Source: an uncultured Lachnospiraceae bacterium
GTDB taxonomy: Bacteria; Bacillota; Clostridia; Lachnospirales; Lachnospiraceae
Assembly: GCA_947652735.1 (NCBI GenBank)
Contig: CANTEG010000003.1
Location: 145,933 to 209,932 of the forward strand
Length of the DNA: 64,000 nucleotides
Direction of reading: 5' to 3'
The position numbers and the translations under genes are program-made. Below the pieces are notes generated by a model that was not told where the DNA came from, ran no database searches, and worked only from the letters and a program-made list of their open reading frames with translations. Numbering within the stretch: position 1 is the stretch's first letter; each line of letters begins with the position of its first letter. Positions 1 through 64,000 of the stretch are shown piece by piece.

Positions 1-350
1 AAAAAGAGGATGTTCAGCTTTATGAGTTTATACATTACTCGGATGCCCTCGTTTCTGATTATTCTTCCGTTGCAATCGACTATATTCTGATGGATAAGCC
101 GATTGGTTTTACGCTGGAGGATTTTGAGGCATACTCTGTCGCAAGAGGCTGGGTATTTGATGAACCCCTTGAGTATATGCCGGGAAGCCATATATACAAC
201 ATGGACGAAATGAAACAATTTGTTAAGGATATAAAAGAAGGCGAAGATAAGCACAAGGCGAAGCGTGATACGGTGCGTGAAAAAACACATAATGTATCAG
301 AGAATTACTGTCAGAGAGTTCTTGATTATTTTAATATTACGGTTGACTAA
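1..350 (+). CDS. CDP-glycerol glycerophosphotransferase, C-terminal end (partial)
   Basis: Only the last ~115 codons are present; the gene enters from the left edge in frame 3. The open frame runs from base 3 without a start and shows SDALVSDYSSVAIDYILMDK, the motif close to the end of the TagF/TagB glycerophosphotransferase fold that helps bind CDP-glycerol. The family transfers glycerol-phosphate from CDP-glycerol to a lipid-linked acceptor at the inner face of the membrane. The next gene follows after about 30 bases, so it probably belongs to the same operon. Whether it is the primase or polymerase type cannot be told from this fragment. Confidence 0.85.
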   Translation, partial: KEDVQLYEFIHYSDALVSDYSSVAIDYILMDKPIGFTLEDFEAYSVARGWVFDEPLEYMPGSHIYNMDEMKQFVKDIKEGEDKHKAKRDTVREKTHNVSENYCQRVLDYFNITVD

Positions 351-382
351 ATGCTTTGTATATACGAGGATGGAGAATTTAT

Positions 383-1570
383 ATGAAGATATGTATTTGG
401 GTTACAAAAATATTTGAACAGGGTGGAACAAAAAGAGTGGTAACGCTTCTTGCCAATGAGCTGGTGAAGGAGCATGACCTTACAATTATGTGTTATCAGG
501 ACAGATTCGCTGAGGATTTGGAGATGTATCACATGAGCGAGGACATAAAGCTTGACTTTATAGATAACTTTAACTTTGTGGACAAGCGTCGCACCCCTGC
601 AAATATAAGAAGAAGCATCATACAGAAAATGAATAGCAAGTGGGGTACTTTTAACAAGAAAAAGCATAATGCAAAGCTGGCAGATGCTATTTTCCCTAAG
701 AAAACCCAGGATAGATGGGTCGAATATTTAAATGAAAAGAATTATGATGTTATTATTACCACGGCAGGCTTAAGCTTAAGGCTCGGTATGATTTCAGACA
801 GGCTGAATGCCAAGACTGTGGGCTGGCAGCACAACTGCTATGATGGATATATTAATACGCCGGGAGTTGTGTTCTGGAAGCAGGAGGAGCTTCTCAAGGA
901 GTACCTGCCAAAGCTTGACAGATACATTGTACTTAGTGAGTACGACAAGAGAGACTACAAGAAGAAGCTTGGAATTGATACGGAGGTAAAGATAAATCCG
1001 AGAAGCTTTACAACAGACGTAAAATGCAATCCTGAATCAAAACGGTTTTTGGTATGTGCAAGATTTGTTTATGCAAAGGGTCTTGATTTGCTGATGGATT
1101 CCTTTGCCAAATTCTGCCAGACTGATGATGAGTGGACGATAGATATTATAGGAGATGGTGCATTGTGGAATAAAACAATTGCACTTGCCAAAAAGAAAAA
1201 GGTAAAGGAACGGGTAATGTTTTATGGCTATACAACCAATGCAGAAAAGTATTACCAAAATGCATCCGTATTTTTGCTCCCGTCAAGATGGGAGGGCTGG
1301 CCTATGGTTATTATGGAGGCATTTGAATATGGACTGCCTGTTATTGCGTACCATACCGGTTCCATGGATTTGATGATTGATGACGGGAAAACAGGACTTT
1401 TGCCAACGGCATTTGATACGACAAAGTTTGCACAGGCGATGAGCCAAATTGCACATGATGATGAACTAAGAAGAAAAATGTCCGAGAATGCAATTAAAAA
1501 GTCTGATGATTTTGATATCAAGTATGCGGTTGAGGATTGGAACAACCTGTTTAACAGACTTGTAAAATAA
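383..1570 (+). CDS. GT4-family glycosyltransferase
   Basis: A 395-residue soluble GT-B enzyme that should add a sugar from a nucleotide donor to the growing surface polymer in the cytoplasm. The N-terminus (MKICIWVTKIFEQGGTKRVV) has the glycine-rich acceptor-side start of GT4 proteins. The donor half carries FLVCARFVYAKGLDLLMDSF and, near residue 300, SRWEGWPMVIMEAFEYGLPV, the E-x7-E type signature of GT4. The ATG at 383 is preferred over an in-frame ATG at 356 because GAGGA/GGAGA lies just upstream of 383 and homologues begin with MKI. Donor and acceptor sugars cannot be read from the sequence. Confidence 0.88.
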   Translation: MKICIWVTKIFEQGGTKRVVTLLANELVKEHDLTIMCYQDRFAEDLEMYHMSEDIKLDFIDNFNFVDKRRTPANIRRSIIQKMNSKWGTFNKKKHNAKLADAIFPKKTQDRWVEYLNEKNYDVIITTAGLSLRLGMISDRLNAKTVGWQHNCYDGYINTPGVVFWKQEELLKEYLPKLDRYIVLSEYDKRDYKKKLGIDTEVKINPRSFTTDVKCNPESKRFLVCARFVYAKGLDLLMDSFAKFCQTDDEWTIDIIGDGALWNKTIALAKKKKVKERVMFYGYTTNAEKYYQNASVFLLPSRWEGWPMVIMEAFEYGLPVIAYHTGSMDLMIDDGKTGLLPTAFDTTKFAQAMSQIAHDDELRRKMSENAIKKSDDFDIKYAVEDWNNLFNRLVK

Positions 1571-1601
1571 AAACTGGGTTTGCGGTTGGTACATTTCTTA
1601 T

Positions 1602-1629
1602 GGAACCTGCTAAGGAATGGGCTGATGGT
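1602..1629 (+). repeat. Dispersed 'EPAK-WADV' motif, copy 1
   Basis: This intergenic stretch reads GGAACCTGCTAAGGAATGGG then CTGATG. It is the first of six related ~30-bp copies (others near 3034, 22670, 23288, 46979, 58554), each just ahead of a gene. Here it forms a 12-codon mini-ORF, MEPAKEWADGKI, at 1600-1638 that ends 10 bases before the next start codon. Its function is unknown. Confidence 0.6.
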
Positions 1630-1648
1630 AAAATATAAGGGTTGATAT

Positions 1649-2998
1649 ATGAAAATTGTTCATTATTTTTTGGGATTTCCACCATACAGAACAGGAGGCT
1701 TGACCAAATTTGCCGTTGATTTAATGAGTGAGCAGGCAAAAATGGGACATGACATATTTGCGTTGTGGCCGGGTAAAATAAGCATACTCCGTAAGGATGT
1801 AAGAATTGTCCATCGTGGAAGCGTTGGAGATATAGACAGCTATGAGCTTGTAAATCCTGTGCCTGTTTCACTGGATAAGGGAATTTCGGAGCCTGAGCGG
1901 TTTATTGCTACGGAAAAACATCCTGTGTATGATAAGTTTTTTTCGAAGCTTAAACCTGATGTGATACATGTGCATACGCTTATGGGACTGCATGAAGCTT
2001 TTTTTATAGCGGCGAAAAGGCACAATATACGGACGATATACACAACCCATGATTACTTTGGTATTTGTTTAAAGGCATATTTATATACAGACGGAAGCGT
2101 ATGTGATACATGCGAAAAGGGAGCAAAATGTATGAATTGTAACAGGGACGGACTGTCATACAAAAAGATAGTTCTGCTGCAATCACCCCTTTACCGTATG
2201 CTGAAGGACTTCGCGTTGGTGCGGGCATTAAGAAGAGCATACCTGAACAAAAAGCCGAATGGAAACAACAGCGACATTGCCTTAAATGGGAACGGGAGTG
2301 AGGATACCCGTAAGAGGGCAGAGAAATATAGCGAACTGATTTATTATTATAAACGATTATTTTCGTATATAGATTTCTATCACTTTAACTCGGGTACGGC
2401 AAAAGAAATATATACGGATTTTATGCCTGACATAAAGGGAACGGTAATTACGATATGTCACGCTGATATTTCGGACAGACGTAAACGCAAAACATATACG
2501 AATGATAAAATCAGATATACAATGCTGGCGCCTGCAAAGACACACAAAGGCTTTGAGGTTGTAAGAAAAGCGATGAATGAGCTGTGGCAGAATGGAAAAA
2601 GAAATTTCAGCCTCACATTATATACGGAGCCTGATAAGACAGAACCATATATGGATATACACAAGCATGGATATTCATATAAAGACTTGAACAAAATATT
2701 CGATGAAACGGACGTCCTGCTTGTGCCAAGTATTTGGTATGAAACATTTGGGTTTACGGTTCTTGAGGCAATCAGCTATGGTGTCCCTGTGATTGTAACT
2801 GACCATGTGGGAGCAAAGGATATTATAGGGGAAGGCGGAGCAGTAATCCCCGCAGGCTCTTATCAGGAACTGAAACATTTACTTGAGGGGCTTGATGCAA
2901 AGCGGCTTGCAGCGTGGAATGATGCTGTGCTTGCCATAGATGGGATAAAGACAATGCCTGAACTGGCAGGGGAAATTGAAGAAATTTACAATTTATAA
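1649..2998 (+). CDS. GT4-family glycosyltransferase with cysteine cluster
   Basis: A 449-residue GT-B glycosyltransferase. It starts MKIVHYFLGFPPYRTGG, has HVHTLMGLHE and TIYTTHDYFGICLKA in the acceptor half, and ends with PSIWYETFGFTVLEAISYG, the GT4 donor-binding signature. A four-cysteine patch (CDTCEKGAKCMNC, about residues 152-164) follows the THDY motif. This is known from a subset of GT4 enzymes that carry a zinc-like or structural cysteine cluster after HD-Y-x-x-C. A hydrophilic Asn-rich stretch near residues 205-220 looks like a flexible insertion. It sits in the polymer operon and is likely to add one sugar of the repeat or linkage unit. Specificity is unknown. Confidence 0.87.
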   Translation: MKIVHYFLGFPPYRTGGLTKFAVDLMSEQAKMGHDIFALWPGKISILRKDVRIVHRGSVGDIDSYELVNPVPVSLDKGISEPERFIATEKHPVYDKFFSKLKPDVIHVHTLMGLHEAFFIAAKRHNIRTIYTTHDYFGICLKAYLYTDGSVCDTCEKGAKCMNCNRDGLSYKKIVLLQSPLYRMLKDFALVRALRRAYLNKKPNGNNSDIALNGNGSEDTRKRAEKYSELIYYYKRLFSYIDFYHFNSGTAKEIYTDFMPDIKGTVITICHADISDRRKRKTYTNDKIRYTMLAPAKTHKGFEVVRKAMNELWQNGKRNFSLTLYTEPDKTEPYMDIHKHGYSYKDLNKIFDETDVLLVPSIWYETFGFTVLEAISYGVPVIVTDHVGAKDIIGEGGAVIPAGSYQELKHLLEGLDAKRLAAWNDAVLAIDGIKTMPELAGEIEEIYNL

Positions 2999-3033
2999 AG
3001 AGTGTGTGAATATGTGGAATAAACATGTTCCTT

Positions 3034-3065
3034 AAGAAACTTGCTAAGCAATGGGCGGATGTTCC
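3034..3065 (+). repeat. Dispersed 'KLAKQWADV' motif, copy 2
   Basis: Reads AAGAAACTTGCTAAGCAATG then GGCGGATGTTCC and would encode KKLAKQWADVP if translation began at ATG 3025. It matches the intergenic motif copies elsewhere, so it is better read as leader DNA. That supports the downstream start at 3082. Confidence 0.55.
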
Positions 3066-3081
3066 AGGGATGAGGAAAATT

Positions 3082-4071
3082 ATGAGTGATATAGATGTTG
3101 TGATTGCATGGGTAGATGGCAACGACAGGGAATGGCAAAATGAAAAGGAAAAATATGCACCGCCATTTGAGCGGGAGGCTTCCAGTAACATCAGATACAG
3201 GGAGTGGGATAACCTTCACTATATATTCAGGGGAATTGAAATATTTATGCCTTGGGTTAGGACTGTTCATTTTGTGACATGGGGACATGTACCAAAGTGG
3301 CTCAATACTGCTTGCCCAAAACTTCATGTGGTAAAACATCAAGATTTTATTCCAAAGGAGTATCTTCCTACATTTAACGCAAATGCAATCGAACTTAATT
3401 TTCATAGAATCCCAAATTTGGCAGAGCAGTTTATTTATTTTAATGATGATATGTTCGTAGTGCGAAAAACGGAAGCGGAAGACTTTTTCAAGGATGGTCT
3501 GCCGAGGGACATGGCATGTATAAGCCCACAGCCTATATACAGAAATTCCATTATGAACATTGAACTGAATAACCTGAAAATAATAAACGATTATTTTACA
3601 AGGGATGATATCAAAAAAAATAAAAGGAAATGGATGAAACCGGGTCTGTATGGTCAGTATGCATTACGCACCCTTTTATTTTTACAGTTCAAATCCATCA
3701 TTGGGATTTTTCAGCCCCATGTGCCATATACACTTCTAAAGAGTACCTATGCAACCTTATGGGATAAGGAATTTAAAATATTAGATGATACATGCAAAAG
3801 AAAGTACAGGGATATGGCTGACAATAATGTGTGGCTTATGCGGTCGTGGCAGCTTGTATCGGGTAGCTTTATTCCCAGAAGTCGTAAATTTGGACAACTG
3901 ATTTCGGCTTCTGATTTAGAGGGAGTCAAACATTTTTTGCACCATGAGAAAAAGTGCCACCTTGTATGCATCAATGATGATGATACAGTTGAGAATTATG
4001 AAGAGACAAAAAATAAAGTAAACAATGAGCTTGAAAGGATTCTTCCAAATAAAAGCAGCTTTGAGAAGTAA
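3082..4071 (+). CDS. Stealth family sugar-phosphate transferase
   Basis: A 329-residue protein with the conserved Stealth regions. CR1 is MSDIDVVIAWVDGNDREW at the very N-terminus. CR2 holds RYREWDNLHYIFRGIE, VHFVTWGHVPKWL, the stretch FNANAIELNFHRIP and FIYFNDDMFV. CR3 is around HVPYTLLKSTY, and the C-terminus INDDD...PNKSSFEK resembles CR4. Stealth proteins (for example capsule polymerases) transfer hexose-1-phosphate to make phosphodiester-linked glycans. The ATG at 3082 follows GAGGA at good distance. The ATG at 3025 would add 19 residues encoded by a dispersed repeat and lacks a clear ribosome site. In this operon it implies sugar-1-phosphate links in addition to glycerol phosphate. Confidence 0.9.
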   Translation: MSDIDVVIAWVDGNDREWQNEKEKYAPPFEREASSNIRYREWDNLHYIFRGIEIFMPWVRTVHFVTWGHVPKWLNTACPKLHVVKHQDFIPKEYLPTFNANAIELNFHRIPNLAEQFIYFNDDMFVVRKTEAEDFFKDGLPRDMACISPQPIYRNSIMNIELNNLKIINDYFTRDDIKKNKRKWMKPGLYGQYALRTLLFLQFKSIIGIFQPHVPYTLLKSTYATLWDKEFKILDDTCKRKYRDMADNNVWLMRSWQLVSGSFIPRSRKFGQLISASDLEGVKHFLHHEKKCHLVCINDDDTVENYEETKNKVNNELERILPNKSSFEK

Positions 4072-4111
4072 GGAGAAAATAAGCCGGTGTTTAATGAAGG
4101 AGGCAGATAAC

Positions 4112-5242
4112 GTGAAGTTTTCAAAAGATGATACATGGGCAGTGAAGGGCTTTGCAATTTGTATAATGCTGTTTCATCATTTGTTTTTGGATGCAGATAG
4201 ATTTAAGGGATATGCAATTAATTTTGCACCCTTTGGGAAAACATGGGTGGTGTGTGTGGCTGCCATGTTTAAGGTATGTGTCAGTATGTTTGCGTTTCTC
4301 ACGGGTTACGGGCTTTTTTTGTCATACAATAAATTGATGAAAAATAAGCATGACGGGCTTACAACGGATAAGTGGTGTCTGTCAAGATATATCAAAACAA
4401 TGTCGGGTTTTTGGTTTATATACATCGTCTGCTTTGCTGTGACAATGCTGATTGACAGACTACCTGTAATTAAGTATTTCAAAGGTAATGGGCTTGTAAA
4501 AGGGACGTTGTATTGCCTGATTGACTTTTTCGGGATGGCTTCACTGCTAAAAACACCCGATATGTGCGGTACATGGTGGTACATGGCAGCAGCAACGATT
4601 TTTATTATGCTGGTTCCTGTATTATGTCATGTGACAAAACGGACGGGCTGGCTTCCAATACTAGTTTTAGCACTTTTATATCCGAGGCTGATAGGCAGGA
4701 CTTATATGGGTGGAACAAACGCAATGACATTTGTGCCTGCGTTAATTCTTGGCATGATGTTTGCAAATTATGAAGTATTTGAGCATCTTGGTGCCAAGTT
4801 TGATAAAATGGGAAAGTTTTGGAAGACAATAGTTTGTTGGCTTATTTCCATAGTTGGTATCGTAGCTGCTGTCGCAGTACAAGATAATTTTGAAAAAAAT
4901 GAAATGTGGAGGATAAAGCTGCTGTTTGTACCGCTTATATTCATTTTTTTCATTAAATATTGTCTGGCCCCAATCAAGTGGGTGAATGCTTTTTTGGTAT
5001 TTATGGGAAAACGTTCCATGACGATTTTCATGACCCACACATTTTTGAGATCCATATATTTAAAGGACTGGATATATTCACAGGGGCATTTTCTTAAGGT
5101 GTACCTTGCACTGTTTGTCTCTTCGCTTATACTTGCCATAGTGCTGGATGTGATTAAGCATGTGATAGGACTGGATAAGGCAGTTGATAAGTTGTGTGAA
5201 AAAATCATGAAAGGCACGCCAAAGACATCTGTTGCAAAGTAA
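4112..5242 (+). CDS. Acyltransferase family 3 (OafA/WecH-like) membrane protein
   Basis: A 376-residue polytopic membrane protein that begins MKFSKDDTWAVKGFAICIMLFHHLF. The K-G-x3-x3-HH pattern in the first helix is the hallmark of acyltransferase-3 enzymes, which move acetyl or other acyl groups onto surface sugars. About ten hydrophobic segments follow. The start is taken as GTG 4112, because AAGGAGG at 4097-4103 sits eight bases upstream. The longer frame from ATG 4025 would overlap the Stealth gene by 47 bases. Its likely role is O-acylation of the polymer; the acyl group is not known. Confidence 0.85.
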   Translation: MKFSKDDTWAVKGFAICIMLFHHLFLDADRFKGYAINFAPFGKTWVVCVAAMFKVCVSMFAFLTGYGLFLSYNKLMKNKHDGLTTDKWCLSRYIKTMSGFWFIYIVCFAVTMLIDRLPVIKYFKGNGLVKGTLYCLIDFFGMASLLKTPDMCGTWWYMAAATIFIMLVPVLCHVTKRTGWLPILVLALLYPRLIGRTYMGGTNAMTFVPALILGMMFANYEVFEHLGAKFDKMGKFWKTIVCWLISIVGIVAAVAVQDNFEKNEMWRIKLLFVPLIFIFFIKYCLAPIKWVNAFLVFMGKRSMTIFMTHTFLRSIYLKDWIYSQGHFLKVYLALFVSSLILAIVLDVIKHVIGLDKAVDKLCEKIMKGTPKTSVAK

Positions 5243-5275
5243 TGTTAGTTTATACAAAAAAGAGGAAGGAAATAA

Positions 5276-6223
5276 ATGATTTCAGTTATTATACCGGCAT
5301 ATAATGAGGCCGCAATGATACCCAAAACTTCCAAAGTGATTTCAGGTATTTTAGAACAAAATTCTATCGAATATGAGCTTATATTTGTAAATGACGGCTC
5401 AAAGGATATGACATGGATGGAAATTGTCAATGCCCATGAGCAAAATAAAAATGTAATCGGCATAAGCTTTTCCCGCAATTTTGGTAAGGAGGCTGCCATG
5501 TTTGCGGGGCTGGAAAAGGCACAGGGAGACTGTGCTGTAATTATAGATTGTGACTTACAGCATCCACCGGAAAAGATTGTTGAAATGTACCAGCTCTGGG
5601 AGCAGGGGTATGAGGTTGTGGAAGCAGTAAAGGATGACAGGGGCAGGGAAAGCCATGTACACGGATTTTTTGCCAATACATTTTATAAAATAATTGGTAA
5701 AGCAACAGGACTTGATATGAAAAATGCGTCTGATTTCAAGCTTATGGACAGAAAGGTTGTGAATGTATTAAACGGTATGCCTGAAAGGAACGTATTTTTC
5801 AGGGCGTTGTCTACATGGGTGGGTTTTAAATCAACCAAGGTGACGTTTTCCGTGAGGGAACGCGAGGAGGGAACGTCAAAGTGGAGCACGAAAGCATTAG
5901 TTAAATATGCAATATCAAATATCACATCCTTTTCCACAGCACCTATGCAAATCATTACCGTGCTTGGATGTATCTGTTTGTTATTTGATTTTGTGTTTGC
6001 AATTTACTCTCTTGTAGCGTGGCTGACAGGGGGAACGGTTTTTGCATACACCGTATTGATTTTAGTTAATATGCTGCTTTCGGGCGTAATAATGGTAGGA
6101 ATCGGTGTTTTGGGGTATTATACATCCAAAATTTATGACGAGGTAAAACAACGACCGAGATATATTATTTCGTCACAATTATATGTTGATGACAAAAACA
6201 ACGATATGGATAATAATAAATAA
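5276..6223 (+). CDS. GT2 polyprenyl-phosphate glycosyltransferase (GtrB/DPM1-like)
   Basis: A 315-residue GT-A enzyme followed by two C-terminal transmembrane helices (about residues 230-255 and 262-290). The start MISVIIPAYNEAAMIPKT, the VNDGSKD loop, the SRNFGKEAAMFAGLEKA block and the metal-binding DCDLQHPPEKI match the GtrB/DPM1 group. That group loads a sugar onto undecaprenyl phosphate on the cytoplasmic side. Such enzymes work with a flippase and a membrane GT-C transferase; the next gene encodes a polytopic membrane protein that could be the partner. The ribosome site is GAGGAAGGA before ATG 5276. Confidence 0.9.
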   Translation: MISVIIPAYNEAAMIPKTSKVISGILEQNSIEYELIFVNDGSKDMTWMEIVNAHEQNKNVIGISFSRNFGKEAAMFAGLEKAQGDCAVIIDCDLQHPPEKIVEMYQLWEQGYEVVEAVKDDRGRESHVHGFFANTFYKIIGKATGLDMKNASDFKLMDRKVVNVLNGMPERNVFFRALSTWVGFKSTKVTFSVREREEGTSKWSTKALVKYAISNITSFSTAPMQIITVLGCICLLFDFVFAIYSLVAWLTGGTVFAYTVLILVNMLLSGVIMVGIGVLGYYTSKIYDEVKQRPRYIISSQLYVDDKNNDMDNNK

Positions 6224-6254
6224 ATTCAGATAAATTATTCTAGCGGAGAGGAGA

Positions 6255-6284
6255 ATGATGCAAATGTGCATCATGGGGAAATAG
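6255..6284 (+). promoter_or_regulatory. Hairpin-forming nine-codon leader before the membrane protein gene
   Basis: A perfect 8-bp inverted repeat (ATGATGCA / TGCATCAT, loop AATG) occupies 6255-6274. The same bases form an open mini-frame MMQMCIMGK, preceded by GGAGAGGAG at 6245-6253, that stops at TAG 6282-6284, one base before the ATG at 6286. This geometry would allow translational coupling or control of the downstream start. Expression of the leader is inferred only. Confidence 0.35.
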
Positions 6285-6285
6285 G

Positions 6286-7809
6286 ATGAAAATAAACAAA
6301 AAGTGGGCTTTTTTAATTGGTGCGGCATCGATTTTATTATTTATTATGTTTCTCTTCGAGCCGATGAGACTGGATGATTGGGCATGGGGCAGCAAATTTG
6401 GCATTGAAAGATTGAATAATAAATTTGCAGGCTATAATGGCAGATATGTAGGTAACATCATAGTTATTGTATTATTAAGGCTGCCCAATATAATCAGGGC
6501 ACTTGTAGAAACTGCCTTTGTATTGTTCTTCTTGAAAATGGTATATGATATATTGGAAAAAAACAGTATGGCATTTGCTTTTTTTGCCGTTTCGTTTGCA
6601 TGTATACCATTGCGTCTCAGTACACAGTGTATCACATGGACATCAGGCTATGCCAACTACTTTATGGCGGCTGTTGCCCTTGTTTTTATTATTAAAACAG
6701 TTTTTGATATTGTATTTTCCGGTGAAGAAACAAAAAAATATATGTATATTATATTCCCTGTTATTATATTCTGCTCACAGCTTATATTGGAAACAACTAC
6801 GATATATATATTCGTTTTCTTAGTTGCGATGACAATCATCACATGCAAAAATAAGGACAAAAAGAATATAATATTCCTTGGTATATGTACGCTTGTCTCG
6901 ATTGCGGGGCTTATGGTCATGTATAGCAACAGTGCATACAGTGCCGCCGTGACGGATGATGATGCAACCTATAAACGAATTAATATTTTAGGTTTTCTGT
7001 CACAGATAGGAGATTACTTTGATAAATTTATCGATGAAATGATGCCTGACTTTGTCAGCAATTATCACCTGCTGATTTTATTTATTTTAATTGCATTACT
7101 TGTACTTTGGGTTATGAAAGGCGGAATGCTGTCAAAGGTAATGTGCTGTGTCGGAGCTGTACTTGCCGCATTCTTTGTGTATGATATGATGGACAGCCGT
7201 TGGGAGAGTTTGTACAGGGACGGTCAGCTTGGATTAATTATAAGATTTGTTCTCTCATTTCTTATGTATCTATATCTGATTATATCAATTGCCATGCTTA
7301 CAGATGGAAAACGAAGGGTTAAGATGCTGATAATAGGAGTATCACAGTTTATTTTAGTCGCACCGTTGGTAGTTGCAACTCCATTGGGAGCAAGATGCTT
7401 TTTTCACAATTACATTTTCTGGGCATTGATTTTGGGTCAGCTTGTACTTTGTATCTGTGAAAGGATAAAGAGTGGAACTGCTGAAAAAGTGGAAAACTAT
7501 ATTATGAAAGCGGCAACGGCATTTACCCTGATGACAATGGTATGCAATCTGGGCGTTCAAATAAAAACTTTTGAGATATACGGAATCAGACAAAAAATTA
7601 TTGATGACTGCAAGGCGGAACATGCCAAGGAAATCATTTTGCCTGAGGTTCCGTGGTCATCCATATATTGTTTTGGAGCCAATGTAAGCAACGAAAATGA
7701 ATACTGGCTTGATAATTATAAAATATATTATGAGATACCAAGTGACACTAAGGTGCAATTTATGGATTATTTCAAATGGCAGGAACAGAACAAGGAGGGC
7801 ATACAATGA
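6286..7809 (+). CDS. Polytopic membrane protein, possible GT-C-like transferase (DUF6056-like)
   Basis: A 507-residue membrane protein with about ten to twelve hydrophobic helices. Near the N-terminus the first outer loop reads EPMRLDDWAWGSKFG followed by NGRYVGN. This acidic-aromatic loop resembles the D-D-W loop of DUF6056-type and other GT-C-fold proteins, which use lipid-linked sugars. It follows a GtrB-like gene and overlaps tagD by four bases (ATGA). The most economical role is transfer of the sugar loaded by the upstream GT2 enzyme onto the polymer outside the membrane. This is inferred from position and topology; no catalytic assignment is possible. Confidence 0.6.
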   Translation: MKINKKWAFLIGAASILLFIMFLFEPMRLDDWAWGSKFGIERLNNKFAGYNGRYVGNIIVIVLLRLPNIIRALVETAFVLFFLKMVYDILEKNSMAFAFFAVSFACIPLRLSTQCITWTSGYANYFMAAVALVFIIKTVFDIVFSGEETKKYMYIIFPVIIFCSQLILETTTIYIFVFLVAMTIITCKNKDKKNIIFLGICTLVSIAGLMVMYSNSAYSAAVTDDDATYKRINILGFLSQIGDYFDKFIDEMMPDFVSNYHLLILFILIALLVLWVMKGGMLSKVMCCVGAVLAAFFVYDMMDSRWESLYRDGQLGLIIRFVLSFLMYLYLIISIAMLTDGKRRVKMLIIGVSQFILVAPLVVATPLGARCFFHNYIFWALILGQLVLCICERIKSGTAEKVENYIMKAATAFTLMTMVCNLGVQIKTFEIYGIRQKIIDDCKAEHAKEIILPEVPWSSIYCFGANVSNENEYWLDNYKIYYEIPSDTKVQFMDYFKWQEQNKEGIQ

Positions 7810-8195
7810 AAAAAGTAATAACCTACGGAACCTATGATTTGCTCCATTACGGACATATAAATTTGCTCAGACGGGCAAAAGAGCAGGGGGATTATCTGAT
7901 TGTTGCTCTGTCAACGGATGAATTTAATTGGAATATGAAACAAAAAAAGTGCTATTTTACCTATGAACAGAGAAAGCAGCTTTTGGAGGCAATCAGGTAT
8001 GTTGACCTTGTTATACCCGAGGAAAACTGGGAGCAGAAAATAGATAATGTAAAGGAATTTAAGGTGGATACTTTTGTTATGGGTGATGACTGGAACGGGA
8101 AGTTTGATTTCTTAAAGGATTACTGCGAGGTCGTTTATCTGCCAAGGACACCGGAAATTTCAACGACGCAGATTAAAAATGATTTAAGTGTTTAA
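7806..8195 (+). CDS. tagD: Glycerol-3-phosphate cytidylyltransferase
   Basis: A 129-residue enzyme, the usual size for TagD/TarD. It makes CDP-glycerol from CTP and glycerol-3-phosphate, the donor used by the TagF domains in this operon. It carries the nucleotidyltransferase motif GTYDLLHYGHINLLRRA (HxGH) at the N-terminus, FVMGDDWNGKFD in the middle and the ISTTQIK signature near the C-terminus. ATG 7806 is chosen because AAGGAGG lies at 7793-7799 and the start overlaps the upstream stop as ATGA. The longer frame from 7776 has no ribosome site. The enzyme is cytoplasmic. Confidence 0.95.
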   Translation: MKKVITYGTYDLLHYGHINLLRRAKEQGDYLIVALSTDEFNWNMKQKKCYFTYEQRKQLLEAIRYVDLVIPEENWEQKIDNVKEFKVDTFVMGDDWNGKFDFLKDYCEVVYLPRTPEISTTQIKNDLSV

Positions 8196-8210
8196 TTCAG
8201 GGGGATATCA

Positions 8211-9752
8211 ATGGGTATACACACATTACTTGAAAATAAACAGCTTTTAAAGGCACTTAATGATGAATATGATAAGTGGGATTGCACTTCGGAATATGAG
8301 CAGAGCGATTACCTGCTTGGACGGCAAAATGCAAAGTTTAAAAATAGGATGCTTTTCGTTCACGGAAACCCGTCAGGTAAAAGAGGAACAATAACGGAGG
8401 AGCTTGTAAAGCAGGCACTGGAACAGGGCTTTGAGGTTGTAGCCACAGACAAATGGAAGGACAGAATTGGAGAAAGTGGGAAGATGATTTACGTGGAAAA
8501 AAATTCCGTGGAATATTTCAAGTTTCTCACAGAGGCAAAATATATATATGCTACTTCAAACTTAAATTATAATTTTTCCAAGACTGATAAGCAGGTTTTG
8601 ATTGTAGACTTGCCCTCTTACGACAGGGAGGACTTTGATAATCGTATCAAGGTTGACTCTATACTGTGTCATGCTGACCATATTGTAAAAGGGAAAAAAA
8701 CAAGGAAAGAAATTTTTGATTGTCTGATTGCAAAAAAACTGAAAACCAATGTGATTCAGGAAGATAAAAAAAAGGTTCTTTTTATACTAAACACAAATTA
8801 TTATGATAGAACCCTCGAGTATATTTTAAGCATTCAAAATCAGATTGATTATACAAAATATGATGTGACTGTTCTTTTTGCAATGAGTGTAAAGGAACGG
8901 TTTCGAAAACAGATGGACAGACTAAACCCCGAGATACATGTTGTGTTCCGAAAGGCAAGTATGGAATGTGATGCCGAGACGGAAAAAAAACTTGCTTTTC
9001 TTGAGGAAAAAAATTTTGACCTGCCTGATGTGGCAGTTGTGGAAAAGTTTTTGGGGAAGGATGTCTATATTCAGGAAGCAGGCAAATTGTTTGGAAACAA
9101 GAACTTTGATTATGTGTTTAACATGAAATACGACGGGATAAAGTGGAGATTGTTTATTCATGCCCTCACGGGGAAAAAGATATTTTATAATTTAGATAGT
9201 TACAATAATCCGTCAGAGTGGGCAGTCGCAAAGTTGAAACATCTTGGCATGTATGATGAGATACTGTTTCCAAATGAGGACAGACTAAGTCAGGCGGAAG
9301 CATTTGCGCCTGAGGTATTTGAGGGAAAATCATATGTAGCACCGTCACCTTCGATTGGATTGGGTAAAAATACAGATACAATAGATATTGAGGAAGACGA
9401 AAAACGTTTTTGTCTGGCTGACACAAATATTGTTTCAGACGAGGATTCTCTCAGTGTGCTTTTGGTAAAATATCCAAAAGAAAAGACAGAATATGTAACT
9501 ATAAGCCCGAACTGCACGGAATTATATGCGGAAGAAAAGCTGAAAGAAATTTTAGACAGAGGTATTTGTCCAATTATATTTGACTTTGGCAGGGTGCTTG
9601 TAAAAAATGATGTTGCAGCAGGGCTTGACTATTATAAAAGATACAGTTCGTCACTGGCTTTGGGCAAGTTGACTGGTCAAGGTATACTGGTGGAGGCGGA
9701 CGTGCAAAACAGCAGGGAGAGCACCCTTGACAACATTTTGTCGTCACATTAA
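8211..9752 (+). CDS. Degenerate TagF/GT4-like protein of unknown activity
   Basis: A 513-residue protein that resembles parts of the next gene's product. FLTEAKYIYATSNLNYNF near residue 108 parallels YLSSAKYIINNVNEQRYF in the TagF domain downstream. IDYTKYDVTVLFA near residue 220 parallels IDYNKYDVTFNAV in the linker to its GT4 domain. It lacks the WHG-x-P, KPH and SDYSS motifs of active TagF, and no E-x7-E GT4 signature is present. It may be a non-catalytic scaffold or an acceptor-binding relative. The protein has no signal peptide or clear membrane helix, so it should be cytoplasmic. Ribosome site GGGGG at about 8199. Confidence 0.6.
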   Translation: MGIHTLLENKQLLKALNDEYDKWDCTSEYEQSDYLLGRQNAKFKNRMLFVHGNPSGKRGTITEELVKQALEQGFEVVATDKWKDRIGESGKMIYVEKNSVEYFKFLTEAKYIYATSNLNYNFSKTDKQVLIVDLPSYDREDFDNRIKVDSILCHADHIVKGKKTRKEIFDCLIAKKLKTNVIQEDKKKVLFILNTNYYDRTLEYILSIQNQIDYTKYDVTVLFAMSVKERFRKQMDRLNPEIHVVFRKASMECDAETEKKLAFLEEKNFDLPDVAVVEKFLGKDVYIQEAGKLFGNKNFDYVFNMKYDGIKWRLFIHALTGKKIFYNLDSYNNPSEWAVAKLKHLGMYDEILFPNEDRLSQAEAFAPEVFEGKSYVAPSPSIGLGKNTDTIDIEEDEKRFCLADTNIVSDEDSLSVLLVKYPKEKTEYVTISPNCTELYAEEKLKEILDRGICPIIFDFGRVLVKNDVAAGLDYYKRYSSSLALGKLTGQGILVEADVQNSRESTLDNILSSH

Positions 9753-9832
9753 CAAGGATAGGTACAAAGGGACATAACGAAAACAAAGTTTTGCAATTAC
9801 CTGTAACGCAGGTATGTGTAAGGAGAACATAT

Positions 9833-12373
9833 ATGGAAGAATTGGAACAATTGTTTCAGCCTTATCTTGAGGAACAGCAGGCACAATATGAAGAAAATGA
9901 AGCATATGCCCGCGTGGCTGACTATGCCGAAATTCGTGAGCAATGTGAGCTTGATGATAAGCTTATGGTTTTCACGTCCTTTTTTGGACGTGGAATGATA
10001 TGTAATCCGTTTGCGTTGTTTAAGTATTGTATGACGCAGGAAAGATTTCACGATTTCAGATTTGTGTGGGTTTTAGATAATATTGAAAACCATTCCGTAG
10101 AACTTGATGCGTATAAGGATGATGACAGGGTTATTTTTGCCAACTTTCACAGTAACGATTATTTTAAGTATCTGTCGTCCGCAAAATATATTATTAATAA
10201 TGTAAACGAACAGAGATACTTTGTAAAAAAAGAGGGACAGATTGTAATTAATACGTGGCACGGAATCCCTCTTAAATATTTAGGATACGACATTCCAAAC
10301 GGTGCATTCGAGTCACCGAATTCATTCAGAAATTTTTTATTTGCAGATTATATTCTTTCGCCAAATGAGTACATGACTGATATTTACGCAAAGGCATATA
10401 AGCTCCATGACTTATACGATGGAAAGATAATAGAAGCAGGATACCCGAGGTGTGATACCCTGATAAATATTGACAGGGATGCCTTTATAAAAAAGGCAGG
10501 TACGTATGGTGTGAATATAGATTCAGGAAAAAAGGTTATTTTGTATGCCCCTACGTGGAGAGGTGAAAAATATGCCACACCTGATATCAGTATGACAGAG
10601 TATAATGCCTTTGTAGAGCAGATAAAAGATGTAATCAATCTTGAGGAATATCAGATTTTGTTTAAGCCCCATCAGGTTGTTTACAAAGCACTCTGTGAGC
10701 AGGGACTTGCAGATGACACGATGGTTCCTGCTGCCATAGATGCGAATGAGCTTTTAGGTGTGACTGATATTTTGATATCAGACTATTCCAGCATATTTTT
10801 TGATTTCCTTGCCACGGGACGCCCGATTCTGTTTTATGTTTCGGATTTGGAGGAATATAGGACAACAAGAGGACTTTATTTTCCTGTTGATGAATTGCCG
10901 GGACCTGTGTCCGATGACGCAAAGGTTGTGGCAGAATGGTTGAAGAAGCTTACTTTTAATGAGGCGGAGTATGGTGCTTTATTCGATTATGGCAAATATG
11001 AAAGAGCTGTTTCAAAGTTTGTTCCCAATGAGGATGGACATGTATGCGAACGTATTGTGAATACAATTTTTGAAAATGATGACTCGTGCGTAAAGCGGTT
11101 TAAAACAAGTAAACCAAGACTGCTGGTTCATTTGGATAATTTAAAAGAAGAAAATATTACAACTGCCTGCTTCAAATTGCTGGACAGTATTGATTATAAT
11201 AAATATGATGTAACCTTTAACGCAGTTGTGCCCAAGGATTGTGAAAATATACTTTTGTCCATAAACGAAAATGTGCGTGTGCTTTGTAATATAGGCAGGG
11301 TTTACGGCACAGTAAAGGATACTGCGGTCAGAAAGTATTGTGATGACAACTTTATTGTTGAAAGTGATGGCAGGGAATGCTTTCCGTCCCATGTATACAA
11401 AACGGAATTTAAGAGACGGTTTGGTGCCTGCCAATATGACTGCATTATTAATTTTTCAGGTGTTGACAGCTTTTGGGTGAATGTATTCACAACTCAGAAA
11501 AATGCAAGACAGCTTCTTTGGGTTCATAATGAATTCAGATTGGAATTTGAAAATTCAGCTAATGATATTGACTCTGCGGAACGGGATAATTGGAAACAGG
11601 CAATAAAACATTTTAACTGTGTTGACAGGGTTGTAGGATGCTCGGAAGCCACAATGAAAACTATCAGAAGAAATTTGGATGCAGAAAATATCTGTGATAA
11701 ATTTACATTTGTGCATACCATGGTGGATGCAGATTTTGTTTTTGCCAAGGCAACCCGGGGGCAGGTGATTACGTTTGATGATAAGGCTTGGTATTTGGAT
11801 ATAAATGATAATATGCTTGGTGGCTCTGAGATTAATACAGCTTTGGTTCCATGTCCGGATAAGGATAACATTAACTTTGTGGCAGTGGGACAGCTTTGTG
11901 CTGAAAATAATTATGAGAATCTGATTAAAGAATTTGAAAAGCTGGCTGGTGAAAATGATAAGGTCAGGTTATATATAATTGGTGATGGGTCTCAAAAGTC
12001 AAGACTGCGGGGGCTTATTAAAGAGCTTAAGCTTGATGGCAGGGTGCTTCTTACCGGTAATGTGAAAAATCTTTCTGCCATATTGAAAATGTGCGGTTAT
12101 CTGGTTATACCGTCGCTCTATGGATGGAAACCGATGACACTGCTTGAGGCGGGAGTTCTGGGTCTTACTGTTGTCATGCCTGAATCTGATGAAATCAAGG
12201 ATTTGCTCATTGACGAGGAAGCATATTTTATAATTAAAACAGGCAAAGACTTCATGTATGAGGGTCTAAAGGCATCAATTGGACGTGACAAGACTGTATT
12301 TGCCCCGAAGACATATAACTTGAAATGCATGGAGGAATTTGATAAGGTTATAGATGAGGTGCTTCATTTATAA
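9833..12373 (+). CDS. Bifunctional CDP-glycerol glycerophosphotransferase / GT4 glycosyltransferase
   Basis: An 846-residue fusion. The N-terminal half (about 45-400) is a TagF-type domain with INTWHGIPLKYLG, LYAPTWRGE, ILFKPHQVV and ISDYSSIFFDFLATGRP, which include the two catalytic histidines of TagF. The C-terminal half (about 430-840) is a GT-B enzyme. It has LLWVHNEFRLEF, FVAVGQLCAENNYENLI, the IGDGSQKSRL block and IPSLYGWKPMTLLEAGVLG. The single polypeptide could add glycerol phosphate and a sugar in turn. ATG 9833 follows AGGAGA at 9821-9826; the longer frame starts at TTG 9791 without support. Soluble or peripheral to the inner membrane face. Confidence 0.9.
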   Translation: MEELEQLFQPYLEEQQAQYEENEAYARVADYAEIREQCELDDKLMVFTSFFGRGMICNPFALFKYCMTQERFHDFRFVWVLDNIENHSVELDAYKDDDRVIFANFHSNDYFKYLSSAKYIINNVNEQRYFVKKEGQIVINTWHGIPLKYLGYDIPNGAFESPNSFRNFLFADYILSPNEYMTDIYAKAYKLHDLYDGKIIEAGYPRCDTLINIDRDAFIKKAGTYGVNIDSGKKVILYAPTWRGEKYATPDISMTEYNAFVEQIKDVINLEEYQILFKPHQVVYKALCEQGLADDTMVPAAIDANELLGVTDILISDYSSIFFDFLATGRPILFYVSDLEEYRTTRGLYFPVDELPGPVSDDAKVVAEWLKKLTFNEAEYGALFDYGKYERAVSKFVPNEDGHVCERIVNTIFENDDSCVKRFKTSKPRLLVHLDNLKEENITTACFKLLDSIDYNKYDVTFNAVVPKDCENILLSINENVRVLCNIGRVYGTVKDTAVRKYCDDNFIVESDGRECFPSHVYKTEFKRRFGACQYDCIINFSGVDSFWVNVFTTQKNARQLLWVHNEFRLEFENSANDIDSAERDNWKQAIKHFNCVDRVVGCSEATMKTIRRNLDAENICDKFTFVHTMVDADFVFAKATRGQVITFDDKAWYLDINDNMLGGSEINTALVPCPDKDNINFVAVGQLCAENNYENLIKEFEKLAGENDKVRLYIIGDGSQKSRLRGLIKELKLDGRVLLTGNVKNLSAILKMCGYLVIPSLYGWKPMTLLEAGVLGLTVVMPESDEIKDLLIDEEAYFIIKTGKDFMYEGLKASIGRDKTVFAPKTYNLKCMEEFDKVIDEVLHL

Positions 12374-12433
12374 CATATTGATGTGCAAGCTGACAATTGG
12401 GTTTGTTTTATTTATATAAGAAAGAGGGATAAA

Positions 12434-15400
12434 ATGAGTAAAAAATATGAGTTTGATGTAAGTGTCGTTATACCTGTTTACAATGTGGAAGAATATTTAA
12501 AGGAATGTCTTGATTCCATGCTCGTTCAGGGTAAGGCTTCACTTCAGGTAATTATGATAGATGATGGTTCTACTGATGGCAGCGGTATGATAGCACAGCA
12601 ATATGTAAATGTATATGATAATTTTGAATACCATCTGATAGAAAACGGTGGGCTTGGACATGCCAGAAACTATGCCATACAGTTTGTCAAGGGAAAATAT
12701 CTTACTTTCTTTGATTCAGATGATATTATTGTTGATGGTACCTACACAAAAATGTTTCAGTTGGCAGAAAAATATAAGAGTGATATTACTATCTGTGATG
12801 TTGCACGTTTTGATTCACAAAAAACATGGGCAGCAGGACTTTTTGAGAAGGTATTTGCTGATATAGAGGATAATACACATATTACGAAAAGCCCACGCCT
12901 TTTGTATGATACGATTGTATGCGATAAATTAATACTCACAAGCTTTTATAAAAAAAATAAATTCTTTTTTACGGAAAATGCCCTGTATGAGGACATTCCC
13001 GTTTCAATGCCAATGCACTATAAGGCAAACAGTGTATCCATACTAAACAGTGTGGGTTATTTATGGCGCGTGCGTGATGGCGCGTCAAAATCCATCACAC
13101 AAGGCACCTCAAGCCAGAAAAACTTAACAGACAGACTGGATGCCATGAAAAGGCTGAATGCTTTTTATAAGAATGAACTGAAAAATGATGATATGTGGCG
13201 CAGACAGCAGGAGAAAAATTTCATCATTGATTTGATTATATTTATAAATGAGTGCAATAAAGTACCGCGTGAACAGGCGGAGGAGTCAATGAAGATTATC
13301 AGGTCGTACATTGACGAAAACATGGATAAGGATATCATAGATAACCTGCCTGTTTTTTATAGGGAAAAGTATAAGTGCCTGCTTAACAATGATTTAGACA
13401 GGCTGGTTTCGCTTTTGGATAATCAGTCCCAGTATGGGGACTTTCCGGTTCAGGAGAAAAATAACCGTTTGTGGATGAAAGTGCCTGAAGATTTATTTGA
13501 AAAGGGAACATATGATGTGACGGATGAATTAAATGATGCCCCTGTTAAATGTACAATCAGGGATTTGAAAATAGATGAATCAAAAATTATAATATCAGGG
13601 CATGTGTTTAAAACGAGAATAAGTGTACCGCAAAATTCAGAGAGAACGCTTAAAGTTTATTTGTATAATGAGGTGACGCACAATAGGGTAGAACTGCCTG
13701 TAGAGGATTTGCTGACAACGGAGTTGACAAGCAAATGGGGACAAAAGCTGTGCAGTTATAATGGGGACGTTTCCAATTACAATTATGACGGTGCGGGATT
13801 TCAGATTGTATTAGATGCAGCCCAAATTTCCTATACGGATGAGCTTTATGGGAGAAATAAAATACTAATTGAGTATACGGACCGTTTCTGTAAAAAAAGC
13901 TTTATATTAAAGAAACTCAGAAGTGGAATCAAAGGCAGCAAAAACAATACGACTGTACTTGTAGATAACAATGTAACGACAATCAGGTTTGGGTGCCTTG
14001 ATGAAATTTGCTTTGATATTATAAAGCTTGAAACTATTTGTGAAGACCTGTATCTGGAAAATGAAACGCTTATATGTAAAACAACGGGGAACTGCAATGA
14101 AGTGGTAGCTTTATGGGATGACACAAGGGAATGTAAGCTTGAAAAACAGGATGAACACACATACAGTATAGATGTAAAAAAGCTTCAAACAGGAGATACA
14201 CGTCAAGGCAGGCTGTTTACAATAAGTGAAACAGGTGATAGGCAGGCACTTTACGCAGTACAAAAGGACATCAAAATTAAGGAATATGAAAAATGTGTAC
14301 TGGTTGTGAATACAATCAGTACAAGACAGGTTCGTTTTGTTATAGATAATGTCATAACAAAGATAACGAATACAAAAAAAACAAATAAGACCCTTCAAAT
14401 GACAGTAGCTGTGGCAGGCAATAAAAAGACGCTGGAAAAGGCAAAAAGTTTAAAGGTGCTTGTGCGGGATGATAAAGCACAAAAGGATGTTATCCTTGCG
14501 GAAACAGTGTGTGATTTTTCGAATGGTGTGTATGACCAAAGCATTACCATAAATTTTGCCAGCAAAAAAATAACAAAAAATTTCTATAACAGTACACGTA
14601 TTGTATATGTAGAATATAAGCTGGAGGATAATACCACATATAAAACCGCGTTATTCAGTGAGACAAAAGGTAAGCATAATATAAAAATTAAAGATTTAAA
14701 AATAGGATGTTACCGAGCAGCTAACGGTCTGTTCAGTATTCGGCTTACAAATGAATGGCAGGAGGGGGAAGATTCTCCTGAAAAGCGTAAGCTTCTTACC
14801 AATGAAAACTATCCGAAGTACAGGAAGAAAAAACTATGCGAAAACCGAATTATATTTGAGTCAATGTGGGGAACCAAGTATAGCTGTAACCCACAGGCTT
14901 TATATGAATATATTGATAAGCATTACCCTGAATATGAGTGTATCTGGTCATTGGAGGATCCGAGGACACCAATTAAGGGGAGAGGAATCCGTGTGCGAAG
15001 AGGTTCGCAAAAATATTTTGAATATCTTGCAACGGCAAAATATTTTGTGAATAATGTGAATTTTGAAGATACTTATGTTAAGAGAAAAGGTCAGATAGAA
15101 ATTCAGACAATGCATGGTACACCTCTGAAAACAGTAGGTTTAGATGTTACCGAGGATTTTGCTACAGAGGCTGCCCGCGAAAAATATATAAAAAAGAATT
15201 CCAGATGGGATTACCTTATCGTTCAGGGAAAATTTATGGAGGGGAAAGGATACTCCTGCTACAGGTTTGACAAAAAAATTTTAACGACAGGATATCCAAG
15301 AACAGACCGATTATTTCACACGGATAATGCCAAACTGAATGATTTAAAAAAGAAACTGGGCCTGCCCCTTGATAAAAAACTGATTTTGTATGCTCCTACA

Positions 15401-15943
15401 TGGAGGGTAAAAAACAGGTTTGATATGATGCTGGACTTGGAAAAAATGAAGGAAATATTGCAGGGTGAATACGCACTTTTAGTACGTCTGCATCATTTTT
15501 CAACAGCTGGTTATGAAGTTCCTGAGGACGGGGAGTTTATATTTGATTTGGGCGATTATCAATATGTGGAAGACCTATATAATATATCTGACATTTTGAT
15601 AACAGATTATTCTTCCGTTATGTTTGACTATGCACTTTTAAATAAACCAATGATATTCTTCACATACGACATGGAAGAATACTGTAACAAATTAAGAGGA
15701 TTATATATAGATTTTGAAAAGGAAGCTCCGGGAACTCTGGCATTTACTTCGGATGATGTCATCAATGCCATAGTAAATCTTGAGGAAGAGCAGAAAAAAA
15801 ACAGGGAGAGGATTGAAAGCTTTCATTCAAAATTCCTTACCTATGAAAACGGTAATTCCTGTGAAAAGGTTGTACAGGAGGTTTTAAAGCCGCGAAGCTT
15901 TTCCAACAGGCTGAAAAGATTTTTGAGAAGAAAAAAGAAATGA
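12434..15943 (+). CDS. Bifunctional GT2 glycosyltransferase / CDP-glycerol glycerophosphotransferase
   Basis: A 1169-residue fusion in the reverse order to its neighbour. Residues ~8-300 form a GT-A GT2 domain (VSVVIPVYNVEEYLKECL, IDDGSTDGSG, NGGLGHARNYA, and the metal-binding FFDSDD). A long middle part (~350-770) looks beta-rich and matches no family I can name. Residues ~790-1150 form a TagF domain with IQTMHGTPLKTVG, LYAPTWRVK, LVRLHHF and ITDYSSVMFDYALLNKP. Such proteins polymerise glycosylated glycerol-phosphate chains. GAGGG at 12424-12428 supports ATG 12434 over the frame from 12383. The basic tail RFLRRKKK may bind the membrane. Confidence 0.92.
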   Translation: MSKKYEFDVSVVIPVYNVEEYLKECLDSMLVQGKASLQVIMIDDGSTDGSGMIAQQYVNVYDNFEYHLIENGGLGHARNYAIQFVKGKYLTFFDSDDIIVDGTYTKMFQLAEKYKSDITICDVARFDSQKTWAAGLFEKVFADIEDNTHITKSPRLLYDTIVCDKLILTSFYKKNKFFFTENALYEDIPVSMPMHYKANSVSILNSVGYLWRVRDGASKSITQGTSSQKNLTDRLDAMKRLNAFYKNELKNDDMWRRQQEKNFIIDLIIFINECNKVPREQAEESMKIIRSYIDENMDKDIIDNLPVFYREKYKCLLNNDLDRLVSLLDNQSQYGDFPVQEKNNRLWMKVPEDLFEKGTYDVTDELNDAPVKCTIRDLKIDESKIIISGHVFKTRISVPQNSERTLKVYLYNEVTHNRVELPVEDLLTTELTSKWGQKLCSYNGDVSNYNYDGAGFQIVLDAAQISYTDELYGRNKILIEYTDRFCKKSFILKKLRSGIKGSKNNTTVLVDNNVTTIRFGCLDEICFDIIKLETICEDLYLENETLICKTTGNCNEVVALWDDTRECKLEKQDEHTYSIDVKKLQTGDTRQGRLFTISETGDRQALYAVQKDIKIKEYEKCVLVVNTISTRQVRFVIDNVITKITNTKKTNKTLQMTVAVAGNKKTLEKAKSLKVLVRDDKAQKDVILAETVCDFSNGVYDQSITINFASKKITKNFYNSTRIVYVEYKLEDNTTYKTALFSETKGKHNIKIKDLKIGCYRAANGLFSIRLTNEWQEGEDSPEKRKLLTNENYPKYRKKKLCENRIIFESMWGTKYSCNPQALYEYIDKHYPEYECIWSLEDPRTPIKGRGIRVRRGSQKYFEYLATAKYFVNNVNFEDTYVKRKGQIEIQTMHGTPLKTVGLDVTEDFATEAAREKYIKKNSRWDYLIVQGKFMEGKGYSCYRFDKKILTTGYPRTDRLFHTDNAKLNDLKKKLGLPLDKKLILYAPTWRVKNRFDMMLDLEKMKEILQGEYALLVRLHHFSTAGYEVPEDGEFIFDLGDYQYVEDLYNISDILITDYSSVMFDYALLNKPMIFFTYDMEEYCNKLRGLYIDFEKEAPGTLAFTSDDVINAIVNLEEEQKKNRERIESFHSKFLTYENGNSCEKVVQEVLKPRSFSNRLKRFLRRKKK

Positions 15944-15980
15944 TTGATTCGTTTACTACTTGCGGAGGAATAACGGAGAC

Positions 15981-17420
15981 GTGTTATTTAATTCATTTGC
16001 ATTTGCAATATTTATGCCTGTAGTGTTTATCATCTATTGGGCTATACCACATAAATACAGATGGGTGCTTTTGCTGGCAGCAAGCTATTATTTTTATATG
16101 AGTTGGAATGTAAAATATGTTTTTCTTATTTTACTGACAACAGGAGTTTCCTATTTTGCAGCAATATACTTACAAAAAGCAGAGAGTAAAAAGCAAAAGA
16201 AATTAATTCTGGCGGCAACGGCAATCATCTGTCTGGGAGTATTATTTTTCTTCAAATATTTTAATTTTGTAAGCGACTCCGTTGTGAAATTTTGTAGTTT
16301 GTTTGCGTTAAAACTGAACCCGCTGACCTTGAAGCTCATGCTGCCTGTGGGAATATCCTTTTACACGTTTCAGACACTCAGCTATGTGATTGATGTTTAT
16401 AAAGGAGAGATACAGGCAGAACGGCATTTTGGAAAATATGCCACATTTATTTCCTTTTTTCCACAGTTGGTTGCAGGTCCCATTGAGAGAACTGCTAATT
16501 TGCTTCCCCAGATAAAGGCGGAACACAAATTTGATTATGAACAGGCGTCATACGGCTTAAAGCTGATGGCATGGGGATATTTTAAAAAGATTGTTATTGC
16601 AGACACATTGTCACAGTATGTCAGTAAAATATATGATGCACCAGAGCAATATGAGGGCTTTGCCTTAGTTCTTGCTACATTGTTTTTTACGGTTCAGATA
16701 TATTGTGATTTTTCAGGTTACTCAGATATTGCAATCGGAACGGCAAAGCTGCTCGGCATCAATCTGATGATTAATTTTAAAAGTCCGTACTGGTCCCAAT
16801 GCATCAAGGAATTTTGGGGGCGGTGGCATATTTCGTTATCTACGTGGTTTAGGGATTATGTCTATATTCCAATGGGAGGCAGCCGCGTAGGGAAATTAAG
16901 ACATTATTTTAATCTGATTGTCACATTTTTAGTAAGCGGCTTATGGCACGGAGCAAGCTGGACCTTTGTTATATGGGGCGGCATACATGGAGTGGCACAA
17001 GTAATTGAAAATGCTCTTGTCCCATCAAAATATAATAAAAGCACAGGACTGCTATGGTTCATAAGGGTAGCTTTTGTATTTGCATTTTGTTCCTTTGCAT
17101 GGATATTTTTTGTATCGGACTCTGTTGGTGATGTATTTTATGTTATATCACATATGTTTTATGGAATCGGAAATCCATCGTCATATTTGCGGGGCGGAAT
17201 TGCTGATATTGGTTTGGCAAAGCTGCCACTTATACTGATATGCCTGTGGATTGTCATTCTTGCAATCTATGATTTGATTTCACTGAAAACGGATGTGATA
17301 AAATTAATTAGTGACAGGAAAAAGGTTGTAAGATGGCCAGCTTACATATGTCTGGTGCTGATAATTGTTTTCTTTTCGCAGAAAGGAATTGCGGCTGAAT
17401 TTGTTTATTTTCAGTTTTAG
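15981..17420 (+). CDS. MBOAT family membrane O-acyltransferase (AlgI/DltB-like)
   Basis: A 479-residue protein with about ten to twelve membrane helices. It has the MBOAT core: LPVGISFYTFQTLSYVIDVY, FPQLVAGPIERT, CDFSGYSDIAIG, IKEFWGRWHISLSTWFRDYV and the catalytic-histidine motif VSGLWHGASWTFVIWGGIHG. The family moves acyl groups from the cytoplasm to surface polymers, usually with a secreted SGNH partner, which is the next gene. The start is set at GTG 15981 (LFNSFAFAIFMP, as in other MBOATs). The TTG at 15960 lies inside the GGAGG ribosome site. Expected role: O-acetylation or D-alanylation-like decoration of the polymer; the acyl donor is unknown. Confidence 0.92.
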   Translation: MLFNSFAFAIFMPVVFIIYWAIPHKYRWVLLLAASYYFYMSWNVKYVFLILLTTGVSYFAAIYLQKAESKKQKKLILAATAIICLGVLFFFKYFNFVSDSVVKFCSLFALKLNPLTLKLMLPVGISFYTFQTLSYVIDVYKGEIQAERHFGKYATFISFFPQLVAGPIERTANLLPQIKAEHKFDYEQASYGLKLMAWGYFKKIVIADTLSQYVSKIYDAPEQYEGFALVLATLFFTVQIYCDFSGYSDIAIGTAKLLGINLMINFKSPYWSQCIKEFWGRWHISLSTWFRDYVYIPMGGSRVGKLRHYFNLIVTFLVSGLWHGASWTFVIWGGIHGVAQVIENALVPSKYNKSTGLLWFIRVAFVFAFCSFAWIFFVSDSVGDVFYVISHMFYGIGNPSSYLRGGIADIGLAKLPLILICLWIVILAIYDLISLKTDVIKLISDRKKVVRWPAYICLVLIIVFFSQKGIAAEFVYFQF

Positions 17421-17432
17421 GGGTGCTGGCCG

Positions 17433-18404
17433 ATGAAAAAATTTATAAGAAATATTTTAATATTGCTTGTGCCTGTTTTGATTGTAACTTGCTGCTTAAA
17501 CTATGTATATAAGAAGAACAGCCCGAATTTCGGAACGATGGGAAAGCATAAAAATGATGATGCATATATAGTGAATGTACCTGATGAAATAGAACTTATG
17601 TGTGTTGGAAACAGTCATGGCTATTATGGCTTTAATTTTGATAAATATGAGGACAATTACGTTTGTTTTAATTTTTCACTGCCATCGCAGTCAATGTCAT
17701 ACAATTATAGAATTTTAGATAATTATAGGAATAAAATAAAAGAGGGTGCCTGTGTCTTTATATGTGTGTCATATACAAGCTTTTTCGGGCTTGATGAAAC
17801 GGATTTAGATAACTTTGAATCGAAAAATAAAAGGTATTATCATTTTTTGGACAGAAAATATATCAAGGAATATGATTTTAAAACAGATGTGTTTGTGCGG
17901 TATTTTCCGTCACTGGGCGTTGACAGTATAAAATTTATAAATACATTGCGGGGACGTGCTGAAAACAGGGATTACTGGAATCAGGAGACATCAAAGGATG
18001 CTGCAAAAAAGCATGGAACACACAGATATAAAACACAGATTGAGGTTAATGTTGACAGTGATGGAAACAGAATTATCAATGAAGAAGAAATAAAGTCCCT
18101 GTATGACTTAATAAGCTTATGTAGGGAGGAGGGGGCAGTTCCGATACTTACCACTACTCCGATTTTGTCTGAGTACACGAATTCTGTGCTTAAAAATGAC
18201 CCTGAATTTTTTGATGATTTTTATGGCATACTGGAACAGGTTCAAAAGGACACAGGTGTGGAGTATTACGATTACGGGTTCGATGACAGATTCTGTTTTG
18301 ACTATAAGTTATTTTTCAATACGGACCATTTGAACAGAAAAGGTGCAAAAAAGTTTGTGGATATTCTTATGAAAGAAATCGTGTATGAAAAGGGGCTTCT
18401 GTAG
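17433..18404 (+). CDS. SGNH/DltD-like partner of the MBOAT acyltransferase
   Basis: A 323-residue protein with one N-terminal membrane anchor (about residues 5-25, ILILLVPVLIVTCCLNYVY) and an outer SGNH-type domain. CVGNSHGYYGFNF carries the likely nucleophile serine, and FNTDHLNRKGAKKF near the C-terminus holds the Asp-x2-His-like end of the catalytic set. This arrangement fits AlgJ/AlgX- or DltD-type partners that complete acyl transfer on the outer face. It starts 12 bases after the MBOAT gene and closes the operon; no clear terminator was found behind it. Confidence 0.8.
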   Translation: MKKFIRNILILLVPVLIVTCCLNYVYKKNSPNFGTMGKHKNDDAYIVNVPDEIELMCVGNSHGYYGFNFDKYEDNYVCFNFSLPSQSMSYNYRILDNYRNKIKEGACVFICVSYTSFFGLDETDLDNFESKNKRYYHFLDRKYIKEYDFKTDVFVRYFPSLGVDSIKFINTLRGRAENRDYWNQETSKDAAKKHGTHRYKTQIEVNVDSDGNRIINEEEIKSLYDLISLCREEGAVPILTTTPILSEYTNSVLKNDPEFFDDFYGILEQVQKDTGVEYYDYGFDDRFCFDYKLFFNTDHLNRKGAKKFVDILMKEIVYEKGLL

Positions 18405-18421
18405 TTAAGGCGTTTTTATTA

Positions 18422-18450
18422 TTGCATATAGTATTTATAACTATTATAAT
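18422..18450 (+). promoter_or_regulatory. Candidate housekeeping promoter before the Fn3/beta-helix gene
   Basis: TTGCAT (18422-18427), 17 bases, then a perfect TATAAT (18445-18450). It would give a leader of about 210 bases before ATG 18672. The 267-base gap 18405-18671 otherwise shows only AT-rich DNA; a weaker TTGACG at 18461 lacks a well-spaced -10. Confidence 0.4.
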
Positions 18451-18671
18451 AAATTTATAATTGACGGTTAGTTTAAATATTATGATATCTTGAGAAAAAG
18501 GACATGGAATGGAAGGAACTTTGGAAAGATTATTGAATAAGGGTCTTGGAAAAAAATAAAGGAAATAAATGGCATAGATAAAAGCTAATGGGATGGTGTG
18601 TATTGAAGAAATATGTCATGAAATATGTGTGTTTCCGAGAACGCTCAGGCTATTTTAGGGAGGGATTTATT

Positions 18672-20741
18672 ATGAGAAGAAAGTCAAATGATAAAAAACA
18701 TGTGTTGTTTTCTCTTATGGTATGTATATTAATGGTGATTATGCTTTGTGCGGATGTTACCTGTCAGGCGGCGGCAAAGGTTCCGAAAGTAAGCGGTGTG
18801 AGTGCGGAATCTAAGACTTATAATTCCGTTGAAGTGAAATGGAAAGCAGCAAAGGGGGTTACCGGATATGAGATATATCGAAGCACAAGCAAAAACAAAG
18901 GATATAAAAAAATTGCAACAGTCAAGAAAAACAGCAAACTGATTTTTACAGATAAGAAACTAACAACGGGTAAGACGTATTATTATAAAATCCGTGCCTA
19001 TTATAAAAGCGGCTCAAGCGTCAAGTATGGTTCGTATTCAAAAGTGGTAAGTGTTAAGCCTGTACCTGCAAAAACGACAATTTCTTCTATAACTTCAGTT
19101 GATTATAAGACTTTAAAATTAAAATGGAAAGCTGTGACCGGCGCAAGCGGTTATCGTATTTATAAAAGTACTTCTAAAACTGGTAAATACACATTGGCGA
19201 AGACAGTTTCAGGTAAGAATACGGTGTCCGCAAACGTAACAAATCTTGCAGGGGGGAGAACTTATTACTTTAAAATCAGAGCATATAAGACTGTGAGCGG
19301 AAAACAGGTGCTGGGAGTTAGTTCTGCTGCTAAGAGTGGTTATTCGGTCCCGAAAGCTGCAGAAATTGCTACGATTGAGTTGAATTCTTTGAAATCCGCG
19401 ACATTGACATGGAAGTTTGTTTCAGGGTCAAGCGGATATTATATTTACCGAAGCGATTCGGAATCAAGCGGTTACACTAAAATTGGCACAATCAGAAATA
19501 ACAGTACAAAAGAGTTTACCGATAACACAATTGTTAAAGGGTCCACTTATTATTATAAAGTATCTGCGTACCGTGAGGCAGATGGTAAAAAAGTTGAAGG
19601 AGAAAAGTCGAAGTCAATAAAGCTTCGCGTAGTTAATTCCTATACTATTTCGCCAAACTCTGCTCCTTATGCAGGAAATTATACCAAAAATTCAAATTAT
19701 AACAGCAATACCAAAAATTATTTTACCATTGTATCTTATATGCAACTGTTTGAGCGCTTGGGTGGAGGTGAATTGAAACTTAATTCGGGTTCTTATAGTT
19801 TGTGGAAGCCAATATACATCCCGTCCAATACGACAATCCGTTTTTCCGATGGTGTCACAATCAAGAGTGCTGCTACTTCAAGTGGTAATTATGGGATGTT
19901 TGTGCTTGCAGCACCATCCATTATGGAAAATTCAAGGAAATATTATGGATATAATGGTGTGCACGATGTAAAGCTGATTGGAACGGGGACAGTCATTTTT
20001 GACAAAGAATACAAGAAAAATTCGGCTCTTTTGATTGGGCACACCAAGAACATATTGATTGAGGGTATTACATTTAAGAATATGGATGGCGGCACACATT
20101 TCATAGAACTTGATGCCTCACAAAATGTAGTCGTGCAGAATTGCAAGTTCACAGGATATAAGGATACAGGAGCGATTAAGGAAGCAATTAATATTGATAC
20201 ACCGGACAGTATTACAGGCGGATTCAGCGGAACCTACAGTAGTATGGACAAAACCGCAAATGATGGCATTGTGATTCGAAATAATGTTTTTGACAATCTT
20301 CCGACTGCAATTGGCACACATGCGTATTCTGACGGACATCCTCATAAGGGAATTGAAGTGACAGGAAATACGATTCGCAACTGCAAGTATTACGGCATTC
20401 GTGCCATGAACTGGCAGGATAGCTACATTACAAACAATAAAATAGATAAAATTTCGGGCACTGATGGCTCCCTGGTAATTGAAATGCGTGGTGTGTCGAA
20501 TGTCAAGGTGTCTGGCAATAGTGTAAAAAACAGCGAACGATTTATGATTATCAAAGTTGCAGCCTATTCCCAGAGTGCGATAGCTTCCCATCCGGGCTTG
20601 GGCAGTTACCAGTCGGTGTATAATAATGTCAGCGAGGAAGATGTTGTACACAATACGCTGGAAAATATTAAAAATGATTGTGATATTTATTATACGAATA
20701 CATTAGATTTTAGCGACAAGGAGAATTGGAGCGTTCGATAA
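18672..20741 (+). CDS. Secreted protein with three Fn3 domains and a right-handed beta-helix
   Basis: A 689-residue exported protein. A basic start (MRRKSNDKKH) leads into a hydrophobic helix ending near CADVTCQAAA, a signal peptide. Three Fn3-type modules follow (GYEIYRSTSKNKGYKKI, GYRIYKSTSKTGKYTLA, GYYIYRSDSESSGYTKI), then a parallel beta-helix of pectate-lyase type with repeated short strands such as KNILIEGITFKNMDGG, NVVVQNCKFTGYKD and GIVIRNNVFDN. Beta-helix folds of this type bind or cleave acidic polysaccharides, but no catalytic residues were identified. ATG 18672 follows AGGGAGGG; the longer frame from 18588 has no ribosome site and would hide the signal peptide. Confidence 0.82.
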   Translation: MRRKSNDKKHVLFSLMVCILMVIMLCADVTCQAAAKVPKVSGVSAESKTYNSVEVKWKAAKGVTGYEIYRSTSKNKGYKKIATVKKNSKLIFTDKKLTTGKTYYYKIRAYYKSGSSVKYGSYSKVVSVKPVPAKTTISSITSVDYKTLKLKWKAVTGASGYRIYKSTSKTGKYTLAKTVSGKNTVSANVTNLAGGRTYYFKIRAYKTVSGKQVLGVSSAAKSGYSVPKAAEIATIELNSLKSATLTWKFVSGSSGYYIYRSDSESSGYTKIGTIRNNSTKEFTDNTIVKGSTYYYKVSAYREADGKKVEGEKSKSIKLRVVNSYTISPNSAPYAGNYTKNSNYNSNTKNYFTIVSYMQLFERLGGGELKLNSGSYSLWKPIYIPSNTTIRFSDGVTIKSAATSSGNYGMFVLAAPSIMENSRKYYGYNGVHDVKLIGTGTVIFDKEYKKNSALLIGHTKNILIEGITFKNMDGGTHFIELDASQNVVVQNCKFTGYKDTGAIKEAINIDTPDSITGGFSGTYSSMDKTANDGIVIRNNVFDNLPTAIGTHAYSDGHPHKGIEVTGNTIRNCKYYGIRAMNWQDSYITNNKIDKISGTDGSLVIEMRGVSNVKVSGNSVKNSERFMIIKVAAYSQSAIASHPGLGSYQSVYNNVSEEDVVHNTLENIKNDCDIYYTNTLDFSDKENWSVR

Positions 20742-20875
20742 CTGATATTTTGCGATAACAAAATCAACAAATATTATTGCAAAATTTACATTGATATGAT
20801 AAATTTAAAGGTAGCAGCATTTGTATTGCAAAAATGAAAAAACTAATTTTTAAAATTTAAAAAGGAGAGTGAGTT

Positions 20876-22138
20876 ATGAAAACAAAAACAAAAAAACGCG
20901 TGATGCTCACACTTGCACTTGCCGTTATTATGACATTTGCAATGTCCATCACAGCACTTGCAGCAACAAAGGTGACTGGTTTGAAGCAGACAGGAGCTTC
21001 TAGCAACAGTGTTAAGGTTGCATGGACCGCAGATATCACAAGTACTGGATATCAGGTATTTATTAGTAATACTGCCACTGGCACTTATACAAGAAAGAAT
21101 AACGCGACAGGTGCCGGAGTAGATGTTGTTTCTCCTGAGGTATCTATGTATAATCTTTCACCGGGAACTACATATTATGTAAAGGTAAGAACTGTATATA
21201 AAGTGAATGGGGTATATTCATATGGACCGATGTCAGATGCTCTTGCAGTTACAACTGCACCAGTAAAGCCTAAGACAGTAAAGCAGTTAAAGGCAACAAC
21301 TAGTGGTGTTACGTTAAAGTGGTCTAAGTCAGCAGGTGCAACATCATATGTTGTATACAGAGATAACAAGAAAGTTGCAACAACTACAGGTACAAGTGCA
21401 ACAATCAAGCAGACCGTTGGAACAAGCCAGTATTACAAGGTTTACGCTGTAAGAAAGGTTGGCAGTTATTCTGCACAATCAGATAGTTTTACATCAGCAT
21501 ATGCGGATGCAGTTCCTGCAAAGCCTGTATATGTTGCAAATTCAGCAAAGGGAAATGTAAAGTGGGATCCGGATACGAATCAGGTTACCCTTTACGCAGA
21601 CAAGAACACAAAGGATAAGACAGTTGATGGTTTCCAGTTCGTAATTTATTCGGCAAATGGAAAGAAGAAGCTGAAGTCGATCACAACTGACTCCACATAT
21701 GCTTATGCAAGATTTACATTAAAGGCAGTTAGGAATAAGGGCTTCTCGGTAAAGGCAAGAGGCTATGCAAAGGTTAACGGCAAGAAGTGCTGGGGTGCAT
21801 GGTCTGCAAGAAAGGTGATTATTCCACAGCCTAAGGTGACAGCAAGTATTAATGGTTCAAACACAGCTAAGATAAAGTGGGCTAAGGTATCAGGTGCAAC
21901 GAAGTATTATGTATATGTTGCAAAGAACTTAAGCTCAACCTACAATGTATCTTCTTCAAAGTTTAAGAGGGTTGCTACAGTAAACAGCAAGACAACATCT
22001 TACAACGTAACTGGTCTTAAGTCAAATACATACCTTTGTGCTTATGTTGTTCCGGCAGTTAAGGTTGGAAGCAAGACATATAATGGCTTGAAAGATTATT
22101 ACTGGAGCTGGAGATACTACACTTACTATACTTACTAA
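20876..22138 (+). CDS. Secreted Fn3-repeat protein with aromatic C-terminal tail
   Basis: A 420-residue exported protein with a typical signal peptide ending in ITALAA (about residue 30). Three to four Fn3-like modules follow (for example STGYQVFISNTATGTYTRK, ATSYVVYRDNKKVATTTG, ATKYYVYVAKNLSSTYN). The last residues are very aromatic (KDYYWSWRYYTYYTY), unusual for a protein end. Lysine is written mostly as AAG and the codons look more uniform than in the neighbours, which hints at high expression. AAAGGAGAG precedes ATG 20876 and a strong terminator follows the gene. No anchor motif is visible; function unknown. Confidence 0.8.
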   Translation: MKTKTKKRVMLTLALAVIMTFAMSITALAATKVTGLKQTGASSNSVKVAWTADITSTGYQVFISNTATGTYTRKNNATGAGVDVVSPEVSMYNLSPGTTYYVKVRTVYKVNGVYSYGPMSDALAVTTAPVKPKTVKQLKATTSGVTLKWSKSAGATSYVVYRDNKKVATTTGTSATIKQTVGTSQYYKVYAVRKVGSYSAQSDSFTSAYADAVPAKPVYVANSAKGNVKWDPDTNQVTLYADKNTKDKTVDGFQFVIYSANGKKKLKSITTDSTYAYARFTLKAVRNKGFSVKARGYAKVNGKKCWGAWSARKVIIPQPKVTASINGSNTAKIKWAKVSGATKYYVYVAKNLSSTYNVSSSKFKRVATVNSKTTSYNVTGLKSNTYLCAYVVPAVKVGSKTYNGLKDYYWSWRYYTYYTY

Positions 22139-22221
22139 AAAGCATTAATGTATGTTTATAGTAAGGCATGTGATGTTATGACATGTGTTAAGAAGTTAAT
22201 TGTAAATACAGTAATATAAAG

Positions 22222-22266
22222 AACGAACCATTCAGGGGCGGATGCTTTTGGATGGTTCGTTTTTGT
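22222..22266 (+). terminator. Rho-independent terminator after the Fn3 gene
   Basis: A perfect 10-bp stem AACGAACCAT / ATGGTTCGTT with a 20-base loop, followed by TTTTGTT. Confidence 0.85.
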
Positions 22267-22322
22267 TGAAAATTAATACAGGGCTTGAAGTTGACTTTTG
22301 CAGAAATATATATTTATACCGC

Positions 22323-22351
22323 TTGACATATTTAGGGAAAAACTGTATGTT
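22323..22351 (+). promoter_or_regulatory. Candidate promoter of the export operon
   Basis: Perfect TTGACA (22323-22328), 17 bases, then TATGTT (22346-22351). A second weaker pair, TTGACT at 22291 with TATACC 18 bases later, lies just upstream. It would read through the transposase fragment and repeat into rmlC, leaving a leader of about 360 bases. Confidence 0.5.
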
Positions 22352-22399
22352 GAAAAATAGAAAGTGAATTAGACGCATGCTGCTCATTTCTTGTCTGTG

Positions 22400-22534
22400 A
22401 TGAATATGTTTTCTGAGGAATTAAGGATATTGGATAAGAATACGGTTCAACTGGTGATTGACGAGTAATAGGCAGAAATTGACGAGAAAAATGCAACAAT
22501 TGCTGAACAAAATGTTATGATAGGAAATTTGTAG
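22400..22534 (+). pseudogene. Fragment of a PD-(D/E)XK (Rpn-type) transposase-like gene
   Basis: In one frame the bases read FSEELRILDKNTVQLVIDE, then TAA TAG, then AEIDEKNATIAEQNVMIG and a final TAG. An 'ILD-NTVQ-MIDE' stretch followed by a heptad-like AEI-E-N tail is the usual C-terminus of the Rpn/PD-(D/E)XK nuclease-family transposases that are common in Lachnospiraceae. Two consecutive internal stops and loss of the nuclease domain make this a dead remnant. The family assignment is from memory of the pattern, not from a search. Confidence 0.5.
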
Positions 22535-22608
22535 CCTGCTAAGATTCGCCCAAAGTGCCATAAAAGTAGTGGTAGTATAAAGAGTGCCGAAGGCACTTTG
22601 TTCTTGAA
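22535..22608 (+). repeat. 74-bp hairpin repeat, copy 1
   Basis: Begins CCTGCTAAGATTCGCCCAAA and contains the inverted pair AAAGTGCC ... GGCACTTT. A second copy at 30553-30626 differs at about six positions and has the same length. Here it directly follows the transposase-like remnant, so it may be a non-autonomous mobile palindrome. Confidence 0.75.
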
Positions 22609-22669
22609 TAATGCTAAAGGGTAGGCTATAATGTGCTAAGTGGCTGCATTTCCCATATGGAACGGTTCT

Positions 22670-22705
22670 AAGGAACTGGCACAAGGATGGGATGATGTTC
22701 AAAAG
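22670..22705 (+). repeat. Dispersed 'KELA-WDDVQ' motif, copy 3
   Basis: Reads AAGGAACTGGCACAAGGATG then GGATGATGTTCAAAAG, in frame with rmlC but upstream of its ribosome site. It is the most diverged internal copy together with the one at 46979. Confidence 0.5.
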
Positions 22706-22720
22706 GTGGAGGTTTTTACG

Positions 22721-23305
22721 ATGAAAGAGGTTTTCGGCAAAATAACGGTAGAGACTTGTGATATAGACGGATTAAAGGTAATCAGTCCTTCTGTTTTTGG
22801 GGATGACAGGGGATACTTTATGGAGACATACCAAAAGCAGGACTTTCAGGCGGCAGGTATCGATGTGGAATTTGTACAGGATAATCAGTCAAGCTCAAAA
22901 AAGGGTGTATTACGTGGTTTGCATTTTCAGATAAATTATCCCCAGGACAAGCTGGTAAGGGTTGTGAGCGGTGAAGTATTTGATGTGGCAGTTGACCTTA
23001 GAAAGGATTCCAAAACCTTTGGAAAGTGGTATGGGGTTTTACTTTCTGCCGAGAATAAAAAGCAGTTTTTTATTCCGAAAAACTTTGCACATGGATTTAT
23101 CGTTCTTTCGGACAGTGCGGAATTTACTTATAAATGTTCGGATTTTTACCACCCAAATGATGAGGGAGGGCTTTATTTTGATGACCCTGATATAGGTGTG
23201 CAGTGGCCGCTTCCAAGTGGTTTTACAAAGGATATGCTTATTATTTCGGATAAGGATAAAAAGTGGGCAGGAATCAAAGAATATAAGAAGGAACCTGCTA
23301 AGTAA
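22721..23305 (+). CDS. rmlC: dTDP-4-dehydrorhamnose 3,5-epimerase
   Basis: A 194-residue cupin enzyme that converts dTDP-4-keto-6-deoxyglucose to the rhamno form on the way to dTDP-L-rhamnose. Family motifs are visible: SVFGDDRGYFMETY, FVQDNQSSSKKGVLRGLHFQ (with the catalytic His), VFDVAVDLRKDSKTFGKW and IPKNFAHGFIVLSD. ATG 22721 follows GGTGGAGG; the longer frame from 22640 would add residues coded by a dispersed repeat. rmlA, rmlB and rmlD are not in the window, so the pathway must be completed elsewhere. The last codons and stop overlap another repeat copy. It points to rhamnose in the exported glycan. Confidence 0.93.
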   Translation: MKEVFGKITVETCDIDGLKVISPSVFGDDRGYFMETYQKQDFQAAGIDVEFVQDNQSSSKKGVLRGLHFQINYPQDKLVRVVSGEVFDVAVDLRKDSKTFGKWYGVLLSAENKKQFFIPKNFAHGFIVLSDSAEFTYKCSDFYHPNDEGGLYFDDPDIGVQWPLPSGFTKDMLIISDKDKKWAGIKEYKKEPAK

Positions 23306-23321
23306 TGGGCAGATGTTCAAG
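23288..23321 (+). repeat. Dispersed 'KEPAK-stop-WADVQ' motif, copy 4
   Basis: Reads AAGGAACCTGCTAAGTAATG then GGCAGATGTTCAAG. Its first half supplies the last four codons and stop of rmlC (EPAK), so the repeat has defined the protein's C-terminus. Confidence 0.65.
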
Positions 23322-23357
23322 ATAAACTTTTAGGCAGAAAGGAATAATAATTATAAC

Positions 23358-24320
23358 ATGGATAAAAAATATACAGGTGTCTCGGCACTGGTCAGTCTGG
23401 GTGTTTTCGGACTGGCATTATTATGGGCACCTAAGGACAAAGGAATGCATGAGGCATTCATTGCTGCCATAGCATCATTTGTCATATTGTTTGTACTGCT
23501 TCAACTAAATAAAGAGCCAATTATGGGCATGATAAACGGAACAATAAAAAGCAGGAAGCAGGTGACTGCTCTTGCAAAAAGTGATTTTAGGGGAAGATAC
23601 TCAGGCTCCTATTTCGGTGCTTTTTGGGGCATTGCACAGCCGACAATGACGATTCTGCTGTTTTGGTTTGTTTTTCAGGTGGGTTTCAGAAGCCAGCCGG
23701 TTTCGGATGCACCGTTTCTTTTGTGGCTTGTGGCAGGCATGATGCCGTGGAATTTTTTTCAGGATGCGTGGACATCCAGCAATCGTGCATTTGTGGGCTA
23801 TGACTATATCGTAAAAAAAATAGTGTTTAATGTTGACATTCTTCCGATGGTTAAAATACTGGCATCCTGCATTATGAACATCATTTACAATATGATTATT
23901 CTTGTGGTGTTCATGCTATATGGCTGGTTCCCGGGTGTGCACATTTTAGATATGCTGTATTTCTCCGTGTGCCTTACCATGTTTGCGTGGGGGCTTTCCA
24001 TGATAACGGCAACTGTGACAGTTTTTGTCAAGGATGTCAGCCAGTTACTCACAATTGTAATGCAGTTTGTAATGTGGCTTACACCTATCATGTGGGATTA
24101 TCATATGCTTGATGCAGTTTCGACAAAGCTTAAGTGGGTATATTTGCTCAATCCGCTGTTTTATGTTGTAAATGGCTATAGAGAGGCACTCATAGATGGT
24201 AAATGGTTCTTCAATCATTTTTATATGATGGCGTGGTTCTGGCTTGTAACTATTGTTATCGACATAATCGGAATCAGGCTTATGCGGACATTTAAGCCAC
24301 ATTTTGCAGATATATTGTAG
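23358..24320 (+). CDS. ABC-2 type polysaccharide export permease (TagG/Wzm-like)
   Basis: A 320-residue membrane protein with two extra N-terminal helices (residues ~8-60) before the typical six-helix ABC-2 permease core. The core starts at KSDFRGRYSGSYFGAFWGIAQP, the cytoplasmic amphipathic segment of the TagG/Wzm family. The partner ATPase begins 23 bases downstream. Together they should flip a finished undecaprenyl-linked glycan to the outer face. LTPIMWDYHML and LLNPLFYVVNGYREALIDGKW in the last third also match the family. The added N-terminal helices are less common and may bind a partner. Confidence 0.9.
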   Translation: MDKKYTGVSALVSLGVFGLALLWAPKDKGMHEAFIAAIASFVILFVLLQLNKEPIMGMINGTIKSRKQVTALAKSDFRGRYSGSYFGAFWGIAQPTMTILLFWFVFQVGFRSQPVSDAPFLLWLVAGMMPWNFFQDAWTSSNRAFVGYDYIVKKIVFNVDILPMVKILASCIMNIIYNMIILVVFMLYGWFPGVHILDMLYFSVCLTMFAWGLSMITATVTVFVKDVSQLLTIVMQFVMWLTPIMWDYHMLDAVSTKLKWVYLLNPLFYVVNGYREALIDGKWFFNHFYMMAWFWLVTIVIDIIGIRLMRTFKPHFADIL

Positions 24321-24343
24321 AACACGGGAATTGGTGGTAAAAG

Positions 24344-25666
24344 ATGGGTAAAGATGTAGTAACGGTTAAAAATTTATCAAAGATGTACAAGCTGTATTCC
24401 AACGGAAAAGACAGGATTCGGGATGCCCTTTCGCCGGGCGGCAAGAAACGGTATAAGGAGCACTATGCCTTAAGAAATATCAATTTCACCATTGGACAGG
24501 GTGAAACTGTGGGAATTATCGGCACAAATGGTTCGGGAAAATCCACGATTTTAAAGCTAATTACAGGACTGCTCACACCGACAGAGGGTGAGATTCGCGT
24601 GGATGGAAGAATTTCCGCACTGCTTGAGCTTGGCGCAGGCTTTAATCCTGAGTATACGGGAATTGAAAATATATATTTAAACGGAACCCTGCTTGGATAT
24701 TCCAAGGAGGAAATGAAAACGAAAATTGATGATATTGTGGAATTTGCTGATATAGGAGATTATGTAAACCAACCTGTAAAGACATATTCGTCAGGTATGT
24801 TTGTCAGGCTGGCATTTGCAGTTGCAATTAACATTGACCCTGAGGTTCTTATTATTGATGAGGCACTTTCCGTTGGAGATATATTTTTCCAGTCCAAGTG
24901 TTTCCGTAAGTTTGAGGAATTTAAGAATAACGGAAAGACCATTTTGTTTGTCAGCCATGACCTTGGAAGTATTATGCGCTATTGTGACAAGGTAGTCTTA
25001 TTGAACAAGGGACATATGGTGAAGATGGGTGATCCGAAAGAAATCATAGACATCTACAAGAAAATCCTTGTAAACCAGTATGATGAGGACGATGACGATT
25101 ATGGCAACGCAGAGGGAACGAGCTTAGAACAGCTTGCCGCTATGGCAAAGGATGACGGGATTGTTCTTTGGCGTGACAATTTCGGTGTGAATCCGACGGT
25201 TCTTGATTACGGTGACAGGAGAGCAGAAATATTTGATTTCTGTGTTACTGATTCAAAGGGTATCATAACAAACAGTGTAGAAAAAAACGGAATATTTAAT
25301 ATAAAAGTAAGGGTGCGGTTCCATGAGGCAGCGGATGACCCTATATTTGCATACTCCTTTAAGGACCGTATGGGAAACGAGCTGACGGGAACAAACACCT
25401 TGTTTGAAAAATCTGATGTGGGACATGTGGAAGCAGGCGAGGTTGTTGAGGTTACATTTACACAAAAAATGACTCTTTGCTCAGGGGAGTATCTTGTATC
25501 CCTTGGATGTACAAATTATGAGGGCGTTGATTTTGTGGTGTATCACAGGCTTTATGATGCGTTTAACGTAACGGTTGTTTCACACAAGGACAGTGTTGGA
25601 TTTTTTGACCTGAACAGTGAGATTGAGGTAAAGCGGATTGTGAAATCCGATGGGACGGACGTGTAA
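24344..25666 (+). CDS. Polysaccharide ABC transporter ATPase with Wzt-type C-terminal domain
   Basis: A 440-residue ATPase. Residues ~5-250 are the nucleotide-binding domain, with Walker A GTNGSGKST (60-68), signature YSSGMFVRLAFAVA, Walker B LIIDEALSVGD and switch VSHDLGS. Residues ~265-420 form a separate beta-rich domain (IFDFCVTDSKG, FAYSFKDRMGNELTGTNT, YLVSLGCTNYEG) of the Wzt_C type. In Gram-negative O-antigen export this domain recognises the chemically capped non-reducing end of the chain. Its presence suggests that here too a terminal modification licenses export, and the next gene may supply it. Confidence 0.9.
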   Translation: MGKDVVTVKNLSKMYKLYSNGKDRIRDALSPGGKKRYKEHYALRNINFTIGQGETVGIIGTNGSGKSTILKLITGLLTPTEGEIRVDGRISALLELGAGFNPEYTGIENIYLNGTLLGYSKEEMKTKIDDIVEFADIGDYVNQPVKTYSSGMFVRLAFAVAINIDPEVLIIDEALSVGDIFFQSKCFRKFEEFKNNGKTILFVSHDLGSIMRYCDKVVLLNKGHMVKMGDPKEIIDIYKKILVNQYDEDDDDYGNAEGTSLEQLAAMAKDDGIVLWRDNFGVNPTVLDYGDRRAEIFDFCVTDSKGIITNSVEKNGIFNIKVRVRFHEAADDPIFAYSFKDRMGNELTGTNTLFEKSDVGHVEAGEVVEVTFTQKMTLCSGEYLVSLGCTNYEGVDFVVYHRLYDAFNVTVVSHKDSVGFFDLNSEIEVKRIVKSDGTDV

Positions 25667-25684
25667 GAAAATGGTGGAGAATGA

Positions 25685-27832
25685 ATGACAAATACTATTG
25701 GCAAAGTGAAATTGAATGACGATTGCTATATGGGCTATGATGAGGAGCATGGAACAGATACGGACGATATGCTCCTTGCACTATTCAACAAACATATGGA
25801 TGATGAGTCATACAGTGGTTGGATGGAGCGGGAGATTGAAGAAAGAAAATCATGGGATGTTCTTTTTTCCCTGTCATATGTGCGACAAAACATCATAGAG
25901 TGGCTTCCAATAAGGCAAGGGACAAATGTTTTGGAGATTGGCTCGGACACAGGTGCCATAACGGAGCTTCTTGCCAAAAGGGGATGTCATATTACATGTG
26001 TTGAACCATCCAAAAAGCGTTCACTGATAAATGCTGCAAGAAACAGCAGGCAGGAAAATATTTCTATTATGGTTGGTGATTTTAAGACGGTTTGCCATAA
26101 GCTTACTGATAAGTATGATTTTGTACTTCTTATTGGTGCTTTGGATAATGCCTTGATTACCGGCTATTCCTTTGATGAGCATGATGTGCTTATGAATCTC
26201 CTTGTAAACTATATGAAACAAGATGCGGCACTTGTGATAGCTGCTGACAATAAGTACGGATTAAAATATCTTGCAGGATGCAGGGAGTATTATACAGGAA
26301 GATATTATGAGGGAATAGAGGGCTTTAACAACAGCAAACATATAAGAACCTATACGAGAAAAGGACTGGAAAACAGGCTCCACGCATGTGGTTTTTTAAG
26401 CACTACTTTTTATTATCCGTATCCTGATTTCAGGATTCCCCTCGATATTTTTTCAACAGCGTACATGCCTGCAAAGGGAAGTCTTGACAAAAATGGTTTT
26501 TTCTTTGATGGCGACAGGATAAAAACCTTTAACGAGTCAAAGGTATATGACAGCCTGATAGAGGATGAAATGTATGCGGATATGGCAAACTCTTTTCTGG
26601 CGGTTGCATGGCGGGAGCCTGAACAGTGTCTGCCTGCCCTATATACAAGATATTCGGTGGAAAGAAGCAGGGAGAAACAAATAAGGACAAGCATCATAAG
26701 AGAACAGGATAAAAAAAGTGTTGTCAAGCATCCGTATACCGAGGCTTCCTGTGCGTATGTCAGAGGTATATATGACAGCTACGTTAAGCTTAAGGATGGG
26801 ATAGACAAAGCAGCCTTTGATATAAACAAATGCAGTCAGAGTGGAAATGATGTAATATTTGAATATATTTCAGGAAATACCCTTGAGACAGCATTGGATG
26901 AGGCATGGAATAAGGATAGGAAGCGTTTTTATACACTTTTGGATGAATATAAAAAACGTGTTTATACTGCATTTCCAACAAGTGACTTTGAGATAACAAC
27001 GGGTTTTAATATGGTATTTGGGGAGGTTTCCTTTGAACGGACGCTTCAGGCGGGAGCACTGGCTGATGTGGACCTTATATTTGGCAACATTATAATAAAT
27101 GACAAATGGACAATCATAGATTATGAGTGGACGTTTGATTTTCCTGTACCGTTAAATTATATATTATACAGGGCTGTCTTTGATTATGCCTATAAGAATG
27201 ATAGAAGAAGCTATCTGTGGGATGAAAATTTATATGGCTATATGGGACTTGCTGATGATGAACTTCGGCAGTATAGAATGATGGATGCACAGTTTCACAA
27301 ATATGTAAATGGAAATCAGACATCCCTTGGAATTATCAATGAGGCAATCGGAAACAGAAGCTTTGATGCAGTTGCCTTTGCCACCTCAAAAAATCCTGAT
27401 GTCATTCAGGTTTACACGGATAGGGGCGATGGTTTTTCAGAGGAAAATTCCATGCTTGTCAAAACATTTTTTGATGCAAATGGAGACAGGCATGCAGTTA
27501 TAACAAATATAAGGGGGTGCAGGCATTTAAGGATTGACCCTGCTGCGTGTCCTTGTGCTGTGAAAATAAAGTCACTTGTGGGGGAAACCGATGACGGAAC
27601 AAGTATACCGCTTCAGTATTATGCAGATATCGTGTCGTCCAAACATGGGTATGATACATACAAGACTGATGACCCGCAGATGTTTGTCAAGGATATGAAT
27701 GAGAATATCGCCAAAATTGAAATGATATTTGAGGTAAATGAGGTGACCCGTGATTATGCCGAAATGCAGGAAGAACGGTTGTCTAAACTTAAATTTAAAA
27801 TAAATAACAGGATATATGGAGGCACAAAGTGA
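25685..27832 (+). CDS. SAM methyltransferase fused to kinase-like domain (WbdD-like candidate)
   Basis: A 715-residue multidomain protein. Residues ~45-260 form a class I SAM methyltransferase (NVLEIGSDTGAITELLAKRG at 81-100, CVEPSK, GDFKTV, and TYTRKGLENRLHACGF near the end). Residues ~310-560 look like a protein- or sugar-kinase-type fold: VVKHPYTEASCAYVRGIY, FEYISGNTLETAL as hinge, and LADVDLIFGNIIINDKWTII followed by DYEWTF, which parallels the catalytic D-x4-N and metal-binding D of APH/kinase folds. A beta-rich tail follows. WbdD of E. coli O9a has the same methyltransferase-kinase order and caps chains recognised by Wzt. The context, next to a Wzt_C-bearing ATPase, fits. Kinase activity is inferred. 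Confidence 0.72.
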   Translation: MTNTIGKVKLNDDCYMGYDEEHGTDTDDMLLALFNKHMDDESYSGWMEREIEERKSWDVLFSLSYVRQNIIEWLPIRQGTNVLEIGSDTGAITELLAKRGCHITCVEPSKKRSLINAARNSRQENISIMVGDFKTVCHKLTDKYDFVLLIGALDNALITGYSFDEHDVLMNLLVNYMKQDAALVIAADNKYGLKYLAGCREYYTGRYYEGIEGFNNSKHIRTYTRKGLENRLHACGFLSTTFYYPYPDFRIPLDIFSTAYMPAKGSLDKNGFFFDGDRIKTFNESKVYDSLIEDEMYADMANSFLAVAWREPEQCLPALYTRYSVERSREKQIRTSIIREQDKKSVVKHPYTEASCAYVRGIYDSYVKLKDGIDKAAFDINKCSQSGNDVIFEYISGNTLETALDEAWNKDRKRFYTLLDEYKKRVYTAFPTSDFEITTGFNMVFGEVSFERTLQAGALADVDLIFGNIIINDKWTIIDYEWTFDFPVPLNYILYRAVFDYAYKNDRRSYLWDENLYGYMGLADDELRQYRMMDAQFHKYVNGNQTSLGIINEAIGNRSFDAVAFATSKNPDVIQVYTDRGDGFSEENSMLVKTFFDANGDRHAVITNIRGCRHLRIDPAACPCAVKIKSLVGETDDGTSIPLQYYADIVSSKHGYDTYKTDDPQMFVKDMNENIAKIEMIFEVNEVTRDYAEMQEERLSKLKFKINNRIYGGTK

Positions 27833-28869
27833 TGTACCTTACAGTAACAAATATAATATTGACAGTGGTAGTGTTGGGCGTTGTACCCATACTCATGGGA
27901 AATACGATTTGTATCCTGTGTGATGAGGAGCTTTTGTGGGGGAAAAGCTATGTAATCGGCATGATGAGTATGTGGGCAATCTGTCAGCTTATTTCCGTGC
28001 CTGTCATACTTGCAAAGGGTTCATTTTTAATTGTTGTTGCCATGCTTTCAGGGGTTTTTGTTATTATATCAAGCTACGCACTTGTCAGAAAAAAATATCC
28101 CACAGTATCATTTCATATACAAAATATATGGGACAAGCTTGGATTTGTCGTGATGATTATTTTTATACTTGCCATTGTAGTGCTCGGTGTTGTTTTACAA
28201 CACACGGATAACGATGATTCAAGATTTGTTGCCAATGCCGTGGATATATGCAGGACAAACCGTATGTTTCTCACCAATCCTGCATCGGGAGAGCTGTTAG
28301 GGGAATGGCGCGGAGAGCTTATAAAGGATGTAACATCACCGTGGGCAGTGTTTATTGCGTGGGTTGCTACGCTTACGGGTGTAAGTGCAACCGTGACGGC
28401 ACATGTGATACTCCCCATTTTTATTTATATAATGATAGGATGTATCTATTTCATGCTGTCAAAGGAGCTTGTGGGTGACAGGCTGGTATATCGTTCCCTG
28501 TTTGTTTGCTTTGCCATATTAGTGACGGTGTTTGGCTTTTACAGTAATGCAAGTGCAGAGGCTTACACGATGCTCAGAATATGGCAGGGAAAGGCAGTTG
28601 TGGCAGGCGTGGGCGTCCCGCTTGTATTTTTGCTTTGCATGTGGATATACAGGGAATATGAGAAGAAATCATACTATGTTCTGCTGCTGATATGTGAAAT
28701 GGCACTGTGTCTCCTGTCGGGCATGGGAATCATAATTGGTGCTGTTATGGCAGGGTGTCTTGGATTTGTATATGGCATTGTAAAGAAAAATATCAGGGTA
28801 TGCTTTGGTATATGGCTGACCGTATTTCCATGTGCAGTTTTTTATGCGGTGAATGCTTTGTTGGGGTAA
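27832..28869 (+). CDS. DUF6077-like polytopic membrane protein
   Basis: A 345-residue protein with about nine membrane helices. The loop after the fourth or fifth helix reads HTDNDDSRFVANAVDICRTN then KDVTSPWAVFIAWVATLTG, which matches the outer acidic loop I associate with DUF6077 proteins, a GT-C-like group. The start overlaps the upstream stop: GTG 27829 and ATG 27832 are both possible behind GGAGG at 27818-27822. It ends four bases before the next gene, whose N-terminal helices could be the missing remainder of this family. Probable role: membrane step in making or modifying the exported glycan. Confidence 0.6.
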   Translation: MYLTVTNIILTVVVLGVVPILMGNTICILCDEELLWGKSYVIGMMSMWAICQLISVPVILAKGSFLIVVAMLSGVFVIISSYALVRKKYPTVSFHIQNIWDKLGFVVMIIFILAIVVLGVVLQHTDNDDSRFVANAVDICRTNRMFLTNPASGELLGEWRGELIKDVTSPWAVFIAWVATLTGVSATVTAHVILPIFIYIMIGCIYFMLSKELVGDRLVYRSLFVCFAILVTVFGFYSNASAEAYTMLRIWQGKAVVAGVGVPLVFLLCMWIYREYEKKSYYVLLLICEMALCLLSGMGIIIGAVMAGCLGFVYGIVKKNIRVCFGIWLTVFPCAVFYAVNALLG

Positions 28870-28873
28870 AAAA

Positions 28874-30430
28874 ATGAGCGAATTGATAGAATTACTTAAA
28901 AATCCTATAAGAGAAACCATGAGCAGCTATTACGGCGACAAACGGATTTTGCTGCTTATGGCTGTGTGTTTTTTGTATCTTCTTTTTGCATCAAAGGAGC
29001 TTAGGAGAAAGCTTATTTATCCTGTCATGCTGATGGCGGTAGTCATTGTCAATCCTATTTTGTACAAATATATATTCAGTAAGATTGTGTACAAGCGGAT
29101 GTTCTGGGTGATTGCAGATGTGATTGTTATACCGGCGGCTACGGTTACACTGATGCGGGATTGCAGGAAAAAGTGGCAAAAAGCAATCATCGGGCTTGTG
29201 TCAGTTTTGGCTGTGATGTTTGCAGGAAATATTGTCTACAGCCATGAAAACTATGTGCGGATTCAAAATATGGAAAAGCTTTCGGACACAACTAAGGGCG
29301 TGTGCGATATTATGCTTGCGTATGACGATTCCCCAAGATGCATATTACCGGTTGAAATTGCCGTGGAGGCAAGGGTCTACAATGGAAATATTGAGCCGAT
29401 GTTTGGCAGGGACTGCTATGGATTTATTATGCGTGCGGGAGCAAGAGAGCGTGCATTGGCAAACAGTATTGACAGTGTATCGCCTGACTACGAAAAAATA
29501 TTGTTTTATGCAAGAGCAGAGGAACGAAGCTTCGTTGTGGCAGAAAGCATTAAGCCCATAAGTGGGGAACTGCTTGAAAAATACAGTTACAGCCAGATAG
29601 GTTCTTATGGTAAATACGATGTATACTATTGTGCACCTGAACCAGATGACAATATGGGCTGGCTGGTTACACAGCTTGCTTCTTACAGGGTAGAAAACAG
29701 GCTGCTGCACAGATATGTGATAGAGGACGCAGGCGGGCATTTGATTGTCATTGATGGAGGTACAGACAGGGGGGATGCCACCCTTATGCAGTATATACAG
29801 GATTATGGCGGCAATGTTGACGCATGGATTATAACAAGCTACGCACCTGAAAGCGCAGGGGCATTTGCAGATTTGATGGATAAGTATGACATTCATATAA
29901 ACAGCTTATATGTGCCTGAATTTGCAGAGGAGGAATATAAGTCGGTGGCCACCCAAAAGCAGTGGAGCTTATATGAAACATGTAAATCCTTTTTCGGAAA
30001 GGCGGACAATGTTCAGAAGCTGAAACAGGGAGATACAATTGACATTTACGGACTTAAGGTGGATATTTTAAGTGATTTGATAGTAAAAAATGGTGAAAAA
30101 GTAAGCAGAGGTGCAATGACACTTGCCCTTACGGGAAGGGAAGAAACGATGCTTTATTGTTCCATTGCAGGCAGGCTGACCAAAACGCTTTTATCTGGGA
30201 TTTCGGATGATTACAATATAAAGTATATTCAGCTTGCCAACAGTGGCAGGGTACTAGATGGGAAGGCATATCATACATTAAATCCTGAGGCCGTTTTTAT
30301 AGATGCATCAAATGGCTTTATGGAGACAGAAAAAGGACAAAATTCATATAATATAAAAGCTTATTTTGAAGAACAGGGTGTGGGTGTATATCAGTTTGAT
30401 ACATGTCCGAATTCTGTGCATATTCACTAA
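28874..30430 (+). CDS. Membrane protein with degenerate metallo-beta-lactamase-like domain
   Basis: A 518-residue protein with about four N-terminal membrane helices (residues ~25-115) and a large domain from ~275. That domain follows the ComEC-type metallo-beta-lactamase layout: HLIVIDGGTDRGDATLMQYI, then VDAWIITSYAPESAGAFADL, later MTLALTGREETMLYCSIAG, and IKYIQLANSGRV. The metal-ligand motifs expected there (THxHxDH, TGD, HHG) are replaced by TSYAPES, TGR and ANSG, so it should not bind the usual two zincs. ATG 28874 is four bases after the upstream stop. An in-frame ATG at 28853 overlaps that gene. It closes the export operon. Confidence 0.6.
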   Translation: MSELIELLKNPIRETMSSYYGDKRILLLMAVCFLYLLFASKELRRKLIYPVMLMAVVIVNPILYKYIFSKIVYKRMFWVIADVIVIPAATVTLMRDCRKKWQKAIIGLVSVLAVMFAGNIVYSHENYVRIQNMEKLSDTTKGVCDIMLAYDDSPRCILPVEIAVEARVYNGNIEPMFGRDCYGFIMRAGARERALANSIDSVSPDYEKILFYARAEERSFVVAESIKPISGELLEKYSYSQIGSYGKYDVYYCAPEPDDNMGWLVTQLASYRVENRLLHRYVIEDAGGHLIVIDGGTDRGDATLMQYIQDYGGNVDAWIITSYAPESAGAFADLMDKYDIHINSLYVPEFAEEEYKSVATQKQWSLYETCKSFFGKADNVQKLKQGDTIDIYGLKVDILSDLIVKNGEKVSRGAMTLALTGREETMLYCSIAGRLTKTLLSGISDDYNIKYIQLANSGRVLDGKAYHTLNPEAVFIDASNGFMETEKGQNSYNIKAYFEEQGVGVYQFDTCPNSVHIH

Positions 30431-30442
30431 TGAAAAATTAAG

Positions 30443-30504
30443 AAGCTGCCGTACTAAGAAAAGTTATATAATAATATAACATTTTTAGTGCGGCAGCTTT
30501 TTTG
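30443..30504 (+). terminator. Strong terminator of the export operon
   Basis: A 15-bp stem (AAGCTGCCGTACTAA / TTAGTGCGGCAGCTT, one G-U pair) whose loop contains a second perfect stem GTTATAT / ATATAAC, followed by a T run. Confidence 0.9.
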
Positions 30505-30510
30505 CTTTAT

Positions 30511-30559
30511 AGGAAAGTCCTTCGAACTTTCCTATAAGGCAGGATTAACAATCCTGCTA
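30511..30559 (+). repeat. Two small hairpins between terminator and 74-bp repeat
   Basis: AGGAAAGT / ACTTTCCT (30511-30533, loop CCTTCGA) and CAGGATT / AATCCTG (30540-30556, loop AAC) follow each other. With the next repeat they make a row of at least three palindromes. Their style resembles small mobile palindromic elements rather than terminators, since no T run follows. Confidence 0.6.
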
Positions 30560-30626
30560 AGATTCGCCCAAAGTGCCATAAAAGTGGTGGCAGCATAAAA
30601 AGTGTCGAAGGCACTTTGTTCTCGAA
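30553..30626 (+). repeat. 74-bp hairpin repeat, copy 2
   Basis: Same length as the copy at 22535 with about six substitutions, again with AAAGTGCC ... GGCACTTT arms. It ends a few bases before the candidate ECF promoter of the sigma-factor gene. Confidence 0.75.
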
Positions 30627-30630
30627 AACA

Positions 30631-30657
30631 TGAAACCAATAAGGATGTTTTTGCGAC
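30631..30657 (+). promoter_or_regulatory. Candidate ECF-type promoter of the sigma-factor gene
   Basis: TGAAAC (30631-30636), 17 bases, CGAC (30654-30657), followed by TTATATT. The TGAAAC/AAC -35 and CG-C -10 are typical of ECF sigma promoters. The same block, with the same spacing and flanks (TGAAACCAATA ... CGACTTATATT), occurs at 32487. Position before the sigma gene suggests autoregulation. Confidence 0.6.
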
Positions 30658-30708
30658 TTATATTATGGGAGTTTGAGTTCAAATGAAGCAGATGGAGGAT
30701 AAAACATT

Positions 30709-32481
30709 ATGAATGATGAGAATTTCAAAGACGAGGCATCCATGCATTACAGGGAATGGCAACAGGAGATATGCAATTACATTACAGATATACGGAGTGG
30801 AAATAAGCAGGCATTTAATGAATTGTATCGTCACACAGAGCAGTATGTTTATTACTGTATTACGAAGCATGGTGTACCGGAAGAGTCCGCCTCAGATGTT
30901 ATGCAAAAGGTGTATATGGCAATGTATGAAAATCTGGAGACGTTACGGGATGTAAGTGCTGCAATTGGCTGGATAAAAAGTATCGCGTATCATAAATCCA
31001 TGGACTATTTCAGGAGTGAGAAAAAAGAAGAAATAATTGCCGGGCAGATGGAGCTTATTGTTGATTGTACACTGGAGGATACAATGAGGCTTCCTGAGGA
31101 TATTTTAGAGAATAAAACAATGCAGGAAATGATTCGTAATATGATAGATAGTCTTCCAAAGGATTATAAACAGGTGATTATTGCATATTACTTTGATGAG
31201 TGTAAGATTGACGATATTGCAGAGATACTTGGGATTCCGTCAAATACGGTTAAGACGAGACTTTCACGGGCAAGAAAAAAGCTTCAGGATTCCATTGAAA
31301 GGCTGGAAAAGGAGCAGGGAATACGACTGCATTCTGTTTCGGCGGCACCGATTTTATTGCTGCTGTTCCATTTGGAAGCGGAGGCAACGGCTGTGCCAGT
31401 TGGGATATCGAAAATAGTAGGGGCTGCCATGGGACAATTTTTAGGGCAGCTTCCGCAACTTTCAGGTGGTGTTATAAGTAGTGGAATGGTGTCACAGGGA
31501 GTGGGAACTGTTGGCACTGCTGGGGCTGCTGAGATGGTCGGAGCTAAAGTGGCGGGGCTTGCAGTGAAAAAATTAGTCGTCTGGATTGTGGCTTCGCTGC
31601 TTGCGGGAGGAATCATTATCTATATGGTGAATAACAACGATGAAACAGTAAATACCACAACAACGGAACAGGTGACGGATACGGAAACAGACAGCCCGCT
31701 GCTAACAGAGGATGAAGAACCGCCTAAGACAGAGAAGCCAACAGAAATAACGACGACGGAAGCTGGCAGCTCTCCTTCAACAGAGCTGGCAGAACCTATG
31801 CAGACAGAGCAAATGACAGAGGCAGTGACGACGGAAGAAGCAACGACAGAGACAGTAACAGTAGACCCGGAACGCCAGACAAAATTACGCAGGTGCTATC
31901 ATGACATATATCATAGAATGTGTCAGACACGTCAATGGGCGGACGGCACGGATTTGTATATCAGCACGGATATAATGGAGGCCTTGCAATATGCAGTGTT
32001 TGATTTTGACAAAGACGGATATGAAGAGTTTGCTGTTTCGGTAATCACGGCAGATAATATGGCAGCCCGTCAGGAGAAGCTATACAAATGCAATCCGGAT
32101 ACGGGAGAAATTACCTGTATGTTAACAATATATCCCGGTGCAGCATACTATGATAACCAGACCGCATGGGGACCTTCCGATAATTCACATAGATTTGGCA
32201 AGGATTTATTCAAATACAATGCAACCAGTGGAATTTATGAAAGACAGGCATATGTATTCAAGTGGACGCGTGACGAGTGGGGCGAACAATACGAAGATGA
32301 TTTGTTGGATGATGTGGATAATGACGGAGACGGAATTGTTTATCGTTTTGTTTCACCTGATAACAGTGTGTCTTATCTGGAGCAGGATGAATATGATGCA
32401 TGGTATAAGCAGCAAATTGGTACAGCCGGACAGATGGAGGTTCCGTGGATAGTATTTTCCAATGGATGGCAATATGAGTAA
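30709..32481 (+). CDS. ECF-type sigma factor fused to a membrane helix and outer sensor-like domain
   Basis: A 590-residue protein. Residues ~25-105 are sigma region 2 (FNELYRHTEQYVYY, DVMQKVYMAMYENL, IGWIKSIAYHKSMDYFR). Residues ~140-195 are region 4 (IDSLPKDYKQVIIAYYFDEC, IDDIAEILGIPSNTVKTRLS). After a hydrophobic, glycine-rich stretch a membrane helix (~288-306, LVVWIVASLLAGGIIIYMV) leads to a Thr/Glu-rich linker (~310-385) and a 200-residue domain. The domain contains FDFDKDGYEE (~431-440) and DDVDNDGDG (~540), EF-hand-like calcium loops. Sigma, anchor and possible sensor are thus in one chain, and no separate anti-sigma gene is adjacent. GGAGG precedes ATG 30709. Membrane release by proteolysis is an inference. 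Confidence 0.85.
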   Translation: MNDENFKDEASMHYREWQQEICNYITDIRSGNKQAFNELYRHTEQYVYYCITKHGVPEESASDVMQKVYMAMYENLETLRDVSAAIGWIKSIAYHKSMDYFRSEKKEEIIAGQMELIVDCTLEDTMRLPEDILENKTMQEMIRNMIDSLPKDYKQVIIAYYFDECKIDDIAEILGIPSNTVKTRLSRARKKLQDSIERLEKEQGIRLHSVSAAPILLLLFHLEAEATAVPVGISKIVGAAMGQFLGQLPQLSGGVISSGMVSQGVGTVGTAGAAEMVGAKVAGLAVKKLVVWIVASLLAGGIIIYMVNNNDETVNTTTTEQVTDTETDSPLLTEDEEPPKTEKPTEITTTEAGSSPSTELAEPMQTEQMTEAVTTEEATTETVTVDPERQTKLRRCYHDIYHRMCQTRQWADGTDLYISTDIMEALQYAVFDFDKDGYEEFAVSVITADNMAARQEKLYKCNPDTGEITCMLTIYPGAAYYDNQTAWGPSDNSHRFGKDLFKYNATSGIYERQAYVFKWTRDEWGEQYEDDLLDDVDNDGDGIVYRFVSPDNSVSYLEQDEYDAWYKQQIGTAGQMEVPWIVFSNGWQYE

Positions 32482-32486
32482 TTTTT

Positions 32487-32513
32487 TGAAACCAATAGTA
32501 TTTTTTTAACGAC
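32487..32513 (+). promoter_or_regulatory. Candidate ECF-type promoter of the next operon
   Basis: TGAAAC (32487-32492), 17 bases, CGAC (32510-32513), then TTATATT. Flanking bases CCAATA after the -35 and TTATATT after the -10 also match the copy before the sigma gene, whereas the spacer centre differs. It is placed to drive the small membrane protein and the first Fn3 pair. Confidence 0.6.
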
Positions 32514-32618
32514 TTATATTTATGAAAGGAGACGGATTTTAATTCGTATGTTTAACTTGGGCGGACATAAGTTTTTTTCAGATGTCTCAATTATAACTAA
32601 ACTTAAGGGAGGATTCAA

Positions 32619-32924
32619 ATGAAAAGGGTAATTAAAACAGTCGTCATGGCACTTGTTGGAGCAATTTTGGGAGTTATAATAGGCAGCTTTTCCGCTTTTG
32701 GGGCAGACAAGCGGTTTTGGATATTATTTTGTATGGGCGTGCCAATAGGATGGACCTTTTTGGGAAAATATTTTGGGCAGCTTGTAACGAACAATTTTCC
32801 CTTGATGCTTTTTTTGCTTACCATGCGTGCCATGCTGGCAGGGCTAATTGGATGGGTACTAATTCCGATTGAGATTGTGCGTGGTTTAATCGATGTATTA
32901 GGAAGTAAGAGAGAAGAAGAATAA
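32619..32924 (+). CDS. Small membrane protein of unknown function
   Basis: A 101-residue hydrophobic protein with three to four helices (IKTVVMALVGAILGVIIGSF, FWILFCMGVPIGWTFLGKYF, LMLFLLTMRAMLAGLIGWVL) and a charged tail SKREEE. AAGGGAGG precedes ATG 32619. I do not recognise the family. It lies directly after the membrane-anchored sigma gene and behind a copy of the same ECF-type promoter. It may be part of that regulon, for example as a membrane partner. No terminator separates it from the Fn3 gene 126 bases downstream. Confidence 0.7.
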   Translation: MKRVIKTVVMALVGAILGVIIGSFSAFGADKRFWILFCMGVPIGWTFLGKYFGQLVTNNFPLMLFLLTMRAMLAGLIGWVLIPIEIVRGLIDVLGSKREEE

Positions 32925-33050
32925 GAGGCGATACGATAAATAAATGGTACCATGAAATAGTGGTGAGCTTAGGGGTTGAACGTATTGACCGAATATGCCG
33001 TTTTCAGTGAAAAGCGGTTACGGATAAAAATGAAAGAAGGGAGCGGTTAT

Positions 33051-35234
33051 ATGGAATTTATGAAAAGTCTAAAAAAAATAATAATGCTAAGTGTATTTCT
33101 TGTTGCTGCTATGGTAATGGGAGAGGCAGGGGCTGTTCTTGCAGCGGAGAATCAGACAGAATCTGATGATGTTACCCTTGACAAGGCAACTCATACGGCA
33201 GGTATCGATACGATTGAGACAACGTATCTCACGCAAAGCAACAGTGATTTATACAGCTATCTATCAATACATGTGTCAGGGTATGGAAGTAAGGCTGACA
33301 TATATATAAATGGTAAACTGGTTGAACAGGTAACGGAGGATAGTGCAGCCATAGATAATCCGGCACCCCAATTATCCGGGTATGCCAGTTTTAAAGATGT
33401 GTTATATGGCGGGACATATAAAATAGATGTCATCCCATATACATATACCGCATCAGGTCATGTTGCAGGTCCTGTCTTGTCAAAAACGGTTACGATACCT
33501 GCTTTTAATATGAAAAGGATGTCGTATTCACAAAATGGCAACAGGTCAGCGAATGGGTATGCAAAATTTGACGGAATAAAGCTTTGGCTAACTTGTGATG
33601 CGTGGCTGAATGAAGCACAATTTGAGATACAGCGAAAAGAAGGAAAAGGTGCATGGAAGACAATCGATAAAATAGCAAAGCAGGGCGTGTATGTTGATAA
33701 AACAGCTTCCTTCGGAAAAACATACCAGTACAGAATTCGGTCTGCCGCAGGACAAAATGCTTATGGCAAGGTTGCCGCAGGGAAGTGGTTTTATTTAAAG
33801 GGTGTTAAAAGTACAACACCGCCTGCAAACTTTGCCCTTTCTTTGCCAAAGACAGGGCGGGGTGTGGAAATAGATATCAAGTCAGAGGATATATGGGGTG
33901 GCGTGTCAGGATATGAGATTTACCGTTCTGCGAAAGAAAAAAAGGGATATAAAAAGATTGTAAGAACTGCGGAAAGTTCCTATGTGGACAAAACAGCGAA
34001 GAAAGGCACCTACTACTATAAAGTGAGGTCGTATTACTATGATACGGAAACAGGGAAGGTATATTACAGTACATTCTCAGAACCGAGATGTATTAAACTG
34101 ATATTAGATGAGATAACGGTTTTGGCGAAGCAGACGGGAAGCTGTCAGGTTACACTTGAGTGGAATAAGATTAAAGATGTATCATGCTATGAGGTATGGT
34201 ATAAATCGTCAATACAGGGAGATGCCTTTCAGCTTTATAAATCGACAAAGGGAACAAAGCTAAAGGTATCAGGACTGTTAAACAACACAAAGTATACCTT
34301 TGTGGTCAGGGCAAAAAAGAATGGGGCTTCCTATTATGCCAGTAATGACTGTGAGTATTATGTGGGGTTCAAGGAGATTCATCCGTATATTGCAAAAAAG
34401 AAGGTGACATCAAATAAGGAGAAGACAGAGGTTACCATAAAATCGACCATTAAGTGGAACCGAATATATGGAGCAAAGGGGATAACGATTGTTGGCACTA
34501 CCAAACGTGGTACTTCTACGGTTCTGAAGACATTGAAGGGAAGTGCAACAAGTTATACAGTGACATCTAAATGGACCGAACAAAGTGGGGGTTATAGAGA
34601 AATTACGATTTATGCGTTTAATGAAAAGGATAAGATATATAAGGATTTTAGCCTGTCTGATTGTGCCGAACTAGATGGTGTGAGCAAGCTTACCATAAAA
34701 AGAGCAGGTAATAAGGGATGCGTCATTTCATGGAAAGCGGTGTCGGGAGCAACCGAATATGCGGTATATAGACAGTCGCCTTACGGATATGAAGAATTTT
34801 TAGGAACGACTGATAAGTGTACTTTTAAAGATTTATATGTAGCACCGGGAGTAAAATATACCTACTATGTCAGGGCATTTAATGAAAATGTGCGTCTTGA
34901 TGGACACTGGGAGTCGTCGCTTGTGAAAGTTTATACACATAAGCTTGGCAGACCGAAAATAAAAAGTGTAAAAAATACTGCAAAGAAAACGGCAACAATA
35001 ACGTGGAGTAAGGTAACATATGCCGACAGGTATATTGTGTATCGTGCGACAGCAAAAAATGGGAAATATAAAAAGCTTGCAACTATAAGCAAGGGCAGGA
35101 CAAGCTATACTGACAAAAAGCTGAAAAAGGGAAAGACATATTACTACAAGGTAAAAGCAATGGCAAAAAACCCGGCAGGCTTTCATGTTTCTTCGGCATT
35201 GTCTGTGTACAAGGCTGTCAGGATTAAAAAGTAG
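33051..35234 (+). CDS. Secreted Fn3-repeat protein, cassette 1 gene A
   Basis: A 727-residue exported protein with a signal peptide ending VLAA (about residue 32). An N-terminal beta domain (~60-160, SGYGSKADIYINGKLVEQV, then GGTYKIDVIPYTYTASGHVAG) is followed by about six Fn3-like modules, for example SGYEIYRSAKEKKGYKKIV, YEVWYKSSIQGDAFQLYKS, TEYAVYRQSPYGYEEF and YIVYRATAKNGKYKKL. It carries the A-type cysteines (SNDCEYY, DKCTFKD). It ends in RIKK without LPxTG, SLH or other anchor. ATG 33051 follows AAGGGAG; upstream in-frame starts at 32976 and 33030 are not supported. It forms a pair with the next gene, 17 bases away. Confidence 0.82.
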   Translation: MEFMKSLKKIIMLSVFLVAAMVMGEAGAVLAAENQTESDDVTLDKATHTAGIDTIETTYLTQSNSDLYSYLSIHVSGYGSKADIYINGKLVEQVTEDSAAIDNPAPQLSGYASFKDVLYGGTYKIDVIPYTYTASGHVAGPVLSKTVTIPAFNMKRMSYSQNGNRSANGYAKFDGIKLWLTCDAWLNEAQFEIQRKEGKGAWKTIDKIAKQGVYVDKTASFGKTYQYRIRSAAGQNAYGKVAAGKWFYLKGVKSTTPPANFALSLPKTGRGVEIDIKSEDIWGGVSGYEIYRSAKEKKGYKKIVRTAESSYVDKTAKKGTYYYKVRSYYYDTETGKVYYSTFSEPRCIKLILDEITVLAKQTGSCQVTLEWNKIKDVSCYEVWYKSSIQGDAFQLYKSTKGTKLKVSGLLNNTKYTFVVRAKKNGASYYASNDCEYYVGFKEIHPYIAKKKVTSNKEKTEVTIKSTIKWNRIYGAKGITIVGTTKRGTSTVLKTLKGSATSYTVTSKWTEQSGGYREITIYAFNEKDKIYKDFSLSDCAELDGVSKLTIKRAGNKGCVISWKAVSGATEYAVYRQSPYGYEEFLGTTDKCTFKDLYVAPGVKYTYYVRAFNENVRLDGHWESSLVKVYTHKLGRPKIKSVKNTAKKTATITWSKVTYADRYIVYRATAKNGKYKKLATISKGRTSYTDKKLKKGKTYYYKVKAMAKNPAGFHVSSALSVYKAVRIKK

Positions 35235-35251
35235 GCAAGGAGGAAAATCGT

Positions 35252-37423
35252 ATGGGACGGATAAAAAAATTAATGGCAGGTGTTGTACTTGCCGCTGCCA
35301 TAGCGATTGGTGGGACTGGTACGGTATTTGCGGCAACGCATGAAACAGAAACGGGTGAAAAACCAAATTATGAAATTCAAAATCCTGAGCTTGATACGAC
35401 TGTGGGGACATCTATATATTTAGATGTGACATATGATAAGAAAACGAAGTATATCAATATGTCATTTACCGGATATGCCAGAAAATGCGATGTTTTCATA
35501 AATGGCAAGAATATTGCCACTACATTCAGTTCAAGTGAAACGGCGGATGGACTGCCGCCTATCAGCTGGGAGAAACAGATTCGGGGAATAGCTGGCGGAA
35601 GCTACATGGTCAAGGTTATACCATATCGTTATTCTGACGGGTCCTATGTTGCAGGTGCGGCTGTTGAAAAGAAGCTTACCATTCCTGCACCCCAAATTTT
35701 AAATTTAAATGTAAAATCAGTATGTAATACTTATGAAAAGGGCTATGGGAAAAATCCGTATAACGATATTTGGTGGACATGGGCCGATGTCTCGTCAGAT
35801 TGTGAGGTATGGCGCAGGGAAGGAACGGGGGCATGGCAGAAGCTTGGTACAATCACTTATTATATGTATGATATGGATGTCGTTCCGGGGAAAAAGTATC
35901 AATACCGGATACGGGTTGCAGAGCAGAAGGATGACTATGTAACGGTACCAGCGGGGAAATGGGTGACATCGAAATCGGAACAGATGAAGGTTGCAGATAT
36001 CAGTAAGGTTTCCTTTGAGTATAATGATAATATCTCTTTGACCATAAACCGGGAATTTGGCGGTCTTATTTCCGGATACGAAATCTGGCGTTCCACCAAG
36101 CAGACAAAGGGCTACAAAAAAATTGCAACGGTTGCGGAAAATACATATACCGACAAAAAGGTAAAGCGTGGAACTTATTATTATAAAGTAAGATGCTATT
36201 ATTATGATAGTAATACAAGAAAAAAGAGTTATGGTACATTTAGTGAGGCATATCCAATCAGTATTATTTTAGGTGACCTGCAGATGACGGTAAAACGTGC
36301 AGGAAACAGTGCGGTAAAGCTTCAGTGGAATAAGGTGGCAGGAGCTTCCCAATATGAGGTATGGTATAAAAGCTATACAGTGGGCGATGCGTGGAAGCGT
36401 GTAAAAACAACAAAAGGAACGAGCGTAAAAATTACAGGACTGAAAAATAATATGACCTATGATTTCAGGGTGAAGGCAATTAAAAAAAAGAAAGGAAAAA
36501 TTTATTATACCAGAGATACAAAAAGCTTTACTGTGGGATTTCAGGTACCGGAGCCTGAGGTGACAAAACGAACGGTGACGGTATCGGCAGATAAGTCTGT
36601 GTATACAATAAAGACGACCATTAAGTGGAATAGGGTATATGGAGCAAAGCAAATACGAATCATAGGAGTAAGGATGGGGCATACGGAAAATGGAGTTTGG
36701 ATACCGGACAAGGAAACCGTACTGAAAACCTTAAAAGGAACAGCGACCAGCTATACGCTTTCAACCAGGCATAAAAAATGGAATGACGGCTATGATTATA
36801 TATTGCTGATGGCTGTGAATGACAAAAATGAGGAACGTTACTATCAGGGGCGGATTTATCTACGGGCATATGCTCCTACAAAGGTTACGGTGAAAAGAAA
36901 GGATGCGGAAAACGCAGTATTATCATGGAAAGCACAGCCGGGAGCAACCGAATATACTGTGTATGCAAAGACACCGTATCAATCCGGTTATGATTATGTA
37001 ACATCTACTACCGATACTTCTTTTACACAATCCGTAACCTTGGGTGCTTATTATATGTATTATGTTGAGGCATACAATTCTACCATCAACATCGGCAGCG
37101 GAGGGGAGGAGCCGACGGTAACAGTGTATAAGCATAAGCTTGGTGTACCAAAGGTGAAAAGCATAAAAAATGCTGCATCAAGGCAGGCCGTTATCACATG
37201 GAGCAAGGTGACAAATGCCAGGAAGTACGTGGTTTACCGTGCGACAAGTAAGAATGGAAAGTATAAAAAAATAGCAACAACGACAAAGACAAGCTTTACC
37301 GATAAGAAGCTTAAGAAAGGGAAAAACTATTACTACAAGATTAAGGCAGCGGGCACGAATGATGCAGGTATTACTGTAATGTCCTCTTTCTCCAAGGTGA
37401 AAGCGGTTAAGATTAAAAAGTAA
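35252..37423 (+). CDS. Secreted Fn3-repeat protein, cassette 1 gene B
   Basis: A 723-residue exported paralogue of the preceding protein. It has a signal peptide (MGRIKKLMAGVVLAA to TVFAA), an N-terminal beta domain with ARKCDVFINGKNIATTF, then about six Fn3-like modules including SGYEIWRSTKQTKGYKKIA, YEVWYKSYTVGDAWKRVKT and YVVYRATSKNGKYKKIA. It shows the B-type traits: IWRST in the second module, PAGKWVTS after the first, and none of the A-type cysteines. The end, SSFSKVKAVKIKK, is shared with the B genes at 39846 and 44579 almost base for base. AAGGAGG precedes ATG 35252. A terminator follows. Confidence 0.82.
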   Translation: MGRIKKLMAGVVLAAAIAIGGTGTVFAATHETETGEKPNYEIQNPELDTTVGTSIYLDVTYDKKTKYINMSFTGYARKCDVFINGKNIATTFSSSETADGLPPISWEKQIRGIAGGSYMVKVIPYRYSDGSYVAGAAVEKKLTIPAPQILNLNVKSVCNTYEKGYGKNPYNDIWWTWADVSSDCEVWRREGTGAWQKLGTITYYMYDMDVVPGKKYQYRIRVAEQKDDYVTVPAGKWVTSKSEQMKVADISKVSFEYNDNISLTINREFGGLISGYEIWRSTKQTKGYKKIATVAENTYTDKKVKRGTYYYKVRCYYYDSNTRKKSYGTFSEAYPISIILGDLQMTVKRAGNSAVKLQWNKVAGASQYEVWYKSYTVGDAWKRVKTTKGTSVKITGLKNNMTYDFRVKAIKKKKGKIYYTRDTKSFTVGFQVPEPEVTKRTVTVSADKSVYTIKTTIKWNRVYGAKQIRIIGVRMGHTENGVWIPDKETVLKTLKGTATSYTLSTRHKKWNDGYDYILLMAVNDKNEERYYQGRIYLRAYAPTKVTVKRKDAENAVLSWKAQPGATEYTVYAKTPYQSGYDYVTSTTDTSFTQSVTLGAYYMYYVEAYNSTINIGSGGEEPTVTVYKHKLGVPKVKSIKNAASRQAVITWSKVTNARKYVVYRATSKNGKYKKIATTTKTSFTDKKLKKGKNYYYKIKAAGTNDAGITVMSSFSKVKAVKIKK

Positions 37424-37444
37424 CGGAATATAAAAGTTTAACGG

Positions 37445-37484
37445 AAAAATCCCATGATAAATTTTTTTCATGGGATTTTTTATT
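37445..37484 (+). terminator. Terminator between cassettes 1 and 2
   Basis: Stem AAAAATCCCATGA / TCATGGGATTTTT with a 10-base loop and trailing T-rich DNA. Confidence 0.88.
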
Positions 37485-37505
37485 ATATGCCATAAATTTG
37501 GGATG

Positions 37506-37511
37506 TATAAT
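37506..37511 (+). promoter_or_regulatory. Candidate -10 element of cassette 2
   Basis: Perfect TATAAT followed by ACGTATATATTATG. Similar blocks (TATAAT then TATGTATTATG) stand before cassette 3 and, less exactly, before cassette 4. No good -35 is visible. Confidence 0.4.
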
Positions 37512-37561
37512 ACGTATATATTATGTAAGGGTAGAAAATACATCAAAAAAGGAGGAACTGT

Positions 37562-39829
37562 ATGAGAGGAATGAAAAGGTTAAAAACAACAATAGTAAGC
37601 TTATTTCTAGCCGTTGCCATGATTATGGGTGAGGCGGGGGCTGTTTTTGCTGCCGCACCGCAGCAAAAAGAAGCAGGTACAATGCTAAGTGAACAAGACG
37701 ATTATGGGGGAAATAAGCCTGACGTCTATGATGTTGACATGAATACGGCAGATAATGTGGCAGAGGTAAGGCATTTTGCTGCGTGGTATATAAATAAGAT
37801 CATGTCTCCAAGCTCTATAGTTATTAGGTTTTCGGGGTCAGGTGCTAAATTTGATATATATATAAATGGCAAGTTATATAAGGAAATAATCAATGATTCA
37901 GCATCTGTGGATAATCCGGCACCCTATAATTATGATATCATAGAAAAATTTTATGGCATTTTATATGGTGAAACATATAAAATAGAGGTCATCCCTTATG
38001 CGTACACCGAAACGGGATATGTTGCAGGTACTGCCGTATCAGATACAGAGACAGTAACTCGTTTTTATGCATCTATGTATGCATCCGGGGCTACGACAAT
38101 TGCCGAAAATGGGTACAGTAAACCAGAGGGGATAAAACTTGAATTTAATGTTGGCTGGATGAAGGAAGCGTTAATTGAGGTGCAGCGCAGAGAAGGAAAA
38201 GGTGCATGGAAAACAATTGCAAAAGTATCAGGGTCGGAGTATCTGGATAAGACGGCTTCTTTAGGAAAGACATATCAGTATCGTGTCAGGTCTCTCAGCA
38301 GAAAAAACGATTATGGTGAGACAACGCAGAGCCAGTGGTGGTATATACTGGACTACGATAGAGGCAAGATTATTCATTATACTGTGCCGAATGCGGACCT
38401 GTCTCTTTCCTATGAAGGAACAGGCAGTGGTGTGAGTATAAATGTTTGCTCGATATATGCACCAGATATTGTTTCAGGTTATGAGATTTATCGTTCAACC
38501 AAGGAGTCAAAGGGGTATAAGAAGGTTGCAAAGCTTGCAGGTACTACGTATGTAGACAAAAAGGTGAAGAAGGGTGCTTATTATTACAAGGCAAGGGCAT
38601 ATTACTATGACACATCAACGGGGAAGACGTATTATGGTGCATTTTCCGACCCACAATATATAAGACTTGCATTAGGCAGTATCTATGTAAATGCAAAGCA
38701 GACGGGAAACCGTCAGGTTACACTTACGTGGAACAAAATAAAAGGTGTATCGGATTATGAAGTATGGTATAAGTCGGATATAAAAGGAGATGTCTATCGG
38801 CTTTATAAATCGACCAAAGGAACGAAAATGAAGGTATCAGGACTTTCGGATAATACAAATTATGCATTTACCGTCAGGGCAAAAAAGAATGGTTCCGTAT
38901 ATTATGCAAGTAATGATTGCAGCTATCGCGTGGGATTTAAAATAGCGGTTCCATATGTGGCAAAGAGAAAGGTTGTCTCAAATAAGGCAAAGACCGCGGT
39001 TACGATAAAGTCAACAATTAAGTGGGACAGGATATATGGGGCAAAAAAAATCAAGATTATTGGTGTCGTAGACGGATATTTTCTAGCTGGCGATTACGTA
39101 CCACCACAGGAGAAGGTACTAAAGACATTAAAAGGGTCAGCAACGAGTTATACCCTTACCATAAATATAACAGAAAAAAATAAGTATGAGGGCTATGATG
39201 AAATTAAGGTTGTTGCCGTCAGTGGAGATGAGGAACTGGCCGCTGATGTTAATGGATTTAATAACCTGAATGAAACAAGTAAGCTTACTGTAAAAAGAGC
39301 AGGCAATAAAGGAGGCGTTATTTCATGGAAGGCGGTACAGGGAGCAACGTCATATAAAGTATACAGACAGTCGCCATATGGACATAGTATATACATAGGA
39401 ACAACTGACAAGTGCACCTATAAGGATTTAGGTGTAACACCGGGTGTTACATATACATATAGTATTGTGGCAAGAAATGATGAATTGAGGCTATCTTCAG
39501 ATGAGTCTGGTGTGGTTACGAAAGCTTATACCCATAAGCTTGGTACCCCAAAGATAAAAAGTGCAGTAAATACGGCGAAAAGTACTGTTACAATTAAATG
39601 GAGTAAGGTTAGCCTGGCAGACAGCTATGTAATATACCGTGCAACAAGCAAGAATGGTAAATATAAAAAGCTCGCAACGATAAGTAAGGGCGGGACAAGC
39701 TATATTGATAAAAAGGTAAAAAAGGGCAAATCCTATTACTATAAGGTAAAGGCGAAGGCAAAAAATGCGGCAGGTCTGACCGTGTTATCTAAATTGTCAG
39801 CATATAAGGCTGTCAGGGTTAAAAAATAA
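37562..39829 (+). CDS. Secreted Fn3-repeat protein, cassette 2 gene A
   Basis: A 755-residue exported protein. The signal peptide core AVAMIMGEAGAVFAAA matches the MGEAG-VLA signature of all A-type members. The N-terminal domain (SGSGAKFDIYINGKLYKEI, LYGETYKIEVIPYAYTETGY) comes before Fn3-like modules such as SGYEIYRSTKESKGYKKVA, YEVWYKSDIKGDVYRLYKS and YVIYRATSKNGKYKKLA. A-type cysteines lie in SNDCSYR and DKCTYKD. In the fourth module it has the inserted loop DGYFLAGDYVPPQEK, which gene A of cassette 1 lacks. AAAGGAGGA lies before ATG 37562, and gene B follows after 16 bases. Confidence 0.82.
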   Translation: MRGMKRLKTTIVSLFLAVAMIMGEAGAVFAAAPQQKEAGTMLSEQDDYGGNKPDVYDVDMNTADNVAEVRHFAAWYINKIMSPSSIVIRFSGSGAKFDIYINGKLYKEIINDSASVDNPAPYNYDIIEKFYGILYGETYKIEVIPYAYTETGYVAGTAVSDTETVTRFYASMYASGATTIAENGYSKPEGIKLEFNVGWMKEALIEVQRREGKGAWKTIAKVSGSEYLDKTASLGKTYQYRVRSLSRKNDYGETTQSQWWYILDYDRGKIIHYTVPNADLSLSYEGTGSGVSINVCSIYAPDIVSGYEIYRSTKESKGYKKVAKLAGTTYVDKKVKKGAYYYKARAYYYDTSTGKTYYGAFSDPQYIRLALGSIYVNAKQTGNRQVTLTWNKIKGVSDYEVWYKSDIKGDVYRLYKSTKGTKMKVSGLSDNTNYAFTVRAKKNGSVYYASNDCSYRVGFKIAVPYVAKRKVVSNKAKTAVTIKSTIKWDRIYGAKKIKIIGVVDGYFLAGDYVPPQEKVLKTLKGSATSYTLTINITEKNKYEGYDEIKVVAVSGDEELAADVNGFNNLNETSKLTVKRAGNKGGVISWKAVQGATSYKVYRQSPYGHSIYIGTTDKCTYKDLGVTPGVTYTYSIVARNDELRLSSDESGVVTKAYTHKLGTPKIKSAVNTAKSTVTIKWSKVSLADSYVIYRATSKNGKYKKLATISKGGTSYIDKKVKKGKSYYYKVKAKAKNAAGLTVLSKLSAYKAVRVKK

Positions 39830-39845
39830 CGGAGGGAGGAATTTT

Positions 39846-42050
39846 ATGGGACGAATAAGAAAAATAGTAGTAAGTATATGTTTTGCTGCCGTTATGTTGA
39901 TTGGTGGGGCAGGTACTGCATTTGCAGCGGAGCAGGCACTGTTGACAGATACAGCGTCAGGTCTTGAAATTCATGACCCGTCATTTGATACTGCAAGTGC
40001 ATCTTATGTAGATAGTGTGAGAACAATTGACAAAAGGGATGAAATAGCAATATGTGTACGTGGCGGACGTGGGAGTAAATTTGAAATTTATGTAAATGAC
40101 AAATTAGTTCACACTATTGAAAATGGAGGAAGTGCTGAGGAACCTGCACCATATCTGTCAGAACAGTGGTATTATTTTACTGATGTTATACAAGGGGCGT
40201 CCTATCAGGTGAAAGTAGTGTCATATAGTTATTCAGCAAATGGAGATGTGGCAGGCGGGTCAGCGGTAACACAGTGTAATTTAGACGAGGTGGTGCTTAA
40301 GGATTTACAAATGTCCACAAGCTATGGTGTAGAAGGAACGTACGGCACCTTCGATGTACTTGTCATGGGATATATGTGGTATGGCGGCATAAAGATTTCA
40401 TGGAAGAATTCCTATTTAGGCACGGGTCTTGTGCGACATGAAATATGGAGAAGAGAAGCAAAGGGAGCTTGGAAGAAGCTTGGTGTGGCGAGTGATACTG
40501 AATTTTATGATAGAACTGCTGTACCAGGGAAAAAGTATCAGTACCGGATACGTGTTGAGGCAAGAAAAAATGAATATGCAAGTGTACCAGCGGGCAAATG
40601 GCTTACATCAGAAGCTACGAAGATGTTGATTGCAGATACGGAAGTTTCTCTTGATTATATTGACAATGTCACCTTGACAATGAGCCCAGGTAGGGGGCTT
40701 ATTTCAGGATATGAAATTTGGCGTTCGACGAAATCGGCAAAGGGGTACAAAAAAATTGCAACGATTGCAGAAAATACATACACTGACAAGGAGGTAAAGA
40801 GCGGAACCTATTATTATAAAGTAAGAAGCTATTATTATGATAAATACACAGGAAAGAAAGCCTATGGCGCTTTTAGTACGGTTCAGCCGATAAAGCTTAT
40901 TTTGGGAGATTTATCTGTAACAGCGAAGCAGACGGCGAACAGTTCGGTAAAGCTTCAGTGGAACAAGGTCAAGGGTGCGTCTAAATATGAGGTATGGTAT
41001 AAATGTAATGTGCCGGGAGATGCATGGAAGCGTGCAAAAACAACAAATGGAACGAGCTGCAAGGTGACAGGTCTTAAAAATAATCAGGTTTACAGTTTTA
41101 GGGTAAAAGCAATTAAAACCAATAACAGTAAAATTTATTACACAAGGGATACAATAGACTTTAAACTGGGATTTAAAGCACCTGTTCTTAAAACACCGAA
41201 AAGAACGGTGGTTTCTAAACAAAAAAATACAATGACGGTAAAACATACCATTAAATGGGACAGGGTATATGGTGCAAAAAAAATCCGTATTATAGGAGTA
41301 ACATGGGGACATTCTGAAAATGGACAATACATACCTGCGAAAGAAACAGTACTGAAAACCTTAAAGGGGACTGCTACAAGTTACACGATTTCTATGAAGT
41401 ATACGGACGGAAACAGTAAATATGATTATATTCGTGTGGTTGCAGTGAATGACGGGGATGAGCGGTTCAGTGAACACTATAGTCTTCATGAACTGGATTA
41501 TGTAAAAAGCATTAAGGCGAAAAGGAAAAATGCAACCTGCGTAACAGTATCATGGAAGGCTGTGCCTGGAGCATCAGGTTATCACGTAGATGTAAAAATT
41601 CCATATGATGGAGAATATACGAGTGGTACTTCTGTGAAGGGTACCTCAATTGATATTTTCGTAACTCCGGGGGCTTATTATAAGTTTTGTGTAACGGCAT
41701 ATAATTATGAGCATGGTTTTACTTATATTGGAGATGAGCCGAAGGTCGTGACGTATAAGCATAAGCTTGGTGTGACCAAAATTAAGAGTGCAAAAAACCC
41801 CGCGGCAAGGAAAGCTGTGATTCAGTGGAGCAAGGTAACAAATGCTGATAAATACGTGGTTTACCGTGCGACAAGTAAGAATGGAAAGTATAAAAAAATA
41901 GCAACAACGACAAAGACAAGCTTTACCGATAAGAAGCTAAAGAAAGGGAAAACCTATTATTACAAGATTAAAGCGGCTGGAACGAACGCGGCAGGTATTA
42001 CTGTAATGTCCTCTTTCTCCAAAGTGAAAGCGGTTAAGATTAAAAAGTAA
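39846..42050 (+). CDS. Secreted Fn3-repeat protein, cassette 2 gene B
   Basis: A 734-residue exported B-type paralogue with signal peptide ending TAFAA. The N-terminal domain contains GRGSKFEIYVNDKLVHTI and IQGASYQVKVVSYSYSANGD. Later modules include SGYEIWRSTKSAKGYKKIA, YEVWYKCNVPGDAWKRAKT and YVVYRATSKNGKYKKIA. From about base 41853 to the stop its DNA is nearly identical to the end of the cassette 1 B gene, while the N-terminal halves differ strongly. This pattern suggests recent exchange between copies. GGAGGGAGGA precedes ATG 39846. A terminator and a TATAAT element follow. Confidence 0.82.
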   Translation: MGRIRKIVVSICFAAVMLIGGAGTAFAAEQALLTDTASGLEIHDPSFDTASASYVDSVRTIDKRDEIAICVRGGRGSKFEIYVNDKLVHTIENGGSAEEPAPYLSEQWYYFTDVIQGASYQVKVVSYSYSANGDVAGGSAVTQCNLDEVVLKDLQMSTSYGVEGTYGTFDVLVMGYMWYGGIKISWKNSYLGTGLVRHEIWRREAKGAWKKLGVASDTEFYDRTAVPGKKYQYRIRVEARKNEYASVPAGKWLTSEATKMLIADTEVSLDYIDNVTLTMSPGRGLISGYEIWRSTKSAKGYKKIATIAENTYTDKEVKSGTYYYKVRSYYYDKYTGKKAYGAFSTVQPIKLILGDLSVTAKQTANSSVKLQWNKVKGASKYEVWYKCNVPGDAWKRAKTTNGTSCKVTGLKNNQVYSFRVKAIKTNNSKIYYTRDTIDFKLGFKAPVLKTPKRTVVSKQKNTMTVKHTIKWDRVYGAKKIRIIGVTWGHSENGQYIPAKETVLKTLKGTATSYTISMKYTDGNSKYDYIRVVAVNDGDERFSEHYSLHELDYVKSIKAKRKNATCVTVSWKAVPGASGYHVDVKIPYDGEYTSGTSVKGTSIDIFVTPGAYYKFCVTAYNYEHGFTYIGDEPKVVTYKHKLGVTKIKSAKNPAARKAVIQWSKVTNADKYVVYRATSKNGKYKKIATTTKTSFTDKKLKKGKTYYYKIKAAGTNAAGITVMSSFSKVKAVKIKK

Positions 42051-42069
42051 CTGAATAAAAAAATTGACG

Positions 42070-42113
42070 GAAATATCCTATGATAAGTGCCTGCTTTTCA
42101 TAGGATATTTTCT
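42070..42113 (+). terminator. Terminator between cassettes 2 and 3
   Basis: Stem GAAATATCCTATGA / TCATAGGATATTTTC around a 14-base loop, ending in TTTTC. Confidence 0.8.
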
Positions 42114-42141
42114 TGTGTGACAAAAATATAGCGTTTATAAT
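42113..42141 (+). promoter_or_regulatory. Candidate promoter of cassette 3
   Basis: TTGTGT (42113-42118), 17 bases, perfect TATAAT (42136-42141), then GTATGTATTATG. It abuts the preceding terminator, giving each cassette its own transcription unit. Confidence 0.5.
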
Positions 42142-42198
42142 GTATGTATTATGGTGCGGTACAAAGATGAAAAGAGTTAAGAAAAGAGGAGGAAATGT

Positions 42199-44565
42199 AT
42201 GAGAAGGATGAAGAAGGCAATTGTAAGCTTGTCTCTCATTGCTGCTATGATTATGGGGGAGGCTGGGGTTGTGCTTGCAGTCGGGCCAAATCAGGCTGCG
42301 GATGGGACAGAAATAAGTGCGAATGTCACTTGCACAGAATCTGAGATGGAAGCCGAGGAAGGCATATCAGACGAAACAGTGACGGAAACCGAGGAAAACA
42401 TGACGGACGAAGTCGTGACGGAAACCGAGGAAAATGCGACAGACGAAGCCGTGACGGAAACATCAGAGGTTATCATTGAGGATGTTGATTTGGTCGGTCA
42501 TGAAGAAGCGGGGATTTCAAGGTTATCCGTAACTGAACATTCAATTCAAGGTAAAATATACATAACCGTTAACGGTACAGGCTGCAAGTTCACTGTAAAT
42601 ATAAACGATAAATTTTTTACAGAAATAGATAACTCTGAAGATGTTACAGAAACGAATCCTGCACCAAGTATATACAATCGGCAGGTAATCTTTGAGGATG
42701 TTTTGCCTGGGGCAACCTACAAGGTAGAAGTTGTTCCGTATGTGAACACGGAAGCGGGGCCAGTTGCAGGAGAAGCTGTTACAAAAACCTTGTCGGCAAC
42801 ACCACTTAATATTTCTGGTATGTGGACCAATCAGCAAACAGATTATAAAGCAAACGGATATTCAAAAGAAGGCGGTATCACGCTTGGTTGGAGATGCGAT
42901 AGAGATATATATGGAACGAACTATACGGGAATGGAGTTTGAATTACAACGCAAAGAGGGAAATGGTGTATGGAAAACTGTCGCAAAAACACATGATAGGC
43001 AATACACGGATAATAATGTAATATTTGGCAAAACATATCAGTACAGGGTAAGGGTAAATGACAACGAGGATGAATATGCAAAAGCATTACAAAGCCAGTG
43101 GTTCGTCTTGAAGAACATAAGCTTACATGTTACGGATGTGAACCTGATTGCTACTTATGAGAGCTTGAGTGGCAACGTAAATTTGCAGGTTGCTGATGGT
43201 GCGGCAGGCATTTGTTCAGGCTATGAAATTTACCGCTCAACGAATAAAACAAAGGGATATAAAAAAATTGCAAAAATTGCCAGCGAATCATATATGGACA
43301 AAAAAGTAAAAAGTGGAACCTATTATTATAAGGCAAGGGCTTACTACTATAATGAGGCAACAGGTAAGACGTATTATGGCAATTTTACGGAGCCTAAGGG
43401 TATAAAGGTCATAGTGGGTGACCTTTATGTATCAGCAAAGCAGACAGGAAATAGTCAGGCACTCCTTGAATGGAATCAGGTGAAGGGTGTATCAACTTAT
43501 GAGGTTTGGTATAAAACAGATATAAAGGGAGATGCATTCAAGCTTTATAAAACGACAGAGCAAACAAAGCTTAAGGTTGCAAAGCTTGCAAATGACACAA
43601 ATTATGTATTCAGGGTAAGGGCAAAAAAAGCAGGAACTTCGTATTATACAAGCGGTGACTGCAGCTTGCATATAGGCTTTCAGTCTCCGGCTCCATACGT
43701 CCTGAAAACAAAGGTTGCTTCAAATAAGACGAAAACGAAGCTTACCTTGAAGACAACAATCAAGTGGGACAGAGTGTACGGAGCAAAGCAAATTCGCATT
43801 GTCGGCGTAAAAAAAGCCTACTATGAGGGTGACAAGTACATACCGTCAGCGGAAACGGTAATCAAAACCTTAAAGGGCACTGCTACAAGTTATACGGTTA
43901 CAGAAAAGGTTACGGCAGCGGATAAGGGATACAATTATATAAAGGTAATTGCCGTTAACGGAACAAATGAAAAAAAGGGCATTACAGAAGAAAATTACAA
44001 AAAGTTGAATGATACAACGCAGCTTACCGTTAAACGGGCAAATCATTCAGGCTGTGTTATTTCGTGGAAAGCGGTACCGGGAGCAACATCATATGAGCTA
44101 TATAAAACCTCACCATATGGAAGCTGTACGCTTGTGGGTGAGACGGCTAAGTGTACATATAAGGACTTAAATGTTACACCGGGAGTACAGTATACATACA
44201 GTGTTATGGCAAAAAATGATACGGTAAATATAACGTCGGCATTCAATAACAAGGTTAAGGTATACACTCATAAGCTTGGTACGCCAAAGGTGGCAAGTGC
44301 AGCAAATTCTGCGGCAAAAAAAGCAACCATAAAATGGAATAAGATTACTTATGCATCAAGCTATGTTGTGTACCGTGCAACAAGCAAAAATGGAAAATAT
44401 ACAAAGGTTGCCACAGTAAAGAAAGGCCAGATTACCTACACGGATACAAAACTTAAAAAGGGCACGACCTATTACTATAAGGTAAAAGCAATGGGAAAAA
44501 ATGCAGCGGGTCTTACCATTTCATCCGCTTTGTCAGGTAATAAGCCGGTGAAGATTAAGAAATAA
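42199..44565 (+). CDS. Secreted Fn3-repeat protein, cassette 3 gene A (acidic repeat insert)
   Basis: A 788-residue exported A-type protein. The signal peptide (MIMGEAGVVLA) is followed by an acidic insert of about 50 residues. It includes three in-register copies of a 12-residue, 36-base unit (DEVVTETEENMT and variants, bases ~42370-42470). The shared N-terminal domain (GTGCKFTVNINDKFFTEI, LPGATYKVEVVPYVNTEAG) and Fn3-like modules come next: SGYEIYRSTNKTKGYKKIA, YEVWYKTDIKGDAFKLYKT and YVVYRATSKNGKYTKVA. A-type cysteines are in SGDCSLH and AKCTYKD. GAGGAGG precedes the start, and gene B begins 13 bases after the stop. Confidence 0.82.
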   Translation: MRRMKKAIVSLSLIAAMIMGEAGVVLAVGPNQAADGTEISANVTCTESEMEAEEGISDETVTETEENMTDEVVTETEENATDEAVTETSEVIIEDVDLVGHEEAGISRLSVTEHSIQGKIYITVNGTGCKFTVNINDKFFTEIDNSEDVTETNPAPSIYNRQVIFEDVLPGATYKVEVVPYVNTEAGPVAGEAVTKTLSATPLNISGMWTNQQTDYKANGYSKEGGITLGWRCDRDIYGTNYTGMEFELQRKEGNGVWKTVAKTHDRQYTDNNVIFGKTYQYRVRVNDNEDEYAKALQSQWFVLKNISLHVTDVNLIATYESLSGNVNLQVADGAAGICSGYEIYRSTNKTKGYKKIAKIASESYMDKKVKSGTYYYKARAYYYNEATGKTYYGNFTEPKGIKVIVGDLYVSAKQTGNSQALLEWNQVKGVSTYEVWYKTDIKGDAFKLYKTTEQTKLKVAKLANDTNYVFRVRAKKAGTSYYTSGDCSLHIGFQSPAPYVLKTKVASNKTKTKLTLKTTIKWDRVYGAKQIRIVGVKKAYYEGDKYIPSAETVIKTLKGTATSYTVTEKVTAADKGYNYIKVIAVNGTNEKKGITEENYKKLNDTTQLTVKRANHSGCVISWKAVPGATSYELYKTSPYGSCTLVGETAKCTYKDLNVTPGVQYTYSVMAKNDTVNITSAFNNKVKVYTHKLGTPKVASAANSAAKKATIKWNKITYASSYVVYRATSKNGKYTKVATVKKGQITYTDTKLKKGTTYYYKVKAMGKNAAGLTISSALSGNKPVKIKK

Positions 44566-44578
44566 TGGAGGGAGATAT

Positions 44579-46792
44579 ATGAGACGAATTAAGAAAACCC
44601 TTTTAAGCCTGGCTCTTGCCGCGTTTATGGTTATGGGAGAGGCGGGGATTACCCTTGCTTCTGAAAATGAAATGACAGCAGATACAGAGACAGCGTATGA
44701 GGTAAATGACCCGAAGCTGAATAAGGATAGTGTTGCCGTAGTTAATGAGCTTATTGTCAAAGAAGATGGCATAGATGCGTTAAGTATAGAGATTGAGGGG
44801 TATGGTACAAAATTTGATATTTATGTCAATGATGTATTTTACGACACCTACAATAATCCCACACCAGGGTACCTTGATATTCCTGCACCATTTTTTTCAA
44901 GAGAAATACATTTTAGAAATATGATACAGGGAGCAGATTATACAGTCAGGGTTATACCTTATAGTTATTCGGCAAGTGGCGACGTTGCAGGGACATCCAT
45001 GGAAAAAACAGTCAGCACGATTGCGAAGACACCTACAAAGCTTAACATAAGTATGCGGTCACAGCAGGATAAATACGGGTATAAAAAACCTTATGTATGG
45101 CTTTCTGTGTCAGGTTCAGATTCGCTGGTGGAAATATGGAGAAAAGAAAGCAAGGGTGCATGGACAAAGCTTGGGGAAGGAGACCACTACTATTATGATT
45201 ATACAATATGTGCAGGAAAAGCATATAAGTATAGGGTTCGTACTATCGGAGGGAAAAATGCTTATGCAAGTGTGAAACCTGGTGCATGGGTTACATCGGA
45301 AATCGGGAAAGCATCAGTTCCAAATTGTACAATGGATATTGACTATACGGATTATGTAGTTATAAATGTTGACCGTGGGAATAATTCCCAAGGTGTTTAC
45401 TCGGGTTACGAGATTTGGCGGTCTACAAAAAAAGACAAAGGATATAAGAAAGTCGCTACTGTCTCTGAAACCAAATATACAGATAAAGCAGTTAAAAGCG
45501 GTACCTATTATTACAAGGCGAGATGCTATTATTATAATACCGCTACAGGGAAAAAGATATATGGGGCATTCACAGATATTAAGACGGTCAAAGTGCTGAT
45601 GGGTGACATCAATTTATCCGTAAAACGGACGGCAAAGGATACTGTAAATATTGAGTGGAACAGGGTAAATGGTGCCCAAAAGTATGAGGTATGGTACAAG
45701 TCCGATTTGTCAGGTGACGGATGGAAGCTTTATAAAACGACAAAAAAGGTAAGTTGCAATGTATCAAAGCTGTCAGATAATACAAGATATTATTTCAGGG
45801 TAAAAGCCATAAAAGGAAATGGAGCAAAAACTTATGTGGTTAGTCGGGATGTCACTTACACTATGGGTTATATGAGACCAATTCCCGGAGTCTCGAAAAT
45901 AAAGATAATTCCGTCGACGCTCAATGACACGCTTACCATTAAATCTACGATTAAATGGAATCGGATATATGGTGCAGACAAGATACGGATTGTGGCAACA
46001 ACAGGGGCACATTATGAAGATGGCGTATATGTTCCACGGCAGGAAAAGGTAATAAAAACCTTAAAGGGTTCAGCAACGAGCTATACGCTTACTACCAAGG
46101 TTACCGCTGAAAATAAGGGCTATACCCAGATTGCTGTGGTTGCGGTTAAAGGCGATGAGGAATTTTCGTCTACCATATATTCGTCAGATTATGTCAGGCT
46201 GAATAATGCAACAAAGGTTACCATAAAGAGAAAAAGTGCTACAAGTGCGACAATATCGTGGAATGCCGTCACAGGGGCAACAAGCTATGACATATACAGA
46301 TGCTTGCCATATGAGTATACGGAAGATAAAGATTTGCGCAGTATAAGTTCATATGTGGGAAACAGTGATGGCACCTCCTATATAATTGAAGATATAACAC
46401 CTGGGGTTAATTATATTTATTTCGTGGTACCCCAAAATGATTTAGTAAGCTCAATGTACTTGCACGATGTCGTGCAGGGTGTAATGCAGGTGACGTACAA
46501 CCACAAGCTTGGTGTGACCAAAATTAAGAGTGCTACAAACACAGCGGCAAGAAAAGCAACCATTCAGTGGAGCAAGGTAACAAATGCCAGTAAATACATA
46601 GTGTATCGTGCAACGAGTAAGAACGGAAAATATCAAAAGGTTGCAACCGTGAAAACAACGACCTATACGGACAGTAAGCTTTCAAAGGGAAAGACCTATT
46701 ACTACAAGATTAAAGCGGCGGGAACGAACGCGGCAGGTATTACTGTAATGTCCTCTTTCTCCAAGGTGAAAGCGGTTAAGATTAAAAAGTAA
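44579..46792 (+). CDS. Secreted Fn3-repeat protein, cassette 3 gene B
   Basis: A 737-residue exported B-type protein. Unlike the first two B genes it has an A-like signal peptide (MRRIKKTLLSLALAAFMVMG EAGITLA). Its N-terminal domain reads GYGTKFDIYVNDVFYDTY with IQGADYTVRVIPYSYSASGD. Modules include SGYEIWRSTKKDKGYKKVA, YEVWYKSDLSGDGWKLYKT and YIVYRATSKNGKYQKVA. The sixth-module loop is longer than in the other B proteins (LPYEYTEDKDLRSISSYVGN). The last ~60 bases are nearly identical to those of the other two B genes. GGAGGGAG precedes ATG 44579. Confidence 0.82.
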   Translation: MRRIKKTLLSLALAAFMVMGEAGITLASENEMTADTETAYEVNDPKLNKDSVAVVNELIVKEDGIDALSIEIEGYGTKFDIYVNDVFYDTYNNPTPGYLDIPAPFFSREIHFRNMIQGADYTVRVIPYSYSASGDVAGTSMEKTVSTIAKTPTKLNISMRSQQDKYGYKKPYVWLSVSGSDSLVEIWRKESKGAWTKLGEGDHYYYDYTICAGKAYKYRVRTIGGKNAYASVKPGAWVTSEIGKASVPNCTMDIDYTDYVVINVDRGNNSQGVYSGYEIWRSTKKDKGYKKVATVSETKYTDKAVKSGTYYYKARCYYYNTATGKKIYGAFTDIKTVKVLMGDINLSVKRTAKDTVNIEWNRVNGAQKYEVWYKSDLSGDGWKLYKTTKKVSCNVSKLSDNTRYYFRVKAIKGNGAKTYVVSRDVTYTMGYMRPIPGVSKIKIIPSTLNDTLTIKSTIKWNRIYGADKIRIVATTGAHYEDGVYVPRQEKVIKTLKGSATSYTLTTKVTAENKGYTQIAVVAVKGDEEFSSTIYSSDYVRLNNATKVTIKRKSATSATISWNAVTGATSYDIYRCLPYEYTEDKDLRSISSYVGNSDGTSYIIEDITPGVNYIYFVVPQNDLVSSMYLHDVVQGVMQVTYNHKLGVTKIKSATNTAARKATIQWSKVTNASKYIVYRATSKNGKYQKVATVKTTTYTDSKLSKGKTYYYKIKAAGTNAAGITVMSSFSKVKAVKIKK

Positions 46793-46833
46793 CTGAATAT
46801 AAAAGACTTGACGGGTTATCAGAACCGGTATTG

Positions 46834-46866
46834 AAGGCTGCCGCAAAATAGTGTGGCAGCCTTTGA
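46834..46866 (+). terminator. Terminator between cassettes 3 and 4
   Basis: Stem AAGGCTGCCGCA / TGTGGCAGCCTT (one G-U pair), loop AAATAG, then TTGAT. The T run is short. Confidence 0.7.
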
Positions 46867-46918
46867 TATTGTTATTCTATTTTCCTTGCACATGGTATAT
46901 TTTAGGTTTATAATATAA

Positions 46919-46924
46919 GCATTA
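46919..46924 (+). promoter_or_regulatory. Candidate -10 element of cassette 4
   Basis: Perfect TATAAT within GGTTTATAATATAAGCATTA, about 90 bases before ATG 47017. The best upstream TTGCAC (46886) is 27 bases away, too far for a normal -35. Confidence 0.35.
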
Positions 46925-46978
46925 TTGCATGAAACCGTCCATTTTCAAAAACAAATCTTTGTTGGGAAAAGTTTTTGT

Positions 46979-47004
46979 TGGGAAATGGGCATGTATTCAA
47001 GGTA
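46979..47004 (+). repeat. Degenerate 'K-WA-IQ' copy of the dispersed motif, copy 6
   Basis: Reads TGGGAAATGGGCATGTATTC then AAGGTA, matching the TAATGGGCAGATGTTCAAG half of the motif at most positions. As in other copies it is directly upstream of a GGAGG ribosome site. The match is weaker than for the other five. Confidence 0.35.
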
Positions 47005-47016
47005 AGGAGGAAATGT

Positions 47017-49413
47017 ATGAGAAGGATTAAAAAGACAATTTTAAGCTTATCTCTCGTTGCGGCCTTGGTTATGGGTGAGGCAGGAGCTGTGCTTGCAGCC
47101 GAACCAAACCAGACGGCAGGGGATGCAGAGATAAGTGCAGATGTCGGTTACACGGAGGAAGCAGCAGATGATGCGGCAGGGGAGGAAGTAGAAGAAGCGG
47201 CAGATGACGAAACTGAGGAAGCTTCAGGGATTATTGATGACGAAGCAGATGTAGCTGTCGATGAAGTGGAAGAAGCTGCTACTGACGCGGCAGGTCAGGA
47301 ACAGGCAACTATGGGAGAGGCGCAGAAGGATACATCAGAGGTTATAACTGAGGATGTCAATCTGGACAAGGCAACCGAGGCGTCACTCACTAATCTGAGC
47401 GCTGTTTTGTGGGGAGAGTATGTGGACATTGCATTTTCTGGATATGGCTGCAAGTTTGACGTATACATTAACGACAAGCTTTTCCGGACAATTGACAATT
47501 CGGATAATGTAAATGAATATAATACGGCACCGTCCACTTATTACGAGAGAATAAGTTTTTATGATGTATTATATGGAGCAACTTACAAAGTGGAAGTGGT
47601 TCCGTATGTGTATACCGAAAACGGACCTGTTGCAGGAAAAGCTGACTCATGTATTGTTTCAGTGCCGGCACTTGAAATTTCAAATGTAACATATAGTTCC
47701 GTGGGTGAGGAAAAGAAAAACGGATATCAAAAATCGGCAGGTATAAATGTAAGATGGAGTGCATATGATATAGCAGGAACTGAATATGAATTACAGCGAA
47801 AAGAAGGCAATGGTGCATGGAAAGTCATTGCAAAAACCAGTGACAAAAGCTATCAGGACAAAACTGCCGTTATTGGAAAGAAGTATCAGTACAGAGTAAG
47901 GTATGCAGGCGGCAAAAATGATTATGGGCAGGCTGCTGCAGGTAAGTGGGTTTACATAAAAAATGTTGTGGTTAGCGTTTCACCAGTGGCAGCCATGAGT
48001 GTAAATTACAAGGGCGTTGGCGATGGTGTTTCAATTTATGTGTCCTACGATAGAAGTGGTTTGTGCTCAGGCTATGAGATTTACCGTTCCACAAAAAAGA
48101 CAAAGGGCTACAAGAAAATTGCAAGGCTTACAGGTACCGAATATGAAGATACAAAGGTTAAGAGTGGTACTTACTATTACAAGGCAAGAGCTTATTATTA
48201 CGACGAGGAAACAGGAAAAACATACTATGGTGAATTTACGGAACCAAAACCGGTTAAGTTGATATTTGGTGTCATAGGTGGATGGGCAAAACAGACAGGA
48301 ACGAGTCAGGCTACCCTTGAGTGGACTCCGGTTGCAGGTGCATCAAGCTATGAGGTATGGTATAAAACAACAATAAAGGGTGATGCTTACAAGCGGTATA
48401 CGACAACAACAGGCACAAAGCTTAAAATATCAGGACTTTCAAATAATACAGGTTACAATTTTAAGATAAGGGCGAAAAAGAACGGGACATCCTATTATAC
48501 AAGTAATGAGTGCTACTGTTATATCGGCTTTAAGGCACCATCGCCATCAATAACGAAATCAAAGGTTACATCAAATAAGGCAAAAACAAGCCTTACCATA
48601 AAATCAACTATCAAATGGGATAGAATATATGGTGCAAAGAAGATACAGATTATTGGCATTACACATAGTTACGACAATGAAGGAAATTCTGTTACAAAAG
48701 AAAAGGTAATTAAGACTTTAAAGGGAACAGCTACTAGCTATACCCTTACCACAAAGCTTACCACGAAAAATAAGGGTTATGATGACATTCGGGTGGTTGC
48801 AGTTAACGGTAAGGATGAAGCAGTTGGATACTTATGGAATGATTACAAAAAGCTGCTTCCAACGAGTAAGCTTACCGTAAAGAGAGCAAATAGTTCAGGC
48901 AGTGTTGTTTCATGGAAGGCAGTGGCAGGTGCGACTGAATATGAAGTATATAGAACTTCACCTTATGGGCACTATATGTACCTTGGAACCACAACTAAGT
49001 GCACATATAAGGATTTAAATGTTACACCTGGTGTGCAGTATACATATCAAATTGTGGCAAAAAACAGTAAGCTGAACATAACGACAGGCTTCGCTCCGAC
49101 TACAAAAACTTATACACATAAAATTGGCAAAACAAAGATAAAGAGTGCAACAAACTCTGTTGCAAAAAAAGCAACTGTCACATGGGGCAAGGTTGCATAT
49201 GCAAAAAATTATGTTGTGTATCGTGCAACAAGCAAAAATGGCAAATATACAAAGGTTGCAACAGTAAAGAATGGTAAGACTACCTATACGGACAAAAAGG
49301 TTAAGAAGGGCAAAACCTATTACTACAAGGTTAAGGTAGTAGGAAAAAATGCGGCAGGACTTACTGTTTCATCTGCTATGTCAGCCGTTAAGTCTGTAAA
49401 GATTAAAAAGTAG
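47017..49413 (+). CDS. Secreted Fn3-repeat protein, cassette 4 gene A (acidic insert)
   Basis: A 798-residue exported A-type protein, the longest of the set. After the signal peptide (LVMGEAGAVLAA) comes an acidic Ala/Glu/Asp-rich stretch of about 80 residues (EEVEEAADDETEEASGIIDD and similar). The shared domain follows (GYGCKFDVYINDKLFRTI, LYGATYKVEVVPYVYTENGP), then Fn3-like modules such as SGYEIYRSTKKTKGYKKIA, YEVWYKTTIKGDAYKRYTT and YVVYRATSKNGKYTKVA. A-type cysteines are in SNECYCY and TKCTYKD. ATG 47017 follows AAGGAGG and matches the other A starts; the frame from 46975 reads through repeat DNA. Gene B follows after 16 bases. Confidence 0.82.
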   Translation: MRRIKKTILSLSLVAALVMGEAGAVLAAEPNQTAGDAEISADVGYTEEAADDAAGEEVEEAADDETEEASGIIDDEADVAVDEVEEAATDAAGQEQATMGEAQKDTSEVITEDVNLDKATEASLTNLSAVLWGEYVDIAFSGYGCKFDVYINDKLFRTIDNSDNVNEYNTAPSTYYERISFYDVLYGATYKVEVVPYVYTENGPVAGKADSCIVSVPALEISNVTYSSVGEEKKNGYQKSAGINVRWSAYDIAGTEYELQRKEGNGAWKVIAKTSDKSYQDKTAVIGKKYQYRVRYAGGKNDYGQAAAGKWVYIKNVVVSVSPVAAMSVNYKGVGDGVSIYVSYDRSGLCSGYEIYRSTKKTKGYKKIARLTGTEYEDTKVKSGTYYYKARAYYYDEETGKTYYGEFTEPKPVKLIFGVIGGWAKQTGTSQATLEWTPVAGASSYEVWYKTTIKGDAYKRYTTTTGTKLKISGLSNNTGYNFKIRAKKNGTSYYTSNECYCYIGFKAPSPSITKSKVTSNKAKTSLTIKSTIKWDRIYGAKKIQIIGITHSYDNEGNSVTKEKVIKTLKGTATSYTLTTKLTTKNKGYDDIRVVAVNGKDEAVGYLWNDYKKLLPTSKLTVKRANSSGSVVSWKAVAGATEYEVYRTSPYGHYMYLGTTTKCTYKDLNVTPGVQYTYQIVAKNSKLNITTGFAPTTKTYTHKIGKTKIKSATNSVAKKATVTWGKVAYAKNYVVYRATSKNGKYTKVATVKNGKTTYTDKKVKKGKTYYYKVKVVGKNAAGLTVSSAMSAVKSVKIKK

Positions 49414-49429
49414 TTAAGGGAGGATATAT

Positions 49430-51589
49430 ATGAGACGAATTAAGAAAACAATTTTAAGCTTATCTCTTGTCGCTGCTATGGTTATGGGTGAAGCAGGTAT
49501 TGCACTTGCAGCGGAACCGGCAAAGGCAGCCGACACAGAAGCAGGTTATGAGATTACTGATCCTGACCTTAACGGGGCAGCCACTGCATCAGTGGATTCT
49601 CTTAATGTAAATGTATATGAGTGGAACAGCAGCGTAAATATAAGCTTTGCAGGCAATGGGTCAAAGTTCAAGATTTATGTAAATAATAAATTATATCATA
49701 CATATGACAATACCAGCAATGCAAATGCTGACAATCCAGCTCCTGCCATGTATTATGCTTCTGTAAATTTTACGGAGGCGATTAAAGGCGGCAGTTACAC
49801 AATTAAGGTTGTGCCATGCAGCTGGTCGGAAAACGGAGATGTGGACGGAACTCCTATGTCAAAGACTGTTACATTACCTGCAAGCCAACTGTCGGATTTG
49901 ACCGCATATGCAAGTTATACTACGCAGGAGAATGGATACACAACTCCATATGGATATGTATCATGGCAAAAGGATTCCGGTAATATCAAGGTTGAGGTAT
50001 GGCGAAAAGAAGGAAAGGGTGCGTGGAAGAAGCTTGGGGAAACAGATGACTGGAATTATAGAGACTATTCTGTTATTCCGGGAAAGAAGTACCAGTACCG
50101 TATCCGTACAGCCGCAGCTAAAAACGCCTATGTTACAGTGGCGGCAGGAAAGTGGCTTACATCAAAAACAGCAAATAAGATAACGGTATCAGATGTAAGA
50201 ATCAACCTTGAATATGTTGACGGTGTTGCCATAAATATTTCTCAACAGGGAGGGCTTGTATCAGGTTATGAGATTTACCGCTCAACAAAAAAGACAAAAG
50301 GCTACAAGAAAATAGCCACAATCGCAGATGCAGAATATACGGATAATGTCAAGAGCGGAACCTATTATTACAGGGTAAAAGCATATTATTATGATGCAGC
50401 AACAGGAAAGAAGTACTATGGAAAACTCAGCGATGTCCAGCCAATAAAGCTTGTTTTAGGAACGCTTGATGTGACGGCAAAGCAGTCGGGCAAAAATACG
50501 GCAAAGGTTGAGTGGAACAAGGTAAGTGGAGCCCAGAAGTATGAGGTATGGTACAAATCTGATATTGAGGGCGATGCATGGAAGCTGTACAAAACAACAA
50601 CTGGTTTAAGCTGCAAGGTGACAAAGCTTTCAAATGACACCCGTTATAGGTTCAGAATTAAAGCAATCAAGGGAACAGGTTCCAATACATATATTACAAA
50701 TAATACGGCAAGCTGCTTTATTGGTTTTTCTGCTCCGTCTGCCTACATAGCAAAGAGAAAGATTACGACAACAAATGCAGCCAAGAAAGTTATCATAAAG
50801 TCGACCATCAAATGGGACAGAGTCTATGGTGCAAGTAAAATTCGCATCGTTGGTGTAAAGGACGGAAAAGAAACAGTGCTGAAAACCTTAAAAGGAACAG
50901 CTACAAGCTATACCGTTTCTACAGCAATTACGGCAGGCAACAAGGGATATGATTCCATACGTGTCGTTGCCGTTAAGGGGAAGGAACAGGATTATACATC
51001 TATAGGTTATGGCAGCCATAAGCTGCTTGATGCCGTTAAAAAGGTAACAGTTAAGAAGAGCGGCACAGGTGCCAAAATCTCTTGGAATGCAGTGCCGGGA
51101 GCAACAAACTATACAGTATACAGGGTTAATCCTTATAATAATAAACAAAATAGCGGCTTTTACCTTGCATCGACTGATAAGACTTATTATGTAGATGAAA
51201 ATATTGAGCCGGGTGTAAATTATGTTTATTATGTCAAGGCAAACAATTATGATTTGTATATTTACCAAGTAGATGAGTCTGCACGTGTCCTGTATAACAA
51301 AAAGCTTGGCACGACAAAGATTACATCCATAGTAAACTCAGATGCAAAGAAAGTAACGCTTACATGGCAGAATGTTGCAAGTGCACCAAAGTATACCATT
51401 TACCGCTCCACAAGCAAGAACGGAAAGTATACAAAGGTAGCGACTACGACAAATACAACCTTTACTGACAGTAAGGTGATAAAGGGCAAGACATACTACT
51501 ATAAGATTAAGACGACAGGAAAGAATGCCGCAGGCTTTACGTTTACATCTGCATATTCAGGTGTAAAGGCAGTCAAGATTACAAAGTAA
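49430..51589 (+). CDS. Secreted Fn3-repeat protein, cassette 4 gene B
   Basis: A 719-residue exported protein, last of the eight. The signal peptide ends IALAA. The N-terminal domain has GNGSKFKIYVNNKLYHTY and IKGGSYTIKVVPCSWSENGD. Fn3-like modules include SGYEIYRSTKKTKGYKKIA (IYRST as in A proteins), YEVWYKSDIEGDAWKLYKT and YTIYRSTSKNGKYTKVA. It lacks the A-type cysteine pair and the long fourth-module insert. Its C-terminus (YSGVKAVKITK) departs from the KIKK end shared by all other members, so it seems to have escaped the homogenisation seen in the first three B genes. GGGAGGA precedes ATG 49430. Confidence 0.82.
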   Translation: MRRIKKTILSLSLVAAMVMGEAGIALAAEPAKAADTEAGYEITDPDLNGAATASVDSLNVNVYEWNSSVNISFAGNGSKFKIYVNNKLYHTYDNTSNANADNPAPAMYYASVNFTEAIKGGSYTIKVVPCSWSENGDVDGTPMSKTVTLPASQLSDLTAYASYTTQENGYTTPYGYVSWQKDSGNIKVEVWRKEGKGAWKKLGETDDWNYRDYSVIPGKKYQYRIRTAAAKNAYVTVAAGKWLTSKTANKITVSDVRINLEYVDGVAINISQQGGLVSGYEIYRSTKKTKGYKKIATIADAEYTDNVKSGTYYYRVKAYYYDAATGKKYYGKLSDVQPIKLVLGTLDVTAKQSGKNTAKVEWNKVSGAQKYEVWYKSDIEGDAWKLYKTTTGLSCKVTKLSNDTRYRFRIKAIKGTGSNTYITNNTASCFIGFSAPSAYIAKRKITTTNAAKKVIIKSTIKWDRVYGASKIRIVGVKDGKETVLKTLKGTATSYTVSTAITAGNKGYDSIRVVAVKGKEQDYTSIGYGSHKLLDAVKKVTVKKSGTGAKISWNAVPGATNYTVYRVNPYNNKQNSGFYLASTDKTYYVDENIEPGVNYVYYVKANNYDLYIYQVDESARVLYNKKLGTTKITSIVNSDAKKVTLTWQNVASAPKYTIYRSTSKNGKYTKVATTTNTTFTDSKVIKGKTYYYKIKTTGKNAAGFTFTSAYSGVKAVKITK

Positions 51590-51622
51590 GACAATATTAT
51601 AAAGAAACTTTTATGTAAAATG

Positions 51623-51655
51623 AAAAGAGGGTACCGTTTGGTGCCCTCTTTTAGT
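51623..51655 (+). terminator. Terminator after cassette 4
   Basis: Stem AAAAGAGGGTACC / GGTGCCCTCTTTT (one G-U pair) with loop GTTT and a TTTAG end. Confidence 0.88.
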
Positions 51656-51714
51656 TATTACGCTTTCATAATTGATAAAATTTCTCTATATCAGCCAAAT
51701 AAGTATATACTTCA

Positions 51715-51743
51715 TTGACTTACCCAATAATCTTTTATAAAAT
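51715..51743 (+). promoter_or_regulatory. Candidate promoter of the suf-ior operon
   Basis: TTGACT (51715-51720), 17 bases, TAAAAT (51738-51743), about 40 bases before ATG 51787. Confidence 0.5.
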
Positions 51744-51786
51744 GTAATAGGCATTTGAAAACTATATGCATAAGGAGTGTGTAACG

Positions 51787-52506
51787 ATGCTTGAACTTAA
51801 GAATATCAGCTTTGAAGCTGAGGATGGAAAGCAAATTCTAAAGGATATAAGCCTGAAGATAGATAATCGGTTTGTCGCCATTACAGGACCAAACGGCGGC
51901 GGTAAGTCTACACTGGCAAAAATTATTGTCGGAATCTATAAGCCGTCAAAGGGAAGTATTTTATTAGACGGAACGGATATTACGGATTGTTCCATAACGG
52001 AGCGTGCAAACATGGGAATGAGCTATGCATTTCAGCAGCCTGTGCGTTTTAAAGGACTTAGGGTGCGGGATTTACTGAAACTGGCGTCTGGCAACAATGC
52101 GTCTCTTGACGATTGCTGTGAGATGCTTTCAGAGGTAGGACTTTGTGCAAGGGAATATGTTGACAGGGAATTAAATGACAGCCTTTCAGGCGGTGAGATG
52201 AAAAGAATTGAGATTGCCATGATTCTGGCAAGAAAAACAGCCTTAAACGTGTTTGATGAACCAGAGGCGGGCATTGATTTGTGGAGCTTCCAAAATCTTA
52301 TTCGCGTATTTGAAAAAATGTATGAGGAGACAAAAGGAAGCATATTAATTATCAGTCATCAGGAAAGGATTCTTAACATAGCGGACAGGATTATATATCT
52401 TAAGGATGGAGTTGTGGAACAGTACGGAGCAAAAGAAGATGTGCTCCCGAATCTGCTGAATGGTACAGGCGGATTTTGTCCGACTCTCATGAACAGCAAC
52501 AAATAA
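51787..52506 (+). CDS. sufC: SufC-like Fe-S assembly ATPase
   Basis: A 239-residue ABC-type ATPase without membrane helices. It has Walker A TGPNGGGKST, the SufC-type signature LSGGEMKRIEIA, Walker B ALNVFDEPEAGID and the switch IISHQERIL. SufC drives Fe-S cluster assembly on a SufB/SufD-like scaffold, here the next gene. ATG 51787 follows AAGGAG; the longer frame from 51766 contains that ribosome site. The genes further on encode an oxidoreductase with two [4Fe-4S] clusters, a likely client. No sufS, sufU or sufD gene is in the window. Confidence 0.85.
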   Translation: MLELKNISFEAEDGKQILKDISLKIDNRFVAITGPNGGGKSTLAKIIVGIYKPSKGSILLDGTDITDCSITERANMGMSYAFQQPVRFKGLRVRDLLKLASGNNASLDDCCEMLSEVGLCAREYVDRELNDSLSGGEMKRIEIAMILARKTALNVFDEPEAGIDLWSFQNLIRVFEKMYEETKGSILIISHQERILNIADRIIYLKDGVVEQYGAKEDVLPNLLNGTGGFCPTLMNSNK

Positions 52507-52526
52507 TATAGTTTAGGAGTGATAAT

Positions 52527-53444
52527 ATGGATACATTGCAGATGCATCTTTTAAAGGAAGTGGCAGAGCTTGATGCACTTCCCGTAGGGGCATACAACAT
52601 TCGGGCAAACGGCGAAAGCGCTGCCAGAAATACAACGGCAAATATTGATATCGTAACGAAAACGGACAAGTCGGGCATAGACATTATCATAAAGCCGGGA
52701 ACCAAAAATGAAAGCGTTCACATTCCTGTTGTCCTGTCACAGACGGGACTTAAGGAAAGTGTTTACAATGATTTTTATATTGGTGAGGACAGTGATGTTG
52801 TCATTATAGCAGGCTGCGGAATTCACAACTGCGGCGGCGGTGACAGTGAACATGACGGAATCCATTCATTCCATGTAGGGAAGAATGCAAAGGTAAGATA
52901 TATAGAAAAGCATTATGGCGAGGGTGAGGGACGCGGCAAGCGTCTGATGAATCCCACGACAGAGGTATTTCTTGAGGAGGGCGCCCACATGGAGATGGAA
53001 GCGACCCAGATTTCAGGAATTGACGATACTCTCCGAAAGACAACTGCAACACTTGATAAGGATGCCAGCCTTGTGATACACGAAAAGGTGCTGACGGAGG
53101 GAGAGCAAAATGCAGTATCGGATTTTGCTGCCGATTTAAATGGCGAGGGCAGCAGTTGTAACATTGTGAGCAGAACGGTTGCAAAGGGAAACAGCAAACA
53201 GCATTTTATCAGCGTTTTAAATGGAAATGCCGCATGTGCAGGACATAGTGAATGTGATTCCATTATTATGGACAATGCAAATGTGCTGGCAAGTCCGCAG
53301 CTTTCAGCGTCATGTACCGATGCAGGACTGATTCATGAGGCGGCAATCGGAAAGATAGCAGGAGAACAGCTTATGAAGCTCATGACCTTGGGGCTTACTG
53401 AGGCGGAGGCTGAGGAACAGATTATCAATGGTTTCTTACGATAA
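52527..53444 (+). CDS. Short SufB/SufD-like scaffold protein
   Basis: A 305-residue beta-helix scaffold of the SufBD family, much shorter than SufB (~460 residues). The core is recognisable: DVVIIAGCGIHNCGGG, HSFHVGKNAKVRYIEKHYGE, DKDASLVIHEKVLTEGEQ, SCNIVSRTVAKGNSKQHF, GHSECDSIIMDNA, and the C-terminal LIHEAAIGKIAGEQLMKLMTLG that contacts SufC in the family. With SufC this makes a two-gene system like the minimal SufB/C-type machines described in some anaerobes. The Cys and His residues in GCGIHNCGGGDSEHDGIH are candidates for cluster binding. AGGAGTG precedes ATG 52527. Confidence 0.82.
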   Translation: MDTLQMHLLKEVAELDALPVGAYNIRANGESAARNTTANIDIVTKTDKSGIDIIIKPGTKNESVHIPVVLSQTGLKESVYNDFYIGEDSDVVIIAGCGIHNCGGGDSEHDGIHSFHVGKNAKVRYIEKHYGEGEGRGKRLMNPTTEVFLEEGAHMEMEATQISGIDDTLRKTTATLDKDASLVIHEKVLTEGEQNAVSDFAADLNGEGSSCNIVSRTVAKGNSKQHFISVLNGNAACAGHSECDSIIMDNANVLASPQLSASCTDAGLIHEAAIGKIAGEQLMKLMTLGLTEAEAEEQIINGFLR

Positions 53445-53461
53445 CTATAAAAGGAGTAACA

Positions 53462-55258
53462 ATGGGAAAAGAATATGTAATGGGAAATGGTGCTATTGCA
53501 TTTGGTGCCATTGCAGCAGGGGCAGGACTTGTCTCGGGTTATCCGGGAACGCCGTCCTCAGAGATAATTGAGACAATTGAAAAATATAATGACGGAGGCA
53601 TACATTTAGAGTGGTCAGTCAATGAAAAAGCAGCTTTGGAGGTGGCGGCAGCAGCGGCATATGCAGGTATGCGGACGATGGTTACCATGAAGCAGGTGGG
53701 GCTGAATGTTGCATCAGACCCTCTTATGTCCCTTGCTTATGTAGGGGTTAAGGGTGGTATGGTTATCGTTGTTGCAGACGACCCGGGACCTATTTCATCA
53801 CAGACGGAACAGGATACGAGAAGATTTGCGGGCTACGCAAGAATACCTGTATTCGACCCTGTTTCACCTGAGGATGCCTACATTATGATACAGGAGGCAT
53901 TCGACTACTCAGAAAAATATGGCACACCTGTACTGTTTCGGCCGACAACAAGGATATGTCATGGGTATGCGTCGATTGATGTGCCCCAAAAGGTTGCTGC
54001 AAGAGCTTATGAGGGCTTTATCAAGGATTCAAAGAAGTGGGTTATATTCCCGCGGTTGTCTTATCTGAATCATGCAATGATTGAGGAGAGAAATCCTAAA
54101 ATTGGAAAGGATTTTTCCACTTATAGGGCAAACACCTGTGAGGGCAGTGGCAAGACAGCCATATTTACAGGGGGAATAAGTTATGCGTATGTCAAGGATG
54201 TACTGAAGGACAGAACGGACATAAAGCTTTGTAAAATCGGTACTCCGTATCCGTTCCCTGAGGACTTTGCTTTGGAGTGTCTTTTGGGCGTGGAGCGGGT
54301 GCTTTGTATAGAGGAATTAAGTCCTGTGATAGAGGAAGAAATCCAGAAGCTTGCGGGTATTCATGGACTTAACATTGAGATATGTGGTAAAAGAACCAGT
54401 GACGGTATATTATCAGGAGAATACAGTGCTGATACGGCAGCACAGGTGATACATAAATTTATGGGTGAGGCTGATACAGAGAAAGGTATAGATGTTACGG
54501 ATGCACCAAAGCTTCCGATGCGGCCTCCTGTTCTTTGTGCGGGCTGTCCTCACAGAGCCAGCTTTTATGCGGTAAAAAAGGCGATGGCGGGAAGAAAGGC
54601 ATATTTCTGTGGAGATATTGGTTGCTATACACTAGGAAATGCCATGCCGCTTGACATGGTTGACACATGCCTTTGTATGGGTGCAGGAATTACGATGGCA
54701 CAGGGACTTCACTGGACGGATGCTGATGCGGTAAGCTTTGCATTTGTGGGTGACTCAACATTTTTTGCGTCGGGCATGACGGGAGTTGCCAACGCAATAT
54801 ACAATGAAGCGGATATGATACTCTGCGTTTTGGACAACTCAACAACAGCCATGACGGGACACCAGCCGCATCCTGGAACAGGACGGAACATGATGGGAGA
54901 CATGGTTGAAAAGCTCAACATAGAAAAAATACTTTCAGCGATGGGTGTTTCAGCAATAGAGACTGTGAATCCGTTTGCACTTGAACATGCCATAAATACA
55001 GTTAGGAAAATGGCTGATATCAAGGGAGTAAAGGCAATTATTTTCAAGGCACCGTGTATTGCACTGGAGAAAAATTTTAACAAGCTGCATATTTCGGAAA
55101 AATGTATTTCCTGCAAGAAATGTATCAGGGAAATCGGATGTCCTGCAATCAGTATAATAGACGAAAAGGTAGTGATTGACGAGGGACTTTGTACAGGCTG
55201 TGGACTTTGTGCCACGCTTTGTCCTGTCTCTGCTATTGGAGGTGACGACGGTGAATAA
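53462..55258 (+). CDS. iorA: Indolepyruvate ferredoxin oxidoreductase, alpha subunit
   Basis: A 598-residue TPP enzyme that, with IorB, oxidises aryl-pyruvates to aryl-acetyl-CoA and CO2 while reducing ferredoxin. The reaction can run in reverse. It begins GNGAIAFGAIAAGAGLVSGY and PGTPSSEI, the usual IorA start. CAGCPHRASFYAVKKAM, GDIGCYTLG, then the TPP-binding block FVGDSTFFASG...NAIYNEADMILCVLDN follow. Two [4Fe-4S] motifs close the protein (CISCKKCIREIGCP and CTGCGLCATLCP). Its end overlaps iorB by eight bases. Cytoplasmic. Confidence 0.95.
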   Translation: MGKEYVMGNGAIAFGAIAAGAGLVSGYPGTPSSEIIETIEKYNDGGIHLEWSVNEKAALEVAAAAAYAGMRTMVTMKQVGLNVASDPLMSLAYVGVKGGMVIVVADDPGPISSQTEQDTRRFAGYARIPVFDPVSPEDAYIMIQEAFDYSEKYGTPVLFRPTTRICHGYASIDVPQKVAARAYEGFIKDSKKWVIFPRLSYLNHAMIEERNPKIGKDFSTYRANTCEGSGKTAIFTGGISYAYVKDVLKDRTDIKLCKIGTPYPFPEDFALECLLGVERVLCIEELSPVIEEEIQKLAGIHGLNIEICGKRTSDGILSGEYSADTAAQVIHKFMGEADTEKGIDVTDAPKLPMRPPVLCAGCPHRASFYAVKKAMAGRKAYFCGDIGCYTLGNAMPLDMVDTCLCMGAGITMAQGLHWTDADAVSFAFVGDSTFFASGMTGVANAIYNEADMILCVLDNSTTAMTGHQPHPGTGRNMMGDMVEKLNIEKILSAMGVSAIETVNPFALEHAINTVRKMADIKGVKAIIFKAPCIALEKNFNKLHISEKCISCKKCIREIGCPAISIIDEKVVIDEGLCTGCGLCATLCPVSAIGGDDGE

Positions 55259-55835
55259 GGATATATTATTGTGCGGCGTAGGAGGACAGGGCACCGTTCT
55301 TGCGTCAAAGCTGATTGCGGCATCGGCAATGGCGATGGGTGAAACCGTTCATTCTGCGGAAACCATAGGAATGGCACAAAGAGGTGGTTCCGTGACCAGT
55401 CATGTGAGAATCGGAGCAGAAGGTGCACCGCTCATACCAAAAGGAGAAGCGGCTGTTATGCTTGCCTTTGAACCTGCCGAGGCAGTCAGAAATCTTTCTT
55501 ATATGAAAGAGGATGGCGTGGTAATTGTTAACAGAATTCCTGTAAAGCCGGTTACTGACTCCGATTACGATGGAGGGGTAATGATTGACTACCTGAAATC
55601 AAAATGTAAAAATTTGATTGTGGTGGATGCAGAAGAATTATGCAGACCATTTGGAAGCAGTAAATTTTTTAATGTAGCCATTTTGGGTGTTGCAGTAGGC
55701 TCAGGCAGTACAGGTCTGGACAGGGATAAGGTTTTGGATGAAATAGAACGGACGGTGCCTGAACGATTTTTGGAAGCTAACAGACAGGCATTTTTAACAG
55801 GGATTCAATTAGGAGGGAATTATGGAGTTAAATAG
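55251..55835 (+). CDS. iorB: Indolepyruvate ferredoxin oxidoreductase, beta subunit
   Basis: A 194-residue gamma-type subunit (KDILLCGVGGQGTVLASKLI, SAETIGMAQRGGSVTSHVRI, MLAFEPAEAVR, FFNVAILGVAVG), as in other IorB proteins. It starts at GTG 55251 behind GGAGG (55238-55242), overlapping iorA. An ATG at 55176 would create a 75-base overlap with no ribosome site. It also overlaps the next gene by 14 bases, a sign of tight co-translation across iorA, iorB and the ligase gene. Confidence 0.94.
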   Translation: MNKDILLCGVGGQGTVLASKLIAASAMAMGETVHSAETIGMAQRGGSVTSHVRIGAEGAPLIPKGEAAVMLAFEPAEAVRNLSYMKEDGVVIVNRIPVKPVTDSDYDGGVMIDYLKSKCKNLIVVDAEELCRPFGSSKFFNVAILGVAVGSGSTGLDRDKVLDEIERTVPERFLEANRQAFLTGIQLGGNYGVK

Positions 55836-57063
55836 TACACAGCTTGCCCAGGTGGACAGCCAGATAAAAAGAATGACAGCAGGGGATAGCTATTACGGTA
55901 AAAAATATCGGGACATGGGAATCACCGAGATAGGAAGCAATGAGGATTTCAGAAAGCTTCCGTTTTCCAGTAAGGAGGATTTAAGGAATGCATATCCCCT
56001 TGGAATTATGGTGGCACCTGAGGAGGAGATAGTCAGAATTCATTCATCATCGGGAACCACGGGTATGCCTGTCATCATACCATACACGGCAAAGGATGTA
56101 GATGATTGGGCAGTTATGTTTTCAAGATGCTATGAAATGGCTGGTATAACAAATAAGGACAGAATTCAGGTTACCCCGGGATATGGCTTGTGGACAGCGG
56201 GAATTGGTTTTCAAAATGGATGTGAGAAGCTGGGAGCCATGTGTATTCCTATGGGACCGGGCAATACGGAAAAGCAGCTTAATATGATGATAGACTTAAA
56301 AACTACAGTTATTACTGCAACCTCATCCTATGCCCTGCTTCTTGCCGAGGAGATTGAAAAGCGTGGACTGAAAGACAAGATACAGCTTACAAAGGGAATT
56401 ATCGGTTCTGAGCGTTGGGGTGAGAAGATGCGGAAACGTATCAAGGACGGACTGGGAATTGAGCTTTATGATGTTTATGGTCTGACTGAAATTTATGGAC
56501 CGGGTATCGGAATTAACTGCCAGAATGAGGAAGGCATACATTATTGGGATGATTATATTTACATAGAAATCATTGACCCTGTTACAGGTGAGGTGTTACC
56601 TGACGGTGAGGAGGGAGAAATTGTAATTACAACCCTCGTTAAGGAGGGGGCACCGCTGATAAGGTTCCGTACCCATGATATTTCAAGGATAATTCCTGAA
56701 CCGTGTTCCTGTGGAAGTACATATCCTCGTATCGACATTATCAAGGGAAGAAGTGATGATATGTTTAAGGTTCGCGGTGTTAATATGTTCCCAAGTCAGG
56801 TGGAAGAAATTCTTCGCGATGTTGACGGCGCATCAAGCGAGTACACGGTAACCATAGCCCATGATGAGGATATAAACAAGGATGTCATGCTGCTTACCGT
56901 TGAGGGCGAGGGCCGAGTAAGCTTTGAGGATATGGCAAAGGAAATACGTGGAATATTTAAGTCCCGTATTGGTGTGACGCCAAAGGTAATTGTTGTGCCT
57001 ATTGGAACACTGCCAAGAAGTGAAAAGAAGACAAAGCGGGTTACGGACTACAGAATTCAGTAG
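55822..57063 (+). CDS. paaK: Phenylacetate-CoA ligase family protein 1
   Basis: A 413-residue acyl-CoA synthetase of the PaaK type, which forms arylacetyl-CoA from the acid, ATP and CoA. Motifs: FSSKEDLRNAYPLG, IHSSSGTTGMPVIIPYT (P-loop), DVYGLTEIYGPGIG, RFRTHDISRI and the C-terminal hinge GRSDDMFKVRGVNMFPSQVE. AGGAGGG precedes ATG 55822. Position behind iorAB suggests use on arylacetates made or consumed by that enzyme. Both directions are possible: energy gain, or uptake of arylacetates for amino-acid synthesis. The substrate is not fixed by the sequence. Confidence 0.92.
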   Translation: MELNSTQLAQVDSQIKRMTAGDSYYGKKYRDMGITEIGSNEDFRKLPFSSKEDLRNAYPLGIMVAPEEEIVRIHSSSGTTGMPVIIPYTAKDVDDWAVMFSRCYEMAGITNKDRIQVTPGYGLWTAGIGFQNGCEKLGAMCIPMGPGNTEKQLNMMIDLKTTVITATSSYALLLAEEIEKRGLKDKIQLTKGIIGSERWGEKMRKRIKDGLGIELYDVYGLTEIYGPGIGINCQNEEGIHYWDDYIYIEIIDPVTGEVLPDGEEGEIVITTLVKEGAPLIRFRTHDISRIIPEPCSCGSTYPRIDIIKGRSDDMFKVRGVNMFPSQVEEILRDVDGASSEYTVTIAHDEDINKDVMLLTVEGEGRVSFEDMAKEIRGIFKSRIGVTPKVIVVPIGTLPRSEKKTKRVTDYRIQ

Positions 57064-57107
57064 TGTGATATAAGGCGGGCATTTTTTATAAACACGGTTG
57101 ATAATTG

Positions 57108-57136
57108 TTGAAGAATGCCTTTCAAAATGATATTCT
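57108..57136 (+). promoter_or_regulatory. Candidate promoter before the second ligase gene
   Basis: TTGAAG (57108-57113), 17 bases, TATTCT (57131-57136), in the 110-base gap between the two ligase genes. It would allow the second ligase and the ACT gene to be made independently. Confidence 0.4.
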
Positions 57137-57173
57137 ATATATATGAAAAAATAATATGGAGGAGTTTAAGTTT

Positions 57174-58481
57174 ATGGGTAATTATTTCCAGCCTGAGATA
57201 GAAACGGCATCTCAGGAGCAGATTAAGGAATGGCAGAGTGAGCGGCTTGTGAAACAGGTAAAGCATGTGTATGACAATGTTGCCATGTATCGTGAACGTA
57301 TGGATGAAATGGGTGTTAAGCCTGAGGATATAAAGGGTGTAGAGGATTTACATAAGCTTCCTTTTACAACGAAGGATGACCTTAGGGAACAGTACCCATA
57401 CGGACTGCTTGCAAAGCCCCTTAGTGAGTGTGTGAGAATACAGTCAACGAGTGGAACGACAGGTCGCCGTGTCGTTGCATTTTATACCCAGCATGATATT
57501 GATTTATGGGATGAGTGCTGTGCAAGAGCGATTGTTGCAGCAGGTGGAACAAATGAGGACGTTGTACATGTATGCTACGGATATGGATTGTTTACGGGAG
57601 GACCGGGTCTCAACGGAGGTTCCCATAAGGTTGGTTCTCTTACGCTTCCAATGTCGTCGGGAAATACGGAGCGTCAGATACAGTTTATGACAGACTTAGG
57701 GTCTACTATTCTTTGCTGTACACCGTCTTATGCGGCTTATCTTGCAGAGTCCATTCATGAGCGGGGTGTAAAGGACAAGATAAAGCTTAAGGCAGGTATC
57801 TTTGGTGCTGAGGCTTGGACAGAGGAAATGAGACATGACATTGAGGAAAAGCTTGGTATAAAGGCGTATGATATATATGGTCTGACAGAGATATCGGGAC
57901 CGGGTGTTTCATTTGAATGTTCAGAGCAGACAGGTATGCACGTTAACGAAGATCATTTCATTGCAGAGGTAATCAATCCGAAGACAGGTGAGGTGTTACC
58001 TGACGGCGAAAAGGGTGAGCTTGTATTTACGAGCATTACAAAGGAAGCATTCCCGTTGCTCCGATACAGAACCAGAGATATTTGTATCTTAAGCCGAAAA
58101 AAATGTTCCTGTGGAAGAACACATGTAAAGATGACGAAGCCGCTTGGAAGAAGTGACGACATGCTGATTGTCAAGGGTGTAAATGTATTCCCGTCACAGA
58201 TAGAGACGGTTCTTCTGAACAAAGGATATGCTGCTAATTATCAGATTATTGTAACCAGAGTAAACAACAGCGACAATCTTGAAGTACAGGTTGAGATGAC
58301 CCCTGAAATGTTCTCTGATTCCGTTGCGGAAATTGAAAAGAACGAGAAAGAGCTTGTGGGAGCACTGAAGGCAATGCTTGGCATATACGCAGACGTAAAG
58401 CTTGTTGCACCGAAGTCTATTACAAGAAGCGAGGGTAAGGCAGTAAGAGTCATTGATAAGAGAAATCTCTATCAAAGCTAA
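57174..58481 (+). CDS. paaK: Phenylacetate-CoA ligase family protein 2
   Basis: A 435-residue paralogue of the preceding ligase with full PaaK motifs: FTTKDDLREQYPYG, IQSTSGTTGRRVVAFYT, GLFTGGPGLNGG, IYGLTEISGPGVSFEC, RYRTRDICIL and GRSDDMLIVKGVNVFPSQIE. It also has the family start NYFQPEIETAS, which the first copy lacks. ATG 57174 lies nine bases after GGAGGAG (57158-57164); the in-frame ATG 57156 overlaps that site. Two divergent ligases suggest different aryl side chains, for example phenyl- versus indole- or hydroxyphenylacetate. Confidence 0.92.
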   Translation: MGNYFQPEIETASQEQIKEWQSERLVKQVKHVYDNVAMYRERMDEMGVKPEDIKGVEDLHKLPFTTKDDLREQYPYGLLAKPLSECVRIQSTSGTTGRRVVAFYTQHDIDLWDECCARAIVAAGGTNEDVVHVCYGYGLFTGGPGLNGGSHKVGSLTLPMSSGNTERQIQFMTDLGSTILCCTPSYAAYLAESIHERGVKDKIKLKAGIFGAEAWTEEMRHDIEEKLGIKAYDIYGLTEISGPGVSFECSEQTGMHVNEDHFIAEVINPKTGEVLPDGEKGELVFTSITKEAFPLLRYRTRDICILSRKKCSCGRTHVKMTKPLGRSDDMLIVKGVNVFPSQIETVLLNKGYAANYQIIVTRVNNSDNLEVQVEMTPEMFSDSVAEIEKNEKELVGALKAMLGIYADVKLVAPKSITRSEGKAVRVIDKRNLYQS

Positions 58482-58553
58482 GAATGGTCAGCCCATGAGT
58501 TCTCGGTTTACAAAGTAAATCGGAACATATGCTAAGAGCAAATTTGGTTTTAT

Positions 58554-58586
58554 AGAAAGCTGCTAAGTAATGGGATGATGTTCAAG
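58554..58586 (+). repeat. Dispersed 'KAAK-stop-WDDVQ' motif, copy 5
   Basis: Reads AGAAAGCTGCTAAGTAATGG then GATGATGTTCAAG, about ten bases before the GGAGGG ribosome site of the ACT gene and in frame with it. Confidence 0.6.
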
Positions 58587-58603
58587 AAAAAGGAGGGCTA
58601 CAT

Positions 58604-59032
58604 ATGGAAGTAAAACAGATATCGGTTTTCGTGGAAAACAAGGTCGGAAACCTCGCTGAGGTTGCAAAGGTTATGTCTGATGCAGGAATCAGTCTTCATG
58701 CGATTTCTCTGGCTGATACAAAGGATTTTGGTGTTCTTCGCCTGTTGGTTGATGATACATACAATGCTGCAAACGTACTTAGGGATAAAGGGTATATTTT
58801 CTCCTTGACACCTGTGATTGCAGTGGCAACGACAGATGAGCCGGGAAGTCTCTATGATATACTTACGATTTTTGATGAGGCGGACATCAATCTTGAGTAC
58901 CTGTATGATGTAAATACAGGGAAAAAGGACAAGGTCTACATTATATTCAAGGTCAGCGATAACGTGTTGGCACAGAATATTCTGAAGAAAAAGGGTGTAA
59001 GAATAATAACACAGGAAGAAATGAGTGAGTAA
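58604..59032 (+). CDS. Double ACT-domain protein
   Basis: A 142-residue protein made of two ACT domains: ISVFVENKVGNLAEVAKVMS with GISLHAISLADTKDFGVLRL, then VIAVATTDEPGSLYDILTIF with DINLEYLYD. ACT domains bind amino acids and regulate enzymes. A free-standing double ACT protein next to PaaK and Ior genes is commonly seen in anaerobes and may sense an aromatic amino acid to tune the pathway; this role is inferred. AAGGAGGG precedes ATG 58604 and a terminator follows. Confidence 0.88.
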   Translation: MEVKQISVFVENKVGNLAEVAKVMSDAGISLHAISLADTKDFGVLRLLVDDTYNAANVLRDKGYIFSLTPVIAVATTDEPGSLYDILTIFDEADINLEYLYDVNTGKKDKVYIIFKVSDNVLAQNILKKKGVRIITQEEMSE

Positions 59033-59127
59033 TTTTAATAAATAAAGTGCCATTTGTTTAAAGACGGTCATATGCCGTTTTTCGATATAACCAGATGACA
59101 TATTTCTCAAATGTGTAATTTGTAAAT

Positions 59128-59166
59128 AAGTAACAGGGACGATTGCTTGTCCCTGTTACTTACTTT
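59128..59166 (+). terminator. Terminator after the ACT gene
   Basis: Perfect 13-bp stem AAGTAACAGGGAC / GTCCCTGTTACTT, loop GATTGCTT, then ACTTTAT. Confidence 0.85.
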
Positions 59167-59296
59167 ATAAGAAAATATATTTCAATGGATAAAATATACA
59201 TAATTTTAAAAGAATACATAAGGGTAATAATATGTTATAAATGAAACATATCCATAACAGTATCTGAAGTAATTGCAATTTATGAAGGAGACAGAT

Positions 59297-60355
59297 ATGA
59301 AAGAAAAGAAAAAAGCAATCGTATATGCACTTTTGGCTGCGGTATTTTATGCTATCAATACACCATGTTCAAAGCTGCTTCTTCGAAGCGTTCCGGCAAC
59401 GTTTATGGCAGGCCTTTTGTATCTGGGTGCAGGAACAGGTATAGGGATTATGTACCTGTTTCATTATAAAAAAGAGAGTAAAGAAGAACGATTGACGAAG
59501 AGTGATTTTCCCTATGCGTTAGGCATGATTCTATTGGACATCCTTGCACCGATTTTCCTGATGCTTGGTATCCAGTATGGTTCTGCATCAAATGCATCAC
59601 TGCTTGGAAATTTCGAAATTGTAGCAACGACACTGATTGCTCTTTTCATTTTTAAAGAAGGTGTAACAAAAAGATTGTGGATTGCGGTAGGCGTCATTGT
59701 CATAGCCAGTGTTTTTTTGGCATTTGATGGTTCAGATGGTTTTCAGCTTTCTTATGGTTCTTTGTTTGTATTATTGGCGGCATCTTGTTGGGGTCTTGAA
59801 AATAACTGTACAAGAAAAATTTCTGATAAAAGCACTTATGAAATTGTTACCTTAAAAGGGTTCTGTTCTGGGGGAAGTTCTATTGTAATTGCTTTTATGA
59901 TTGGTGAGGATGCTCCTGACTTTAAATATGCATTCGTTGCAATGCTTCTTGGATTTGTTGCTTACGGACTTAGTATTTTCACATATATCCGTGCTCAGCG
60001 GTATCTAGGGGCGGCAAAAACCAGTGCATATTATGCAGTTGCACCATTTATTGGTTCTTTTCTTGCATTTTTACTTCTCGGAGAACAAATCAGGATAAAT
60101 TATTTGATAGGACTAGGGTTTATGATAATTGGTTCTGTGCTTGTTGTGGTGGATACACTTGTGCGGCATCATACACATGAACATGTTCATGCGGTAACCC
60201 ATGTCCATGATGGCATCGCGCATACACATACGATTGTTCATTCTCATTCCCATGCCCATTACACAACAGATGATAAGCATGGACACCATCACGATAAAAA
60301 GGAATTGGCAAGTGAACTTGGCACAGTTCATAAGGCTAATCATTTGTCCTTATAG
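59297..60355 (+). CDS. EamA/DMT-family transporter with His-rich C-terminal tail
   Basis: A 352-residue membrane protein with ten predicted helices in two EamA repeats (YALLAAVFYAINTPCSKLLL, and ASCWGLENNCTRKISDKSTY at the second repeat). The family exports or imports metabolites. After the last helix (~residue 287) comes a ~60-residue soluble tail with about 18 histidines (HHTHEHVHAVTHVHDG, HSHSHAHY, KHGHHHDKK), a pattern usual in metal transporters but not in EamA proteins. AAGGAG before ATG 59297 decides the start over 59273. The substrate is unknown; a metal or a metal-regulated role is possible. Confidence 0.85.
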   Translation: MKEKKKAIVYALLAAVFYAINTPCSKLLLRSVPATFMAGLLYLGAGTGIGIMYLFHYKKESKEERLTKSDFPYALGMILLDILAPIFLMLGIQYGSASNASLLGNFEIVATTLIALFIFKEGVTKRLWIAVGVIVIASVFLAFDGSDGFQLSYGSLFVLLAASCWGLENNCTRKISDKSTYEIVTLKGFCSGGSSIVIAFMIGEDAPDFKYAFVAMLLGFVAYGLSIFTYIRAQRYLGAAKTSAYYAVAPFIGSFLAFLLLGEQIRINYLIGLGFMIIGSVLVVVDTLVRHHTHEHVHAVTHVHDGIAHTHTIVHSHSHAHYTTDDKHGHHHDKKELASELGTVHKANHLSL

Positions 60356-60388
60356 ATGAAAGAAAACCATTTGAAGACATTGATAATT

Positions 60389-60443
60389 AAATTGCCGGTC
60401 TAAGATATCCTTATTTGGAACGTCTTAAACCGGCAATTTTTAT
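60389..60443. terminator. Shared convergent terminator of the EamA gene and carB
   Basis: Stem AAATTGCCGGT / ACCGGCAATTT extended by TAAGA / TCTTA, with A and T tracts on either side, so it can serve both strands. It lies 34 bases after the + strand stop and 12 bases beyond the carB stop. Confidence 0.88.
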
Positions 60444-60454
60444 TACCGTTATGT

Positions 60455-63400
60455 CTAGTTTATATTGCTGTGGTGCTCCTGGAGTGATGCAATTTCTCCA
60501 TCACCATTTTCATTTACATAGTGAATTCCCTTTGCTGTAGCTCTTGCAGCAGCGGTAGTTGTCATGTAAGGAACCTTTGCCTTGATGGCTGCCTTACGGA
60601 GATAACTGTCATCATTTACGCTGTCCTTGCCTACAGGGGAGTTGATGATAAGGTCAATCTGTCCGTTTGTAATGGCATCAAGTATATTCGGACGTCCCTC
60701 GTAAAGCTTCTTGATTTTCTCTGCCTCAATGCCTGCCTCGGTAATCACCTCATAAGTATTTCCCGTAGCAAGAATCTTAAATCCGTCATCTTTAAGGTAA
60801 CGTGCTATCTCGACTATATCAGCCTTATCCTTGCGGTTTACGGATAACAGGGCGGTTCCGCCAAGCGGAAGCGGTGATTGTGCTGCCTCCTGAGCTTTGT
60901 AGAATGCCTCTCCATAATATGTTGAAAGTCCTAATACCTCACCTGTGGAACGCATCTCAGGACCAAGAATCGGGTCAACCTCAGGGAACATATTAAATGG
61001 GAATACAGCCTCTTTTACACCGTAGTAAGGAATATTTTGTTCCTTAAGCTGTGGAACAGGGGAAGGACGGCCTGTAATCTCTGATGTTATTATGTCTGTT
61101 GCAATCGGAACCATTCTTACGTTACATACCTTTGATACAAGCGGTACGGTACGTGATGCACGTGGATTTGCCTCAAGCACATATACCTTTCCGTTTTCAA
61201 TTGCATACTGCATATTCATAAGACCTTTAACATGCATTTCCTCTGCAATTTTTCTTGTATATTCTTTTATTGTTTCCACGTTTTCTTTCGTGATGTGCAC
61301 GGATGGTATAATACATGCTGAGTCACCTGAGTGGACACCTGCAAGCTCTATATGCTCCATAACTGCTGGAACAAATGCATGGGAACCATCGCTGATTGCG
61401 TCAGCTTCACATTCCAGTGCATGGTTCAGGAAGCGGTCAATCAGAATTGGTCTGTCAGGGGTAACACCTACAGCAGCATTCATATATTCCGCCATGCTTT
61501 CGTCATCGTAAACAACCTCCATGCCACGTCCACCCAAAACGTATGACGGACGAACCATAACAGGATAGCCAATTTTCTTTGCTATCGTAAGTGCTTCATC
61601 CACTGTCGTTGCCATGCCTGATTCAGGCATTGGAATCTCAAGCTTGTCCATCATTTCGCGGAATAAATCCCTGTCCTCTGCCAAATCAATTACTGATGGG
61701 GAGGTTCCCAGTATTTTAACTCCGTTTTTCTCAAGCTCAGCAGCAAGATTAAGAGGAGTTTGTCCACCAAACTGTGCAATCACACCAACAGGATTTTCCT
61801 TGTGATATATGCTTAAAACATCTTCAAGGGTAAGCGGTTCAAAATAAAGCTTGTCGGATGTATCGTAATCAGTGGAAACCGTCTCAGGGTTACAGTTTAC
61901 TATAATAGTTTCAAAGCCCAGCTTCTTTAATGCAAGTGCTGCATGAACACAACAATAATCAAATTCAATACCCTGACCGATACGGTTTGGACCACCGCCC
62001 AAAATCATAACCTTTGACTTATCATTCGTTATAGGGTTCTTATCTGTACCATTGTAAGTAGAATAGTAGTAGGCGTTGTTTTCAGTTCCGCTTACATGCA
62101 CGCCCTCCCATGTTTCCACCATGCCAAGCTCGGTGCGTTTATTTCTTACGTCATCCTCAGGGATTTCGAGAAGCTGACTCAAATATTTGTCTGAGAAACC
62201 ATCTTTCTTTGCCTGAATCAGTTTGTCATCAGCAGGGAGACTGCCTTTTTGGGCAAGCAGTGCTTCCTCCTCATCGACTAACTCTTTCATCTGTTCTATA
62301 AAGTAGTGCTTCACATTTGTAAGCTCATGTATTTCATCCACGGTTGCCCCTTTGCGGAGTGCCTCGTACATGACAAAATGGCGTTCGCTGGATGGGGTAA
62401 TGAGAAGCTTAAGCAGTTCTTCCTTTGAAAGTGAATCAAAATCCCTTGCATGACCCAGACCATAACGTCCTGTCTCAAGGCTGCGGATTGCTTTCTGAAA
62501 TGCCTCCTTGTAGGTTTTACCGATGCTCATAACCTCGCCGACTGCACGCATCTGAGTGCCAAGCTTATCCTCAACACCCTTGAATTTTTCAAATGCCCAG
62601 CGGGCAAACTTGATTACAATGTAATCGCCGTCTGGAACATATTTATCAAGTGTACCGTACTTTCCACATGGAATATCCTTAAGGGTAAGTCCGCATGCAA
62701 GCATTGCAGAAACAAAGGCAATCGGGAAGCCTGTTGCTTTTGAGGCAAGTGCGGAAGAACGGGATGTTCTTGGATTAATTTCTATAACGATAATGCGTCC
62801 TGTTTTCGGATTGCGGGCAAACTGTACATTGGTTCCGCCTACTACCTGTACAGAATCCACGATTCTGTATGCCTGCTTTTGAAGCTCCTTTTGCACATCC
62901 TCAGATATGGTAAGCATAGGTGCAGAACAGAACGAGTCACCAGTGTGTACGCCGATTGGGTCAATATTTTCAATGAAACATACGGTAATCATGTTGCCCT
63001 CTGCGTCACGGACAACCTCAAGCTCAAGTTCTTCCCAGCCGAGAACCGATTCCTCTACCAGAACCTGTCCCACAGGGCTTGCCTGAAGACCTCTTGCACA
63101 TACAACCTTTAATTCCTCTTTGTTATAAACAAGTCCGCCGCCTGTTCCACCCATTGTATAAGCAGGGCGGAGCACAACAGGATAACCAAGCTCGTCAGCA
63201 ATGGTTAGTGCCTCGTCAACACTGTAAGCAACATCACTGCGTGCCATATCGATGTTGATTTCGTTCATGGATTTTTTGAATTCGATACGGTCCTCACCAC
63301 GCTCAATGGCGTCTATCTGGACACCGATAACCTGAACGTTATATTTGTCCAATATTCCTTTGCTTGCAAGCTCAGAACAAAGATTAAGTCCCGACTGGCC

Positions 63401-63673
63401 TCCAAGGTTAGGAAGTACCGCATCAGGACGTTCCTTAGCAATAATCTGCTCTAATCTTTTTGTATTGAGTGGCTCAATGTAAGTAACATCAGCCATTTCA
63501 GGGTCTGTCATAATAGTTGCAGGGTTGGAATTAACCAACACGATTTCATAACCTAATTTATGAAGTGCTTTACAGGCTTGGGTGCCTGAATAATCAAATT
63601 CACAGGCCTGACCGATAATGATAGGGCCTGAACCGATAATAAGAATTTTATTTATGTCTGTCCGTTTTGCCAT
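60455..63673 (-). CDS. carB: Carbamoyl-phosphate synthase large subunit
   Basis: A 1072-residue enzyme of normal length that makes carbamoyl phosphate for pyrimidines and arginine from ammonia (supplied by CarA), bicarbonate and two ATP. Two homologous ATP-grasp halves are visible (start ILIIGSGPIIIGQACEFDYS; second half MILGGGPNRIGQGIEFDYC), with VVLRPAYTMGGTGGGLVYN and VMVRPSYVLGGRGMEVVYDD as ATP loops. The C-terminal ~130 residues are the MGS-type allosteric domain (ILATGNTYEVITEAG, INSPVGKD). On the minus strand AGGAGGACAAAA precedes ATG 63673. carA is not in the 327 bases upstream, so carB seems to have its own start of transcription here. Confidence 0.97.
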   Translation of the reverse strand: MAKRTDINKILIIGSGPIIIGQACEFDYSGTQACKALHKLGYEIVLVNSNPATIMTDPEMADVTYIEPLNTKRLEQIIAKERPDAVLPNLGGQSGLNLCSELASKGILDKYNVQVIGVQIDAIERGEDRIEFKKSMNEINIDMARSDVAYSVDEALTIADELGYPVVLRPAYTMGGTGGGLVYNKEELKVVCARGLQASPVGQVLVEESVLGWEELELEVVRDAEGNMITVCFIENIDPIGVHTGDSFCSAPMLTISEDVQKELQKQAYRIVDSVQVVGGTNVQFARNPKTGRIIVIEINPRTSRSSALASKATGFPIAFVSAMLACGLTLKDIPCGKYGTLDKYVPDGDYIVIKFARWAFEKFKGVEDKLGTQMRAVGEVMSIGKTYKEAFQKAIRSLETGRYGLGHARDFDSLSKEELLKLLITPSSERHFVMYEALRKGATVDEIHELTNVKHYFIEQMKELVDEEEALLAQKGSLPADDKLIQAKKDGFSDKYLSQLLEIPEDDVRNKRTELGMVETWEGVHVSGTENNAYYYSTYNGTDKNPITNDKSKVMILGGGPNRIGQGIEFDYCCVHAALALKKLGFETIIVNCNPETVSTDYDTSDKLYFEPLTLEDVLSIYHKENPVGVIAQFGGQTPLNLAAELEKNGVKILGTSPSVIDLAEDRDLFREMMDKLEIPMPESGMATTVDEALTIAKKIGYPVMVRPSYVLGGRGMEVVYDDESMAEYMNAAVGVTPDRPILIDRFLNHALECEADAISDGSHAFVPAVMEHIELAGVHSGDSACIIPSVHITKENVETIKEYTRKIAEEMHVKGLMNMQYAIENGKVYVLEANPRASRTVPLVSKVCNVRMVPIATDIITSEITGRPSPVPQLKEQNIPYYGVKEAVFPFNMFPEVDPILGPEMRSTGEVLGLSTYYGEAFYKAQEAAQSPLPLGGTALLSVNRKDKADIVEIARYLKDDGFKILATGNTYEVITEAGIEAEKIKKLYEGRPNILDAITNGQIDLIINSPVGKDSVNDDSYLRKAAIKAKVPYMTTTAAARATAKGIHYVNENGDGEIASLQEHHSNIN

Positions 63674-64000
63674 TTTTGTCCTCCTGGTATTTATTCATCA
63701 CCCTATTGTATAACATAAACATAAAAAGTGAAAGAGAATAATTGTAAATTTTTAACCTTTTTTATTTAAATAGGAACTTTCGTTTATTGTCGGTGTGATT
63801 CCTACAAAGTCTTAAACTTGATTTTGTCCTTTTGGCAGAATGCTATGAAATAAAGTTTTATGTCAATGGGAAATATGGTAATATATGTCCTAAGGAGGGA
63901 CCCAGCAAAGCTGGGAGGATGCCTTGGGACAAGACCCGCGAAGCAAGGGACCCAGCAAAGCTGGGAGGATGCCTTGGGACAAGACCCGCGAAGCAAGGGA
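63674..64000. other. Non-coding upstream region of carB
   Basis: On the minus strand TATACAAT (around 63705-63712) is a possible -10 for carB, but I see no matching -35. Bases 63720-63890 are AT-rich without a convincing gene. The last 100 bases are tandem repeats. Confidence 0.5.
63901..64000. repeat. Exact 50-bp tandem repeat, two units
   Basis: Two identical 50-base units (63901-63950 and 63951-64000) run to the window edge, and the preceding GGGA (63897-63900) shows a unit boundary. Each unit holds a perfect hairpin CCCAGC-AAA-GCTGGG and a second weaker one, CTTG-GGA-CAAG. GC content is far above the surroundings. The array probably continues past the window. Confidence 0.9.

Follow-up and report, generated by a model that had tools for sequence, protein, structure and literature searches.

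Eight intact open reading frames coding for exported proteins of 719–798 residues occupy positions 33051–51589 of the window (the whole stretch of DNA that was analysed, 64,000 nucleotides from an uncultured Lachnospiraceae bacterium), all on the + strand and in the order A-B repeated four times (Table 1). The spacing is operon-like: the members of a pair are 13–17 bases apart, and the gaps between successive pairs are of 138, 148 and 224 bases. The strict alternation and the inner and outer gaps that a preliminary description had reported are all reproduced. For A1 and A4, longer frames starting with TTG (at 32976 and 46975) were passed over, and the ATG behind a good ribosome site was chosen by eye. 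No RNA element was found in the window by an Rfam scan at gathering scores.

Table 1. Genes and spacers of the A/B array and the two genes that precede it (positions in the window)
Feature	Position	Strand	Remarks
Sigma-70 ECF-type factor, long C-terminal extension, 590 aa	30709..32481	+	Pfam Sigma70_r2, r4_2
Hydrophobic protein, 101 aa, directly 5' of A1	32619..32924	+	No NCBIfam match above cut-off
A1, secreted Fn3-array protein, 727 aa	33051..35234	+	Clade A, 100/100
B1, secreted Fn3-array protein, 723 aa	35252..37423	+	Clade B; 17 bases 3' of A1
Spacer 1, terminator hairpin and TATAAT	37424..37561		Fold z = -4.07; TATAAT in register with other spacers
A2, secreted Fn3-array protein, 755 aa	37562..39829	+	Clade A in tree
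B2, secreted Fn3-array protein, 734 aa	39846..42050	+	Clade B; 16 bases 3' of A2
Spacer 2, terminator hairpin and TATAAT	42051..42198		Fold z = -5.48; TATAAT
A3, secreted Fn3-array protein, 788 aa	42199..44565	+	Clade A; acidic N-terminal tail
B3, secreted Fn3-array protein, 737 aa	44579..46792	+	Clade B; 13 bases 3' of A3
Spacer 3, strong terminator (46826-46871) and TTGCAC-N17-TATAAT	46793..47016		Fold z = -5.58
A4, secreted Fn3-array protein, 798 aa	47017..49413	+	Clade A; acidic N-terminal tail
B4, secreted Fn3-array protein, 719 aa	49430..51589	+	Clade B; 16 bases 3' of A4
Terminator hairpin 3' of the whole cluster	51590..51670		Fold z = -5.61

Every between-pair gap had been said to contain a terminator, and folding does reveal a hairpin in all three. 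Stretches of 77–93 bases from these gaps and from the region past the last gene were compared with 200 shuffles each, and at none of the four sites did a single shuffle fold as well as the native hairpin (0/200 at each). A consensus terminator scan lists one of the four hairpins, that of spacer 3, the other three coming from folding alone. A consensus promoter scan gives 53 matches for a shuffle mean of 57.2, which is no excess, and the matches in single spacers are not clearly better than those in shuffles. It is the conservation of TTGCAC-N17-TATAAT, which recurs ahead of the pairs orthologous to pair 4 in two other species (three orthologous spacers), and that of TATAAT, present in five of six spacers, that argues for promoters, which we infer to lie in the spacers.

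The small hydrophobic protein that precedes A1 has a counterpart of 103 residues in a species of the same genus (G048), 56 bases ahead of the first pair. The sigma factor, which matches its G048 copy at 83%, adjoins the pairs in the window and in G048, not in a third species, G011. Upstream lies a teichoic-acid-type polymer locus, which codes for two Glyphos_transf proteins, a cytidylyltransferase, and MBOAT, ABC2 and Wzt_C proteins.

All eight proteins match Pfam fn3, and the AlphaFold models of A1 (mean pLDDT 84.6, pTM 0.67) and B4 (85.7 and 0.68) both consist of a series of seven beta-sandwich domains, as is the case in Fn3 arrays. The 50 matches listed for each model in a Foldseek search of the PDB are mostly Fn3/Ig arrays with low whole-length TM-scores; those listed in a viral structure search are also mostly generic Fn3/Ig arrays. 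A phage origin was considered and rejected: the PHROGs tail matches of three members span about one Fn3 domain each, a search of 50,697 phage records gives one match, which covers 33% of B4 at 27% identity, and no phage tail-protein family is matched over the full length. Among the 14 Pfam families that the eight proteins match there is no catalytic family (Amidase_3, Glucosaminidase and GH25 are all absent), no WxL family and no anchor family; neither an LPXTG-plus-transmembrane end nor a lipobox was seen by eye in the eight sequences.

The mature proteins are basic (pI 9.0–9.7). The last domain, D7, has a net charge of +15 to +25 in all 16 proteins of a set that comprises the four pairs of the window, three of G048 and one of G011. 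It is also the conserved one, with 67–72% likeness within classes vs 34–44% for D1 and D2; D6 is 60% alike among the A proteins of the window and 38% among the B proteins. A3 and A4 carry acidic N-terminal tails (75 residues, net −26, and 93 residues, net −32, respectively). Such a tail was rejected as a mark of class A, since long tails occur in two of eight A proteins (A3 and A4) and in none of the eight B proteins.

The preliminary description also held that the pair, rather than the single gene, had been duplicated. Among the window's eight proteins, whole-length identity is 50–58% between A proteins, 44–54% between B proteins and 41–51% between A and B. The tree of the 16 proteins splits all eight A from all eight B with a support of 100/100, giving the two expected clades, and two loop indels assign the class correctly in 16 of 16 proteins, which confirms that members in the same position share traits across pairs. 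When the window's eight are compared in blocks of 60 columns (302 comparisons), the best match belongs to the same class in 253 cases, is the protein's own partner in 21 and belongs to the other class of another pair in 28, for chance expectations of 3/7, 1/7 and 3/7, respectively. The A and B trees are congruent save for pair 3 (Mantel r 0.965, p 0.00025): the third pairs of the window and of G048 take different positions in the two trees, which suggests that some shuffling or gene conversion may have occurred. The contrary pattern, in which each protein is nearest to its own partner over the whole length, is absent in general, with the exception of B4, which is marginally nearest to A4 (51.3% vs 50.6% to B2 and B3); the signal peptides of A4 and B4 are 90% alike. 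Compared domain by domain, the two members of a pair exceed A and B from different pairs in likeness by at most one percentage point over D1–D6, the figures being 67% vs 62% for D7 and 59% vs 53% for the signal peptide, and no sign of same-pair co-adaptation beyond shared history is seen in this comparison. The A sequence of G011 includes one extra residue before the ATG in the 16-protein tree, the tree rooted on L069 (see below), the dN/dS and the domain comparisons, and is free of it in the tree rooted on single genes and in the Mantel and indel analyses.

The number of pairs is four in the window species, three in G048 and one in G011; all are whole, and the order is A then B in all eight, with gaps of 8–17 bases. 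No full-length match was found in the remaining 34 of 37 genomes of the genus, and no lone full-length A or B in the three carrier species. Taken together, the separate clades, the congruent trees (pair 3 apart), the class-specific indels and the whole pairs of the two relatives make it well supported, at the level of sequence comparison, that duplication proceeded by whole pairs, as had been claimed.

Unpaired relatives (L215-L217 and L221-L227) do occur in ten genomes of three other genera, one per genome at the thresholds used. These proteins of 836–1007 residues cover 94–99% of the A/B profile and have no partner gene within the stretches seen. Their residues 31–130 are acidic, like those of A3 and A4; over the narrower aligned tail columns they are not strongly acidic. 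They show that a protein so built may occur singly, and the pair thus probably derived from a single gene. A distant contig, L069, carries two adjoining relatives 15 bases apart, the first of which has lost its 5' end at the contig edge. Orthology of these two genes to A and B was rejected: they group together, and a split uniting A with the first and B with the second has a p-AU of 4.3e-5, which points to independent pairing or to a homogenised pair. A tree with L069 alone as its root does not unite the B proteins, and one with the single genes as its root does (77/79).

Whole-gene dN/dS is 0.17–0.30 in six comparisons of A1, B1, A4 and B4 with their orthologues, at a dS of 0.5–1.0: these genes, which are those with clear orthologues, are under purifying selection. 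Per segment, eight comparisons between orthologues, all of pairs 1 and 4 (pairs 2 and 3 have no close orthologue), give NG86 ratios from 0 to 0.53, and domain-wide diversifying selection is not seen in these two pairs.

We propose, with moderate confidence, that the array codes for paired, non-enzymatic Fn3 rods held on an anionic wall polymer, and that it arose from a single gene followed by whole-pair duplication. A single-copy gene, of the kind that survives in other genera, would have duplicated into A and B, and the A-B unit would then have been copied whole to give the four, three and one pairs of the three species. Each unit, probably an operon of its own, would produce one A and one B protein, which would be exported via Sec-type signal peptides, as rods of seven Fn3/Ig-type domains. 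The basic, conserved C-terminal domain probably holds the rod non-covalently on the anionic polymer of the upstream locus, a basic pI being in itself no proof of teichoic acid binding, and the faster-diverging N-terminal domains probably touch whatever the rod recognises. Since the two genes were copied together, A and B probably work jointly once they have been exported.

A heteromer of A and B may fairly be inferred from the gene arrangement, considering that their order and close spacing are fixed in all eight pairs of three species, that their trees are congruent, and that two relatives also adjoin each other in the distant L069. The same observations could mean that each pair is self-matched, the pairs then making four orthogonal surface assemblies. 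We hold this to be possible at best, since tree congruence is expected from joint duplication by itself, the extra likeness of same-pair proteins over D1–D6 is minimal, and single relatives occur; the fuller scenario, in which an ancestral rod duplicated within the unit before the unit duplicated into four orthogonal, self-matched A:B rod assemblies, seems unlikely. Conversely, A and B may work separately, the unit being shared merely through whole copying and the extra copies providing dosage or variety. The single-gene relatives of three genera and the class-dependent conservation of D6 make this a serious option, if one with less than an even chance, given that the three carrier species have no lone full-length A or B despite time for loss (as judged from dS).

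Two other readings concern the use of the copies and the origin of the build. The low likeness of D1 and D2 compared to D7, and the variable number of pairs among species, would suit a repertoire of variable antigens or phage receptors, in which the copies mainly supply differing N-terminal domains. We consider it improbable, since no domain has a dN/dS above 0.53 in the orthologue comparisons (pairs 1 and 4) and no invertible promoter was noticed when the spacers were inspected by eye. It is also conceivable that A and B are accessory scaffolds of wall hydrolases, that is, Fn3 arrays minus a lost enzyme domain, because arrays of the same subtype are found elsewhere in Amidase_3, Glucosaminidase and GH25 proteins (nine of ten proteins picked at six loci where Fn3 genes adjoin). 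However, the ten single relatives, although longer than A and B, span nearly the whole A/B profile, from which the long build looks old, and we give this reading very little credit.

The array is a clean case of an amplified two-gene surface unit, with single-gene, one-, three- and four-pair states among living relatives. Should A and B prove to bind each other, the evolution of paired specificity after duplication could be tested directly in it, and if the assemblies were orthogonal, the species with one, three and four pairs would form a natural series for reading the evolution of paired binding specificity. It is also a sign that Lachnospiraceae-type bacteria have an Fn3 family, apparently enzyme-free, that has gone undescribed; among the literature matches listed, no title or abstract start deals with it.

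Adjacent, co-directional Fn3 genes occur at 13 of 76 loci in other genera, L069 apart. The wall hydrolases of Lachnospiraceae-type bacteria match Pfam fn3 in ten of ten proteins tested and GH85_C in nine of ten, two models that A/B also match; an enzyme domain is present in nine of these ten, whereas A/B have none that Pfam detects. The single relatives share the near-full profile with A/B but differ in giving one match per genome at the thresholds used, with no partner gene in the stretches inspected. In mycobacteria, PE and PPE proteins are encoded by adjacent, paired genes that have been amplified, and are known to form heterodimers; they are alpha-helical and use type VII secretion. The likeness to A/B is that of paired, amplified genes for exported proteins; PE/PPE are not Fn3 proteins, and no relation is claimed.

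The csc clusters (cscA-cscD) of Lactobacillus plantarum and its relatives are described as multi-gene units of exported surface proteins, with several units per genome, which evolved as units, since the trees of their components are basically the same, through early and recent cluster duplications; surface complexes of their products were proposed by the authors, not shown (Siezen 2006, PMC1534035). By that description, which is what we compare with, csc clusters and the A/B array both consist of units whose products are all exported surface proteins and whose component trees agree (pair 3 apart here). The csc clusters differ in drawing on four gene families, among which anchors, WxL domains and sugar-related domains occur; the A/B array has two, which are Fn3 arrays only and lie in tandem. 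The A/B array is of a kind already known, that of units which duplicate whole, and its family is new.

The preliminary description had taken the pair, and not the single gene, to be the unit of duplication in an array of eight exported Fn3 proteins (A1 to A4 and B1 to B4, each An being followed by Bn), and the main test of this idea bears it out. In a tree of 16 proteins, from the window and from two other species of the genus (G048, with three pairs, and G011, with one), the eight A proteins separate from the eight B proteins with 100/100 support; the split is present in 100% of 200 bootstrap trees and shuffled labels do as well in 0 of 500 cases. Over the whole length, the window's eight are 50–58% identical within A, 44–54% within B and 41–51% across classes. 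Two loop indels are class-specific in all 16 proteins: relative to the other class, A is short of two residues in a loop of domain 4, and B in a loop of domain 7 (domains are numbered from the N-terminus). The best match in 302 gene-by-window comparisons is of the same class in 253, the gene's own partner in 21, and another in the remaining 28. There are exceptions in pair 4: taken over its full length, B4 matches its own partner A4 slightly better than any other protein (51.3% vs 50.6%), and the signal peptides of A4 and B4 are 90% alike, which suggests a local exchange at the 5' end of these genes.

The separate A and B trees agree on the history of the pairs: window pair 1 groups with G048 pair 1, pair 2 comes next, and window pair 4 groups with G048 pair 2 and the sole G011 pair. 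The distance matrices of the two classes are correlated (r = 0.965, p = 0.00025, 20,000 label permutations). The disagreement concerns pair 3, since window A3 and G048 A3 are weakly joined in the A tree (66/58), and G048 B3 is nearer the pair-4 group in the B tree (96/97). The branching order within the pair-4 group is not firm either.

Regarding the origin of the pair, a sample of 397 genomes (334 genera) of the bacterial family, in which at most two candidates were scored per genome, contains four that match at E <= 1e-40: besides the genome of the window, these are G195, G228 and G417, with one match each and from three other genera (G048 and G011 evidently lie outside this sample). The gene is found in 2 of 8 genomes of the genus of G417 and in 7 of 29 of that of G228, with one match each at E <= 1e-30. 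In total, ten genomes from three genera yielded one gene apiece, and none of the stretches examined, of 18–20 kb in three genomes and about 5 kb in the other seven, has a second family member. When the tree is rooted on three single genes, A and B are sister classes (A 100/99, B 77/79); rooting on a distant contig alone (L069, Clostridiales SUG1695) does not resolve B as a clade. The single genes of other genera and the sister relation of A and B make it most likely that a single gene gave rise to an A–B pair, which was then copied. The two family members on L069 are neighbours separated by 15 bases, and they group together in the tree; their split into one A and one B is rejected (p-AU 4.3e-5). 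It may be that pairing arose twice, or that the two genes of L069 have been homogenised.

Within the genus, full-length members occur in 3 of 37 genomes, namely that of the window, G048 and G011; in a further three, the matches at E <= 0.001 are confined to short stretches of Fn3 sequence. Restricting the set to the 18 genomes with a completeness of 90% or more and a contamination of 5% or less leaves the same three with matches; many of the remaining ones are incomplete, so that absence there is less sure. Synteny was assessed from the likeness of translations, with Pfam run on the window's copies of the upstream neighbours. The single whole pair of G011 has the same neighbours as the window on both sides: upstream, a Wzm/Wzt-type exporter, a methyltransferase-like protein, a DUF6077 protein and a 518-aa protein; downstream, an ABC ATPase and a SufB-like protein (both named by eye). 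G048 shares these upstream neighbours; its three whole pairs in A–B order run up to a contig end, and the SufB-like gene (98% identical) is on a separate short contig. Both contig ends apparently lie within one kind of repeat-bearing gene (by eye), so the array may continue into the same downstream genes. The window and G048, unlike G011, have a sigma-like gene and a small hydrophobic protein ahead of the array. The record of a G048 contig (JAMPBO010000012.1) is titled Bacteroides sp. and is probably mislabelled; the contig shares the window's genus code.

Features of the window and of one distant contig
Coordinates	Strand	Feature	Remarks
7776–17420		Polymer locus, teichoic-acid type	Two Glyphos_transf proteins fused to glycosyltransferase domains; cytidylyltransferase; MBOAT acyltransferase
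18588–22138		Two more Fn3 proteins, next to the polymer locus; one has a right-handed beta-helix	Counterparts of both in G048; second kind there in G011
28874–30430		518-aa protein	No match in Pfam or NCBIfam; likeness 84% and 74% for the two further species with pairs, 36% or less in the rest of the genus; C-terminal half resembles metallo-beta-lactamase fold (by eye)
30709–32481		ECF-type sigma factor fused to long C-terminal region, 590 aa	Probable membrane segment in C-terminal region (by eye); matches in 36/37 same-genus genomes, many to sigma domain only; copy in G015 (same genus) 50% alike
33051–51589	+	Fn3 array: eight intact genes, head to tail	
52527–53444		SufB-like protein (named by eye)	97–98% identical among the three species with Fn3 pairs; other 34 same-genus genomes: 25–27% matches only in 13, none in 21
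L069, 2–4474		Two adjacent family members	Upstream member (5'-cut) has acidic N-terminal stretch, downstream member does not

The A–B gaps inside pairs 1 to 4 are 17, 16, 13 and 16 bases, and successive pairs are separated by 138, 148 and 224 bases. Folding reveals strong hairpins in the three inter-pair spacers and after the last gene (z -4.07, -5.48, -5.58 and -5.61; 0 of 200 shuffles equally good for each), one of which is recovered by a consensus terminator scan alone. A TATAAT element is in register across the three spacers, and TTGCAC-N17-TATAAT stands before pair 4 as well as before the orthologous pairs of two other species; taken as single matches, these promoter-like elements are no better than shuffles. 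Based on hairpins and promoter-like elements together, pairs 2–4 look like separate transcription units. The 126 bases before pair 1 contain no clear terminator (z -1.78; 6 of 200 shuffles equally good) and no clear promoter (best match 8/12), and in G048 the first pair is only 56 bases from a small upstream gene. Pair 1 may be read from the operon of the upstream sigma-like gene.

All eight proteins start with a Sec-type signal peptide (by eye and alignment) and match fn3 and GH85_C, the latter being the C-terminal domain of GH85 enzymes. Among the 14 Pfam families matched by the eight there is no catalytic or anchor family, and NCBIfam gives nothing for A1 and B4, the two tested. AlphaFold models of B4 (mean pLDDT 85.7, pTM 0.68) and A1 (84.6, 0.67) have a disordered start followed by seven beta-sandwich domains, counted from the strand pattern. 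Most of the 50 PDB matches that Foldseek listed for each model are Fn3/Ig arrays, titin, gp130 and fibronectin among them; their TM-scores over the whole length are low. In their mature form the proteins are basic (pI 9.0–9.7), and domain 7 has a net charge of +15 to +25 in all 16 ingroup proteins. In the window's eight it is also the most conserved domain, at 67% among the A and 72% among the B proteins; of the folded domains, those with the lowest conservation are 1 and 2 in A, and 1, 2 and 6 in B. A1, B1, A4 and B4 differ from their orthologues by 22–29% in protein sequence (the SufB-like protein next to the array, by comparison, is 97–98% identical); whole-gene dN/dS is 0.17–0.30 (six comparisons, of these four genes only), which shows that they are under purifying selection.

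Joint action of A and B is suggested by the short distance between them within each pair and by the lack of lone full-length genes in the three pair-bearing species. Upstream of the array, the two CDP-glycerol glycerophosphotransferase-type proteins, the cytidylyltransferase, the MBOAT acyltransferase and an ABC exporter with a Wzt C-terminal domain are what would be expected for a teichoic-acid-like anionic polymer. In the mechanism that we propose, the basic domain 7 would keep the rods on this polymer, and the N-terminal domains would make variable contacts. In another bacterium, wall teichoic acid has been described to retain a surface protein (PMC10335673). In other genera, Fn3 arrays of the same subtype are carried by wall hydrolases (9 of 10 proteins tested), which is consistent with A and B being located in the wall. 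Adjacent co-directional Fn3-bearing genes were seen at 13 loci (L070, L071, L074, L075, L077, L079–L081, L085, L092, L112, L115 and L141); the ten proteins tested come from six of these, and nine have a wall-hydrolase domain, for instance an amidase followed by a glucosaminidase.

There is no paper on the A/B Fn3 family among the literature matches listed, and we file these proteins as a new family, belonging to an already known kind, that of surface genes duplicated unit by unit. The array is similar in this respect to the PE/PPE pairs, which are likewise surface-gene units that duplicate as units. The same likeness holds for the csc clusters of Lactobacillus plantarum, where the duplication of surface-gene units as units is already known (PMC1534035).
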